The notes under the pieces: model-generated
The model's input: the letters and a program-made list of their open reading frames with translations, nothing else
The model's database searches: none
Told to the model about the DNA's origin: nothing
Part shown: positions 1-41,883 of the stretch, one piece after another
Layout of the letters: every line of letters starts with the position of its first letter
Position numbering within the stretch: position 1 is the first letter of the stretch
DNA from: Bacteroidales bacterium
GTDB taxonomy: Bacteria; Bacteroidota; Bacteroidia; Bacteroidales; UBA932
Direction of reading: 5' to 3'
Length of the DNA stretch: 41,883 nucleotides
Assembly: GCA_024398295.1 (NCBI GenBank)
Contig: JAKSJL010000009.1
Span: forward strand, 1 to 41,883
Translations under genes and position numbers: made by a program

Positions 1-40
1 TGGATGGCGATTCCGTGCGCAAGGGTCGGGCATTTCGATG

Positions 41-109
41 GAAAATGGCAGAAACCTGCCACACTTGCGCAAAGGGATGCTGCCAGAAGCCATTTTCGTG
101 AGCAAGTGT
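41..109. repeat. Nested inverted repeats in noncoding DNA
   Basis: Three inverted repeats interlock here. GAAAATGGC (41-49) pairs with GCCATTTTC (89-97). TGGCAG (46-51) pairs with CTGCCA (56-61) across a four-base loop. ACACTTGC (61-68) pairs with GCAAGTGT (102-109). The arms overlap, so the pairings are partly alternative. The stretch lies beyond the 3' end of the leftward transporter gene and immediately before the 51-base repeat array. No protein-coding signal is convincing. The role is unknown; it could be part of a transcript end or of a larger repeat element. Confidence 0.5.
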
Positions 110-119
110 CAACGCAAGG

Positions 120-272
120 GCGGTCCGGCGAGGGCTTTGTGCGTGGAGAAGCCTATTCTGCGCACGAGAGGCGGTCCGGCGAGGGTTTCGTGCGTGGAGA
201 GGCCCGTTTTGCGCACGAGAGACGGTCCAGCTGGGGTTTCGTGCGTGGAAACGCCTGTTCTGCGCACGAAAG
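120..272. repeat. Three tandem 51-base hairpin repeats
   Basis: Three head-to-tail copies of a 51-base unit lie at 120-170, 171-221 and 222-272, followed by a few bases of a fourth (273-280). Each unit holds an inverted repeat whose outer arms are TTTCGTGCG-like and CGCACGAAA-like. In copy three the arms at 237-245 and 263-271 match perfectly, and the stem extends inward through G-U pairs to a seven-base loop. The copies differ, but many differences keep pairing through wobble pairs, which suggests selection on structure. The unit length is a multiple of three, so reading frames run through it by default. No spacers are present, so this is not a CRISPR array. The rest of 273-362 shows nothing recognisable. 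Confidence 0.75.
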
Positions 273-362
273 ACGGCACAAAGCAGCGCAGCGGCGCAAG
301 GCAACAGCGAAATGCCGCAGCAAGGCCGCGGCCGGAGGGCGCAGGAAGACGGCGGGCGTGAG

Positions 363-962
363 CTAGGCGGCGTCGGGGAGGAGGAGGCGGTAGAGGTTGC
401 AGCCCAGGAAATTGCCGAGGACTATGCAGATGTACAGAAGGAGGATGCCCCACAGGTGCTCAGCCCAGAAGGCGAGCGGGCAGGTGAGGTAGTAGAAGGC
501 GTCGGCGACGCAGTGCGGGAAGCCGCAGACGATGAACATCGGCACGCAGAAGAGGAGCGGGAGCCACTTGTCCTTGCGGGCGAAGGTGACGGCGGTGGTC
601 ATGAGGAAGCCGCAGCCGATGGCCAGGGCGCCGGCGCGCAATGGGCCGATGGCGAGGCGGCCGGCGAGGATCTTCTCCGCCGATTCCTGCAGAGGCATCG
701 GCGAGAGCCGGGCAAGAAGGGCCACCAGGAGGCATCCGACAATGTTTCCGGCCAATATGAGCAGGAGCTGCAGCACCTCGCCTTTCTGGATGAAGCCGGC
801 TGTGCCGGTGTAGAGTTTAAGCTTGTAGCTGACTACGGCAAGTAGGCCGCAGGCGAAGAGCACTGCGCCTGCGATGCCGCCGATGGCGAGGTAGCCGAAG
901 CCCGCGACTCCGATGCAGATGCCCGCCATGACCGATGAGCGAAAGATAAGTCCTGTGTTCAT
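363..962 (-). CDS. Formate/nitrite transporter (FNT) family, short form
   Basis: This is a hydrophobic protein of about 199 residues with roughly six membrane segments. It begins MNTGLIFRSSVMAGICIG and carries FNT-like features: the glycine-rich first helix (AGICIGVAGFGYLAIGG), a GNIVGC segment in the middle, and FIVCGFPHCVADAF near the C-terminal third. FNT proteins are pentameric inner-membrane channels for small monovalent anions such as formate, nitrite or hydrosulfide. The classic members are about 270-280 residues, so this is a compact form. An upstream ATG at 998 exists, but the promoter at 968-999 would start transcription too late to include it, so the ATG at 962 is preferred. The base composition is notably GC-rich. 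Substrate is not predictable here. Confidence 0.8.
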   Translation of the reverse strand: MNTGLIFRSSVMAGICIGVAGFGYLAIGGIAGAVLFACGLLAVVSYKLKLYTGTAGFIQKGEVLQLLLILAGNIVGCLLVALLARLSPMPLQESAEKILAGRLAIGPLRAGALAIGCGFLMTTAVTFARKDKWLPLLFCVPMFIVCGFPHCVADAFYYLTCPLAFWAEHLWGILLLYICIVLGNFLGCNLYRLLLPDAA

Positions 963-967
963 TGTCA

Positions 968-999
968 CAAAAATATGCTTATATTTGATGAAACACAAA
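968..999 (-). promoter_or_regulatory. Promoter for the FNT transporter
   Basis: On the minus strand TTTG (999-996) is followed after 20 bases by TATTTTTG (975-968), a full match to the Bacteroidetes -33/-7 pattern TTTG-N19-21-TAnnTTTG. The expected transcription start falls at or within a few bases of the ATG at 962, so the messenger would be leaderless or nearly so. Confidence 0.6.
980..987 (+). promoter_or_regulatory. -7 element for the CPBP protease gene
   Basis: TATATTTG matches TAnnTTTG and lies 16 bases before the ATG at 1004. No good -33 element is present at 19-21 bases. It overlaps the spacer of the opposing FNT promoter, so the two divergent promoters would compete for polymerase. 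Confidence 0.5.
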
Positions 1000-1003
1000 A
1001 ATT

Positions 1004-1852
1004 ATGATGAAAAAAGATTTAGCTCTGTTCCTTGCTGTATGCTTCGGCATTTCTATCGCGAGCGCATTGGCCTTTAAACTGCTTGGAGGGCAGTATGCTT
1101 CCATCGCGGGCTCCCTTTTCGCCATGGCGTATATGCTGATTCCGATCATATCGGTGATTATCACTCAGCTCATCCTGAAGGAAAAGGTGCTCTCTAACAT
1201 TGGCTTAAAATTCAAGCTGAACAAGTGGTGGTTCATCGCCTGGCTCGGCATGCCTGTGTTCACTGTCGGCGCCCTGCTGCTCTCCGCCATCATGCCTGGC
1301 ACTGAGCTTTCCGGGCAGACGCCAATCATGTTGCAACAGATGGAAGCGCTTAAGGCGCAGGGACTTGCATTGGGCCCATGGGGCATTTTCTTCATCACCC
1401 TCATGAGCGCGTATGCAGCCGGCCTCACCATCAACGCCGTCTTCGCCTTCGGCGAGGAGGCTGCCTGGCGTGGCTACCTCATGCACGTCCTCGACGACAT
1501 GGGTTTCTGGAACCGCTCGCTTCTCATCGGCTTCATCTGGGGCATCTGGCATGCGCCAATCATCTTGATGGGACACAACTACCCTCAGCACCCGGTGGCT
1601 GGCGTGTTCATGATGATAGCTTTCTGCATCCTGCTGACCCCGATCATGAACTTCTTCCGCGAGAAGTCAGGCTCGGCCGTCGTCGCTGCCATCGCCCATG
1701 GCGTGATCAATGCCACCGCAGGCGTCTCCCTCATGTATCTCACCACCCAGAACGACCTCCTCTACGGAGCGACCGGCCTCGCCGGCTTCCTAGTTCTCAT
1801 AGTGCTTGACCTCTGCATCCTGGCGTACCAGAAGCGGACCCACTCTATTTAG
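1004..1852 (+). CDS. CPBP/CAAX-type intramembrane metalloprotease
   Basis: This 282-residue polytopic membrane protein carries the three hallmarks of the CPBP (Abi) family: GEEAAWRG with the glutamate pair at 151-152 and R156, FIWGIWHAPI with H183, and AIAHGVINA with H232 and the following Asn. These residues form the presumed zinc or catalytic site inside the membrane. Eight or so hydrophobic segments are visible. Bacterial members cleave membrane substrates or act in bacteriocin self-immunity; the substrate here is unknown. It starts MMKKDL, with ATG at 1004 and 1007 both possible. It stands alone, divergent from the transporter and ahead of the sugar-locus regulator, and looks like a host housekeeping gene at the locus boundary. 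Confidence 0.88.
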   Translation: MMKKDLALFLAVCFGISIASALAFKLLGGQYASIAGSLFAMAYMLIPIISVIITQLILKEKVLSNIGLKFKLNKWWFIAWLGMPVFTVGALLLSAIMPGTELSGQTPIMLQQMEALKAQGLALGPWGIFFITLMSAYAAGLTINAVFAFGEEAAWRGYLMHVLDDMGFWNRSLLIGFIWGIWHAPIILMGHNYPQHPVAGVFMMIAFCILLTPIMNFFREKSGSAVVAAIAHGVINATAGVSLMYLTTQNDLLYGATGLAGFLVLIVLDLCILAYQKRTHSI

Positions 1853-1922
1853 CGACCGGCCATTCCCAAAACGAATTGCAGGAAGAAAAAAGCCACTTAT
1901 TTAGAATTAGGATTCTTTTTCG

Positions 1923-1930
1923 TATCTTTG
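1923..1930 (+). promoter_or_regulatory. -7 element for the regulator-GH31 operon
   Basis: TATCTTTG matches TAnnTTTG and sits 17 bases before the ATG at 1948. A possible weak -33 element is TTTAG near 1900-1904. The short leader argues for starting the protein at 1948 rather than at the in-frame ATG at 1876. Confidence 0.6.
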
Positions 1931-1947
1931 TGTATAACCACATAGAT

Positions 1948-4617
1948 ATGCACTTCAGGCGCCTTTTATTCATATTCGCAGCTTGCATCCTACCTCTCGT
2001 GCTTCATGCAGAGACCTTGCCTTTCTCGCCATTGGTAAGAAACTGGTCCACAGCCGACCAGGATGCTGGTCGTCAGAACTGGGGCATCACCCAGGACAAT
2101 GATGGAGTCATCTACCTGGCGAACCAGTCATGCCTGCTGGAGTTTGACGGCTTCACCTGGAAGCAAATCATGCTGCCTGGAAAGGCAATTGTCAGGTCTG
2201 TGGCCATCTCCCCGTCCGGAGATATCTTTGTGGGTTCATACAAGGAATTCGGCTACTTCTCCAAAGAGAAGTCCGGAGAGCTCTCCTACCACTCCATCTC
2301 AGCGCAATGCACGGAAGAGCAGCTCAGCACCAGCGACATCTGGAGCATTATCTTCATGGATGGAAAGGTATATTTCCAGTCGTTCTCAAGGATCTACGTC
2401 TATGATGGCGAGAAAGTGAGCATCATAGAAAAGCAGGTAGTGAACCTCTTCCACGTCGGAGACTATCTCTATGCACAGCTCATGAATGGAGGCGTCGGGC
2501 AGTTCAGCGCAGATGGCACCTGCAAGATAGTCGTGTCATCAGAAGGCCTGAACATCTCCACCATGCTCCCATTCAGAGACGGCAAGGTGCTGATGGCATC
2601 CATCAGCAAAGGACTCTACATCTTCGACCCAAAGACAGGAGCTTTCGATGCCTTCCACACAGACGCAGATTCATTCATCGTGAATGGAGACATAAACAGA
2701 AGCATACAGGACCAGTCGGGACACATCATCTTGGGTTCCAGTTCGAAGGGAGTCACAGCCTTGGATCAGGACGGCCGTTTCCTATGGCACATCGAAAGAA
2801 AGTCAGACCTCCAGAACGAGACTGTCCTCGGCATGCTCTGCGACAGAGAAGGTAACATCTGGACCGCTCTGGACGACGGTGTGTCCATGATACTTAATAA
2901 TGCTTCCTACAGTTGCTTCCAGGCCTCAACCGAGGAGATCGGCATGGTTTACGACGCTTGCCTTCATAACGACAAGCTCTATCTTGCCACAAACAAAGGT
3001 CTGTATGGACTGACAGAGAAGGGTATCTCCAAAGAAGCAGATATCAATGGACAGACATGGTATGTCAAGTGCTTTGACGATGAGCTATTCATCGGAAACA
3101 ACCTAGCCACATACAGAAAGACATCAAACAGCATACGCGTCGGTTCAGATGACAGTGGTTCCATCTGTATCAAGGAAATCTATTGGTCAAACAATGAAAG
3201 ACATCTTCTCGAAGGCACCTACCTCGGTATCAGAAGATACGACATGGATCCATTCCTCCACAGGTGGAGGGCTGCTGAGTTCATCCCCGGCACGGCGCTG
3301 ACAAAGAACATAGAGATAGACGCCACCTCACACATCTGGCACGAAAACCTCCAGAGAGGCATCTCCAGACTCACCCTTTCTCCTGACATGAAGACGGTAC
3401 TGGAAGTGAAGGAGTTTGACATGCTGTCTGGAAAGAATGGGAAATTCACCCTCTTCAAGATAAACGGAAGGATTGCCTTTACAGACGGAGATTCATTCTT
3501 CACCTACGATGACATCGCCGGCGAGATTATACCATACTCTACCCTCAATGAGGTGGCAGGTCACGTGAAAGGCGTGCACGACGCCACTAGAGGAGAAGGC
3601 ACAAGTTTCTGGCTGGTAGGAAACAAGGAGGTCGTACAGCTTGACTGCTCTGACAGCCAGTACAGAATCATACGGGAAATCCCTCTCCAGATATTTGGCG
3701 TGGTGTCTGAGGACAGGTCACGAGTAGTGTATGACAAGGATTCTGGACATACCTTCCTTTGCCTGAACAACAAAATCATCCAGATTTCCGACGCACATGC
3801 TTCTACTCCAAACGCCGTACTAAGTCTTCTTGAGTGCGAGATTTCAAACAATGCTGGACAGAGATATACCATCTCTGGGCCAGGAAAGATAACGACCAAG
3901 AGAGGTTATAGCCACGTCTCATTTACGCTCAGATACCCAGAATACAGCGATTTCGGAGTGGCTATCCAGTATAGGCTAAAGGGAGTGAGCGACAGCTGGG
4001 AGACCCTGCTTCCTACGCAGATGACCCAGTCTTTCCAGCGACTCAAGTCGCGTCATTATCACTACCAGGCAAGGGTACTCTCATCTGACCACGAGGAACT
4101 ATATTCGATAGACGTGCCTATAAGGGTACTTAGCCATTGGTACTTCAGCAAGCTGATGATACTGGTCTATCTACTGCTGTCCCTCTCCATCGGAGTCTTC
4201 CTTGGGCAGTTGATGAGAAAGCACACCGATGAGCTCATACGCCTGAAGGACAAGGTAGATGAGGAGAAGAACGCCAAGGACGAGATAGAGAGCCGCCTTA
4301 AGAAAAAGGAGGAAGAGCTGGCCAGCATGGTCATGGGAGGCATGGGAAATGACTCGAAGAGATGGGAGATCTTCAGGCAGAACTTCGAGAGAGTGGAAGA
4401 GCACTTCTTCTCAAACCTCACCAGCAGATACCCTGACCTCACATCTTCGGACCTCAAGTTCTGTGCTCTCCTCAGGCTCAACATGTCCACCAAGGAGATC
4501 GCAGACGCATTGAACCTTACCACCAGAGGAGTGGAATCGGCCCGCTACAGGCTTAGAAGGAAGTTCGGCCTGGAGCAGAGCGAGTCACTTACTGCCTTCA
4601 TACATAGCATCAATTAA
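1948..4617 (+). CDS. Membrane-anchored beta-propeller sensor with LuxR-type HTH
   Basis: This 889-residue single-protein regulator has a signal peptide (MHFRRLLFIFAACILPLVLHA), then a long periplasmic region of propeller-like repeats (WGITQDNDGVIYLAN, GNIWTALDDGVS and similar, as in two-component regulator propeller proteins). A Y_Y_Y-type domain follows at about 652-731 and one membrane helix at about 735-757. After it come a charged coiled coil (about 760-800) and a cytoplasmic C-terminal helix-turn-helix (about 832-875, with STKEIADALNLTTRGVESARYR). There is no histidine kinase or receiver domain, so it differs from the usual hybrid two-component sensors of sugar loci. The family is expected to sense an oligosaccharide outside and activate transcription directly. 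It is nine bases upstream of GH31 and is the best candidate regulator of locus 1. The ORF remains open upstream to 1876, but 1948 gives a clean signal peptide. Confidence 0.85.
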   Translation: MHFRRLLFIFAACILPLVLHAETLPFSPLVRNWSTADQDAGRQNWGITQDNDGVIYLANQSCLLEFDGFTWKQIMLPGKAIVRSVAISPSGDIFVGSYKEFGYFSKEKSGELSYHSISAQCTEEQLSTSDIWSIIFMDGKVYFQSFSRIYVYDGEKVSIIEKQVVNLFHVGDYLYAQLMNGGVGQFSADGTCKIVVSSEGLNISTMLPFRDGKVLMASISKGLYIFDPKTGAFDAFHTDADSFIVNGDINRSIQDQSGHIILGSSSKGVTALDQDGRFLWHIERKSDLQNETVLGMLCDREGNIWTALDDGVSMILNNASYSCFQASTEEIGMVYDACLHNDKLYLATNKGLYGLTEKGISKEADINGQTWYVKCFDDELFIGNNLATYRKTSNSIRVGSDDSGSICIKEIYWSNNERHLLEGTYLGIRRYDMDPFLHRWRAAEFIPGTALTKNIEIDATSHIWHENLQRGISRLTLSPDMKTVLEVKEFDMLSGKNGKFTLFKINGRIAFTDGDSFFTYDDIAGEIIPYSTLNEVAGHVKGVHDATRGEGTSFWLVGNKEVVQLDCSDSQYRIIREIPLQIFGVVSEDRSRVVYDKDSGHTFLCLNNKIIQISDAHASTPNAVLSLLECEISNNAGQRYTISGPGKITTKRGYSHVSFTLRYPEYSDFGVAIQYRLKGVSDSWETLLPTQMTQSFQRLKSRHYHYQARVLSSDHEELYSIDVPIRVLSHWYFSKLMILVYLLLSLSIGVFLGQLMRKHTDELIRLKDKVDEEKNAKDEIESRLKKKEEELASMVMGGMGNDSKRWEIFRQNFERVEEHFFSNLTSRYPDLTSSDLKFCALLRLNMSTKEIADALNLTTRGVESARYRLRRKFGLEQSESLTAFIHSIN

Positions 4618-4626
4618 CAGCTGATC

Positions 4627-7116
4627 ATGAGAAAAAAACTATTTATATTGACCATTGCGCTAGCCATCTGCGCCATGGCCAAAGCACAGCCGTCCGATAT
4701 CGGAGCAGTCAAGTCATATAAGATAGGCACACATGCCGTAGAAGGCAAGACAGAAAGTGCCCGCTTCGAGGTGAAAGCCTACGACGAAAACACCATACGC
4801 GTACGCGTGACCCAGAACCCGGCAGGCTTCAGGGACTTCTCGTACATGCTGACAGCAGAAGTGGAGAAGATGACGGCGAAGAACGTGAGCATCAGTCAGA
4901 AAAATGGCGTCATTTACCTGAAAACTCCGAAAATCGAGGCTAGAATCAGCTGTAAGCCATCTTTCCTTATAGCTTTCTACGATACGGAAGGAAGGTTGCT
5001 GAACGCAGACGAGCCAGGAAAAGGCTTCGGCACAAGCTTCTACGGAGGCAGGGTCACGAGCTATAAGTCCCTCCAGCCCGGAGAGCGCTTCGTCGGTCTA
5101 GGCGAAGCTTTGGGAAACCTTGACCGCAGGGGATCTGTGGTGAAGATGCAGAATACCGACACATTCAACTACGGCGATCCACGCCTGCCGATGTACACAA
5201 ATGTCCCATTCTACATGGGCATACTCGAAGACAGGTGCTACGGCATATTCTACCATAACTCCTACGAGGGCACGGTCAATTTCGGCGCCGGCAACATGCG
5301 TTGCATGACCATTTCTCACGAAGGAGGCGATGCCGACTACTTCTTCTTCCATGACGACAGTCCAGCGAAGATACTCGAGGCCTACACCGCAGTGACCGGT
5401 CGCAGCCCGCTGCCACCACTCTGGAGCCTTGGCTTCCACCAGTCGCGCTGCAGCTACTACACCGAAGCGCAGGTACGCGAGCTCGCGAGGGCCTTCAGAA
5501 GCAAGCAGATTCCACTCGACTGCATAGTGCTTGACGCCGACTATCTGGTGGACTACAAGCCCTTCGTGATCAACGAAGAGCGCTTCCCAGACATGGCGAA
5601 AATGGCGGCTGACCTGAAAGATGACGGCATACGCCTCACTGCATCTGTGAATCCAGGCATCTCGACGGACAATGATTACGCGCCCCTCCACTCAGCCATA
5701 GAGGAGGACGTGCTTCTAAAATACGCCGACGGCACACGCTACGTCGCGCCTATCGACCCAAACATAAACTGCTATGTGGACTATACCCTCCCTGAGGGAA
5801 GGCAGTGGTGGAAGAAGATGATGAAGGTGATGGCGGCCAATGGCATCAGCGGCTACTGGAACGACATGAATGAGCCTGCGGTATCAGAGAGTGTGGTTCC
5901 TGACAATGTCTGCTTCGATTTCGACGGTCACCATTCATCAGCGATGGAGGCGAAGAACCTCTTCGGTATGCTCATGGCACGCTCTTCATACGAGGCTGGA
6001 CTTCAGAATGTAGCCAATGAAAGGCCTTTCGTGCTCACGCGCTCAGGCTTCGCCGGCGTACAACGCTATTCAGGCGTCTGGACAGGAGACAACACAGCGA
6101 AATCTGACCACCTTCTTCTCGCAAATCTGCTGAACTCACAGATGGGACTCAGCGGAATCCCTTTCACTGGAGCCGACATAGGAGGCTTCATCGGCGATGG
6201 AAACAAGGACCTGTACACAAGATGGATACAGTCCGGTGTATTCTCGGCTTTCGTGAGAGCTCATAGAATAGCCTTCGCTTCCGGAAATGAACCTTGGTCA
6301 TACGGAGAAATCCCTGAAGGAATAGCCAAGACCTATATCGGGCTACGCTACAAGCTCCTCCCTTATATCTACTCATCCTTCAAGGAGACCACCAGAAACG
6401 GCATGCCTCTTACCAGAAGCCTCTGTTTCACAGACCCTTACGATTCACGTACCTACGATAGCAGATACCAGTATGAGTTCCTGTTCGGACCTTCAATGCT
6501 GGTCGTTCCGGTCATTCCTGAGGAGAACTCTACTCCTATGTTCCTTCCAGAAGGCGAATGGTATGACATCTATACCGATAAGGTCCTGAACGGCAGCATT
6601 GAAATGAGCCAGGCATACCCGGAGTATGAGTTGCCTCTCTTCATCAAGTCGTCGAGCATCATTCCGATGCAGAGCGTGGTGCAGTCTACAATGGAGACTC
6701 CCTCCGACACGCTTTACATCCATCTGTACAATGGTAAAGAGAGCAGCAGCTTCGATTACTATGAGGACGACGGCATCAGTTTCAACTACCGTAATGGAGA
6801 ATTCCACTCCAGAAAGATGCTCTGGTCTGACGGCAAGTTGACTCTAGGCAAGGCACAGGGGAACATGGATTCGAGATTCACCAAGTTCTGTATCATCCTT
6901 CACGGCTTCTCTGACGATGTCAACGTAGTATCTGATGGAAAGAATCTGGCCCTGACAGAGCGTGACATCCGGCTGTTTGACCCTACCGGAGATATCCTCT
7001 GCTACTTCGAGAAGTCTCTTAGAATAAAGGCCGAGGCACAGTGTAAGCCATTGATTGGCAAGTGCTTCACGATGGATTACAAAAATTCCGAGATCAAAAT
7101 ATTGATCTCGGAATAA
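4627..7116 (+). CDS. GH31 family alpha-glucosidase
   Basis: This exported enzyme of 829 residues has a cleavable signal (ends MAKA-Q). The GH31 barrel shows the nucleophile motif GYWNDMNEPA (D413) and the acid/base in GVWTGDNTAK (D488). The NDMNEP form is typical of alpha-glucosidases rather than alpha-xylosidases. N-terminal and C-terminal beta-sandwich regions flank the barrel, the last resembling DUF5110. The reaction is retaining hydrolysis of terminal alpha-glucosidic bonds, probably in the periplasm. It lies nine bases behind the regulator and is presumably co-transcribed, so the operon pairs a sensor with one enzyme. Its last codons form one arm of a perfect hairpin that serves the opposing operon. 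Exact linkage preference cannot be read from the sequence. Confidence 0.9.
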   Translation: MRKKLFILTIALAICAMAKAQPSDIGAVKSYKIGTHAVEGKTESARFEVKAYDENTIRVRVTQNPAGFRDFSYMLTAEVEKMTAKNVSISQKNGVIYLKTPKIEARISCKPSFLIAFYDTEGRLLNADEPGKGFGTSFYGGRVTSYKSLQPGERFVGLGEALGNLDRRGSVVKMQNTDTFNYGDPRLPMYTNVPFYMGILEDRCYGIFYHNSYEGTVNFGAGNMRCMTISHEGGDADYFFFHDDSPAKILEAYTAVTGRSPLPPLWSLGFHQSRCSYYTEAQVRELARAFRSKQIPLDCIVLDADYLVDYKPFVINEERFPDMAKMAADLKDDGIRLTASVNPGISTDNDYAPLHSAIEEDVLLKYADGTRYVAPIDPNINCYVDYTLPEGRQWWKKMMKVMAANGISGYWNDMNEPAVSESVVPDNVCFDFDGHHSSAMEAKNLFGMLMARSSYEAGLQNVANERPFVLTRSGFAGVQRYSGVWTGDNTAKSDHLLLANLLNSQMGLSGIPFTGADIGGFIGDGNKDLYTRWIQSGVFSAFVRAHRIAFASGNEPWSYGEIPEGIAKTYIGLRYKLLPYIYSSFKETTRNGMPLTRSLCFTDPYDSRTYDSRYQYEFLFGPSMLVVPVIPEENSTPMFLPEGEWYDIYTDKVLNGSIEMSQAYPEYELPLFIKSSSIIPMQSVVQSTMETPSDTLYIHLYNGKESSSFDYYEDDGISFNYRNGEFHSRKMLWSDGKLTLGKAQGNMDSRFTKFCIILHGFSDDVNVVSDGKNLALTERDIRLFDPTGDILCYFEKSLRIKAEAQCKPLIGKCFTMDYKNSEIKILISE
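7081..7113 (-). terminator. Rho-independent terminator for the leftward GH operon
   Basis: A perfect 12-base stem, TTCCGAGATCAA (7086-7097) and TTGATCTCGGAA (7102-7113), closes a four-base loop. Read leftward it is followed by TTTTT (7085-7081), so it terminates transcripts from the GH3-GH144-GH43 operon. On the plus strand no U-run follows. The hairpin lies wholly inside the final GH31 codons, ending one base before its stop codon. Confidence 0.85.
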
Positions 7117-7148
7117 ATGCAATCGTCTGTAGAACCCTACACGCAGAA

Positions 7149-8936
7149 TTACTCTGCTACTGTAACAGGCGAGATACCGTTCTCGTTGAATGCCTCCACG
7201 CTGAAGAAGTATGGAGTATCTGCATTCAGGCAGCGAAGGAGGAGCTCATTTTCTGAGTAAACCATCCAAGAGCTGTACATCTTGTCTGGAGCGATACCCC
7301 AGCGGACATTGTAGCCCTGAGCACCTGGTACCTCATCCCAGGTAAGCATGGCTTCCTTGCCATCTGCGCCCATCACGGCCTTGAAGCCAGTGACCGCAGA
7401 TGGAGCCTCGCCACTACCCTTTCCGAACACACGGATCTCGGAGATGGCAAGGCTCTCAGAAGGGACCTTAATATTTGAGTATCTAACAAAACGGGCTTTG
7501 CAAGGCTCTGAAAGCTGCATATACGCATTCGGAGCATCCACCTCAATCTTGCTTCTGTCCTCGAGGACCTTCCACTTCTCACCATCGAGTGATGCCTCGA
7601 TCACGAACTTGTGGCAAAGACCTGGGACACGGCCATAAAGTCCTGCGTAGTGGTCATAATAGTTTATCTGGATGGCATTCACGGTAGCCTCGTCCTCGAG
7701 GTCGATCATCACCCACTCTGCATCAGAGTTGGTCGCCGCGAGCCAATAGGTCTTGCAGTTCTCATCTGTGAGGTTCGAAGCATTGAAATCAGGAGAGGTC
7801 TGAGGCCTGTTCCATTCGTCGAAACCCTGAGCAAGCGCCGCATGGCCCTCCTGCTGGGAAGATACGGTCACCGGCTTGTGGTATGACAGCAGCATCCAGC
7901 CTGTGAATGCGCCCTTCTTATCCACCTCCGATGGTGCATAGTGAGGATAATCGCCGTAAGCATTGTCACCATACATGATGCCGTCCTCGTCGAAAAAAGC
8001 CGGGAGCATGCAGATCCTGCGCTCCCAGTTTACTGTAGCAGAAAGCGACATGGTACCGAAGTGCCACCATGAGCCATTCTCCATCTGGACGGTGCTGCCG
8101 TGGCCAGCTCCATTTATGAAGCCGCCTGGCTTGTAGAATACAGGATTATGCGCCTGATAGGTGTAAGGTCCAAGAGGAGAGTCAGCGACGTATACGCCAT
8201 CACCATAGACATTGAACTCAGTGCCAGGAGCGCCATACTGCATGTAATACTTGCCGTTGTGCTTGGTCATCCAAGCGCCTTCGATGTAGGCTCCGATGAT
8301 GGTGTCGCTGTGGTTCTCGCCAAATCTCTCCCAGCCGTGCCTGGTACTATCAGTATGGAAAAGAGGCACTGTAGGACCATCCACAAGGAACCTGTCGTTC
8401 ATGTTCAGTTTCTTTCCTCTGATAGGAAGGTCATTTGAAGAGCCCCAGAACATGTATGCCTGATCATCATCATCAATGAACAGGTCTGGATCCTGAAGAT
8501 CGGTAAGGATGGCAGGGATAGGGGTCCACTTGCCCTTGATAGGGTCGTCGGTGTACATCACGCTCATGTTTCCAGATGGGTCTCCGGTCACATATAGAAG
8601 CGAATCCTTGTAGTTATGGGCCGCAGGAGCATTGCATCCCTGAGGATACCATGTGCTGTTTGACTCCAGGAACTCCCAGTTCAGCAGGTCCTTCGAGTGC
8701 CAATAACCCAGAGACCTGGTGACGAACATGTAGTACTCGCCCTTGAAGCAAACCACTGCTGGGTCGGCACCTGAACGATACGAGAGATTCTGTGCCGAAT
8801 TGTAGACCATATACGTATAGTCTATGTCGATAGGGTTACAGTATGTGGCCGGACCCTTCTGCACCTTCTCCGCACATGAGGCGAGAAGGGCGAGGGAAAG
8901 GGCTGCAAGTGTAATTCTTCTTATTACTTGTTCCAT
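7149..8936 (-). CDS. GH43 lipoprotein with discoidin-like and Fn3 domains
   Basis: This is a 595-residue lipoprotein (lipobox LLASC, C21). The five-bladed GH43 propeller shows the expected acidic triad: D58 in SGADPAV, D149 in LQDPDLF, and E219 in YIEGAWM. The catalytic part spans about 30-360. A F5/8 type C-like domain follows at about 385-505 (with EWVMIDLEDEATVNAIQINY), and then a short fibronectin type III domain to the end. GH43 enzymes are inverting arabinosidases, xylosidases or galactosidases; the specificity cannot be assigned here. The ATG at 8936 overlaps the end of the upstream GH3 gene by 13 bases, implying translational coupling. It is the last gene of the leftward operon and ends at the hairpin 7086-7113. 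Confidence 0.85.
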   Translation of the reverse strand: MEQVIRRITLAALSLALLASCAEKVQKGPATYCNPIDIDYTYMVYNSAQNLSYRSGADPAVVCFKGEYYMFVTRSLGYWHSKDLLNWEFLESNSTWYPQGCNAPAAHNYKDSLLYVTGDPSGNMSVMYTDDPIKGKWTPIPAILTDLQDPDLFIDDDDQAYMFWGSSNDLPIRGKKLNMNDRFLVDGPTVPLFHTDSTRHGWERFGENHSDTIIGAYIEGAWMTKHNGKYYMQYGAPGTEFNVYGDGVYVADSPLGPYTYQAHNPVFYKPGGFINGAGHGSTVQMENGSWWHFGTMSLSATVNWERRICMLPAFFDEDGIMYGDNAYGDYPHYAPSEVDKKGAFTGWMLLSYHKPVTVSSQQEGHAALAQGFDEWNRPQTSPDFNASNLTDENCKTYWLAATNSDAEWVMIDLEDEATVNAIQINYYDHYAGLYGRVPGLCHKFVIEASLDGEKWKVLEDRSKIEVDAPNAYMQLSEPCKARFVRYSNIKVPSESLAISEIRVFGKGSGEAPSAVTGFKAVMGADGKEAMLTWDEVPGAQGYNVRWGIAPDKMYSSWMVYSENELLLRCLNADTPYFFSVEAFNENGISPVTVAE

Positions 8937-11188
8937 ACAAACGATGCTTTCTGGGTGTCTCTGGAGTTGGTTCCAATGAAGATGTTGAAATCTCCAGGCT
9001 CCCATACCTTCTGGAGCTGAGAGTTATAGAACTTGAGAGCCTCAGTGGTGACATCGAAGGTCACTGTGGCACTCTCGCCAGCGGCAAGGGTAAGCTTCTG
9101 GAAGCCCTTGAGCTCCTTCACTGGGCGTGAGATGGAAGCAGCAGGGTCACCGATGTACATCTGGACAGTCTCCTCACCAGCGCATGAACCAGTGTTCTTG
9201 ATGACTACAGAAGCCTTGATGACATCCTTGTCGCCAGAAGCGGAAGACTTGTCAAGAGCGATCTCCGAGTACTCGAAGGTAGTGTATGAGAGACCATATC
9301 CGAATGGATAGAGTGGCTCATTAGGACAGTCAAGATACTTGGATGTATAGTGGTCCTCTGGGTTCTGAGGACGACCAGTGTTCAGGTAATTGTAGTAGAT
9401 AGGAATCTGACCCATTCTGAGAGGGAACGTGGTGGTGAGCTTTCCGCTAGGGTTCACATCGCCGAAGATCACGTCTGCAAGTCCACGGGCAGCCTCACTT
9501 CCACCATGCCATGCCTCCACGAGTGTAGGACAGTTCTGATCCTCCCACTCAAGAACGAGAGGGCGGCCTGAGCAGATCACGAATACCACTGGCTTGCCGG
9601 TAGCGAGGAGAGCCGAGATAAGCTCCTTCTGAGCGGCAGGGAGGGTGATGTCAGCCTTGCTGCAAGCCTCACCCGACCAGCTACGAGGCTCGCCGAGCAC
9701 AGCGATTACCTTGTCTGCCTGGCGTGCAGCAGCCACAGCCTCGCGAACGAGGCGGGTATTCTGTGCAGGGTCGCAGACGACGCCGCCCTCCTGAGCGAGC
9801 TTCTCCTCGTTTGTGAAGTTGCATCCCTGTGCGTAGATAACCTTTCCAGAAGCGCCAAGAGCCTCCTTTACGGCATCCACCACTGTAGCAGACTTCTGGT
9901 CGCAGGAACCACTCCACATACCGAGAAGATTCTGTGTATCCTGAGCCAATGGGCCGATGACAGCCACGGTTCCGCTCTTCTGGAGAGGGAGTACGTTCTT
10001 GTCGTTCTTGAGAAGGACAATGGCTTTGGCAGCAGCCTCACGTGCGAGCGCAAGGCCCTCCTCTGTGAGAGTATTCGCCTCCGCACGCTCCTTGTTCACA
10101 TATTTATATGGGTCATCGAAGAGACCAAGCTTGTACTTTGCCTCAAGGATACGGCGACACGCTGTATCAATGTCCTTCTGCGACACCTTGCCCTCTGCAA
10201 GAGACTCCTTGAGGGTCTTCAGGAAGCCGAGAGTCATCATGTCCATGTCAAGGCCAGCCTTGAGCGCCTGCGCAGACACTTCCTTGGTGTCACCGAGGCC
10301 GTGGTTTGTCATCTCTCCGATGGCGTCGTAGTCAGAAACCACGAAACCATTGAAACCCCACTCGTCCCTGAGGAGTTCTGTCATGAGCCAATGATTTCCC
10401 GATGCAGGGATGCCCTCGACAAGGTTGAATGAAGACATTCCCGAGCCGGCACCTGCCTGGAAAGCGGACTTGTAAGGCTCGAGGTAGCTGTTGTACATCT
10501 GAAGCTTGCTCATGTCGACGGTGTTATAGTCGCGACCCGCCTCTGCAGCGCCGTAGAGCGCGAAATGCTTCACGCAAGCCATGATGGTGCTTTCGTCAGA
10601 GAGGTCATCGCCCTGATAGCCGCGCACCATGGCGGCAGCCATGAGCGAACCGAGGTATGGGTCCTCACCGCTTCCCTCAGCGATACGGCCCCAGCGCGCG
10701 TCACGGGCGATATCGACCATTGGGCTGTAAGTCCAGCTGATACCATTGGACGAAGCCTCTACCGCAGCCACCCTGGCGGTCTTCTCCACAAGGGCAGGAT
10801 CCCAGGTGCAGGAGAGGCCGAGAGGAATAGGGAATACAGTATAGAAACCGTGGATGACATCCACGCCGCAAAGCATAGGGATGCCCATCCTGGACTCCTC
10901 CACCGCGAGAGCCTGGAGTCGCCTGAGCTCATCGAGGTCAGTCCAGCCTGTGGCTGTGAGGTAACCCATCTTGATGAGATCGTCGATGCCCTGCGCTCCA
11001 CTGAGCACTCCAGGGACATCTCCACCAGAAAGGTTAAGCTGTCCGATTTTCTCCTCGACAGTCATCTTCGACATGAGGTCGTCGATGAACTTGTCCATCT
11101 TCTTGTCCCCTGAGGACTTGTCTGAGCCACACGACATCATAGTGAATGCTGCGGCACACAATGCAAGAGTAGTTATTATCTTCTTCAT
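8924..11188 (-). CDS. GH3 beta-glucosidase lipoprotein
   Basis: This 754-residue enzyme of the BglX type starts at MKKIITTL, which gives a lipoprotein-like signal (MMSC, C20). An in-frame ATG at 11218 would add ten residues that spoil the signal and would overlap the upstream gene. The GH3 barrel carries KHFALYGAAEAGRDYN and the nucleophile in GFVVSDYDAI (D286). The second domain and the C-terminal fibronectin-type domain (ending near NSRDTQKASFVWNK) are complete. Family knowledge: GH3 beta-glucosidases beside GH144 genes in gut Bacteroidales (for example BT_3567 of Bacteroides thetaiotaomicron) hydrolyse beta-1,2-gluco-oligosaccharides. That is the inferred role. The start lies four bases after the stop of the upstream GH144 gene. 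Confidence 0.9.
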   Translation of the reverse strand: MKKIITTLALCAAAFTMMSCGSDKSSGDKKMDKFIDDLMSKMTVEEKIGQLNLSGGDVPGVLSGAQGIDDLIKMGYLTATGWTDLDELRRLQALAVEESRMGIPMLCGVDVIHGFYTVFPIPLGLSCTWDPALVEKTARVAAVEASSNGISWTYSPMVDIARDARWGRIAEGSGEDPYLGSLMAAAMVRGYQGDDLSDESTIMACVKHFALYGAAEAGRDYNTVDMSKLQMYNSYLEPYKSAFQAGAGSGMSSFNLVEGIPASGNHWLMTELLRDEWGFNGFVVSDYDAIGEMTNHGLGDTKEVSAQALKAGLDMDMMTLGFLKTLKESLAEGKVSQKDIDTACRRILEAKYKLGLFDDPYKYVNKERAEANTLTEEGLALAREAAAKAIVLLKNDKNVLPLQKSGTVAVIGPLAQDTQNLLGMWSGSCDQKSATVVDAVKEALGASGKVIYAQGCNFTNEEKLAQEGGVVCDPAQNTRLVREAVAAARQADKVIAVLGEPRSWSGEACSKADITLPAAQKELISALLATGKPVVFVICSGRPLVLEWEDQNCPTLVEAWHGGSEAARGLADVIFGDVNPSGKLTTTFPLRMGQIPIYYNYLNTGRPQNPEDHYTSKYLDCPNEPLYPFGYGLSYTTFEYSEIALDKSSASGDKDVIKASVVIKNTGSCAGEETVQMYIGDPAASISRPVKELKGFQKLTLAAGESATVTFDVTTEALKFYNSQLQKVWEPGDFNIFIGTNSRDTQKASFVWNK

Positions 11189-11192
11189 GATA

Positions 11193-12542
11193 TCAGTTGT
11201 TTTCAATGGTGAAGCCAAGTTTAGCGAGTCCTTCTTGAACCTCTGGACAGCTCATGAAAAGCTTCCACAGAAGACCAGACCTATGATTTTCTATCATCGG
11301 AGTGATAGTGCACTGGTCGATGGCAAGATACCTGCGAGGGCACCAATCCTTGGCCTGGCAGAATGCATCATAGAAGCCGTAGTCGCCCCAGATGAGGTCC
11401 TTCATGTCATAATAGAAGTGCCTCATCGCAGCCAGGGACTCCTCTGGAGTGTATGGGAAGGAACTGAGAGCAGCTGTCGGGGTGATCACGCCCAGATCCT
11501 CGCCGAAAGGCCTATGCGCAGCATAGCCTTCAGGTGAATAGCTTGCCGTGAGACCCCAGCAGTTAGGGCCGTAGCCGTAATGCTTGAGAGGGTTCGCGAC
11601 GCAGTACGCATAGTGTATCTTCGAGTGGTTTGTCACCAATGGCCAATACTCCACATACCTGTCCTTCAAGCCCTTTGGACACAGTCCAATGTACGAGTAG
11701 TGCGACCAGAAGAGTGGGCCGGAATAGTCCTCGGCACCATTGTACTTCAGCAGCAGTGGCAAGCCATACGCCTCCTTGCCAGAGACGAAGCTGCCGCCAC
11801 GGGCCCAGCACTTGTGGTAAGCCTCGGGGTTGATAGGATGGGTTGGGGACGATGCTCCGAGGATATAGGTGATGAGACACTCATTGTAGCCCTCGATGGC
11901 GAAGTTTATCTGCCACTCGTATTCTGGACTCCAGTGCCAGTAGAGCTTGTCGGTGGTACCACGCTGATACCAGTCCCACTCTACCGAGTGCCACAGTCTG
12001 TTGATGTCGGCAGCGAGCTCTCTCTCAGCCACGGTGTCCTGGTTCATATACTGCCTGGCACAGAGAAGGCCTTCCATGAGGAAGGAGGTCTCCACGAGGT
12101 CGCCTCCATTGTCCACCTTGCCGAATGGACGGACATGGCCAGTACCATCCTCTATCCAGTGAGGGAAAGCGCCATGGAAGGTGTCTGCAGTGGAAAGGAA
12201 ATCCACTATCTTGCGCAGACGTGCCACACCCTCCTCGCGGGTGATGTAACCCCTGTCCATTCCGGCAATGAGACCTGCAATACCAAATCCCGAACCACCT
12301 ACAGCGATGATATCGGCGTCGTTCTGTGGATAGTTTCCATCCATGTGTATGCGCTCAGGCGCCATGCCCGAATTTGGGCAGGCTCCCTCCCACATGTACA
12401 TGAGATGGGCCTTCTCCATCATGTCGATGAACTCCTCATCGGCAAGCTGCACTTCTGGTGCCACATTTTGCTTGCGCTCTCCACAAGCAGAGATGGCTAG
12501 TACGGCCAGCGAAATCGTTGCCGCCTTGATCCACTTATTCAT
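11193..12542 (-). CDS. GH144 family beta-1,2-glucan-active enzyme, lipoprotein
   Basis: This 449-residue lipoprotein (lipobox LAISAC, C20) is a single alpha/alpha-barrel of the PF10091/GH144 type. The acidic cluster DNGGDLVE places D144, D148 and E151, and E221 lies in EGYNECLITY. These match, in motif and spacing, the residues I recall as essential in the Chitinophaga arvensicola enzyme CpSGL (D135, D139, E142, E211). Known GH144 members are endo-beta-1,2-glucanases or sophorose-releasing exo-enzymes. Automatic annotation often calls the family 'glucoamylase', which is misleading. Its ATG shares one base with the stop of the upstream modular GH144 (TAATG). Endo versus exo action cannot be decided from the sequence. 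Confidence 0.87.
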   Translation of the reverse strand: MNKWIKAATISLAVLAISACGERKQNVAPEVQLADEEFIDMMEKAHLMYMWEGACPNSGMAPERIHMDGNYPQNDADIIAVGGSGFGIAGLIAGMDRGYITREEGVARLRKIVDFLSTADTFHGAFPHWIEDGTGHVRPFGKVDNGGDLVETSFLMEGLLCARQYMNQDTVAERELAADINRLWHSVEWDWYQRGTTDKLYWHWSPEYEWQINFAIEGYNECLITYILGASSPTHPINPEAYHKCWARGGSFVSGKEAYGLPLLLKYNGAEDYSGPLFWSHYSYIGLCPKGLKDRYVEYWPLVTNHSKIHYAYCVANPLKHYGYGPNCWGLTASYSPEGYAAHRPFGEDLGVITPTAALSSFPYTPEESLAAMRHFYYDMKDLIWGDYGFYDAFCQAKDWCPRRYLAIDQCTITPMIENHRSGLLWKLFMSCPEVQEGLAKLGFTIENN

Positions 12543-14692
12543 TATCTTACTGCTTCAAGTTTTCTTATCGCATTCTGGACATCCTTGTTCGACATGAAAA
12601 GGTTCCAGATGAAACCGCTGCGGTAGTTTTCTACCATCACGGTGATAGGGCCCTGGTTCAGACCCATGAAGATAGGAGCCACCCAGTTGATGCTTGGGTT
12701 GTAGGCATCGTAGAAGCCATACTCGCCCCAAAGGAAGTCACCGCAGTCGCGATAGAAGTGCTTGAATGCCCTCATCGACTCTTCAGGAGTGTATGGGAAT
12801 GATGCCAATGCTCCAGTAGGAGTAAGCTTGCCCTCATCCTGATGCTCTGCAGGCTCGCTGGCGCTGTAGCCCCAGTAGCCATCGCTCGCGGTCAGTCCCC
12901 ATGCATCCTCACCGTAGCCTGCGTAGCCCTTAGGGTTCTCCACACAGTAGCGGTAGTTGATGGTGGCAATGGCCTTGTTATTCTCAAAATAGTTCACGAA
13001 TCGGTCTGTGAGCGCGTGAGGGTCAAGGCCCATGAACGAGTAGTGGCAGAAGAAGAGAGGTCCACCGGTAGACTCGCCGATGCCAAGCTTCTGTCCGAAA
13101 TATGAATTGCCATTCACATATCTGTTTCCGTCCTTGCTGACAGCCCACTGGCGATAGTTCGCTGCCACATCGGTCTGGCTTGCCCAGCCAGAATAGTACA
13201 TGCTGGCAGGTACGGCATGGGTAGGCGAAGCGATGGCGAGGAAGTAGGTCACGAGAGTCTCGTTCCAGCCAATGAGCTTGTGGTTGATGACCCAGGCCTG
13301 GTCTGGTGACCAATGCCAGAAGAGGTAGTCGCTGTCCGGAGTCCTGCGATACCAGTCCCACTCGGTCTCCTCCCATATCTTCTGGATGCGTGAGCGTATG
13401 AGAGCCTCATCCTTTGAGTCTGCATCGAAGAACTGAAGGGCAGCAATGAGTCCCTCATAGAGGAATGACGTCTCCACGAGGTCACCACCATTGTCACGAT
13501 TTCCGAACCAAGCGATGGTCTCACCTGTCTTTCCGTTCATGAAATGAGGGTACACTCCATGGTAGCGCTGTGCCTTGGAGAGGTAGTCAGTGATCCTGAG
13601 GAATCTCTCCACGCCCTGCTCACGGGTGATGAAACCTCTATGGATACCGGTGAGGAGGGCCATCATGCCGAATCCTGACGCGCCAGCGGCGATCATGTCA
13701 GTGTGGCCAGGGATATCCTCCACAGCGAGACCGCTGTTTGGCTCACAACCCTCCCAGTAGTAGCGGAAGTTCGCAAGCTGGAGCATGTCCAGAAGCTCAT
13801 CGTCAGTCATGGCGCGAGTCTGTGCACCCACTGCCTTGGAGATGGTGCTCTCCGTACCATCGTAAGCGACAGCTGACACCTTGTAGCTGGCAGTAGTGCC
13901 AATGCTTCCGAGGAAGTCAGTGTATCTGTCTCTTCCCGCATCCCTGATAGCCACAGGCTCGTAATTCTTCGAATCAAAAGATCTATATATCTTATAGTAC
14001 TTTACAGCACTGTCCTCAGGACGGGTCCACCTGATATCAATGTGGCGCTCGAAGCCCACCGCCTCGACGATCTTTGGTGCATCCTTACGGAGCTTGAGAC
14101 CTCCACGTCCACCGAGAATCTCGATGTCATCGATGAAAACGGTGTGCTCCACATCGTCGGTGTCGTCGTTCTGTGAGAACGTAAGACCCACAATGCTCAT
14201 GAGCTGGCTTCCCTTCATGTCAGCAAGGCCGAAAGCAGCCATAGGGAAACGCAGTTCCTTCCAGCCATTTCCAAGCTCATATACTTGAGCTGCAGATACT
14301 TCCGCAGCACTACCTCTACGAGCCCCCTTGAAGACAAGAGATACACTCGCATACAGCTCGCCCTTCACGCTCATAGAGAGATACTCTGGATCATTGAAGT
14401 TCTCTACACCTCTGATCTCTGGATATTCGATGGTAGCGCGCCACATGCCGTTAGGGCTGGACTTATAGGTCAACTCGATAGAGTTGCCCGGAGTGACATA
14501 CTCCTCGCTGCGCACTACGACATGCTTCTGCATGTTCTTGACCCATGAATAACCTGAATACTCCACCTTTGAGTAAGGGTACATTCCTATTTTCATCGCA
14601 TTGCGAAAGAAAACAAAGTCAAAAGGGTTCTCCGCTGCAATGGATGAAAAGGAAATAAGAGCGGCACAAGCCGCGATGAACAGTTTTTTCAT
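12542..14692 (-). CDS. Modular GH144 with N-terminal beta-sandwich and Fn3
   Basis: This 716-residue exported protein has a signal peptide ending SSIAA-E and no lipobox, unlike the other two GH144 proteins. Residues about 22-195 look like a carbohydrate-binding beta-sandwich (ending HTVFIDDIEILGG). Residues about 205-292 are a fibronectin type III domain. The GH144 barrel spans about 295-716 with DNGGDLVE (D400, D404, E407) and GWNETLVTY (E477). Known characterised GH144 enzymes are mostly single-domain, so the extra modules may bind long polymer. It is second in the leftward operon, five bases after the GH3 stop, and overlaps the next gene by one base. Location is probably periplasmic. Confidence 0.85.
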   Translation of the reverse strand: MKKLFIAACAALISFSSIAAENPFDFVFFRNAMKIGMYPYSKVEYSGYSWVKNMQKHVVVRSEEYVTPGNSIELTYKSSPNGMWRATIEYPEIRGVENFNDPEYLSMSVKGELYASVSLVFKGARRGSAAEVSAAQVYELGNGWKELRFPMAAFGLADMKGSQLMSIVGLTFSQNDDTDDVEHTVFIDDIEILGGRGGLKLRKDAPKIVEAVGFERHIDIRWTRPEDSAVKYYKIYRSFDSKNYEPVAIRDAGRDRYTDFLGSIGTTASYKVSAVAYDGTESTISKAVGAQTRAMTDDELLDMLQLANFRYYWEGCEPNSGLAVEDIPGHTDMIAAGASGFGMMALLTGIHRGFITREQGVERFLRITDYLSKAQRYHGVYPHFMNGKTGETIAWFGNRDNGGDLVETSFLYEGLIAALQFFDADSKDEALIRSRIQKIWEETEWDWYRRTPDSDYLFWHWSPDQAWVINHKLIGWNETLVTYFLAIASPTHAVPASMYYSGWASQTDVAANYRQWAVSKDGNRYVNGNSYFGQKLGIGESTGGPLFFCHYSFMGLDPHALTDRFVNYFENNKAIATINYRYCVENPKGYAGYGEDAWGLTASDGYWGYSASEPAEHQDEGKLTPTGALASFPYTPEESMRAFKHFYRDCGDFLWGEYGFYDAYNPSINWVAPIFMGLNQGPITVMVENYRSGFIWNLFMSNKDVQNAIRKLEAVR

Positions 14693-14697
14693 GGTGA

Positions 14698-16992
14698 CTA
14701 TGAAAGGTTAAAGCTTGCTTCGTTCTTTGTCTTGCTGTCACCACCGATGAATACCTTGAACTCACCTGGCTCAGCGACATAGTTCATGTCGAAATCGTAG
14801 AACTTCAGAAGCTCTACATCGATCTCAAATTCAACAGTCTGTGTCTCACCTGGCTGAAGAAGGATCTTCTTGAAGCCCTTGAGCTCACGGACTGGTCTGG
14901 TGCTTGAGCCTACGACGTCGCGGATGTACATCTGAACGACTTCCTTGCCAGCGACTGCACCGGTGTTTGTAACCTCCACAGAAGCCTTGATCTTGCCGTT
15001 TGCGGTCATCTCGGTAGATGAGAGTGCGACTGGGCTGTAAGAGAAGGTGGTATAGCTAAGTCCATATCCGAAAGGATAGAGGGCATCATTGTCCACATCG
15101 AGATAGCATGAACGGAACTTGGTGAACCACTCACCCTCGCCAAGAGTCCGACCGGTGCTCTTGTGAGCGTAGAAGAGAGGAATCTGGCCTACGTTCTTAG
15201 GGAAGGTCATGGTGAGCTTACCGCTTGGGTTCACATCGCCGAAGAGGACATCTGTAGCGGCGTACGCAGTCTCGGTACCACCGAACCATACGTCGAGGAT
15301 GGCAGGTACCTTCGCAGCCTCCTCCTCGATGGTGAGAGGGCGGCCGTTGAAGAGCACGAGCACCACTGGCTTACCGGTAGCAAGAAGGGCATCGAGTAGG
15401 TTCTTCTGCACGTCTGGGATGGAAATGTCACTGCGGCTTGATGACTCACCCGACATCTCGGAAGACTCACCGAGAGCGGCAATGATCACGTCTGCCCTTC
15501 TCGCTACTGAAAGTGCCTCGCTGAGAAGCTGCGCATCGCTGCGCTCATCCCTGCCAAGCTCACGTCCGAACATGGTCGAACGCATCTCAAGATCATAATC
15601 CTTGGTCAGGTTGCTTCCCTTGGCATAGAGGACAGTGACCTTGTCACCAAGAGTCTCCTTCATGCCGTCGAGGAAAGTAGTTGTGCGGTCATGCTGTGCT
15701 GCGACACTCCAGGTGCCAGGCATGTTCGCTGCTGTATTTGCAAGAGGGCCGATAAGAGCCACGGTGCCCTTTTTCTGAAGAGGAAGGAGTCCTCCCTCAT
15801 TCTTGAGGAGGACGAATGACTCAGATGCTATGCGGCGTGCCACTGCCCTATGCTCGTCATTGTAAACGACCTTCGCAGCCTTCTCCACGTCACAGTACTT
15901 GTATGGGTCCTCGAAGAGGCCAAGCTTGTACTTAGCCTCAAGGATACGGCGGCAAGCCGCATCCACGGTCTTCATGGAGATGCTTCCGTCCTTAAGTCCA
16001 CCTTTTATATATGTAAAGAGGCCCTCGCTTACCATATCCATATCCACACCTGCGTTCAAAGCGCGCTTAGACACTTCCTCGAAGGTGCCGATACCATGAA
16101 CTTCCATCTCAGAGATACCTGTGTAGTCGGTTACAACGAAACCGCCGAATCCCCACTGGTCTCTGAGGACGTCGGTAAGAAGCCACTTGTTTCCGGTAGC
16201 AGGGACACCATCGATCTCATTGAAAGATGCCATGGCGCTACCTACACCAGCCTCCACAGCCGCCTTGTAAGGTGGCATATAATCATTGAACATACGCTGG
16301 CGTGACATATCCACTGTATTATAGTCACGACCTGCCTCTGCACCACCATAGAGGGCGAAATGCTTTACACAAGCCATGATCTGCTCGCCAGTCTCGAACT
16401 GGTGGCCAGGACGGCCCTGGTAGCCATAGATCATCGCCTTCGCAATCTGGCTGCCGAGGAATGGGTCCTCACCATTGCCCTCGCTCACGCGACCCCACCT
16501 AGGATCTCTGGAGATGTCCACCATAGGGCTGAAGGTCCAGCTGATTCCATCAGCGCTGGCCTCTGCCGCAGCGATGCGCGCCGACTCCTCGACCGCTTCC
16601 ATGTCCCATGAGCATGACAGACCGAGAGGAATAGGGAAAACTGTCTCATATCCGTGGATGACATCCATACCGAAGATAAGAGGAATTCCGAGTCTTGACT
16701 CCTCGACAGCGATACGCTGGATCTCACGGATCTTGTCGGCACCCTTGAGGTTGAAAAGGCCTCCGATCTCGCCTGCCTTGATGCGCTCGGCACCTACGCT
16801 GCTCTTCGCTTCTCCGGTGACGATCTCGCCTGTGGCAGGAAGGTTAAGCTGACCGATTTTTTCCTCAAGTGTCATCTTCGACATGAGGTCTGAGACGAAC
16901 TTGTCCATCTTTGAATCTGACGACTTTGGTCCACCGCATGCGCAAAGTGCCGCAGCGGCAAGGAAAGTGGTGATGATAGTTCTTGTTTTCAT
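14698..16992 (-). CDS. GH3 beta-glucosidase lipoprotein, first gene of leftward operon
   Basis: This 764-residue BglX-type enzyme is a paralogue of the GH3 encoded at 8924-11188. The signal ends ALCAC with a likely lipid-modified cysteine near residue 19. The GH3 barrel has KHFALYGGAEAGRDYN and the nucleophile in GFVVTDYTGI (D289). The C-terminal domains are complete. The two GH3 enzymes differ around the active-site loops: here VVTDYTGISEM, in the other VVSDYDAIGEM. This suggests different chain-length or linkage preference, for instance one for sophorose and one for longer or branched oligosaccharides; that split is inference. It is transcribed from the divergent control region starting at 16993. 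Confidence 0.9.
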   Translation of the reverse strand: MKTRTIITTFLAAAALCACGGPKSSDSKMDKFVSDLMSKMTLEEKIGQLNLPATGEIVTGEAKSSVGAERIKAGEIGGLFNLKGADKIREIQRIAVEESRLGIPLIFGMDVIHGYETVFPIPLGLSCSWDMEAVEESARIAAAEASADGISWTFSPMVDISRDPRWGRVSEGNGEDPFLGSQIAKAMIYGYQGRPGHQFETGEQIMACVKHFALYGGAEAGRDYNTVDMSRQRMFNDYMPPYKAAVEAGVGSAMASFNEIDGVPATGNKWLLTDVLRDQWGFGGFVVTDYTGISEMEVHGIGTFEEVSKRALNAGVDMDMVSEGLFTYIKGGLKDGSISMKTVDAACRRILEAKYKLGLFEDPYKYCDVEKAAKVVYNDEHRAVARRIASESFVLLKNEGGLLPLQKKGTVALIGPLANTAANMPGTWSVAAQHDRTTTFLDGMKETLGDKVTVLYAKGSNLTKDYDLEMRSTMFGRELGRDERSDAQLLSEALSVARRADVIIAALGESSEMSGESSSRSDISIPDVQKNLLDALLATGKPVVLVLFNGRPLTIEEEAAKVPAILDVWFGGTETAYAATDVLFGDVNPSGKLTMTFPKNVGQIPLFYAHKSTGRTLGEGEWFTKFRSCYLDVDNDALYPFGYGLSYTTFSYSPVALSSTEMTANGKIKASVEVTNTGAVAGKEVVQMYIRDVVGSSTRPVRELKGFKKILLQPGETQTVEFEIDVELLKFYDFDMNYVAEPGEFKVFIGGDSKTKNEASFNLS

Positions 16993-17023
16993 ATACTTTT
17001 GGTGATGTAAATCGTTTTCGAGA

Positions 17024-17031
17024 CAAATGTA
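17024..17031 (-). promoter_or_regulatory. -7 element of the leftward GH operon
   Basis: On the minus strand TACATTTG (17031-17024) matches TAnnTTTG and would start transcription about 27 bases before the GH3 ATG at 16992. No -33 element with the correct spacing is visible, which fits an activator-dependent promoter. Confidence 0.55.
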
Positions 17032-17078
17032 TCGATTTAAATATTCATTTTCTGCCAGTTATACCACTTCAAAAATTC

Positions 17079-17165
17079 GCACAAGTACCCATTTTTCAAA
17101 AAAGCGTAGTATTAGCGTAGTCCCCTTTTTCGCACAGAGTAGTTCTTGCGTAACCACTTTTTCGC
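17079..17165. promoter_or_regulatory. Repeated operator-like motifs between divergent operons
   Basis: Three related direct repeats lie here: GCACAAGTACCCATTTTTC (17079-17097), GCGTAGTCCCCTTTTTCGC (17115-17133) and GCGTAACCACTTTTTCGC (17148-17165). The last two start 33 bases apart, about three helical turns. An additional half-copy GCGTAGT (17104-17110) precedes the second by 11 bases. The third copy covers the -33 position of the susC promoter, the usual place for an activator. The likely ligand is the LuxR-type regulator encoded at 1948-4617, though this is inference. The whole intergenic stretch 16993-17254 holds two promoters, these repeats and a short leader. Confidence 0.6.
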
Positions 17166-17192
17166 CAGAATCCACAAAACGATTTAACTTTG
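17161..17192 (+). promoter_or_regulatory. Promoter of the susC operon
   Basis: The -7 element TAACTTTG (17185-17192) is a full match. TTCG (17161-17164) sits exactly 20 bases upstream as a degenerate -33 element and lies within the last operator-like repeat. Transcription should begin near 17197, giving a leader of about 58 bases before the SusC start. Confidence 0.65.
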
Positions 17193-17196
17193 CGCC

Positions 17197-17232
17197 ATGA
17201 AAATTTCCTTGAAGATAGGAAAAAACACATAA
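17197..17232 (+). other. Possible 11-codon leader ORF upstream of susC
   Basis: An ATG at 17197, at or next to the expected transcription start, opens an 11-codon frame (MKISLKIGKNT, then TAA). The same RNA can form a small hairpin from TTTCCT (17204-17209) and AGGAAA (17217-17222). It could be chance; there is no ribosome binding site because the ATG is at the predicted 5' end. Confidence 0.2.
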
Positions 17233-17254
17233 TAACATTTTTATCTAAAAACAC

Positions 17255-20200
17255 ATGAAAACAAAACTGATTTTTTGCCTCTGTTTGCTTCTGAGCGCTG
17301 CTACAGCATTCGCACAGAACATCACTGTCTCAGGTACAGTGACAGAGCAGGTCTCAGGTGAACCTGCACTTGGTGTCAGCATCGTTGTCAAGGGCAACGC
17401 TACTACTGGTACCATCGCAGACGCACTTGGTAACTACAGCATCTCAGTCCCAGCCAACAGCACTCTCGTTTTCAGTGCCATCGGCATGAAGACTCAGGAG
17501 GTCGCAGTTAATGGTCGCACCAGCATCGACGTCCAGATGGTCGAGGATGCTGAGCTCCTTAACGAGATCATCGTCATCGGTTATGGTACTGCCAAGAGCA
17601 AGGACCTCACTGGTGCCATTTCTTCTGTGAAGGCAGATGAGATCATCTCTACCCCTGTTTCCAGCCCTATGGGTGCCCTCCAGGGCAAGGTTGCCGGTGT
17701 ACAGATCCTCAACAGTGCAAATCCAGGAGCATCTCCAGTGGTTCGCGTACGTGGTGTCGGTTCATTCGACTCTTCATACCAGGGACCTCTCTACGTTGTA
17801 GATGGTATGTTCTTCGATAACATTGACTTCCTCGACAGCAGCAACATCGAGAGCCTCACCGTCCTCAAGGATGCGTCTTCAGCAGCCATCTACGGTGTAC
17901 GCGCAGCAAACGGTGTCATCCTCGTCACCACCAAGAACGGTGTGAAGGGCCAGGCTAAGGTTACCTACGATGGTTACTACGGTATCCAGCAGGCTAGCAA
18001 CCTCCTCAAGCTCGCCAACTCAGCAGAGTACGCATCGCTCATGAAGGAGTTCGGTGACCTCACCGCAGTTGAGCTCTCTATCAAGAACTGGGGCGGCAGC
18101 AACGGCGTGCCTACTACCGACACTGACTGGTACAAGGCTCTCCTCAAAACCGGTACTATCACAAGCCACAGCGTCAATGTATCTGGTACTACTGACAAGG
18201 CCTCTTACGTTCTCGGTGTAAGCTACTTCACCAACGACGGTATCAGCAAGGGAGACAACAACTATGAGCGTTTTAACATCATCAGCAAGGGTGACTACAC
18301 TCCTTTCAGCTGGCTCAAGGCTGGTGCAAACATCACCATCTCAAACGCTACCAAGAAGAATGGTTCACTCACCGCATTCCGTGAGGCATTCCTCCTCCCT
18401 TCTTTCATCCCTGTATACGATGAGAAGAATACCGATGCTTATCCTACCAAGTATGGTTCAACCCTCGCAGTAGGTCTCACCAGTGGTTACTTCGCTAACC
18501 CTGTGGCCAGAGCAGAGATGAACAACAGTAGAAACAACTACCTCCGCATCCTTCCTTCCCTCTACACAGAGCTCTCATTCATTCCTGAGAAACTCAAGTA
18601 CAAGTTCGCTGTTGCACAGGAGTACAACCTCGGTCAGAGCAAGAACTACACTCCTGTTTATTATGTATCTGGTAACCAGATGTCAAATACCAACAGCCTG
18701 AGCAAGCAGATCGATTATAACTACAACACTATCATCGATAACACCCTCACCTACACCGACAGATTCGGAAAGCACGGTCTCACCGCCATGCTCGGTCAGT
18801 CAGTTCGTTATGAGAACTACAGATTCCTCCAGTCAAGCACCAAGAAGCTCGCTGGTGACGGTTCAGACCAGTATCACTACATCAGCCTCGGCGACAAGGG
18901 TGAGTCTGAGACAACAGACGGTGGTTTCAGCTACAGAGGTGTATCTTTCTTCGGTCGTGCTAGCTACGACTACGATGGAAAGTATCTCGCATCTGCAACC
19001 ATGAGAATCGACGGTAGCTCTAAGTTCCAGGAGAAGTGGGGCTACTTCCCATCAGTAGGTCTCGGCTGGGTTATCTCAGAGGAGGACTTCATGAAGAACC
19101 AGAACGTATTCGAGTACTTGAAGCTCCGTGGTAGCTGGGGTCTCCTCGGTAACGACAAGGAGCCTGCAAGCGACGGTTTCGCTGGTCTTGCCACCAATTA
19201 TTACAACATGAACAACCAGACCCTCGGCGGACTTCTTCTCGAGAACAAGTTCAGCTGGCTCAAGTGGGAGGTTGTACGTGAGATCAACGCAGGTCTTTCA
19301 TTCACCTCACTCGGTGGAAGACTCACTGGAGAACTTGACTACTACAACCGTCTTACAAACAACGCTGTGGTCCTCAACACCATCCCTGTGACAATGGAGA
19401 CTGTACTCGCAAACTCTGGTAAGATTTCCAACAGCGGTATCGAGCTTCAGCTCGGTTGGCATGACAAGGTAGGTGAGCTCGGCTACTCTATCGACGTCAA
19501 CGCAACCACCCTCCACAACGAGGTAAAGGCTATCCAGGGCGAGGATCTCGACTACATTCTCACTGGTTCCGCAGAGTTCCGTCAGATCATGAAGGTCGGC
19601 CAGCCTATGAACAGCTTCTACGGCTACAAGACCAATGGTATCTGGGCAAGCGAGGCTGAGATCAATGCAGCAGGCGATTTCGCGAAGCAGCAGGGCGCTC
19701 AGGTAGGTTACCTTAAGTATGTAGACGCAAATGGCGACGGTAACTTCGACTCAGAGGACCGTACCTTCCTCGGTGCTCCATATCCTAAGTTCACCTATGG
19801 TGGCAACCTCGGCTTCACTTACAAGAAGTGGGATCTCGGCTTGACTTTCTACGGCGTTTCTGGCATCCAGGTTTGCAACGCAAAGATGGCTATGAGATAC
19901 TGGGCAGGTGCCTCAATGAACTTCACCAAGGATTTCGCGGCTGATCACTTCACCGCATCCAACACCGGCAGCAAGAACCCTTCAGTAGCTGGTCTGCTTG
20001 CTGCAGCAAATGGTCAGATCAACGACTACTTCATCGAGGACGCAAGCTACTTCCAGCTCCAGAACATCCAGCTCGGTTACAACATGAGCAAGCTCTGGAA
20101 CAAGGTTGATGCTAGAGTATACGTATCTGCACAGAACCCTCTTACCTTCTTCAAGTATCAGGGATACACCCCAGAAATCGTAGATCCTACCGGACTTGAT

Positions 20201-20257
20201 AGAGAGACCTACCCAATGGCACGTACATTCACCCTTGGTGTCAAGATCACATACTAA
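17255..20257 (+). CDS. SusC/RagA-family TonB-dependent outer-membrane transporter
   Basis: This 1000-residue transporter has a signal peptide (ending ATAFA-Q) and an N-terminal carboxypeptidase-regulatory-like domain (about 24-100, VSGTVTEQVSGEPALGVSIV). A TonB-box-like stretch NEIIVIGYGT follows, then the plug domain with VRVRGVGSF and PLYVVDGMF, and a 22-strand barrel ending in an aromatic residue (LGVKITY). It imports oligosaccharides through the outer membrane with its SusD partner, powered by TonB. It begins the rightward operon and is followed 18 bases later by susD. Context with GH144 and GH3 genes suggests beta-1,2-gluco-oligosaccharides as cargo. The codon choice is strongly biased toward a few C-ending codons, as expected for high expression. 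Confidence 0.95.
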   Translation: MKTKLIFCLCLLLSAATAFAQNITVSGTVTEQVSGEPALGVSIVVKGNATTGTIADALGNYSISVPANSTLVFSAIGMKTQEVAVNGRTSIDVQMVEDAELLNEIIVIGYGTAKSKDLTGAISSVKADEIISTPVSSPMGALQGKVAGVQILNSANPGASPVVRVRGVGSFDSSYQGPLYVVDGMFFDNIDFLDSSNIESLTVLKDASSAAIYGVRAANGVILVTTKNGVKGQAKVTYDGYYGIQQASNLLKLANSAEYASLMKEFGDLTAVELSIKNWGGSNGVPTTDTDWYKALLKTGTITSHSVNVSGTTDKASYVLGVSYFTNDGISKGDNNYERFNIISKGDYTPFSWLKAGANITISNATKKNGSLTAFREAFLLPSFIPVYDEKNTDAYPTKYGSTLAVGLTSGYFANPVARAEMNNSRNNYLRILPSLYTELSFIPEKLKYKFAVAQEYNLGQSKNYTPVYYVSGNQMSNTNSLSKQIDYNYNTIIDNTLTYTDRFGKHGLTAMLGQSVRYENYRFLQSSTKKLAGDGSDQYHYISLGDKGESETTDGGFSYRGVSFFGRASYDYDGKYLASATMRIDGSSKFQEKWGYFPSVGLGWVISEEDFMKNQNVFEYLKLRGSWGLLGNDKEPASDGFAGLATNYYNMNNQTLGGLLLENKFSWLKWEVVREINAGLSFTSLGGRLTGELDYYNRLTNNAVVLNTIPVTMETVLANSGKISNSGIELQLGWHDKVGELGYSIDVNATTLHNEVKAIQGEDLDYILTGSAEFRQIMKVGQPMNSFYGYKTNGIWASEAEINAAGDFAKQQGAQVGYLKYVDANGDGNFDSEDRTFLGAPYPKFTYGGNLGFTYKKWDLGLTFYGVSGIQVCNAKMAMRYWAGASMNFTKDFAADHFTASNTGSKNPSVAGLLAAANGQINDYFIEDASYFQLQNIQLGYNMSKLWNKVDARVYVSAQNPLTFFKYQGYTPEIVDPTGLDRETYPMARTFTLGVKITY

Positions 20258-20261
20258 TAAT

Positions 20262-20267
20262 AGGAGG
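20262..20267 (+). promoter_or_regulatory. Strong ribosome binding site before susD
   Basis: AGGAGG lies eight bases before the ATG at 20276. Canonical Shine-Dalgarno sites are uncommon in Bacteroidota, so this one likely secures high SusD synthesis within the operon. Confidence 0.6.
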
Positions 20268-20275
20268 ATATAGAT

Positions 20276-21751
20276 ATGAAAAATACAATTCTTAAAGGCA
20301 TTTTCTGCGCTGCTCTTGCATCTTCAATGCTTGCATCATGCAGCGAGTGGATTGACATCCCAGTTGAGGCTACTCCTCCTGTAGATGCTATTGACTATAC
20401 TGACGTAGCCAGCGCACAGCAGGTTCTCGTCGGAGCGTATGGAAACTTCTGCGGAAACATGGCAGAGTGGTCATACGAGACCATCCTCGGTATCAGAGGA
20501 GACGATCTGGTAAAGGGTTCAAGCCCTACCGACCAGGCAGATCTTACTTCATTCGATAACTTCGACTACAGCGCTGCTGGTGCTTACTGGGCTCTCAGCG
20601 GAGCATGGGGTGGCTACTACGCAGGTGTAGGCTACTACAATGAGGCTATCGAGGCATTCGAGAAGTACGCAGAGGCTGGCGCAAACGCAGCTACCATGAA
20701 GGATTACATCGCTCAGGTAACCGTACTCCGCGCATTCACTTACCTTCGTATCACACGCCTCTGGGGTGAGGTTCCAGTTTACTTCAAAAACTCTGAGAGA
20801 ACTGGTATCAAGAGACTTACCCACCAGCACGTGATCGAGAAGGTCATCGCCGACGTAGAGTCTGTGATCAACGACCTCCAGAACGTAAAGCCTAGCCAGG
20901 CTACTCTTCCTGGACAGGTTACCAAGTACACCGCTCACGCTGTGATCGCCAAGCTCGCTGCTGAGATTCAGGACTATGACACTGTCCTCAAGCACACCGC
21001 TCCTATCGTCAACGATTATGGCAAGGGTGCACTCATGGCTGACTACCACTATGTATTCACAAACGAGGGTAACCTTAAGGATGAACACATCCTCGAGGCA
21101 CAGTGCAGCTCCCGTGCTGCCACAGCTACTGGTTGGAACGGTATGGGTTCATTCCAGGGACCTGGCGCCGCTATCACCGCCAAGGTGGCTATCAACGGCT
21201 CACACGAGATGTACTCAGGCTGGTCATTCTTCTGCCCTACCGACAAGATCGTGAACCTCATGAAGGCTAGAGGTGAGAAGGCTCGTTATGAGACTGGTAT
21301 CATCTGGGCTGGTCAGGACACATGGTATGGTGATCACGTAGCTGACACCAACCCATACTCTGACAGATGGAACGGTAAGTTCTACAACCCTTCAGGTCTT
21401 TGCTACACCGCTGACTGGGGTGATGGTAACAACGTACGCCTCATCCGCTACGCTGACATCCTCCTCCTCGACGCTGAGGCTAAGGTGGCTAAGGGTCAGA
21501 ATGGCGACCAGACCGTCAACTGGGTACGCGAGCGCGCTGGTCTTCCTGCTCTCACAAACGCTACCGCAGACCAGATCATGGAAGAGCGTTTCGTAGAGCT
21601 CTGCTTCGAGCACGGTGAGCGTTTCTATGACCTCGTTCGTACTGGCCGCGCCGCCAAGGAGCTCCCAGGATACACCGACGCGAAGAGATTCTACCCAATC
21701 CCTCAGACCGTTCTTGACGCATCCAAGTCAATGGCTGAGCCTGCTGAATAA
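20276..21751 (+). CDS. SusD/RagB-family surface glycan-binding lipoprotein
   Basis: This 491-residue lipoprotein (lipobox MLASC, C22) has the helical TPR-containing SusD fold: VLRAFTYLRITRLWGEVPVYF in the middle, and the C-terminal signature MEERFVELCFEHGERFYDLVRTG. It forms the lid of the SusC transporter and binds the substrate at the cell surface. It follows susC with a strong ribosome binding site. A stable hairpin downstream (21781-21813) separates it from the GH144 gene, so susC-susD messenger may accumulate to a higher level than the enzyme genes behind it. Confidence 0.95.
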   Translation: MKNTILKGIFCAALASSMLASCSEWIDIPVEATPPVDAIDYTDVASAQQVLVGAYGNFCGNMAEWSYETILGIRGDDLVKGSSPTDQADLTSFDNFDYSAAGAYWALSGAWGGYYAGVGYYNEAIEAFEKYAEAGANAATMKDYIAQVTVLRAFTYLRITRLWGEVPVYFKNSERTGIKRLTHQHVIEKVIADVESVINDLQNVKPSQATLPGQVTKYTAHAVIAKLAAEIQDYDTVLKHTAPIVNDYGKGALMADYHYVFTNEGNLKDEHILEAQCSSRAATATGWNGMGSFQGPGAAITAKVAINGSHEMYSGWSFFCPTDKIVNLMKARGEKARYETGIIWAGQDTWYGDHVADTNPYSDRWNGKFYNPSGLCYTADWGDGNNVRLIRYADILLLDAEAKVAKGQNGDQTVNWVRERAGLPALTNATADQIMEERFVELCFEHGERFYDLVRTGRAAKELPGYTDAKRFYPIPQTVLDASKSMAEPAE

Positions 21752-21780
21752 TCTATACTCAACAGTTAATACTATCACTG

Positions 21781-21813
21781 ATAGCCTGGCAGGGCTGGAC
21801 CCTACCAGGCTAT
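21781..21813 (+). terminator. Intra-operon stem-loop after susD
   Basis: ATAGCCTGG (21781-21789) pairs with CCAGGCTAT (21805-21813), with an inner AGGG/CCCT extension separated by single mismatched bases and a five-base loop. There is no proper U-run after it. It is therefore more likely a partial terminator or an RNA-stabilising 3' end for the susC-susD message than a full stop. Confidence 0.55.
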
Positions 21814-21830
21814 TATTAACTAAATAGCCA

Positions 21831-23243
21831 ATGAAAAGATTGATATTTTTCCTCAGCATGGTACTTGTGCTGGCTTCGTGCAGCCCTAAGACCACTGACA
21901 AGCACTTCATTCCTATCAAGCCTGTAGGCATCATCCAAGGACTCTCTGACGACGAGCTCCTTGAGACCGTACAACGCCAAACCTTCAGATTCTTCTGGGA
22001 GTTCGGACATCCTGTATCAGGCCTCGCACGCGAGCGTACAAACACCGTCAAGGGAGCAACATACTGGGACTATATCAATGAAGCATACGACATCCCTAAC
22101 TTCTCCGAGCACACCTACGGACCTGAGTCCTGCGCCATCGGAGGTAGCGGATTCGGTATCATGGCACTCTGCGTAGCCGTAGAGCGTGGATGGATCACCA
22201 AGGAAGCAGCGCTGGAGCGCCTCCACAAGATAGTGGAGTTCCTTATGCAGGCCGAGACCTTCCACGGGGTGTTCCCTCACTTCATGAACGGCGACACGGG
22301 CAAGCCTGTGACTTTCGGTCGCCTCGATGAAGGTGGCGACCTGGTCGAAACCTCATATCTTTTCATGGGTCTTCTCACTGCCCGCGCATATTTCAATGGC
22401 GACAGCCCACTCGAGGTGTATCTCCGCGACAAGATCACCCATATGTGGGAGACTGTAAACTGGGCGTGGTACGAGAAGGATGGTCTTCTCTACTGGCACT
22501 GGTGCCCAAATCAGGGCTACGACATGAACTTCCCTATCGTGGGATGGAACGAGTGCCTCATCACATACATTGTCGCTGCATCATCACCTACTCACCCTAT
22601 CTCCAAGGATGTCTACGAGAGCTGCTGGAAGATGTCTCCATCATACAGAAACACCACCGAGCGCTATGGCTACACCATTCCTCTGGGTGACTGGGGCGAG
22701 GCGCTCGCAGGACCATTGTTCTTCGAGCAGTACACATTCCAGGGCATTGACCCCAATGGTCTCTATGACGAGGAGGGCGTGCACTACTACGAGCAGGGGC
22801 GCCTCCACACACTCAGCCAGCGCGCATACTGCATCGCCAACCCTAAGGGATACAAGGGATACGGCGAGAACTGCTGGGGACTCACCGCTGGCGACAGCAA
22901 CAAAGGCTACGTCGCACACGACCCTAACTGCGACTACGGCGTGATCCAGCCTACGGCAGCATTGTCATCCATGCCATACACACCGGTTGAGACAATGGAA
23001 GTGATAAGACACTTCTACTACGACCTCGGCGACCAGATCTGGGGCGAATACGGCTTCGTCGACGGCTTCAACCCTGACACCGGATGGGCATCGAACACAT
23101 GGCTTGCCATCGACGAGGGCCCTATCATCAACATGATTGAGAACTACCGCACCGGCATGCTTTGGAAGATATTCATGAACCTTCCTGAGATCCAGAACGG
23201 ACTCGCAAGACTTGGATTCACACATCCATATTCAGAAAAATAA
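21831..23243 (+). CDS. GH144 family beta-1,2-glucan-active lipoprotein
   Basis: This 470-residue lipoprotein (lipobox LVLASC, C17) is a single GH144 barrel. The acidic cluster appears as LDEGGDLVE (D166, D170, E173), with Glu replacing the Asn seen in the other two copies, and E241 lies in GWNECLITY. It sits directly behind susC-susD, the usual position for the surface enzyme that first cuts the polymer, so an endo-acting outer-membrane role is likely but unproven. It has an insertion (about 68-98) between the first helix and the GGSGFG motif that the other two copies lack or shorten. The stop overlaps the next gene by one base (TAATG). Confidence 0.87.
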   Translation: MKRLIFFLSMVLVLASCSPKTTDKHFIPIKPVGIIQGLSDDELLETVQRQTFRFFWEFGHPVSGLARERTNTVKGATYWDYINEAYDIPNFSEHTYGPESCAIGGSGFGIMALCVAVERGWITKEAALERLHKIVEFLMQAETFHGVFPHFMNGDTGKPVTFGRLDEGGDLVETSYLFMGLLTARAYFNGDSPLEVYLRDKITHMWETVNWAWYEKDGLLYWHWCPNQGYDMNFPIVGWNECLITYIVAASSPTHPISKDVYESCWKMSPSYRNTTERYGYTIPLGDWGEALAGPLFFEQYTFQGIDPNGLYDEEGVHYYEQGRLHTLSQRAYCIANPKGYKGYGENCWGLTAGDSNKGYVAHDPNCDYGVIQPTAALSSMPYTPVETMEVIRHFYYDLGDQIWGEYGFVDGFNPDTGWASNTWLAIDEGPIINMIENYRTGMLWKIFMNLPEIQNGLARLGFTHPYSEK

Positions 23244-25219
23244 TGAAGAGAATTCTTCAGACTATCATTCTATTTGCTATCACCGTGAGTTGCGCCCCTA
23301 AGGCAGAGCTCACGGTGTTGCGTAAGACAAGCTCGCCCGACGAAAGGCTCAGCATGACCATCAGTTCCACCGAAGGCAAGCTGTCTTATTGCGTAGAATA
23401 CGACGGAAAGACTGTCGTCAGCCCTTCGGAACTGGGACTTGAACTTGACGAGGGATATTTCGGCGATCAGGTGAAGATAGTGAAGTCAAGGACACGCACT
23501 GTCAAGGACTCCTACGAACTTCCTGTCGGAAAATGCAGCCATGTAGACGCTGTATGCAAGGAGTCCCGAATTACACTCTCTGACGAGATAACGCTGGACC
23601 TCGTGGTACGCGTATATGACGACGGAGCAGCATTCAGGTACGATATTCCAGACCAGGAAACCATACATAAGCTTAACCTGCGTGCTGAAAGAATGGACAT
23701 GCGACTTGGCCCTGACTCAGAAGCCACAGTGCTGCCACTAAAGGACTTTCATAATTCTCACGAAGGGAATTATCTGATATCCAATGTAAAAGAACTACCT
23801 GAGGACAGTCTTTTCGACCTCCCTGCGACTTTCAAGACAGGCGATGACATATTCCTTTCTTTCACAGAGGCTGATGTACGCGACTACGCAGGAATGTATC
23901 TGGTAAAGTCAGAAGACGCGCTTACCAGCAAGCTCTCGCCAAGGTTAGACCAGCCTGAGTACTGCGTGATTTCCGACCTTCCACACCATAGTCCATGGAG
24001 GGTATTCTCTGTCAGCGACAGGATAGGAGCCATCATGGAGTCAAACATACTCACAAACCTCGCGGAGCCTTGCCGCATCGGCGACACCTCCTGGCTGAAG
24101 CCGGGCAAGACCACCTTCAACTGGTGGTGCGCGACCCAGGTGCCGGACTCAGTGCATGCCGGAAACAACTTTGAGACAAGCAGATACTATATAGATTTCG
24201 CAACAGAATTCGGGCTTGAGTACCACTCAGTCTTCGGCTATGGCGACGAACCTTGGTACGTGGACAGTGTCATGGGATTCAGCGAATGCGGCCCGGACGC
24301 AGACCTCACCAGGACGGTTCCGGAGCTGGATTTCCCTGCCGTGTGCTCATACGCCGCATCGAAGGGTGTCGACATCCATGTCTGGACAAACTGGAAAGCA
24401 TTGTATCAGAATATCGATGCGAACTTCGACAAGTTCAACGAGTGGGGCGTGAAAGGCATGATGGTGGACTTCATGGACAGAGACGACCAGCAGATGATAC
24501 AGATTCAGGAGGAGATATTGAAAAAGGCCGCCGAGCACCACCTGTTCGTGCAGTTCCACGGCTCGTCGAAGCCTTCCGGCCTCTCCAGGACCTATCCAAA
24601 TGAGTTCACGCGCGAGGGGACATTGAACTACGAAGTGTACAAATGGCACAGCGACAGGCTGGGCGCCGACCACGACATCACCATGCCTTTCACCAGAGTG
24701 CTCGCAGGCCCAGCCGACTACCATCTCGGCGGCTTCAGGGCCATGCCCGCGCAGTCGCATGTGGCGGACTACTTCGAGCCGAAGGTCACAAACACCAGGT
24801 GCCACATGCTCGCCATGTACGTGGTGCTGGAGAGTTACCTTCATATGGTCGCCGACTATCCCGAGAATTACAGAGGCGAGCCGGGAGCGGAATTCCTTTC
24901 CGCGGTTCCGACCACCTGGGACGAGACGAGGGTGCTTGACGCGAAGCTCAATGAGTACGAGGTCATCGGCCGAAGAAGCGGCGACGACTGGTACATGGGA
25001 GCCATTTCGAACCACGAAGGCAGGAGCATTGGTGTAAAGCTGGACTTCCTCGGCAACGGCGAATACGAGCTCACATGGTTTATGGATGGCGACAATGTCG
25101 CGGAGGATCCCAATCATCTCATGAAGATGGTCACGACCGTCACGCAGAACGACACCATCACGCTCAACATCGCCCCTGACGGAGGCGGTGCAGCATTGAT
25201 TTTCAGAAAATTATCATAA
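23243..25219 (+). CDS. GH97 family retaining alpha-glycosidase
   Basis: This 658-residue exported protein has a lipoprotein-like signal (TVSC, C17). It shows the GH97 architecture: N-terminal beta-super-sandwich, then a barrel with WTNWKALYQN, GMMVDFMDRDDQ and NEFTREGTLNYE. D409 in VDFMDRDD occupies the nucleophile position of the retaining GH97 group, known for alpha-galactosidase activity in B. thetaiotaomicron. The inverting SusB alpha-glucosidase type lacks that Asp. E458 is a candidate acid/base. It is translationally coupled to the upstream GH144. Together with GH31 and GH43 it implies that the target glycan carries alpha-linked side groups, or that the locus serves more than one glycan. 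Confidence 0.87.
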   Translation: MKRILQTIILFAITVSCAPKAELTVLRKTSSPDERLSMTISSTEGKLSYCVEYDGKTVVSPSELGLELDEGYFGDQVKIVKSRTRTVKDSYELPVGKCSHVDAVCKESRITLSDEITLDLVVRVYDDGAAFRYDIPDQETIHKLNLRAERMDMRLGPDSEATVLPLKDFHNSHEGNYLISNVKELPEDSLFDLPATFKTGDDIFLSFTEADVRDYAGMYLVKSEDALTSKLSPRLDQPEYCVISDLPHHSPWRVFSVSDRIGAIMESNILTNLAEPCRIGDTSWLKPGKTTFNWWCATQVPDSVHAGNNFETSRYYIDFATEFGLEYHSVFGYGDEPWYVDSVMGFSECGPDADLTRTVPELDFPAVCSYAASKGVDIHVWTNWKALYQNIDANFDKFNEWGVKGMMVDFMDRDDQQMIQIQEEILKKAAEHHLFVQFHGSSKPSGLSRTYPNEFTREGTLNYEVYKWHSDRLGADHDITMPFTRVLAGPADYHLGGFRAMPAQSHVADYFEPKVTNTRCHMLAMYVVLESYLHMVADYPENYRGEPGAEFLSAVPTTWDETRVLDAKLNEYEVIGRRSGDDWYMGAISNHEGRSIGVKLDFLGNGEYELTWFMDGDNVAEDPNHLMKMVTTVTQNDTITLNIAPDGGGAALIFRKLS

Positions 25220-25229
25220 AGTAAAGAAT

Positions 25230-26063
25230 ATGAGACGCTATTTTCACTTACTTGCAGTGATCGCAGTTCTTCTCACTGCAGCAGGCTGCAGCCAGAAAAA
25301 AGAGACCCTCAAGGTCATGTCCTACAATATCCGTCTGGGCATTGCCGATGACGGCGACAACTCGTGGGATTTCCGCAAGCCAGCCACCATCGAGATGCTG
25401 GAGACCCTCAATCCCGACATCTTCGGTGTGCAGGAAGCATACAACTATCAGCTCAGCTACATCACCGACAACTGTCCGCAGTACAGCTGCTTCGGAGTCG
25501 GCAGGGATGACGGTTCCGACGAGGGCGAGCACATGTCCATCTTCTATGACAACACCAAATTCGAGTGTCTGGAATGGGGAAACTATTGGCTTTCAGAGAC
25601 TCCCGAAGTGCCATCATTCGGCTGGGACGCAGCCTGCAGGCGCACCGCCACCTGGGCGCTGCTGAAGAACAAGCAGACCGGCAGCGAATTCTTCTTCGTG
25701 AACACCCACCTCGACCACATAGGCGTACAGGCCAGGATCAATGGCCTAGCCCTCGTGGTGGACAAGATAGCCGACATGAATCCGAACGGCAATCCAATGA
25801 TTCTCACCGGAGACTTCAACGTGGAGCCTGACGACATTTGCCTCGTGGACCTGAACACCAAGATGAGCAGTGCCCGAGCCACAGCCGAGGTCAGCGACAC
25901 CAAGCCATCCTTCAACGGCTGGGGCGAGGCGAGCGAAACCATCGACTACATCTACTACTCAGGCTTCAGCTGCTGTAAGACATTCCGCGTAGTGGACGAG
26001 TCTTTCGCCGACAAGCCATACATCTCTGACCACTACCCAGTCATCGCCGAGATAGAGTTCTAA
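25230..26063 (+). CDS. EEP-family (endonuclease/exonuclease/phosphatase) lipoprotein
   Basis: This 277-residue lipoprotein (lipobox TAAGC, C20) has all the catalytic motifs of the DNase I-like fold: MSYNIRLG (N33), FGVQEA (E69), NTHLDHIG (H160), LTGDFNVEP (D195, N197), ETIDYIYYSG (D239) and ISDHYPV (D267, H268). The family hydrolyses phosphodiester or phosphomonoester bonds in nucleic acids, phosphoinositides or sphingomyelin. As an exported lipoprotein at the end of a sugar operon, ten bases after GH97, it probably acts on a phosphate substituent of the glycan. Its stop codon overlaps that of the convergent phosphoesterase gene. Substrate assignment is inference. Confidence 0.85.
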   Translation: MRRYFHLLAVIAVLLTAAGCSQKKETLKVMSYNIRLGIADDGDNSWDFRKPATIEMLETLNPDIFGVQEAYNYQLSYITDNCPQYSCFGVGRDDGSDEGEHMSIFYDNTKFECLEWGNYWLSETPEVPSFGWDAACRRTATWALLKNKQTGSEFFFVNTHLDHIGVQARINGLALVVDKIADMNPNGNPMILTGDFNVEPDDICLVDLNTKMSSARATAEVSDTKPSFNGWGEASETIDYIYYSGFSCCKTFRVVDESFADKPYISDHYPVIAEIEF

Positions 26064-27235
26064 ATGGGCGAGACAGTGACCTTGAAAGTCATGTAGGGGT
26101 CGCGGTAGCGGAAGCGAAGACGACGGCCTGACGCGCTCGAGGCAGGGCCGGCGGACGGGAGGGCGAGGACGCCGGCGGGGAGGGACCAGACGTGTGGGGA
26201 AGGGGCTGAGAGGACGGGGATGATCTCGTCCTTGTGGTCGCGGCGGTATTCGCGGGAGAGCTGGCGCGTCTGCTCCTTGAGGAGCGCGAGCTCGGGAGCC
26301 ATCTCGGCGACCTGGGTGAGGGTGAGCCAACGCAGGCCGCGGCGGACCTGGAGGGTGCCGCCCTCGGCGCCGCCGAAGACATTGGCACGGAGAGTGCCGT
26401 CAGCGGAGATGTGCGCGCTCAGCTGGAAGTCCTCCGGACGGCGTACCGCCTTGAAGCTGAGGCGCTTGATGCCTTCAGATGGGGTGATGTCTGCGACGAA
26501 GTAGCCCCTCGGGGCGCCACAGTTCATGATGGCCCACGGGATGCCATCGGCATCCTTGACGCCACGCCACCAGGTGCCGCAGGTCGCTCCGACGTCGAGG
26601 ACGTCGCTCGCGCCCAGCTTCGCGCGCCTGACGGTGTGCGTATGTCCGCAGACATACTGCACCTTGACCGGCGCCATAACGCGCTGGAGCGTGTCCTGCG
26701 CGGCCTCAGAGAACTCCCACACGGGGATGTGCGAACAGAAAATGACGGGTTCATTGGCCTCCGCCACGACGCCAGAGAGCCACTTCCACTGACTATCGCG
26801 CAGCCCGCCCTCGTACGAGGCCATGCCGCTGATGCGCACATCATCCATGAGGATGAAGCGCACCCCGCCCATCACGAAAGTCGTGTCTGGAGCGTGGATC
26901 ACGCGAGAAAAAGTGGCGCAGTCGCGCGCATCGTACATCTTCCCTCGCGCATCGCGGTAGACGTCCTTGTCATGGTTGCCATTGGTGCACACCCACTTCA
27001 CCCCAATGGAGTCCAATGACGCCCTGGAAGGCTCCAGAAGCTCCACCTTGTCATTCACCAAGTCGCCGAGTATGACCACCAGGTCAATGTCCTTGCGCTC
27101 GCGAAGCTCACGATATATGGATTTCTGCGCATAACGCAGCTCCGTCTGGTTATCCACCTGCGGGTCGCCGACAAAGGCAACTCGGATGCCGGCGAAGAGC
27201 AATGTCGCCGCCGCCAAAACAGTATTCAATATCAT
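26060..27235 (-). CDS. Calcineurin-like metallophosphoesterase
   Basis: This 391-residue protein has an N-terminal hydrophobic segment (signal or anchor) and the metallophosphoesterase motifs in order: GDPQ (D24), GDLVND (D58), GNHD (N87-H88), CSHIP (H169) and CGHTHT (H198, H200). The first motif has Gln26 where DxH is usual. A C-terminal beta-rich domain of about 150 residues follows. The family cleaves phosphomonoesters or diesters with two metals. The gene is convergent with the EEP gene, sharing four bases at the stops, and is conspicuously GC-rich, especially its last 150 bases. It is probably not part of the sugar operon. The substrate is unknown. Confidence 0.8.
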   Translation of the reverse strand: MILNTVLAAATLLFAGIRVAFVGDPQVDNQTELRYAQKSIYRELRERKDIDLVVILGDLVNDKVELLEPSRASLDSIGVKWVCTNGNHDKDVYRDARGKMYDARDCATFSRVIHAPDTTFVMGGVRFILMDDVRISGMASYEGGLRDSQWKWLSGVVAEANEPVIFCSHIPVWEFSEAAQDTLQRVMAPVKVQYVCGHTHTVRRAKLGASDVLDVGATCGTWWRGVKDADGIPWAIMNCGAPRGYFVADITPSEGIKRLSFKAVRRPEDFQLSAHISADGTLRANVFGGAEGGTLQVRRGLRWLTLTQVAEMAPELALLKEQTRQLSREYRRDHKDEIIPVLSAPSPHVWSLPAGVLALPSAGPASSASGRRLRFRYRDPYMTFKVTVSPI

Positions 27236-27298
27236 TGTAAACAGATGGGAAAGGTTGCAATAGCCTTCATAGAACCAGTGTTTAACGGAAACTCTGTA

Positions 27299-27318
27299 TC
27301 TTGTATTCTACTACAAGA
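27299..27318. promoter_or_regulatory. Palindromic operator candidate upstream of locus 2
   Basis: TCTTGTA (27299-27305) and TACAAGA (27312-27318) form a perfect inverted repeat with a six-base spacer, about 80 bases before the -33 element of the second susC promoter. It fits a dimeric regulator site. A second, weaker pair, AGCAA (27384-27388) and TTGCT (27398-27402), overlaps the -33 element. The rest of the 214-base gap (27236-27449) shows no other feature and no clear promoter for the leftward gene. Confidence 0.4.
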
Positions 27319-27397
27319 GGAACATATAGCCAAACATGCCAGAAAGAAATAGACAGAATAATACTTTATCCTCATAACAATTAAGCAAACAAAATAA

Positions 27398-27428
27398 TTG
27401 CTAATAAAGTAATTATTCGCTAAGTTTG
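27398..27428 (+). promoter_or_regulatory. Promoter of the second susC operon
   Basis: TTG (27398-27400), 20 bases, then TAAGTTTG (27421-27428): both elements match the Bacteroidetes consensus and spacing. Transcription should start near 27433, leaving about 17 bases before the ATG at 27450. Confidence 0.7.
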
Positions 27429-27449
27429 CAAAGGTTAGTATAGTATTTT

Positions 27450-30400
27450 ATGTATCTGAGAAAGTCATTTACCGCAGCAGTTACTTGTCTGCTGCTATTT
27501 CTTTGTAGCATCTCGGCCCATGCGCAAAAGACCAGAATGCTGAAGGGAACCGTATATGATGAGGGTAATGAACCTCTCGTCGGTGCTGCTGTAATCGTTA
27601 AGGGAGCAGGTAAGGAAACTGGCACTACAGCAAACCTGGACGGTAAGTTCTCCATCAGCATCCCTGCCGCGAAAAACGCCACTATCGAGGTGTCTTTCCT
27701 TGGAATGGAGACGAAGAACATCACCATCACTCCAGATATCAATGACATCGTAGTTGTCTTAAAATCAGACAACTCGCTTGACGCCGCCGTAATCACCACT
27801 GGATACGGCCTTATCCAGAACAAGGAAAATTTCGCAGGATCGGCATACCAGGTCACTCACGAAGAACTGGCCCTCAAGCCTGCTGCTCGCATCGACAACA
27901 TGCTGGCAGGAGTGGTTCCTGGACTTACGGTAATCGAGGATTCGACAAATGGACGCCCAAGCGTAAAGATCAGAGTGCGTGGCGACGGATCCCTCAGCGC
28001 ATCAAACGAGCCTCTCTGGGTCATCGATGGAGTACCTATCTACACAGGAAGCAGGACAAATTCCATCACCGGAACAAATGGAAGCATCAGTCCATTGTCA
28101 TACATAAATCCTGATGACATCGAGTCCATGACGGTACTAAAGGATGCGTCCACCACAGCGCTATATGGAGCAGATGGCGCAAACGGAGTCATCTTGGTGA
28201 CCACGAAGAACGCCAAGATAGGCAAAGCAAATTTCAACGCCTCTGTGAAATATGGTGTATCTTCTATCGATCAGAGTACCCGCATCAAGTACTGTGACGC
28301 GCCCCAGTGGTTAGAGCTTGCAAAACTGGGATGGGTAAACTCAGGTCGCACGATCGAGAACTTTCCTTACCAGGACAACGAGTATAACTCATACAGTACC
28401 ACAAACACAGACTGGTTCAAGGAGTTCGTCCAGAATGGTCACTCCACCCAGGTGAACTTCTCTGCAAACGGAGGAACAGAGTCCATGGACAACTTCTTCT
28501 CGCTGGGATACTTCGCCAATGAAACTCCATATATCGGAAACCGTCAACAGCGCTACTCCATTAGAAATAAGACTAGCGTTCGCTTTAGTGAGAAGCTTGA
28601 GATGATGTCAAACCTGTCTGCAAGTTATAATCACAACGATCTGTTCAGCCTTTATTCAACCTATGACGAGATATTACCTATCTTCTCGCCATACAACGAT
28701 GATGAATCATATAGATTCTACAACTGGTATAGCACGGGTGACACCTATGAACTTGTCCAGAGGAAGTTCCACGCGAACACCCTCCCTCAGCGCAACGAAA
28801 ACGAGAATTACCAGAACACAATCAGCGCTCAGGCCGATATTACACTCACATGGAAGCCTTTCTCGGGTATGACCATCACATCGCAGTCTGGCGCCAGCTT
28901 CACAAATATCTATCAGGCGACCTATAGCGCCATGAGCAACCTTTCCGGTCTATCTGATACGGGAAAGAACGGATTCTCAAATAGATACGCTGTATTTGAC
29001 AGTGTCCTCAACGAAAACATCCGCGCGAACTACAACAAGACCTTCGCCGGCAAGCACAACATCCTTGGGATGGTTGGCCTCGAGATGACAGACAAGAAGC
29101 ATCCATATCTTTCCGCCAGCGGAAATGGATTCATTAATGATCATATCAAGGAAGTTACATACGCCGACGCAAGTACCCTCAAAGGCGGATCAAACACCTC
29201 GCATACAAGATCATTGTCATACATCGCACATGCTTCATACACCTACGACAGGCGATACACGCTCTCATTTAGTGGCCGTAGACAGGGCTATTCGTCTTTC
29301 AGCGAATTCTCCCGCTGGGGATCATTCCTTTCTGCAGGAGCCACCTGGAATGTGCACAGAGAGCATTTTTGGAAAAGCAATGTAATTGACCAGCTAACCC
29401 TTAAGGCTTCTTACGGAAACAATGGTAACTCTCGTATCGACACATCTTCATCTTATGGCTCCTATAGCATTGGCACAGGTTCGTATTATGGAGGAGTTGC
29501 GGGAGCCGTCCAGTCCTCTCCTGCTAATCCAGGACTGAGCTGGGAAAAAACCTACATCACAAACCTTGGCGCAACTATCGGTCTTTTCAAAAGACTCACA
29601 CTCTCATTTGAGTATTATAACAGAAAGACCACCGACCTACTCTATAGCGGCCGAGTATCTTCTGTCATCACAGATGGTTCCGTGATGAGAAACGTAGGAG
29701 AGATCACAAACAAGGGATTTGAATTCGAGGTCAACTCAACAAATATTAAGAGAGGTGACTTTACCTGGAGTACGTCGATCAATGGTGCGAGAAACCGAAA
29801 TCTTATCACCAAGCTCTACAAAGGTATGCACACCGGTTTCTTTGATTCCATCTGGGTCGAGGGCGCTTGCAAGGATGACTGGTGGCTCGTACGTTGGGCA
29901 GGTGTTGACCCTACCAATGGAGCACCAATGTGGTACGATAAAAATGGAGACCTCACCTACACTTTCTCATACGATGACAGAGTGCTACTCCCTGAATATA
30001 GCAAGCAGCCTGATCTCTACGGAGGTGTATCCAACGACTTTAGCTGGGGGGACTTCTCTCTTAGGATAATGTTTGACTACACCATCGGAGGATGGGAGTA
30101 TTTCTACAAATTCGACTATGGTTCAGACGTGATCGGGTCTAATATGCCCGTGGAAATGATGCACTGCTGGAGCACTCCAGGAGAGGTAAATGAGCATCCG
30201 AAATTCACTTATAAACGTGCAGACCTCGCTGGCTATAACAGTACCAAGTGCCTTTACAGTTCAACAAGCGCACAGCTTCGTAGCCTGACATTTTCGTATC
30301 GACTGCCTAAGAATATCTCTCGTCACCTGAATGTGACAAACGCAGTGGTTTCACTCGTGGGAGATAATCTCTATTTCTGGTCTCCAGGACAAAGCAGAAC

Positions 30401-30479
30401 TCACAACTCGTACAAGACATTCAAGTTCTCCGATGGTATGACAAGAACTATCTCAGGACAGATTTCATTTAATTTCTAA
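27450..30479 (+). CDS. SusC/RagA-family TonB-dependent transporter (second pair)
   Basis: This 1009-residue transporter has a signal peptide (ending SAHA-Q), a carboxypeptidase-regulatory-like domain (LKGTVYDEGNEPLVGAAVIV) and a TonB-box-like DAAVITTGYG. The plug with VRVRGDGSLS and PLWVIDGVPI and a barrel ending ISGQISFNF follow. It is clearly diverged from the SusC at 17255-20257, with different plug loops and barrel, so it should carry another ligand or another form of the same glycan. It has its own promoter and heads a five- to seven-gene unit. Codon use is less biased than in the first susC, hinting at lower expression. Confidence 0.95.
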   Translation: MYLRKSFTAAVTCLLLFLCSISAHAQKTRMLKGTVYDEGNEPLVGAAVIVKGAGKETGTTANLDGKFSISIPAAKNATIEVSFLGMETKNITITPDINDIVVVLKSDNSLDAAVITTGYGLIQNKENFAGSAYQVTHEELALKPAARIDNMLAGVVPGLTVIEDSTNGRPSVKIRVRGDGSLSASNEPLWVIDGVPIYTGSRTNSITGTNGSISPLSYINPDDIESMTVLKDASTTALYGADGANGVILVTTKNAKIGKANFNASVKYGVSSIDQSTRIKYCDAPQWLELAKLGWVNSGRTIENFPYQDNEYNSYSTTNTDWFKEFVQNGHSTQVNFSANGGTESMDNFFSLGYFANETPYIGNRQQRYSIRNKTSVRFSEKLEMMSNLSASYNHNDLFSLYSTYDEILPIFSPYNDDESYRFYNWYSTGDTYELVQRKFHANTLPQRNENENYQNTISAQADITLTWKPFSGMTITSQSGASFTNIYQATYSAMSNLSGLSDTGKNGFSNRYAVFDSVLNENIRANYNKTFAGKHNILGMVGLEMTDKKHPYLSASGNGFINDHIKEVTYADASTLKGGSNTSHTRSLSYIAHASYTYDRRYTLSFSGRRQGYSSFSEFSRWGSFLSAGATWNVHREHFWKSNVIDQLTLKASYGNNGNSRIDTSSSYGSYSIGTGSYYGGVAGAVQSSPANPGLSWEKTYITNLGATIGLFKRLTLSFEYYNRKTTDLLYSGRVSSVITDGSVMRNVGEITNKGFEFEVNSTNIKRGDFTWSTSINGARNRNLITKLYKGMHTGFFDSIWVEGACKDDWWLVRWAGVDPTNGAPMWYDKNGDLTYTFSYDDRVLLPEYSKQPDLYGGVSNDFSWGDFSLRIMFDYTIGGWEYFYKFDYGSDVIGSNMPVEMMHCWSTPGEVNEHPKFTYKRADLAGYNSTKCLYSSTSAQLRSLTFSYRLPKNISRHLNVTNAVVSLVGDNLYFWSPGQSRTHNSYKTFKFSDGMTRTISGQISFNF

Positions 30480-30490
30480 CAGCTTAAGAC

Positions 30491-31987
30491 ATGAAAAGAA
30501 TCATCACAGTCGCGTTGGCATCGATGCTTCTAGCAAGCTGCCAGATAATCTCAGACCTTGAGACCAAGTTCCTTACCGTGGAAAGCATCGGAAAGAGTAC
30601 TATAGAGTCATTCTTCGAGGAGATAACCGGCCTAGAGGCTGCAGGAGAGGGCCTTCATCACGAGATGGAGAAGTTCTTCGACTCATACTACTTCAAGTAT
30701 GCAGAGATCGCTGGAGAGAATCTCAGCATCAACGTCGTTTCCGCTAGCGAAGGAGACTATCTTCTCTACAACTACGAGATGAGGGAGGAGCATGTGGCCA
30801 CATACCCAAGAAACGTATGGGGAAATGGATGGGAAGTAGTCACAAATGCAAACAATGTTATCTACTATGGAAACAGATTACTCGATAGAGAAGAGCTACT
30901 CAAGTCTGACATCCTCAGAATTCAAAAAATCGTAGCTTGGGGCTATTTTACCAGAGCACTCATGCACTTCAGCATCTGTAACTGCTATGCACAGCCTTAC
31001 TGCTATACACCAGACGCTTCGCACATTGGCATCCCTGTAGTGGACTACATCCCAAAATTTGAGGATCAGATAGGCAGAAAAAGTGTCGCAGAGGTATATG
31101 ACCTCATCCTTTCTGACCTTGAGAAGGCAATGAATATTCTCGCAGAAGGTGACTACAAGGTGGATTGCTTCCATGTATCAGATGTAGCATGCGAAGCTCT
31201 TCTCGCCAGAGTACACCTATACATGCAGGACTGGGACAATGCCGCCAAGTATGCCAAGTCAGTCATGGACAAGATTCCCCTCACAAAGAACGAGGACTAC
31301 ATTAATATGTTCAGGGATCCATTCGGGACCAATGGTTCTGAAGCGATCTTTCGTTTGAACCAGTACGACGGTTCGTCTTCGCTTGTCAGCATATATGACC
31401 CTACCAGATCTTCAGGATATGACTTTTTCCCCAACCCTTCTATGCACAACATGTTCGAAGAAGGAGACGTACGAGCAGACCTACTCACGTATATTCCAGA
31501 AGACTGTGAGGACGAGTCGGTAAAGGGAAAGACCTTCAACGCAGTATGTAAGCATCTGGCATACAAGAGTCTAAAAGACGAAAAGACTATAATACCATGT
31601 CCTTTTGTTCTTAGAGGCTCGGAGATGTACCTGATCCACGCCGAAGCTGTAGCCAATGGCACCGCCCATGATCTGAACGCAGCAGCAGACGACATCAAGA
31701 CACTTGAGGCAAGAGCCAGAGGCATTGCCAAGACTGATGTATCACTTGACTACTCAGACCTTGATACCATGAACAAGCTCATCAAGCAGGAAAGAGTCAA
31801 GGAACTCAGCTTTGAGGGACATTCCATCTTCGATAGTATTCGTAGGGGTGAGGCTGTGACACGCCCCGAAGACTGTAACGCGAAAATCAAGAGGCTCGAA
31901 TATGGAGACCATCGCACTATACTCCCTATCGACCAAATGGAGATGCAGGCAAACGACAACATGGAACAGAACGAAGGATACAGATAA
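30491..31987 (+). CDS. SusD/RagB-family lipoprotein (second pair)
   Basis: This 498-residue lipoprotein (lipobox LLASC, C17) has the SusD fold: IVAWGYFTRALMHFSICNCYAQPYCY in two parts of the TPR core, and the C-terminal signature KQERVKELSFEGHSIFDSIRRGE. It starts 11 bases after susC. It is distinct from the first SusD in length and loops. Ligand unknown. Confidence 0.93.
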   Translation: MKRIITVALASMLLASCQIISDLETKFLTVESIGKSTIESFFEEITGLEAAGEGLHHEMEKFFDSYYFKYAEIAGENLSINVVSASEGDYLLYNYEMREEHVATYPRNVWGNGWEVVTNANNVIYYGNRLLDREELLKSDILRIQKIVAWGYFTRALMHFSICNCYAQPYCYTPDASHIGIPVVDYIPKFEDQIGRKSVAEVYDLILSDLEKAMNILAEGDYKVDCFHVSDVACEALLARVHLYMQDWDNAAKYAKSVMDKIPLTKNEDYINMFRDPFGTNGSEAIFRLNQYDGSSSLVSIYDPTRSSGYDFFPNPSMHNMFEEGDVRADLLTYIPEDCEDESVKGKTFNAVCKHLAYKSLKDEKTIIPCPFVLRGSEMYLIHAEAVANGTAHDLNAAADDIKTLEARARGIAKTDVSLDYSDLDTMNKLIKQERVKELSFEGHSIFDSIRRGEAVTRPEDCNAKIKRLEYGDHRTILPIDQMEMQANDNMEQNEGYR

Positions 31988-31989
31988 AA

Positions 31990-32466
31990 ATGAAAAGATA
32001 CTTATACATATTCATTTCTATCGTGGCAGTCATAATTACTCTGACCAGCTGCGAAGACAATCTTCATATAGTCTTCACTGACTACTATGTATGCATAAAG
32101 GATGAGAACGGCGCAGACAAGTCCACGGTCAAGAGCAACCTCGACGAAGAGGTCTATACCTACTACGTGTCACTGGTCGCCCCCACTCAGGATAATGACA
32201 TCGTCGTAGACTACGAAATAATCCCAGGCGATGGCCTCAAGGAAGGGGTCGACTACAAAATGCAGCGCGATTCTAGGAGTGTAACCATGGCCAAAGGTGT
32301 ATACAAGATGCCTATTCGAGTAGTCTGGTTGGCACATAAAATCGACCCGGACAAAGACAACTCACTAACCATCAAGCTTACAGGATGCAACAACAGCTCA
32401 ATCACCATAGGGTACCCAGGACCTAGCGCCAAGTACAGCACCCACAAGATTACCAAGATAAATTAA
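31990..32466 (+). CDS. Small surface lipoprotein, DUF1735/DUF4843-like
   Basis: This 158-residue lipoprotein (lipobox LTSC, C21) consists of one predicted beta-sandwich: alternating strands such as EEVYTYYVSLVAP, DIVVDYEIIPG and GVYKMPIRVVW. The pattern resembles the N-terminal DUF1735/DUF4843-type Ig-like domains of surface glycan-binding proteins of Bacteroidota. It starts two bases after the susD stop, so coupling is tight. Most family members carry a further binding domain; here only the single domain is present. A structural or spacer role on the cell surface is likely; the ligand is unknown. Confidence 0.6.
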   Translation: MKRYLYIFISIVAVIITLTSCEDNLHIVFTDYYVCIKDENGADKSTVKSNLDEEVYTYYVSLVAPTQDNDIVVDYEIIPGDGLKEGVDYKMQRDSRSVTMAKGVYKMPIRVVWLAHKIDPDKDNSLTIKLTGCNNSSITIGYPGPSAKYSTHKITKIN

Positions 32467-32491
32467 CTAACATAAAAAACAAAAAAGTATT

Positions 32492-34012
32492 ATGAAACTT
32501 AACAGATTTGCTATTGCATTACTCGCCTCTGCATGCGCAGTTATCGCATGTAAGAAGGTTGAACCAGAGCCAGATGTTACTCCAGCTGAGCTCAAGTCAT
32601 TCTCATTCCTCGCTGCCGATAACTCTGCATACATCGACAAGGATGTTGTGGCAGAGATTGCTGATCACATGGTTGTACGTATCACCGAAGGTGGAAAGGG
32701 CAAGACCCTCGTAGCCACCCTTACAGCAGGAGAGAACGACGAAATCACTGTAAACGATAAGCTTGTACCTGCAACCGGAAAGATCTCTGTAGATGCGACT
32801 TATCCTATCGATATCGTTGTCAAGAATACCGGAAGCGGTCTTTCTGCTGCTTATGAGGTAAAGGTAGGAAAGATCCTTGAGGTCATCATGACCAAGGTAG
32901 CCGCATACACACATGCTGGTGCCACCTCAATGGACAAGGACTTCAATCTCATGATCAACCCTACCAACGATGTTCCTTACCTCGTATACGACAGAAAGGT
33001 TGATGGCCAGACCAAGTCAAACACATCTATCGCGACATTTGAGGGCGGCGCATTCACCCTTAAGTATGACGCACTCGGAGACAATGCTACCACACACTGC
33101 TACCCTGTAAGCGCCACATTCGCAGCAGACGGAACTCCTTACGTACTCATGAAGGGCGGCGAATCAGCAAGCACCAGCATGCTCCTTCTCAAGAGACTCA
33201 GTGGCGCAGACTGGCAGCTCCTCAACCCAGAGTTCACACAGAAGCTCTCCTTCTCATTCGGAAATCCTGTTCTCTTCACATCGGGAAATTATGTTGGATG
33301 CTTCGGCTGTGGTAACGACAAGACCATCACTGAGACATATCGTATGAATGCTGGATTCCTCTGGAATGGCTCGTGGGGCACAACCAATCTCGCACTTCCT
33401 GCATATGGTGCAAAGGGTGGTTCTGATGGTATGTTCTACATGGCAACTCCTGTTGTCGCAAAAGACGTTCTCTATCTCATCACTTCTTGCAACCTCTATG
33501 GCCATTACATGTTCAAGTTTAACAATGGTTCTTGGGAAAAGGTTGTAGACAACTTCATTCCAGAGGGTGAAGAATATGGTATCCCTACTAACTTACAGGC
33601 TGTATCAAATGCCGAGGGTGAAATCTTCTTCCTCGCTTCACACTCAAAGAACCCAGCACTGCAGGTTTACAAGTTCGACTCAGCAGCTGCTTCTTTCGCT
33701 CCATATGCAAACCTCCTTCCTGCAACAGCAGCTTCAGCTGGTTCTATTGCAGAGAAGATGGCTATCGGTCTCAACCCTACCAACGGCCAGATTGTAGGAG
33801 TAAAGGACAACGAGGCCGGCAACCCTTGCTTCTCATTCATCAAGGATGGTAAGTGGGCAGACTTCGTAGTTGCTGACGACATCGTTTCCGCTACCAAGTA
33901 TGAGATCAGATATGACTCAAAGGGCAACGGTTACTGTGCTACAGTCAACAAGGCAGACAACAGCATCGTTCTCTACCAGATTGGTCTTGAGGCTGATATC
34001 CTCCCTGAATAA
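32492..34012 (+). CDS. Surface glycan-binding lipoprotein, Ig-like plus propeller-like
   Basis: This 506-residue lipoprotein (lipobox AVIAC, C20) begins with a DUF5018-like Ig domain (about 33-128, with LKSFSFLAADN and ending AAYEVKVGKI). A long beta-rich part with propeller-like repeats follows (PYLVYDRKVDGQ, TPYVLMKGGES, EIFFLASHSKNPALQVYKF, GNGYCATVNKADNSIVLYQI). No catalytic signature is visible. It occupies the SusE/SusF position behind a SusC/SusD pair, which suggests a surface glycan-binding protein. Codon use is biased as in the first susC/susD pair, so it is probably abundant. A strong terminator follows at once. Confidence 0.7.
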   Translation: MKLNRFAIALLASACAVIACKKVEPEPDVTPAELKSFSFLAADNSAYIDKDVVAEIADHMVVRITEGGKGKTLVATLTAGENDEITVNDKLVPATGKISVDATYPIDIVVKNTGSGLSAAYEVKVGKILEVIMTKVAAYTHAGATSMDKDFNLMINPTNDVPYLVYDRKVDGQTKSNTSIATFEGGAFTLKYDALGDNATTHCYPVSATFAADGTPYVLMKGGESASTSMLLLKRLSGADWQLLNPEFTQKLSFSFGNPVLFTSGNYVGCFGCGNDKTITETYRMNAGFLWNGSWGTTNLALPAYGAKGGSDGMFYMATPVVAKDVLYLITSCNLYGHYMFKFNNGSWEKVVDNFIPEGEEYGIPTNLQAVSNAEGEIFFLASHSKNPALQVYKFDSAAASFAPYANLLPATAASAGSIAEKMAIGLNPTNGQIVGVKDNEAGNPCFSFIKDGKWADFVVADDIVSATKYEIRYDSKGNGYCATVNKADNSIVLYQIGLEADILPE

Positions 34013-34028
34013 TCCATCTTTATAATTG

Positions 34029-34069
34029 CTAGAGCCAGCGAGGACTGCTTCACTGGCTCTAGTTTTTTT
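34029..34069 (+). terminator. Rho-independent terminator after the surface lipoprotein
   Basis: CTAGAGCCAG (34029-34038) pairs perfectly with CTGGCTCTAG (34053-34062) and is followed by seven T (34063-34069). The stem can extend inward (GAGG/CTTC) past one mismatch. The next start codon, at 34073, lies only three bases beyond the T-run. Confidence 0.9.
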
Positions 34070-34072
34070 CCC

Positions 34073-34345
34073 ATGTCCCGAAAAGTCATTCTAACTCTCA
34101 TCATTTCCATCCTGCTGAGTGTGCCTGCAGTGGCGCAGAAGAATGGAGGGAAGGTCGACTCCACCTACAGGGTGAGCACGCATGAAGGCCTGTTCACGTT
34201 CAAGGGCATTGCCCCTGGCAAGGTGTATATCAAGGCGACAAGCATGGGCATGTCGAAGCTTACGCAGAAGATAAAGCTGAGCTCTTCGCTGAAGCTCAGC
34301 GCCAGCCTTGACGGGCGCAAGACAAACCCACGCCTCAGAAAATGA
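34073..34345 (+). CDS. Small exported carboxypeptidase-regulatory-like protein
   Basis: This 90-residue protein has a signal peptide (MSRKVILTLIISILLSVPAVAQ) followed by STHEGLFTFKGIAPGKVYIKATSMG. The latter is the core strand pattern of the CarboxypepD_reg-like domain that begins SusC proteins and many Bacteroidota exported proteins. The plug and barrel are absent and the domain itself is only about two thirds complete, so it may be a remnant or a genuine mini-protein. Its last four bases overlap the GH2 start (ATGA), implying coupling. There is no room for a ribosome binding site outside the terminator T-run. Confidence 0.55.
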   Translation: MSRKVILTLIISILLSVPAVAQKNGGKVDSTYRVSTHEGLFTFKGIAPGKVYIKATSMGMSKLTQKIKLSSSLKLSASLDGRKTNPRLRK

Positions 34346-36771
34346 AACGCATATACGCACTTGCCACATTGATTCTGCTCGGCCTGACGCTCACAGCGGG
34401 CCCAAGAGAGCGCCAGAACTTCGACGAAGGATGGAAGTTCGCGCTCGGCGACGCATCGTCCATGGCCAATGATTTCGGCTACGGCACAGAGTACTTCAAC
34501 TTCTGGACGAAGGCAGCCTCGATCCATAACGCAGGCCCATACAGCCCCGATTTCGACCCATCGGGATGGGCAGACGTATGCCTCCCGCACGACTGGGTGG
34601 TGGATCTCCCATTTGCGGGCGAGGCGAGCCACAGTCACGGTTACAAGACTGTGGGAGCCGCATATCCACAGACCTCGGTAGGCTGGTACAGAAAGGAGTT
34701 CGAGCTGCCGGCGACCGACGAAGGGAAGCACGTGAGCCTGCGTTTCGACGGCATCTTCCACTCATCGCAGCTATGGGTGAACGGTTTCTACCTTGGGCGC
34801 GAGGATGATGGATATGTGTCTTCAGAGTACGACATCACCCAGTACCTTAACTACGGCGGCAAGAATGTGGTGGCCGTGCGCGCCGATGCATCCCAGGAGT
34901 CGGGATGGTTCTACGAGGGAGCGGGCATCTACCGCCACGCTTGGCTCATCAAAAAGGGTGAGGTCGCTGTAGTCGAAGACGGCCTCTTCATCCATAGCGA
35001 CCTCCGCGAAGAGGGAGGCGCGACAGTGCATGTGGAGGCTGAGATAGGCAACTTCTCACTCGCGGCATGCAGCGGGCTCGAGCTTGTCTGCGCGCTCAAG
35101 GACGCCGAAGGCGGGACCGTCGCTGAGGGCAGGCAGATGCTTGATGCTGAGGCGCTTCCACGCGAGGCGAAAGCATTGGCACTAGCTATGGAGATAAAGG
35201 ATCCGCACCTCTGGGATGTGGATGACCCTTACCTTTACACCGCCACCGTGAGCCTCTGCCAGGGCGGTGAGATCCTCGACAGCTTCGACACGCAGACCGG
35301 CATCAGGAGCATCGAGTTCTCGAAGGACAATGGTTTCCTGCTGAACGGCAAGCGCGTGCAGCTGAGGGGAGTGAACCTCCATCAGGACCACGCCGGAGTG
35401 GGCAGCGCCATCACCGACGACATCTACGAGTACCGCCTCATGCGACTGCGCAGCATAGGCGTGAACGCCATACGCAGCAGCCACAACCCTATGGCTCCAG
35501 CGCTGCTGGACCTCTGCGACAGGATGGGCTTCCTGGTGATCGATGAGAACCGCCTGATGGGCGTGAACCAGTACCATCAGGAGCACCTCGAGCGCATGAT
35601 ACGCCGCGACAGGAACCACCCTTGCGTGATACTCTGGAGCATTGGCAATGAAGAATGGGGCATAGAATGGAAGGATTTCGGCAGGCGTCTCACGGCGGCG
35701 ATGCGAGAGATGTGCCATCGCGCGGATCCGACTCGTCCGATGACTGTCGCCACCAGCAGTGGCCCCGTCATCGTCGAGCCTGCAGACATTGCGGGATATA
35801 ACTACATCCTCCAGAATGATGTCGAGGGGCTGCACCAGAAGTACCCCGAGCGCCGCGCCGTCGGCACTGAGGAGACCACGGGATGCGGCACCAGAGGCTG
35901 GTACTTCGACGACCCTACAGGTGGCCACATGCCAGCCATAAACCGCGGGAAGCAGGGCAGCGACAGCCTGTATAACGCCATCGAAAGGGGCTGGAAATTC
36001 TACCACTCTCGCCCTTACCACGCTGGCCTCTTCTACTGGACGGGCTTCGACTACAGGGGCGAGTCCAATCCACTCACCTACCCTGCCACAGGCTCGTCAT
36101 TCGGCATTCTCGACTACTGCGGATTCTGCAAGGACGAGGCGTACTACCTGAAGTCATGGTGGACGCAAGAGCCTGTGCTTCATATACTTCCGCATTGGAA
36201 CCTAACAGGTCACGAAGGCGAAAGCGTCAGCGTCTGGGTGTACTCAAACTGCGACGAGGTCGAGCTGATCGCGAACGGGAAAAGGCTTGGGCGCAAGAAG
36301 ATGCCGCTTGACGGGCATCTCGAATGGACTGCGACCTACAGACCAGGGTACGTGCAGGCCAAGGGTTACAAGAATGGCCGCCTCGTCATGAAGGAGACCG
36401 TTAGGACTGCGTCAGGAGCTTGCATGATCTGCACAGAAGCCTTCCTGTGCCCAGGCACAGCCATCATCGACATCAGCCTCAAGGACAAGGACGGGAACTT
36501 CGTTCCTGACGCGTCCTGCGCTATCACGGCCGAGGTCGAAGGCCCCGCCTACATCATGGGCGTGGGCAATGGAGACTCCGCCTGGAAAGAGAGCGAAAGG
36601 CCTTCTACGGCCGTTTCGCGCACCTCTACCCGCGAGAACGCCACCCACACCTGGCACGCCTTCAACGGCTGCGCCCAGATCATCATTGGCTCAGAAACAG
36701 AATCCATCGGCAAAGGCGCCGTAAGGATACGTCTCTCTGCCGATGGATGTGAAAAGGAAATCTCTATTTAG
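34342..36771 (+). CDS. GH2 family beta-glycosidase
   Basis: This 809-residue exported enzyme has a signal (ending LTLTAG). The order is the GH2 sugar-binding sandwich (about 24-210, with GVGWYRKEF-like GWYRKEFELP), the Ig-like domain, then the barrel with NAIRSSHNPMAPALLDLCDRMG split by loops. The acid/base is in WSIGNEEWG (E437) and the candidate nucleophile in GTEETTG (E510). C-terminal DUF4982-like and Ig-like domains follow. The family includes beta-galactosidases, beta-glucuronidases and others; the architecture is nearest the beta-galactosidase type, but beta-glucosyl specificity is possible in this context. It overlaps the mini-protein by four bases and, at its end, the convergent 185-codon gene by four bases. 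Confidence 0.9.
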   Translation: MKRIYALATLILLGLTLTAGPRERQNFDEGWKFALGDASSMANDFGYGTEYFNFWTKAASIHNAGPYSPDFDPSGWADVCLPHDWVVDLPFAGEASHSHGYKTVGAAYPQTSVGWYRKEFELPATDEGKHVSLRFDGIFHSSQLWVNGFYLGREDDGYVSSEYDITQYLNYGGKNVVAVRADASQESGWFYEGAGIYRHAWLIKKGEVAVVEDGLFIHSDLREEGGATVHVEAEIGNFSLAACSGLELVCALKDAEGGTVAEGRQMLDAEALPREAKALALAMEIKDPHLWDVDDPYLYTATVSLCQGGEILDSFDTQTGIRSIEFSKDNGFLLNGKRVQLRGVNLHQDHAGVGSAITDDIYEYRLMRLRSIGVNAIRSSHNPMAPALLDLCDRMGFLVIDENRLMGVNQYHQEHLERMIRRDRNHPCVILWSIGNEEWGIEWKDFGRRLTAAMREMCHRADPTRPMTVATSSGPVIVEPADIAGYNYILQNDVEGLHQKYPERRAVGTEETTGCGTRGWYFDDPTGGHMPAINRGKQGSDSLYNAIERGWKFYHSRPYHAGLFYWTGFDYRGESNPLTYPATGSSFGILDYCGFCKDEAYYLKSWWTQEPVLHILPHWNLTGHEGESVSVWVYSNCDEVELIANGKRLGRKKMPLDGHLEWTATYRPGYVQAKGYKNGRLVMKETVRTASGACMICTEAFLCPGTAIIDISLKDKDGNFVPDASCAITAEVEGPAYIMGVGNGDSAWKESERPSTAVSRTSTRENATHTWHAFNGCAQIIIGSETESIGKGAVRIRLSADGCEKEISI

Positions 36772-37325
36772 AAACTGACCGCAAGCGTCATACCTGCCGT
36801 TGGCTTCAGGCCGTCCCCAGAATTGACCACGTCAAAAGATGGGGCAAGCTTTACATCAAATGAATACATCCTCCTAAGGTCCTGGATGTACATATTCTTC
36901 ACCTTCGCGACACGCACGGCATCGACGATTGAACATATATCAAGTGCAAGGGTTCCTGTGACAGCGGCAAGCGCAACGACGGCTGCTCCATTGGTGGCCT
37001 CTCCACCATTATTTGCCGCCGAAGTGGTGATGACGCCCTGAGCAAGCATCAGCCCGGCAAAATGTCCGCCCAGGAATGAGAGTCCCCTGGTGAACTCGCC
37101 ACAGACCATCTGTCCGAGGCCCGGGATGGCAAACGATGCGATTCCAGACCAGCCAGTACTGTACCTGTCCACGATTGTCTTTTCGTAGTCCTTATAGTTA
37201 TACTCAGATTTCAGCTCCTTGTAGCTCCTGTCCTTGATATCCTTATAATCATCTCTATACTGCGCAAATGCTGCCTGGAAGCAGAAGAGAGCGAGGAAAA
37301 TGGTGATAAACTTTTTCATATACAT
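36768..37325 (-). CDS. Exported protein with PGLGQ motif, function unknown
   Basis: This 185-residue protein has a signal peptide (MKKFITIFLALFCFQAAFA). A charged linker (YRDDYKDIKDRSYKELKSEY) is followed by SFAIPGLGQMVCGEFTRGL, a glycine- and alanine-rich hydrophobic middle, and SIVDAVRVAKVKN. That combination recalls DUF5683/TM2-like membrane proteins of Bacteroidota. The C-terminus (KPTAGMTLAVSF) resembles a final outer-membrane strand. The ATG at 37325 shares a base with the upstream stop (TAATG); the ATG at 37319 gives a neater signal. It is probably co-transcribed with the next gene. No function is assigned. Confidence 0.6.
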   Translation of the reverse strand: MYMKKFITIFLALFCFQAAFAQYRDDYKDIKDRSYKELKSEYNYKDYEKTIVDRYSTGWSGIASFAIPGLGQMVCGEFTRGLSFLGGHFAGLMLAQGVITTSAANNGGEATNGAAVVALAAVTGTLALDICSIVDAVRVAKVKNMYIQDLRRMYSFDVKLAPSFDVVNSGDGLKPTAGMTLAVSF

Positions 37326-37888
37326 TACTCAGCTACAAAGAATCCATAGATGCTGGTGAAGTCGAGCTCTCCGAGCTTGCTTGGCTTGAACACTACTGCG
37401 TACTCGCCTGGCGCGAAGTCGCCGACGATCTCGAATGTGTTCTCATCGACCATCTCCCACTCAAAGTCCATACGTGCCTTGCGGGTGGTGTTTATACCCT
37501 CTACCAATGTTCCCTCGTCATAGATGCGCTTGTCCTTGTCGACATCGAGAGGAATGATGATGATATTTGCTGGAGTCATGCTCTTGATGAAAGGATCATA
37601 CTTCTTAGGGGTCTTAGTGATGCCTTTCTTCTCTGGGTTGATGACCATTACGAGCTTGTTTGTAGCTTGTACGCCTGAAGTGGCTCCCTTATACTTATAC
37701 TTGTGATTTCCGAGCTCAAATCCCAGGAGATTAGTTCCTGAACTGATAGCTGTGCCATTGGTATATGTCAGGTGAGTGATTTCCTCACCTACGACTGCAT
37801 AGATACCAGGAGCGAGCTTTGCCTCCTGTGCGGATGCTGCCAGTGCCATTGCGAATGCAGCAATAACTGTAATGAAAAGGCGTTTCAT
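37325..37888 (-). CDS. Exported beta-rich protein, function unknown
   Basis: This 187-residue protein has a clear signal peptide (ending LAASA-Q). The mature part reads as a single beta-rich domain: LAPGIYAVVGEEITHL at the start and GDFAPGEYAVVFKPSKLGELD near the end, separated by KLVMVINPEK and NIIIIPLDV. No catalytic or binding motif is recognisable. It is translationally coupled to the PGLGQ-motif gene and probably works with it in the envelope. Confidence 0.6.
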   Translation of the reverse strand: MKRLFITVIAAFAMALAASAQEAKLAPGIYAVVGEEITHLTYTNGTAISSGTNLLGFELGNHKYKYKGATSGVQATNKLVMVINPEKKGITKTPKKYDPFIKSMTPANIIIIPLDVDKDKRIYDEGTLVEGINTTRKARMDFEWEMVDENTFEIVGDFAPGEYAVVFKPSKLGELDFTSIYGFFVAE

Positions 37889-37917
37889 ACTAAATATTGT
37901 TTGATATAGATTTATAA

Positions 37918-38058
37918 TTAATTAAGTCGTATGCTCATGATAAGATTCACGACAAGTATCAACAGAGATACGGCAAAAAGAGCAACAACGATCAGACTGC
38001 AGACCTTTGCAGTCTTTTGCTCTCTGATACTAACATTTGTTTTAATTGACCGATTCAT
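37918..38058 (-). CDS. Possible 46-residue single-pass membrane peptide
   Basis: An ATG at 38058 opens a 46-codon frame with a basic N-terminus (MNRSIKTNVSIREQKTAKVC) and one hydrophobic helix (SLIVVALFAVSLLILVVNLI), ending at TAA 37918. A near-consensus -7 element on the minus strand, CATCTTTG (38091-38084), lies 25 bases upstream. It ends 29 bases before the 187-residue exported protein and may head that operon. The DNA also folds into nested hairpins, so an RNA role is an alternative. Apart from this, the gap 37889-38198 holds only the inverted repeat at 38125-38150. Confidence 0.45.
   Translation of the reverse strand: MNRSIKTNVSIREQKTAKVCSLIVVALFAVSLLILVVNLIMSIRLN
37979..38023. repeat. 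Nested stem-loops inside the small membrane ORF
   Basis: AGAGCAA (37979-37985) pairs with TTGCTCT (38017-38023), and inside it AGACTGCA (37994-38001) pairs perfectly with TGCAGTCT (38008-38015). On the plus strand the inner stem runs into TTTT, so it could end rightward transcription entering the gap; no rightward gene ends there. Confidence 0.5.
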
Positions 38059-38124
38059 TCTGCATGTTTTTTAAAAACCGATGCAAAGATGGCGTCAATT
38101 TTTATGAAAGAAATTATAGAATAC

Positions 38125-38150
38125 GGACAATTATTTACAAGTTATTGTCC
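38125..38150. repeat. Inverted repeat between regulator and exported-protein genes
   Basis: GGACAAT (38125-38131) and ATTGTCC (38144-38150) form a perfect seven-base pair of arms over a 12-base loop. It lies 49 bases past the stop of the leftward AraC gene. It may be its transcript end or an operator; no U-run follows. Confidence 0.4.
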
Positions 38151-38198
38151 AGATATGCACATTGATTGCGAAAACAAGCAAAAACGACGAAAATATCG

Positions 38199-39413
38199 CT
38201 ATTCTGCGTCTTTCGATGCAGCATTTCGGGTAATCCACATCAAAGGTGTCACACCCTCGGATTCCTTGAATTTCTTGTTGAAGACACTATCGTTCTTGTA
38301 GCCACACTCGAATGCTACGGTAGACTGAGTAGCATCAGGGTGGGCAAGCATGTATCTTTTCGCCTCCTCGATCCTGTACTTGTTCACAATATCCCTGAAT
38401 GGGATACCGAAACAGCCATTCACCATGTTTGAGAGGGTACGTGTGCTCACGCCCAGCCTGTCTGCCATCGTCTGCAGAGACAGGTCGTCTTCCTTGTACG
38501 CGCCGCTCTCCATCTCATGCACAAACCTTGACTGCAGCAAGTCTGCCCTGCTCTTAGCCACTTCCTGATAAACCTCTGGTTTCTCTTCATCTTCAGCCTT
38601 ATCCTCCTCAGGTAGCGCCACTGGCATAATGTGCGTTAGCTCGTAAAGCGATTCTGGGGTTTCCTGGGTATTGTACTCAAGATGACACAAGAGGTGCTCT
38701 ATGACCGCCAGAAGGGTCATCATCGCTGAGGTAAGCAGGATGTGGTCACACATGAACTTCCTTCCAAGCATACCATATGGCATCAAAACAATAAATTTCA
38801 ACACCAGCAGCATAATCTTCGGTATCGAAGGATTCAGCGCCTCTCCCTTGACAAGGAATCTGTACATATCACCGCGGTGGAAGCCCTGCTTCCTGAGCAT
38901 ATAGACCGCATAGGCCAGGAACAGGAGCATGATGGTCGTCGTAGAGATGTTTATCAGATTGTAGTCCACGAAAACATAAAGCCTATATAGCTCACTGTCA
39001 AACTCTCCGGTCAGAGTGCCAAACTCGTCGACTGAACGTACCATGGCAGCAGTGCTGTCAAAACCCAGTATGAAATACATGAGACAGACCAGAGTGCCGA
39101 ATATGACAGCAGGGAAAAGCCAGAGCATGTGAGATAACTTCAGTTTCTTCCCTGGCTGGAGCAGGTAGATGTAAAGAGCCATCATCACTGGCAGGACAAA
39201 TACGACCGGAACACAGAGTGCATCCATCCTTACCATCAATTCATAGTCTGTGCTCGGGAGAAGGTACACCGCCGTCGCCACATAATAGAACACCTCGACG
39301 GCAAGCATCGTAAGAAAAAAAGTCTGTCGCTGGTTTCTCGCTTTGAGCAAGAAGGAAAACGCCCAGAGCAACGACACGAAGCAAGGAATGAAATATAGTG
39401 CGGTAAGGAACAT
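38199..39413 (-). CDS. AraC-family regulator with integral-membrane sensor region
   Basis: This 404-residue protein has about six to seven hydrophobic helices in residues 1-235, an acidic linker (about 270-290, EEDKAEDEEKPE), then an AraC DNA-binding domain. Its first HTH is SLQTMADRLGVSTRTLSNMVN, the second is around TQSTVAFECGYKNDSVFNKKF, and it ends with GVTPLMW. The first helices would sense a membrane or small-molecule signal while the DNA-binding part stays attached. Such proteins are common but little studied in Bacteroidota. The gene has its own promoter and is divergent from the helical lipoprotein cluster, which makes that cluster, or locus 2 which lacks a regulator, a plausible target. 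Neither is shown by the sequence. Confidence 0.85.
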   Translation of the reverse strand: MFLTALYFIPCFVSLLWAFSFLLKARNQRQTFFLTMLAVEVFYYVATAVYLLPSTDYELMVRMDALCVPVVFVLPVMMALYIYLLQPGKKLKLSHMLWLFPAVIFGTLVCLMYFILGFDSTAAMVRSVDEFGTLTGEFDSELYRLYVFVDYNLINISTTTIMLLFLAYAVYMLRKQGFHRGDMYRFLVKGEALNPSIPKIMLLVLKFIVLMPYGMLGRKFMCDHILLTSAMMTLLAVIEHLLCHLEYNTQETPESLYELTHIMPVALPEEDKAEDEEKPEVYQEVAKSRADLLQSRFVHEMESGAYKEDDLSLQTMADRLGVSTRTLSNMVNGCFGIPFRDIVNKYRIEEAKRYMLAHPDATQSTVAFECGYKNDSVFNKKFKESEGVTPLMWITRNAASKDAE

Positions 39414-39434
39414 CCGAATCAGTTCAATTTATTG

Positions 39435-39464
39435 CAAATTTAAGCATTTTGCGTGTTTTTACAA
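39435..39464 (-). promoter_or_regulatory. Promoter of the AraC-type regulator
   Basis: On the minus strand TTG (39464-39462), 19 bases, then TAAATTTG (39442-39435): both elements match the Bacteroidetes pattern. The expected leader is about 17 bases long. Confidence 0.65.
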
Positions 39465-39538
39465 CCCGTTTTCCTTTGCGTACAAGAATTTGTAAAAAAC
39501 ATCTTTCGCCTAATAACTCTTTGCGCGTATAGCAAGCA

Positions 39539-39546
39539 TACATTTG
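39539..39546 (+). promoter_or_regulatory. -7 element of the lipoprotein-peptide-fimbrillin cluster
   Basis: TACATTTG matches TAnnTTTG and lies 36 bases before the ATG at 39583. A TTTG at 39520-39523 is only 15 bases upstream, too near for a normal -33 element, so an activator may be needed. The other part of the gap 39414-39582 holds the divergent AraC promoter. Confidence 0.5.
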
Positions 39547-39582
39547 TGACAGTTAGCTGAAAAATAAAAACATCAAATAATC

Positions 39583-41286
39583 ATGAAAAAGTATTTCCTT
39601 TTTTTCGCAACGCTCATTGCAGCAGTCGCATGTAACCACAAGGTTGACCCAGATGTAATTATCCCAGACCCAGTAGAGGCCATAACCGATTATGTTCCTT
39701 ACGGAGATCCTACGACCGTCGTAAGTGACAGCCTGGGAGCAATGACCATTGATCCAAATATCGACTTTACAGTATTGAAGCCTGTACAGGGCATGGACGT
39801 TGACTGGAATGCAGCTGGCAAGAAAGTGCTTGATGCAGCCATCAAGAAGCTTGGCTCCTATGGCGGAGGCATTGGCACCACCATCGCAGGAGTGATTTCA
39901 CCAATACTCAGCAAGGAGCTTTTCGGCCCAGACCCAGATGCTCAGGAAATAATCATGCTGAGATCTTTGCTGGAAGCCACCAAACAGATGGATGCGAAAC
40001 TAGACCTTATCATACAGAATACAGAGAAAATCTATCAAAGACTGGATGAGGTAGAGCTCAACGCCCTGATGGATAAATTCATAATAACAAAACACCACCT
40101 CGAGAGCATCAAGGACCTCAACAACTTCACCTACGCCCTGCTGGACGCAACATCCGACCCTAAGGAGCAGTATAAGATAATCGACAACTGGGCAAAGGTA
40201 GTGGTCAATGGCAACACAGCATACCTTGAGGTAGGCAACATCCTTCGCGAGGTGATGGACTTCAACTACAAGTACAACGGAGTGAACGTCAACTTCTGCG
40301 CCGCCACCGATCTGTTCGTGTTCAGCAATGTAGCGTGGGAATCATCAGGTTACAATTATCGCGAGGCCTTCAGAGCCCAGATCGCCTGCGAGATCACACG
40401 CGCAAGCATCTTGCTCTTCACATTCTACTCAATGTCACTCAATGACAATCCATTCGCAAAGACCAGCATGGATCAGATCGTGAAGAACCTTGAGGTATTG
40501 GACAAATTCGTTGATGAGGCTGAAGTGGTACGTCACCCTGACTATGCCATCCTCCAGCTCCCTGGCCACCATGTCAAGTGGCGCATAGATGGCCTTGACA
40601 GGAGGGCTAGGTCTGTAAGAGAATGCTGCGACGAGAACAACTATGCACAGGCCTACCTCACATCTTTGGGTTATTTGTGGGCTGCATGCTACAGAGATGG
40701 TGTCGTATGGTCAGCTATCCATTACCAGTGGGACGACGACCGCGAAGACGATGACCATATCGCTGGACCATCATTTGAGAAGCAGCAGTTCACAGAAGCG
40801 GAGATCAAGGCCATCGTCAATTACTACATTACAGCATACCCTGACATCACCTTGCTTGACGCCATCCAGGACGGAGGTCTAGTCATCAGAGAGGACCTGC
40901 TGGGCTCAGGAAACGCTTGGCTCGCTACCTCTGACACCGAGATCAAGATGTACACCATGTCCACCGAGAACCACAGGACCACCTGGGTATTCCTCGCAAA
41001 CTACTGGCCACTGAAGGAGAAGCTTACCCTGGAGCCAGTCTCTCAGGAGCCAAGACCTGATTACAATATCGTCTACACAGATAACTACAACAAAGGAACC
41101 AGTCAGTTCCACAATGCTGGAATCGATGAGAAATGGTACGATTCTTCTACCAATACATGGATTACACGTACCTGGCATCTCAGATTCTTCTTCCGCCAGC
41201 CTGATACATTCTACTTCCCTGATGAGAACCTGCTTTTCTTCTCACAGCATTCAAAATTCAGTTATAAAACTCAGTACGAAGACTAA
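39583..41286 (+). CDS. Helical lipoprotein, possible pore-forming-toxin-like fold
   Basis: This 567-residue lipoprotein (lipobox AAVAC, C17) has an unknown function. After a linker comes a predicted helical bundle (about 70-290). It has a glycine-rich apolar hairpin (YGGGIGTTIAGVISPIL), then long amphipathic helices (LLEATKQMDAKLDLIIQNT, EKIYQRLDEVELNALMDKF, HHLESIKDLNNFTYALL) and an apolar segment (ACEITRASILLFTFYSMSL). This order resembles the helical domain of delta-endotoxin-like pore formers, which place an apolar hairpin before QxMDxKxD-type helices. The C-terminal half (about 300-567) is tryptophan- and tyrosine-rich and looks beta-rich, with ITRTWHLRFFFRQPDTFYF near the end. It is followed closely by a small peptide gene and a fimbrillin-like gene. 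The toxin resemblance is only from pattern and needs a structure search. Confidence 0.6.
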   Translation: MKKYFLFFATLIAAVACNHKVDPDVIIPDPVEAITDYVPYGDPTTVVSDSLGAMTIDPNIDFTVLKPVQGMDVDWNAAGKKVLDAAIKKLGSYGGGIGTTIAGVISPILSKELFGPDPDAQEIIMLRSLLEATKQMDAKLDLIIQNTEKIYQRLDEVELNALMDKFIITKHHLESIKDLNNFTYALLDATSDPKEQYKIIDNWAKVVVNGNTAYLEVGNILREVMDFNYKYNGVNVNFCAATDLFVFSNVAWESSGYNYREAFRAQIACEITRASILLFTFYSMSLNDNPFAKTSMDQIVKNLEVLDKFVDEAEVVRHPDYAILQLPGHHVKWRIDGLDRRARSVRECCDENNYAQAYLTSLGYLWAACYRDGVVWSAIHYQWDDDREDDDHIAGPSFEKQQFTEAEIKAIVNYYITAYPDITLLDAIQDGGLVIREDLLGSGNAWLATSDTEIKMYTMSTENHRTTWVFLANYWPLKEKLTLEPVSQEPRPDYNIVYTDNYNKGTSQFHNAGIDEKWYDSSTNTWITRTWHLRFFFRQPDTFYFPDENLLFFSQHSKFSYKTQYED

Positions 41287-41292
41287 TTTCCC

Positions 41293-41454
41293 ATGAAAAC
41301 TATTGAATCAAAAAACATGAAAGAGCTCTACAAGAGTCCGTCAGTCAAACTGATTGTCACTTCACCGGAATCAATGCTCTGCCAGAGCGGTACAGAGGGA
41401 TATCGTCTTAATGATGATCCTGACAGCCCTCTCAATGATGACGATTTCGAATAG
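41293..41454 (+). CDS. 53-residue small protein with LCxSG motif and acidic tail
   Basis: ATG at 41293 opens a 53-codon frame ending TAG at 41454. The product has a basic start (MKTIESKNMKELYKSPSVKL), a middle IVTSPESMLCQSG, and an acidic C-terminus (LNDDPDSPLNDDDFE). Many Bacteroidota encode short proteins of this layout: a Y-x-x-P start, a hydrophobic patch, a (L)CxSG-like step and a D/N-rich tail ending in an aromatic plus acid. They often lie next to fimbrillin-like or surface-lipoprotein genes, and their function is not known to me. There is no signal peptide. It begins seven bases after the helical lipoprotein stop and ends 22 bases before the fimbrillin-like gene, so it is part of that operon. 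Confidence 0.65.
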   Translation: MKTIESKNMKELYKSPSVKLIVTSPESMLCQSGTEGYRLNDDPDSPLNDDDFE

Positions 41455-41476
41455 GAACATTTCTACAGAAGAGATT

Positions 41477-41883
41477 ATGAAAAAGCTATATAGCATAGTT
41501 TCATTAGCAGTCGTTGCACTTGGACTCGCAGCCTGCAACGACAAGCAGGCAACTACTCCTTCCGAGCAGCCTGCAGACCACCAGATCACCATCGTGGCCA
41601 ATACCGAGAGCGGTGTCGACACAAAGACATCTCTGTCGGGCGATGATCAGACCGGCTACCAGGTGCTGTGGAGTAAAGGGGACGAGATTAATGTGCTCGC
41701 GCCTGGAAGGATTTTGAAGTATTCCATAACCGACGGAGTTGGTACGACGAGAGGCACATTTATGGGCGAAGCACCAGTAGGCGGCACCGCAACTATTAAA
41801 AGCTGGGCGTATTACGCTACTGACGGAAATTCTTTGTCTGGCATATCACATTACAATGCGGACAATGTAATCAGCTCTGCCCC
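41477..41883 (+). CDS. Fimbrillin-like lipoprotein, 3' end outside window
   Basis: The first 135 codons of a lipoprotein are present (lipobox GLAAC, C20; begins MKKLYSIVSLAVVALGLAAC). After a short linker the text TKTSLSGDDQTGYQVLWSKGD followed by EINVLAPG is the typical N-terminal signature of the FimA/Mfa fimbrillin family of Bacteroidota: the TKT-S-L step, then W-x-x-G-D-x-I. These proteins are exported as lipoproteins and many polymerise into surface fibres after proteolysis; others act as single surface proteins. The gene is open at the window edge. A purine-rich site (AGAAGAGA, 41467-41474) lies just before the ATG. It is presumably co-transcribed with the small acidic-tailed protein and the helical lipoprotein. 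Confidence 0.75.
   Translation, partial: MKKLYSIVSLAVVALGLAACNDKQATTPSEQPADHQITIVANTESGVDTKTSLSGDDQTGYQVLWSKGDEINVLAPGRILKYSITDGVGTTRGTFMGEAPVGGTATIKSWAYYATDGNSLSGISHYNADNVISSA

What the first reader, a model, noticed from the sequence alone, without database searches (positions are those of the whole stretch)
7149..26063. Candidate beta-1,2-glucan utilisation locus with three GH144 and two GH3 enzymes
Three GH144 proteins (11193-12542, 12542-14692, 21831-23243) all keep the D-x3-D-x2-E cluster and the downstream (G)xNE glutamate that I recall as essential in CpSGL. They share divergent operons with two GH3 beta-glucosidases and one SusC/SusD pair. GH144 and neighbouring GH3 enzymes of gut Bacteroidales are known for beta-1,2-glucan. 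Having three GH144 copies suggests a surface endo-enzyme plus periplasmic sophorose-releasing or modular forms.
Basis: partly seen in the sequence, partly recalled or inferred. Interest (0 to 1): 0.7.

Follow-up and report, generated by a model that had tools for sequence, protein, structure and literature searches.

The report
Three-GH144 beta-1,2-glucan utilisation locus
A gut Bacteroidales bacterium, nearly identical to one found in horse faeces, carries a gene set that very probably imports bacterial beta-1,2-glucans and cuts them to glucose; loci of this kind are known, but one companion enzyme that often travels with them has an unknown target.

Summary
The three proteins are GH144-type (PF10091) and keep CpSGL's catalytic residues; they sit in two divergent operons with two BglX-type GH3s and a SusC/SusD pair. 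The beta-1,2-glucan reading is well supported by homology: 58% identity to endo-glucanase CpSGL, 52% full-length to BDI_3064 (exo, recalled), a GH3 close to 5xxl (recalled as BT_3567). No activity was tested.

Two corrections. The GH144s are three separate clades, not copies; the SusD-adjacent one belongs to a sub-branch whose other members are not first after SusD and mostly look secreted without a lipid anchor, so the surface enzyme is not identified. The locus also holds GH43, GH97, an EEP phosphoesterase and probably GH31.

The GH43 lineage is tied to GH144: in 295 other genomes, 55 of 58 with it have PF10091, against 49 of 237 without; 31 of 59 copies lie within 30 kb, 6 of 6 of the nearest. 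Same test: EEP 12 of 123, GH97 4 of 148 listed, GH31 0 of 94.

GH144 loci are already described as abundant, so this is a new member of a known kind; the GH43 link, unseen in my paper searches, is the new lead.

The parts
1876..4617 (+). membrane-spanning regulator: sensor region, one transmembrane helix (by eye), LuxR-type HTH at the C-terminus; the TTG start is probably upstream of the true start
   Evidence: weak, below-cut-off Pfam matches to Reg_prop and GerE (none at E 0.001); sequence; related regulators in 30 of 79 GH144 loci at >100 bits
4627..7116 (+). GH31 alpha-glycosidase with DUF5110, possibly part of the locus
   Evidence: same family in 1 of 79 GH144 loci, L109, 48% identity; but 0 of 94 GH31 hits lie within 30 kb of PF10091 in 295 other genomes
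7149..9005 (-). GH43 + F5/8C + fn3 lipoprotein, lineage without a close solved relative; likely true start near 8936
   Evidence: D81, D172, E242 conserved; linked to GH144; AF2 model pLDDT 88.6
8924..11218 (-). GH3 beta-glucosidase, BglX type, lipoprotein; likely true start near 11188
   Evidence: NCBIfam BglX 849 bits, cut-off 666; best solved match 3u48 891 bits, 5xxl 827 bits
11193..12542 (-). GH144 clade A (CpSGL-like endo), lipoprotein
   Evidence: 58% identity to CpSGL 5gzh over 413 columns; clade with CpSGL
12542..14692 (-). GH144 clade E (BDI_3064-like exo), extra N-terminal region, no lipobox
   Evidence: 858 bits full length to 5z06; 52% identity; R94 and N679 shared by 14 of 14 exo-type sequences; 14-row clade, support 1.0
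14698..16992 (-). GH3 beta-glucosidase, BglX type, lipoprotein (LCAC by eye)
   Evidence: NCBIfam BglX 927 bits; solved matches 9urf 1175, 5tf0 1156, 5xxl 1148 bits
16993..17254 (.). divergent promoter region between the two operons
17024..17031 (-). Bacteroidales -7-like TAnnTTTG (TACATTTG) for the leftward operon
   Evidence: consensus recalled; 14 matches in window against 12.6 expected, so position, not number, is the argument
17185..17192 (+). Bacteroidales -7-like TAnnTTTG (TAACTTTG) for the rightward operon
   Evidence: consensus recalled
17255..20257 (+). SusC-type TonB-dependent transporter
   Evidence: TIGR04056 791 bits; scores above SusC2 in 63 of 63 GH144 loci with a SusC match over 400 bits
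20276..21751 (+). SusD-type glycan-binding lipoprotein
   Evidence: PF07980 83 bits
21831..23243 (+). GH144 clade S, sub-branch not SusD-adjacent elsewhere; here with a lipobox (LASC)
   Evidence: 494 bits to 4gl3; tree and N-termini
23243..25219 (+). GH97, retaining (alpha-galactosidase-like) type, lipoprotein
   Evidence: nearest solved 3a24/5e1q, aspartate of the VDFMD motif (recalled as nucleophile) present in the printed alignment; NCBIfam 453 bits, below cut-off 800
25230..26063 (+). EEP-family phosphoesterase lipoprotein, catalytic motifs present (by eye)
   Evidence: PF03372 45 bits; 165 bits to 3mpr and 164 to 4c1r 'mannosyl-6-phosphatase'; sequence

Best explanation
A polysaccharide utilisation locus for bacterial beta-1,2-glucans (linear or cyclic, possibly decorated) in a gut Bacteroidales bacterium. 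Inferred chain: SusC/SusD import the glucan; the two endo-type GH144s (clades A and S) cut it to sophoro-oligosaccharides and open rings; the exo-type GH144 (clade E) takes sophorose from non-reducing ends; the two GH3 enzymes finish to glucose. GH43 and EEP probably remove a decoration that would block these enzymes; GH97 and GH31 would act on an alpha-linked part. Shown here: gene content, operon layout, conserved catalytic residues, the three GH144 clades, the GH43-GH144 linkage. Inferred: substrate, cell location, order of action, the role of GH43, EEP, GH97 and GH31.
For: CpSGL D135, D139, E142, E211, F268 and Y330 are conserved in all three (residues per PMC12102758, passages and section 3.3). 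58% identity to CpSGL and 52% full-length to BDI_3064, with R94, taken as its R93, conserved in 14 of 14 exo-type sequences; an exo-type GH144 releasing sophorose from the non-reducing end and a Bacteroides thetaiotaomicron beta-glucosidase preferring sophoro-oligosaccharides are reported in the passages of PMC11842490, which do not name the loci. GH3 at 14698-16992 scores 1148 bits to 5xxl, recalled as BT_3567. The window SusC scores above the neighbouring SusC2 in 63 of 63 GH144 loci. Similar sets elsewhere: L040 has three GH144 + EEP + GH43 + GH3 + GH97; L109 has three GH144 + GH31 + GH43 + GH3. GH43 linkage with the same test on EEP, GH97 and GH31.
Against: No activity data for any protein here. 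GH3 of the BglX type is broad and common, and two other solved GH3 chains score slightly above 5xxl. A GH144 locus exists whose partner enzyme is a beta-1,2-galactosidase that does not cut beta-1,2-glucooligosaccharides (PMC11739564). GH31 and GH97 are not tied to GH144 elsewhere (0 of 94 and 4 of 148 listed hits within 30 kb), so they may point to a mixed substrate or be recent additions. No clear surface enzyme and no LamG lipoprotein in the operon.
Confidence: 0.85

Rival explanations
1. The target is a different or mixed beta-1,2-linked glycan (for example containing galactose or arabinose), with beta-1,2-glucosyl stretches as only one part; GH97, GH43 and GH31 are then main-chain or branch enzymes.
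For: GH97 is of the retaining alpha-galactosidase-like type; GH43 enzymes commonly act on furanose or xylose units (recalled; the nearest folds are mostly called xylosidases, arabinofuranosidases and arabinanases); a Bacteroides GH144 locus carries a beta-1,2-galactosidase.
Against: The GH144 enzymes characterised in the passages read act on beta-1,2-glucan; a GH3 near 5xxl; GH97 and GH31 not recurrent with GH144.
Confidence: 0.12
2. The locus targets small intact glucans (cyclic or periplasmic glucans) taken up whole, with all cutting in the periplasm and no surface enzyme. This is compatible with the main reading.
For: No enzyme of the locus has more than one acidic residue in the six after its cysteine; where clade S has a lipobox (29 of 87) the mean is 2.07, against 0.57 in clade A (30 of 51); the window's S protein is in a sub-branch that is mostly not lipidated; LamG lipoprotein absent.
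Against: Export signals in this lineage are untested; 58 of 87 clade S proteins show no lipobox by this crude pattern, so the surface role of S is itself uncertain; the window S protein sits next to SusD and has a lipobox, so it could be at the surface.
Confidence: 0.35
3. GH43, EEP, GH97 and GH31 are chance neighbours of a plain beta-1,2-glucan operon.
For: GH31 0 of 94 and GH97 4 of 148 listed hits near PF10091 in other genomes; 28 of 59 GH43 hits are not within 30 kb of PF10091.
Against: GH43: 31 of 59 hits within 30 kb, 6 of 6 of the closest, and all 23 rows of its clade are in GH144 loci; EEP within 30 kb of GH43 in those same 6 of 6; GH97 and EEP lie in the window's SusC operon, GH43 in the GH144 operon.
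Confidence: 0.15

Closest known systems
CpSGL (GH144 endo-beta-1,2-glucanase, PDB 5gzh)
   Same: 58% identity to 11193-12542, all six key residues, same clade
   Different: Chitinophaga enzyme; its own gene neighbourhood was not examined
BDI_3064 (GH144, PDB 5z06; exo, sophorose-releasing activity recalled)
   Same: full-length match including the N-terminal region, the arginine taken as R93, and N at the D400 position
   Different: 52% identity
BT_3567 GH3 (PDB 5xxl; name and preference for sophoro-oligosaccharides recalled)
   Same: 1148-bit match of 14698-16992
   Different: two other solved GH3 chains score slightly higher; the window has a second, more distant GH3 (827 bits to the same chain)
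GH144-containing PULs of Bacteroidetes (PMC6499787, passages seen)
   Same: SusC/SusD locus with GH144, described there as abundant and beta-1,2-glucan-targeting
   Different: the window has three GH144 clades plus GH43, EEP, GH97 and GH31, and lacks the LamG lipoprotein of 63 of 95 comparison loci; no sulfatase among the proteins scanned
Bacteroides xylanisolvens Bxy_22780/22790 locus (PMC11739564, passages seen)
   Same: gut Bacteroidales PUL with GH144
   Different: partner is a GH35 beta-1,2-galactosidase

Membership tests
GH144 | PF10091 domain and CpSGL-type sequence | tested here: met
   230-262 bits, cut-off 27; 46-58% identity to CpSGL
GH144 | general acid E211 and candidate base E142, with D135 and D139; clan residues F268 and Y330 | tested here: met
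   all present in all three (residues from PMC12102758)
GH144 | hydrolysis of beta-1,2-glucan | not testable with these tools
   needs assay
exo-type GH144 (EC 3.2.1.214, BDI_3064) | extra N-terminal domains and the arginine that blocks subsite -3 (recalled as R93; identified here as chain residue 76 by numbering) | tested here: met
   full-length 858-bit match; R94 in window, 14 of 14; the identity of R93 is inferred
exo-type GH144 (EC 3.2.1.214, BDI_3064) | release of sophorose only | not testable with these tools
   needs assay
surface endo-GH144 | lipoprotein with acidic export tail, first GH144 after SusD | tested here: inconclusive
   21831-23243 follows SusD and has a lipobox but one acidic residue in +1..+6; 6 of 7 sub-branch relatives look plainly secreted (by eye)
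beta-1,2-glucan PUL | SusC/SusD + GH144 + GH3 in operons | tested here: met
beta-1,2-glucan PUL | induction by and growth on beta-1,2-glucan | not testable with these tools
   needs culture or transfer to a laboratory strain
GH43 | five-bladed propeller with Asp base, Asp modulator, Glu acid (motif positions recalled) | tested here: met
GH43 subfamily of known specificity | close match to a characterised member | tested here: inconclusive
   best solved sequence 42 bits; best fold by Foldseek BT_3662 5msx at 20% identity; CAZy subfamilies not available
GH97 alpha-galactosidase (NF053844) | curated cut-off 800 bits | tested here: not met
   453 bits; retaining-type aspartate present

The most novel reading that the evidence does not exclude
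GH43 and EEP form a decoration-removing module for phosphate-bearing beta-1,2-glucans such as phosphoglycerol-substituted osmoregulated periplasmic glucans, while GH31 and GH97 open alpha-linked parts such as the alpha-1,6 closure of Xanthomonas-type cyclic glucan. The bacterium would then specialise in the osmoprotective glucans of other bacteria, taken up whole. The window-type GH43 clade would have a specificity new to the family.
Probability: 0.15. Interest if true: 0.65.

Novelty: new member of a known kind. Interest (0 to 1): 0.38.

Why it matters
Beta-1,2-glucans are made by bacteria as osmoprotectants and as symbiosis or virulence factors, and I found little on their use in the gut. 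The locus suggests that GH144 copies in one cluster are three old types that may differ in place of action, and it points to a GH43 lineage, repeatedly linked to GH144 across Bacteroidota, whose substrate is unknown. If that GH43 (and the EEP enzyme) removes a decoration, it would tell what natural beta-1,2-glucans look like in the gut and in soil.

Tried and rejected
Rejected: that the three GH144s are recent duplicates (44-48% identity to each other; separate clades). Rejected as a general rule: that GH31 and GH97 belong to GH144 loci. Inconclusive: EEP as a fixed partner (12 of 123 hits near PF10091; EEP within 30 kb of GH43 in 10 of 59; in the fetched loci, whose flanks are only about 1.5 to 10 kb, 4 of 61 with GH43 show it). 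Considered: that unlinked GH43 copies (28 of 59) are only contig breaks; 6 of the 28 lie on a PF10091 contig but 298 kb to 2.4 Mb away and 3 are in genomes without PF10091, so part of the family really is elsewhere; 19 are on other contigs and cannot be judged. The AF2 model and fold searches of GH43 gave an ordinary GH43 fold and no hint of substrate. Papers: the searches were seen as listings; of PMC12102758 I read passages, the introduction and section 3.3; of PMC11739564, PMC11842490, PMC6499787, PMC10405439, PMC8072126 and PMC9122927 passages only. None of what I saw describes GH43 in beta-1,2-glucan loci. The CpSGL and BDI_3064 primary papers were not seen (not held). Recalled, from no call: BDI_3064 activity and R93, 5xxl = BT_3567, the Bacteroidales promoter and export-signal consensus, GH43 and GH97 catalytic positions.

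Limits of counts: the 79 loci were fetched with the exo-type GH144 as query (the near-identical L032 left out), so they are biased to GH144; one search was drawn by GH43 and is the fair set for linkage. The Fisher test is not corrected for relatedness, and the chance figure there is a rough estimate. GH97 rows beyond the printed list were not used. One search used 87 of the 123 EEP hits by mistake; the other 36 were checked and none lies within 30 kb of a GH43 hit. In the tree, L131, L137, L141, L155 and L156 are missing because the script recovered no ORF over 350 aa at the hit; L138 was labelled unknown there and later placed its PF10091 genes on another contig. In one search the label 'first GH144 after SusD' was given only where SusD lay in the fetched stretch; CpSGL, BDI_3064 and the window proteins bear no label. 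Lipobox counts come from a simple pattern on ORFs started at the first methionine, without a control. The LamG family (63 loci) is a single-linkage cluster with one representative scanned; so are the sulfatase (24) and esterase (21) clusters.
Full report
What is there. The window is one contig of a 2.09-Mb, 125-contig assembly, 76% complete. A public MAG contig, JAKSJM010000004.1, Bacteroidales bacterium from horse faeces, matches window 2545-24692 at 99.36% in one block. Every ORF named in the finding exists. From a 262-bp gap at 16993-17254 one operon runs left (GH3, GH144, GH144, GH3, GH43; genes overlap or are 5 nt apart) and one runs right (SusC, SusD, GH144, GH97, EEP phosphoesterase). 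The gap holds one correctly oriented TAnnTTTG element for each direction; the consensus is recalled, and the window as a whole has 14 matches against 12.6 expected. A regulator and a GH31 gene lie just outside the stated span and converge on the GH43.

The GH144 proteins. On a joint alignment all three keep CpSGL D135, D139, E142, E211, F268 and Y330. E211 is held to be the general acid and E142 the best base candidate, and the residues at E211, F268 and Y330 define the clan (PMC12102758, passages and section 3.3). 11193-12542 is 58% identical to CpSGL. 12542-14692 matches BDI_3064 over its whole length (858 bits; 52% identity). BDI_3064 is recalled as an exo-enzyme that takes sophorose from non-reducing ends, with R93 closing the pocket; that GH144 holds such an exo-enzyme is stated in PMC11842490 (passages). 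The arginine of the solved chain that fits that numbering is R76 (inference), which aligns with window R94 and is arginine in 14 of 14 exo-type sequences; all 14 also have N in place of CpSGL D400, whereas the two other window proteins have D. 21831-23243 is nearest to 4gl3 (494 bits).

Three types, not three copies. In a FastTree of 181 GH144 sequences the window proteins fall into clade A (52 rows with CpSGL, support 0.998; 2 of 52 labelled as the first GH144 after SusD), clade S (87 rows, support 0.913; 65 of 87 so labelled) and clade E (14 rows with BDI_3064, support 1.0; 2 of 14 so labelled). Stretches without SusD and the reference and window proteins bear no label. By a simple pattern, 30 of 51 A, 29 of 87 S and 1 of 13 E proteins have a lipobox; among those with one, the mean number of acidic residues in the next six is 0.57 in A and 2.07 in S. 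That would fit A facing the periplasm, S often at the surface and E soluble, but most S proteins show no lipobox by this pattern and there was no control. The window's own S protein lies in a sub-branch of 8; none of the other 7 is the first GH144 after SusD in its stretch (3 stretches show no SusD), 6 of 7 look plainly secreted by eye, and the window protein, although SusD-adjacent and with a lipobox, has one acidic residue there. The window operon also lacks the LamG/Big_5 lipoprotein cluster found in 63 of 95 comparison loci. So which enzyme, if any, works at the surface is open.

GH43 travels with GH144. Among 79 named loci fetched with the exo-type GH144, 30 carry a GH43 match above 100 bits. 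In a separate sample of 295 other genomes of the phylum, 58 have a GH43 match below E 1e-30 and 104 have PF10091; 55 of the 58 have both, against 49 of the 237 without GH43 (Fisher odds ratio 70, not corrected for relatedness). Of 59 GH43 hits, 31 lie within 30 kb of PF10091 on the same contig: 6 of 6 at 55% identity or more, 12 of 24 at 45-54%, 13 of 29 at 38-44%; a rough estimate for chance placement is 2%. The same test gives 12 of 123 for EEP, 4 of 148 listed hits for GH97 and 0 of 94 for GH31. Against a strict link: 28 of 59 GH43 hits are not near PF10091, and 3 of these are in genomes without any. In a tree of 57 GH43 rows the window protein lies in a 23-row clade with full support in which all 23 rows are in GH144 loci; most were fetched through GH144, but 5 were drawn by GH43 alone. 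The rest of the tree is mixed. In the 6 nearest genomes an EEP gene also lies within 30 kb of the GH43, and in five loci the two genes are at most about 100 bp apart (L040, L131, L132, G144, G349); over all 59 GH43 hits EEP is within 30 kb in 10.

How it probably works. SusC/SusD bring the glucan in. Clade A and S enzymes cut chains and open rings, clade E strips sophorose, and the two GH3s release glucose. GH43 and EEP probably clear a decoration; GH97 and GH31 would handle alpha-linked units. Everything about substrate, place and order is inference from relatives. The main rivals are a mixed beta-1,2-linked glycan, as the Bacteroides xylanisolvens locus with a beta-1,2-galactosidase suggests (PMC11739564, passages), and uptake of small intact glucans without surface cutting, which is compatible with the main reading.

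Known or new. GH144 loci are published as abundant in Bacteroidetes and assigned to beta-1,2-glucan (PMC6499787, passages), and three or more GH144 genes recur in 8 of the 12 named loci with a full-length exo enzyme. The locus is therefore a new member of a known kind. What I did not find in print, within the searches (listings, and passages of seven papers), is the GH43 lineage as a standing partner of GH144, or the three-clade division of GH144 by gene position and export signal.

Noticed in passing
window 27450-36771: A second SusC/SusD pair with two lipoprotein-like ORFs and a GH2 close to beta-galactosidase GalA (889.8 bits, cut-off 900), probably a separate locus; TAnnTTTG lies just upstream at 27421-27428.
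   Followed up: no
window 26060-27235: Calcineurin-type phosphoesterase with PF16370 C-terminus, convergent with and overlapping the EEP gene by 4 nt; no match above 100 bits in the 79 GH144 loci, so not counted as part of the locus.
   Followed up: partly
window 38199-39413: Membrane protein with an AraC-like C-terminal helix-turn-helix as read by eye from the sequence; not scanned.
   Followed up: no
L074 15829-17328 and relatives: A sulfatase cluster (representative with a CSPSR motif) occurs in 24 of 95 comparison loci, and an alpha/beta-hydrolase esterase cluster in 21, suggesting differently decorated glucans; neither is among the window proteins scanned.
   Followed up: partly
G250, G279, G309: Three genomes carry the GH43 family without any PF10091 gene, so part of the family serves another substrate.
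   Followed up: no
12 named exo-type loci (L033-L043, L092), BDI_3064 and window 12542-14692: N replaces CpSGL D400 in all 14 exo-type GH144 sequences, a simple mark that may tell exo from endo members.
   Followed up: partly
G001-G036: Within the genus, 6 of 36 other genomes have PF10091, each with two copies against three in the window's genome, so the locus is patchy in its own genus; many of these genomes are incomplete.
   Followed up: no
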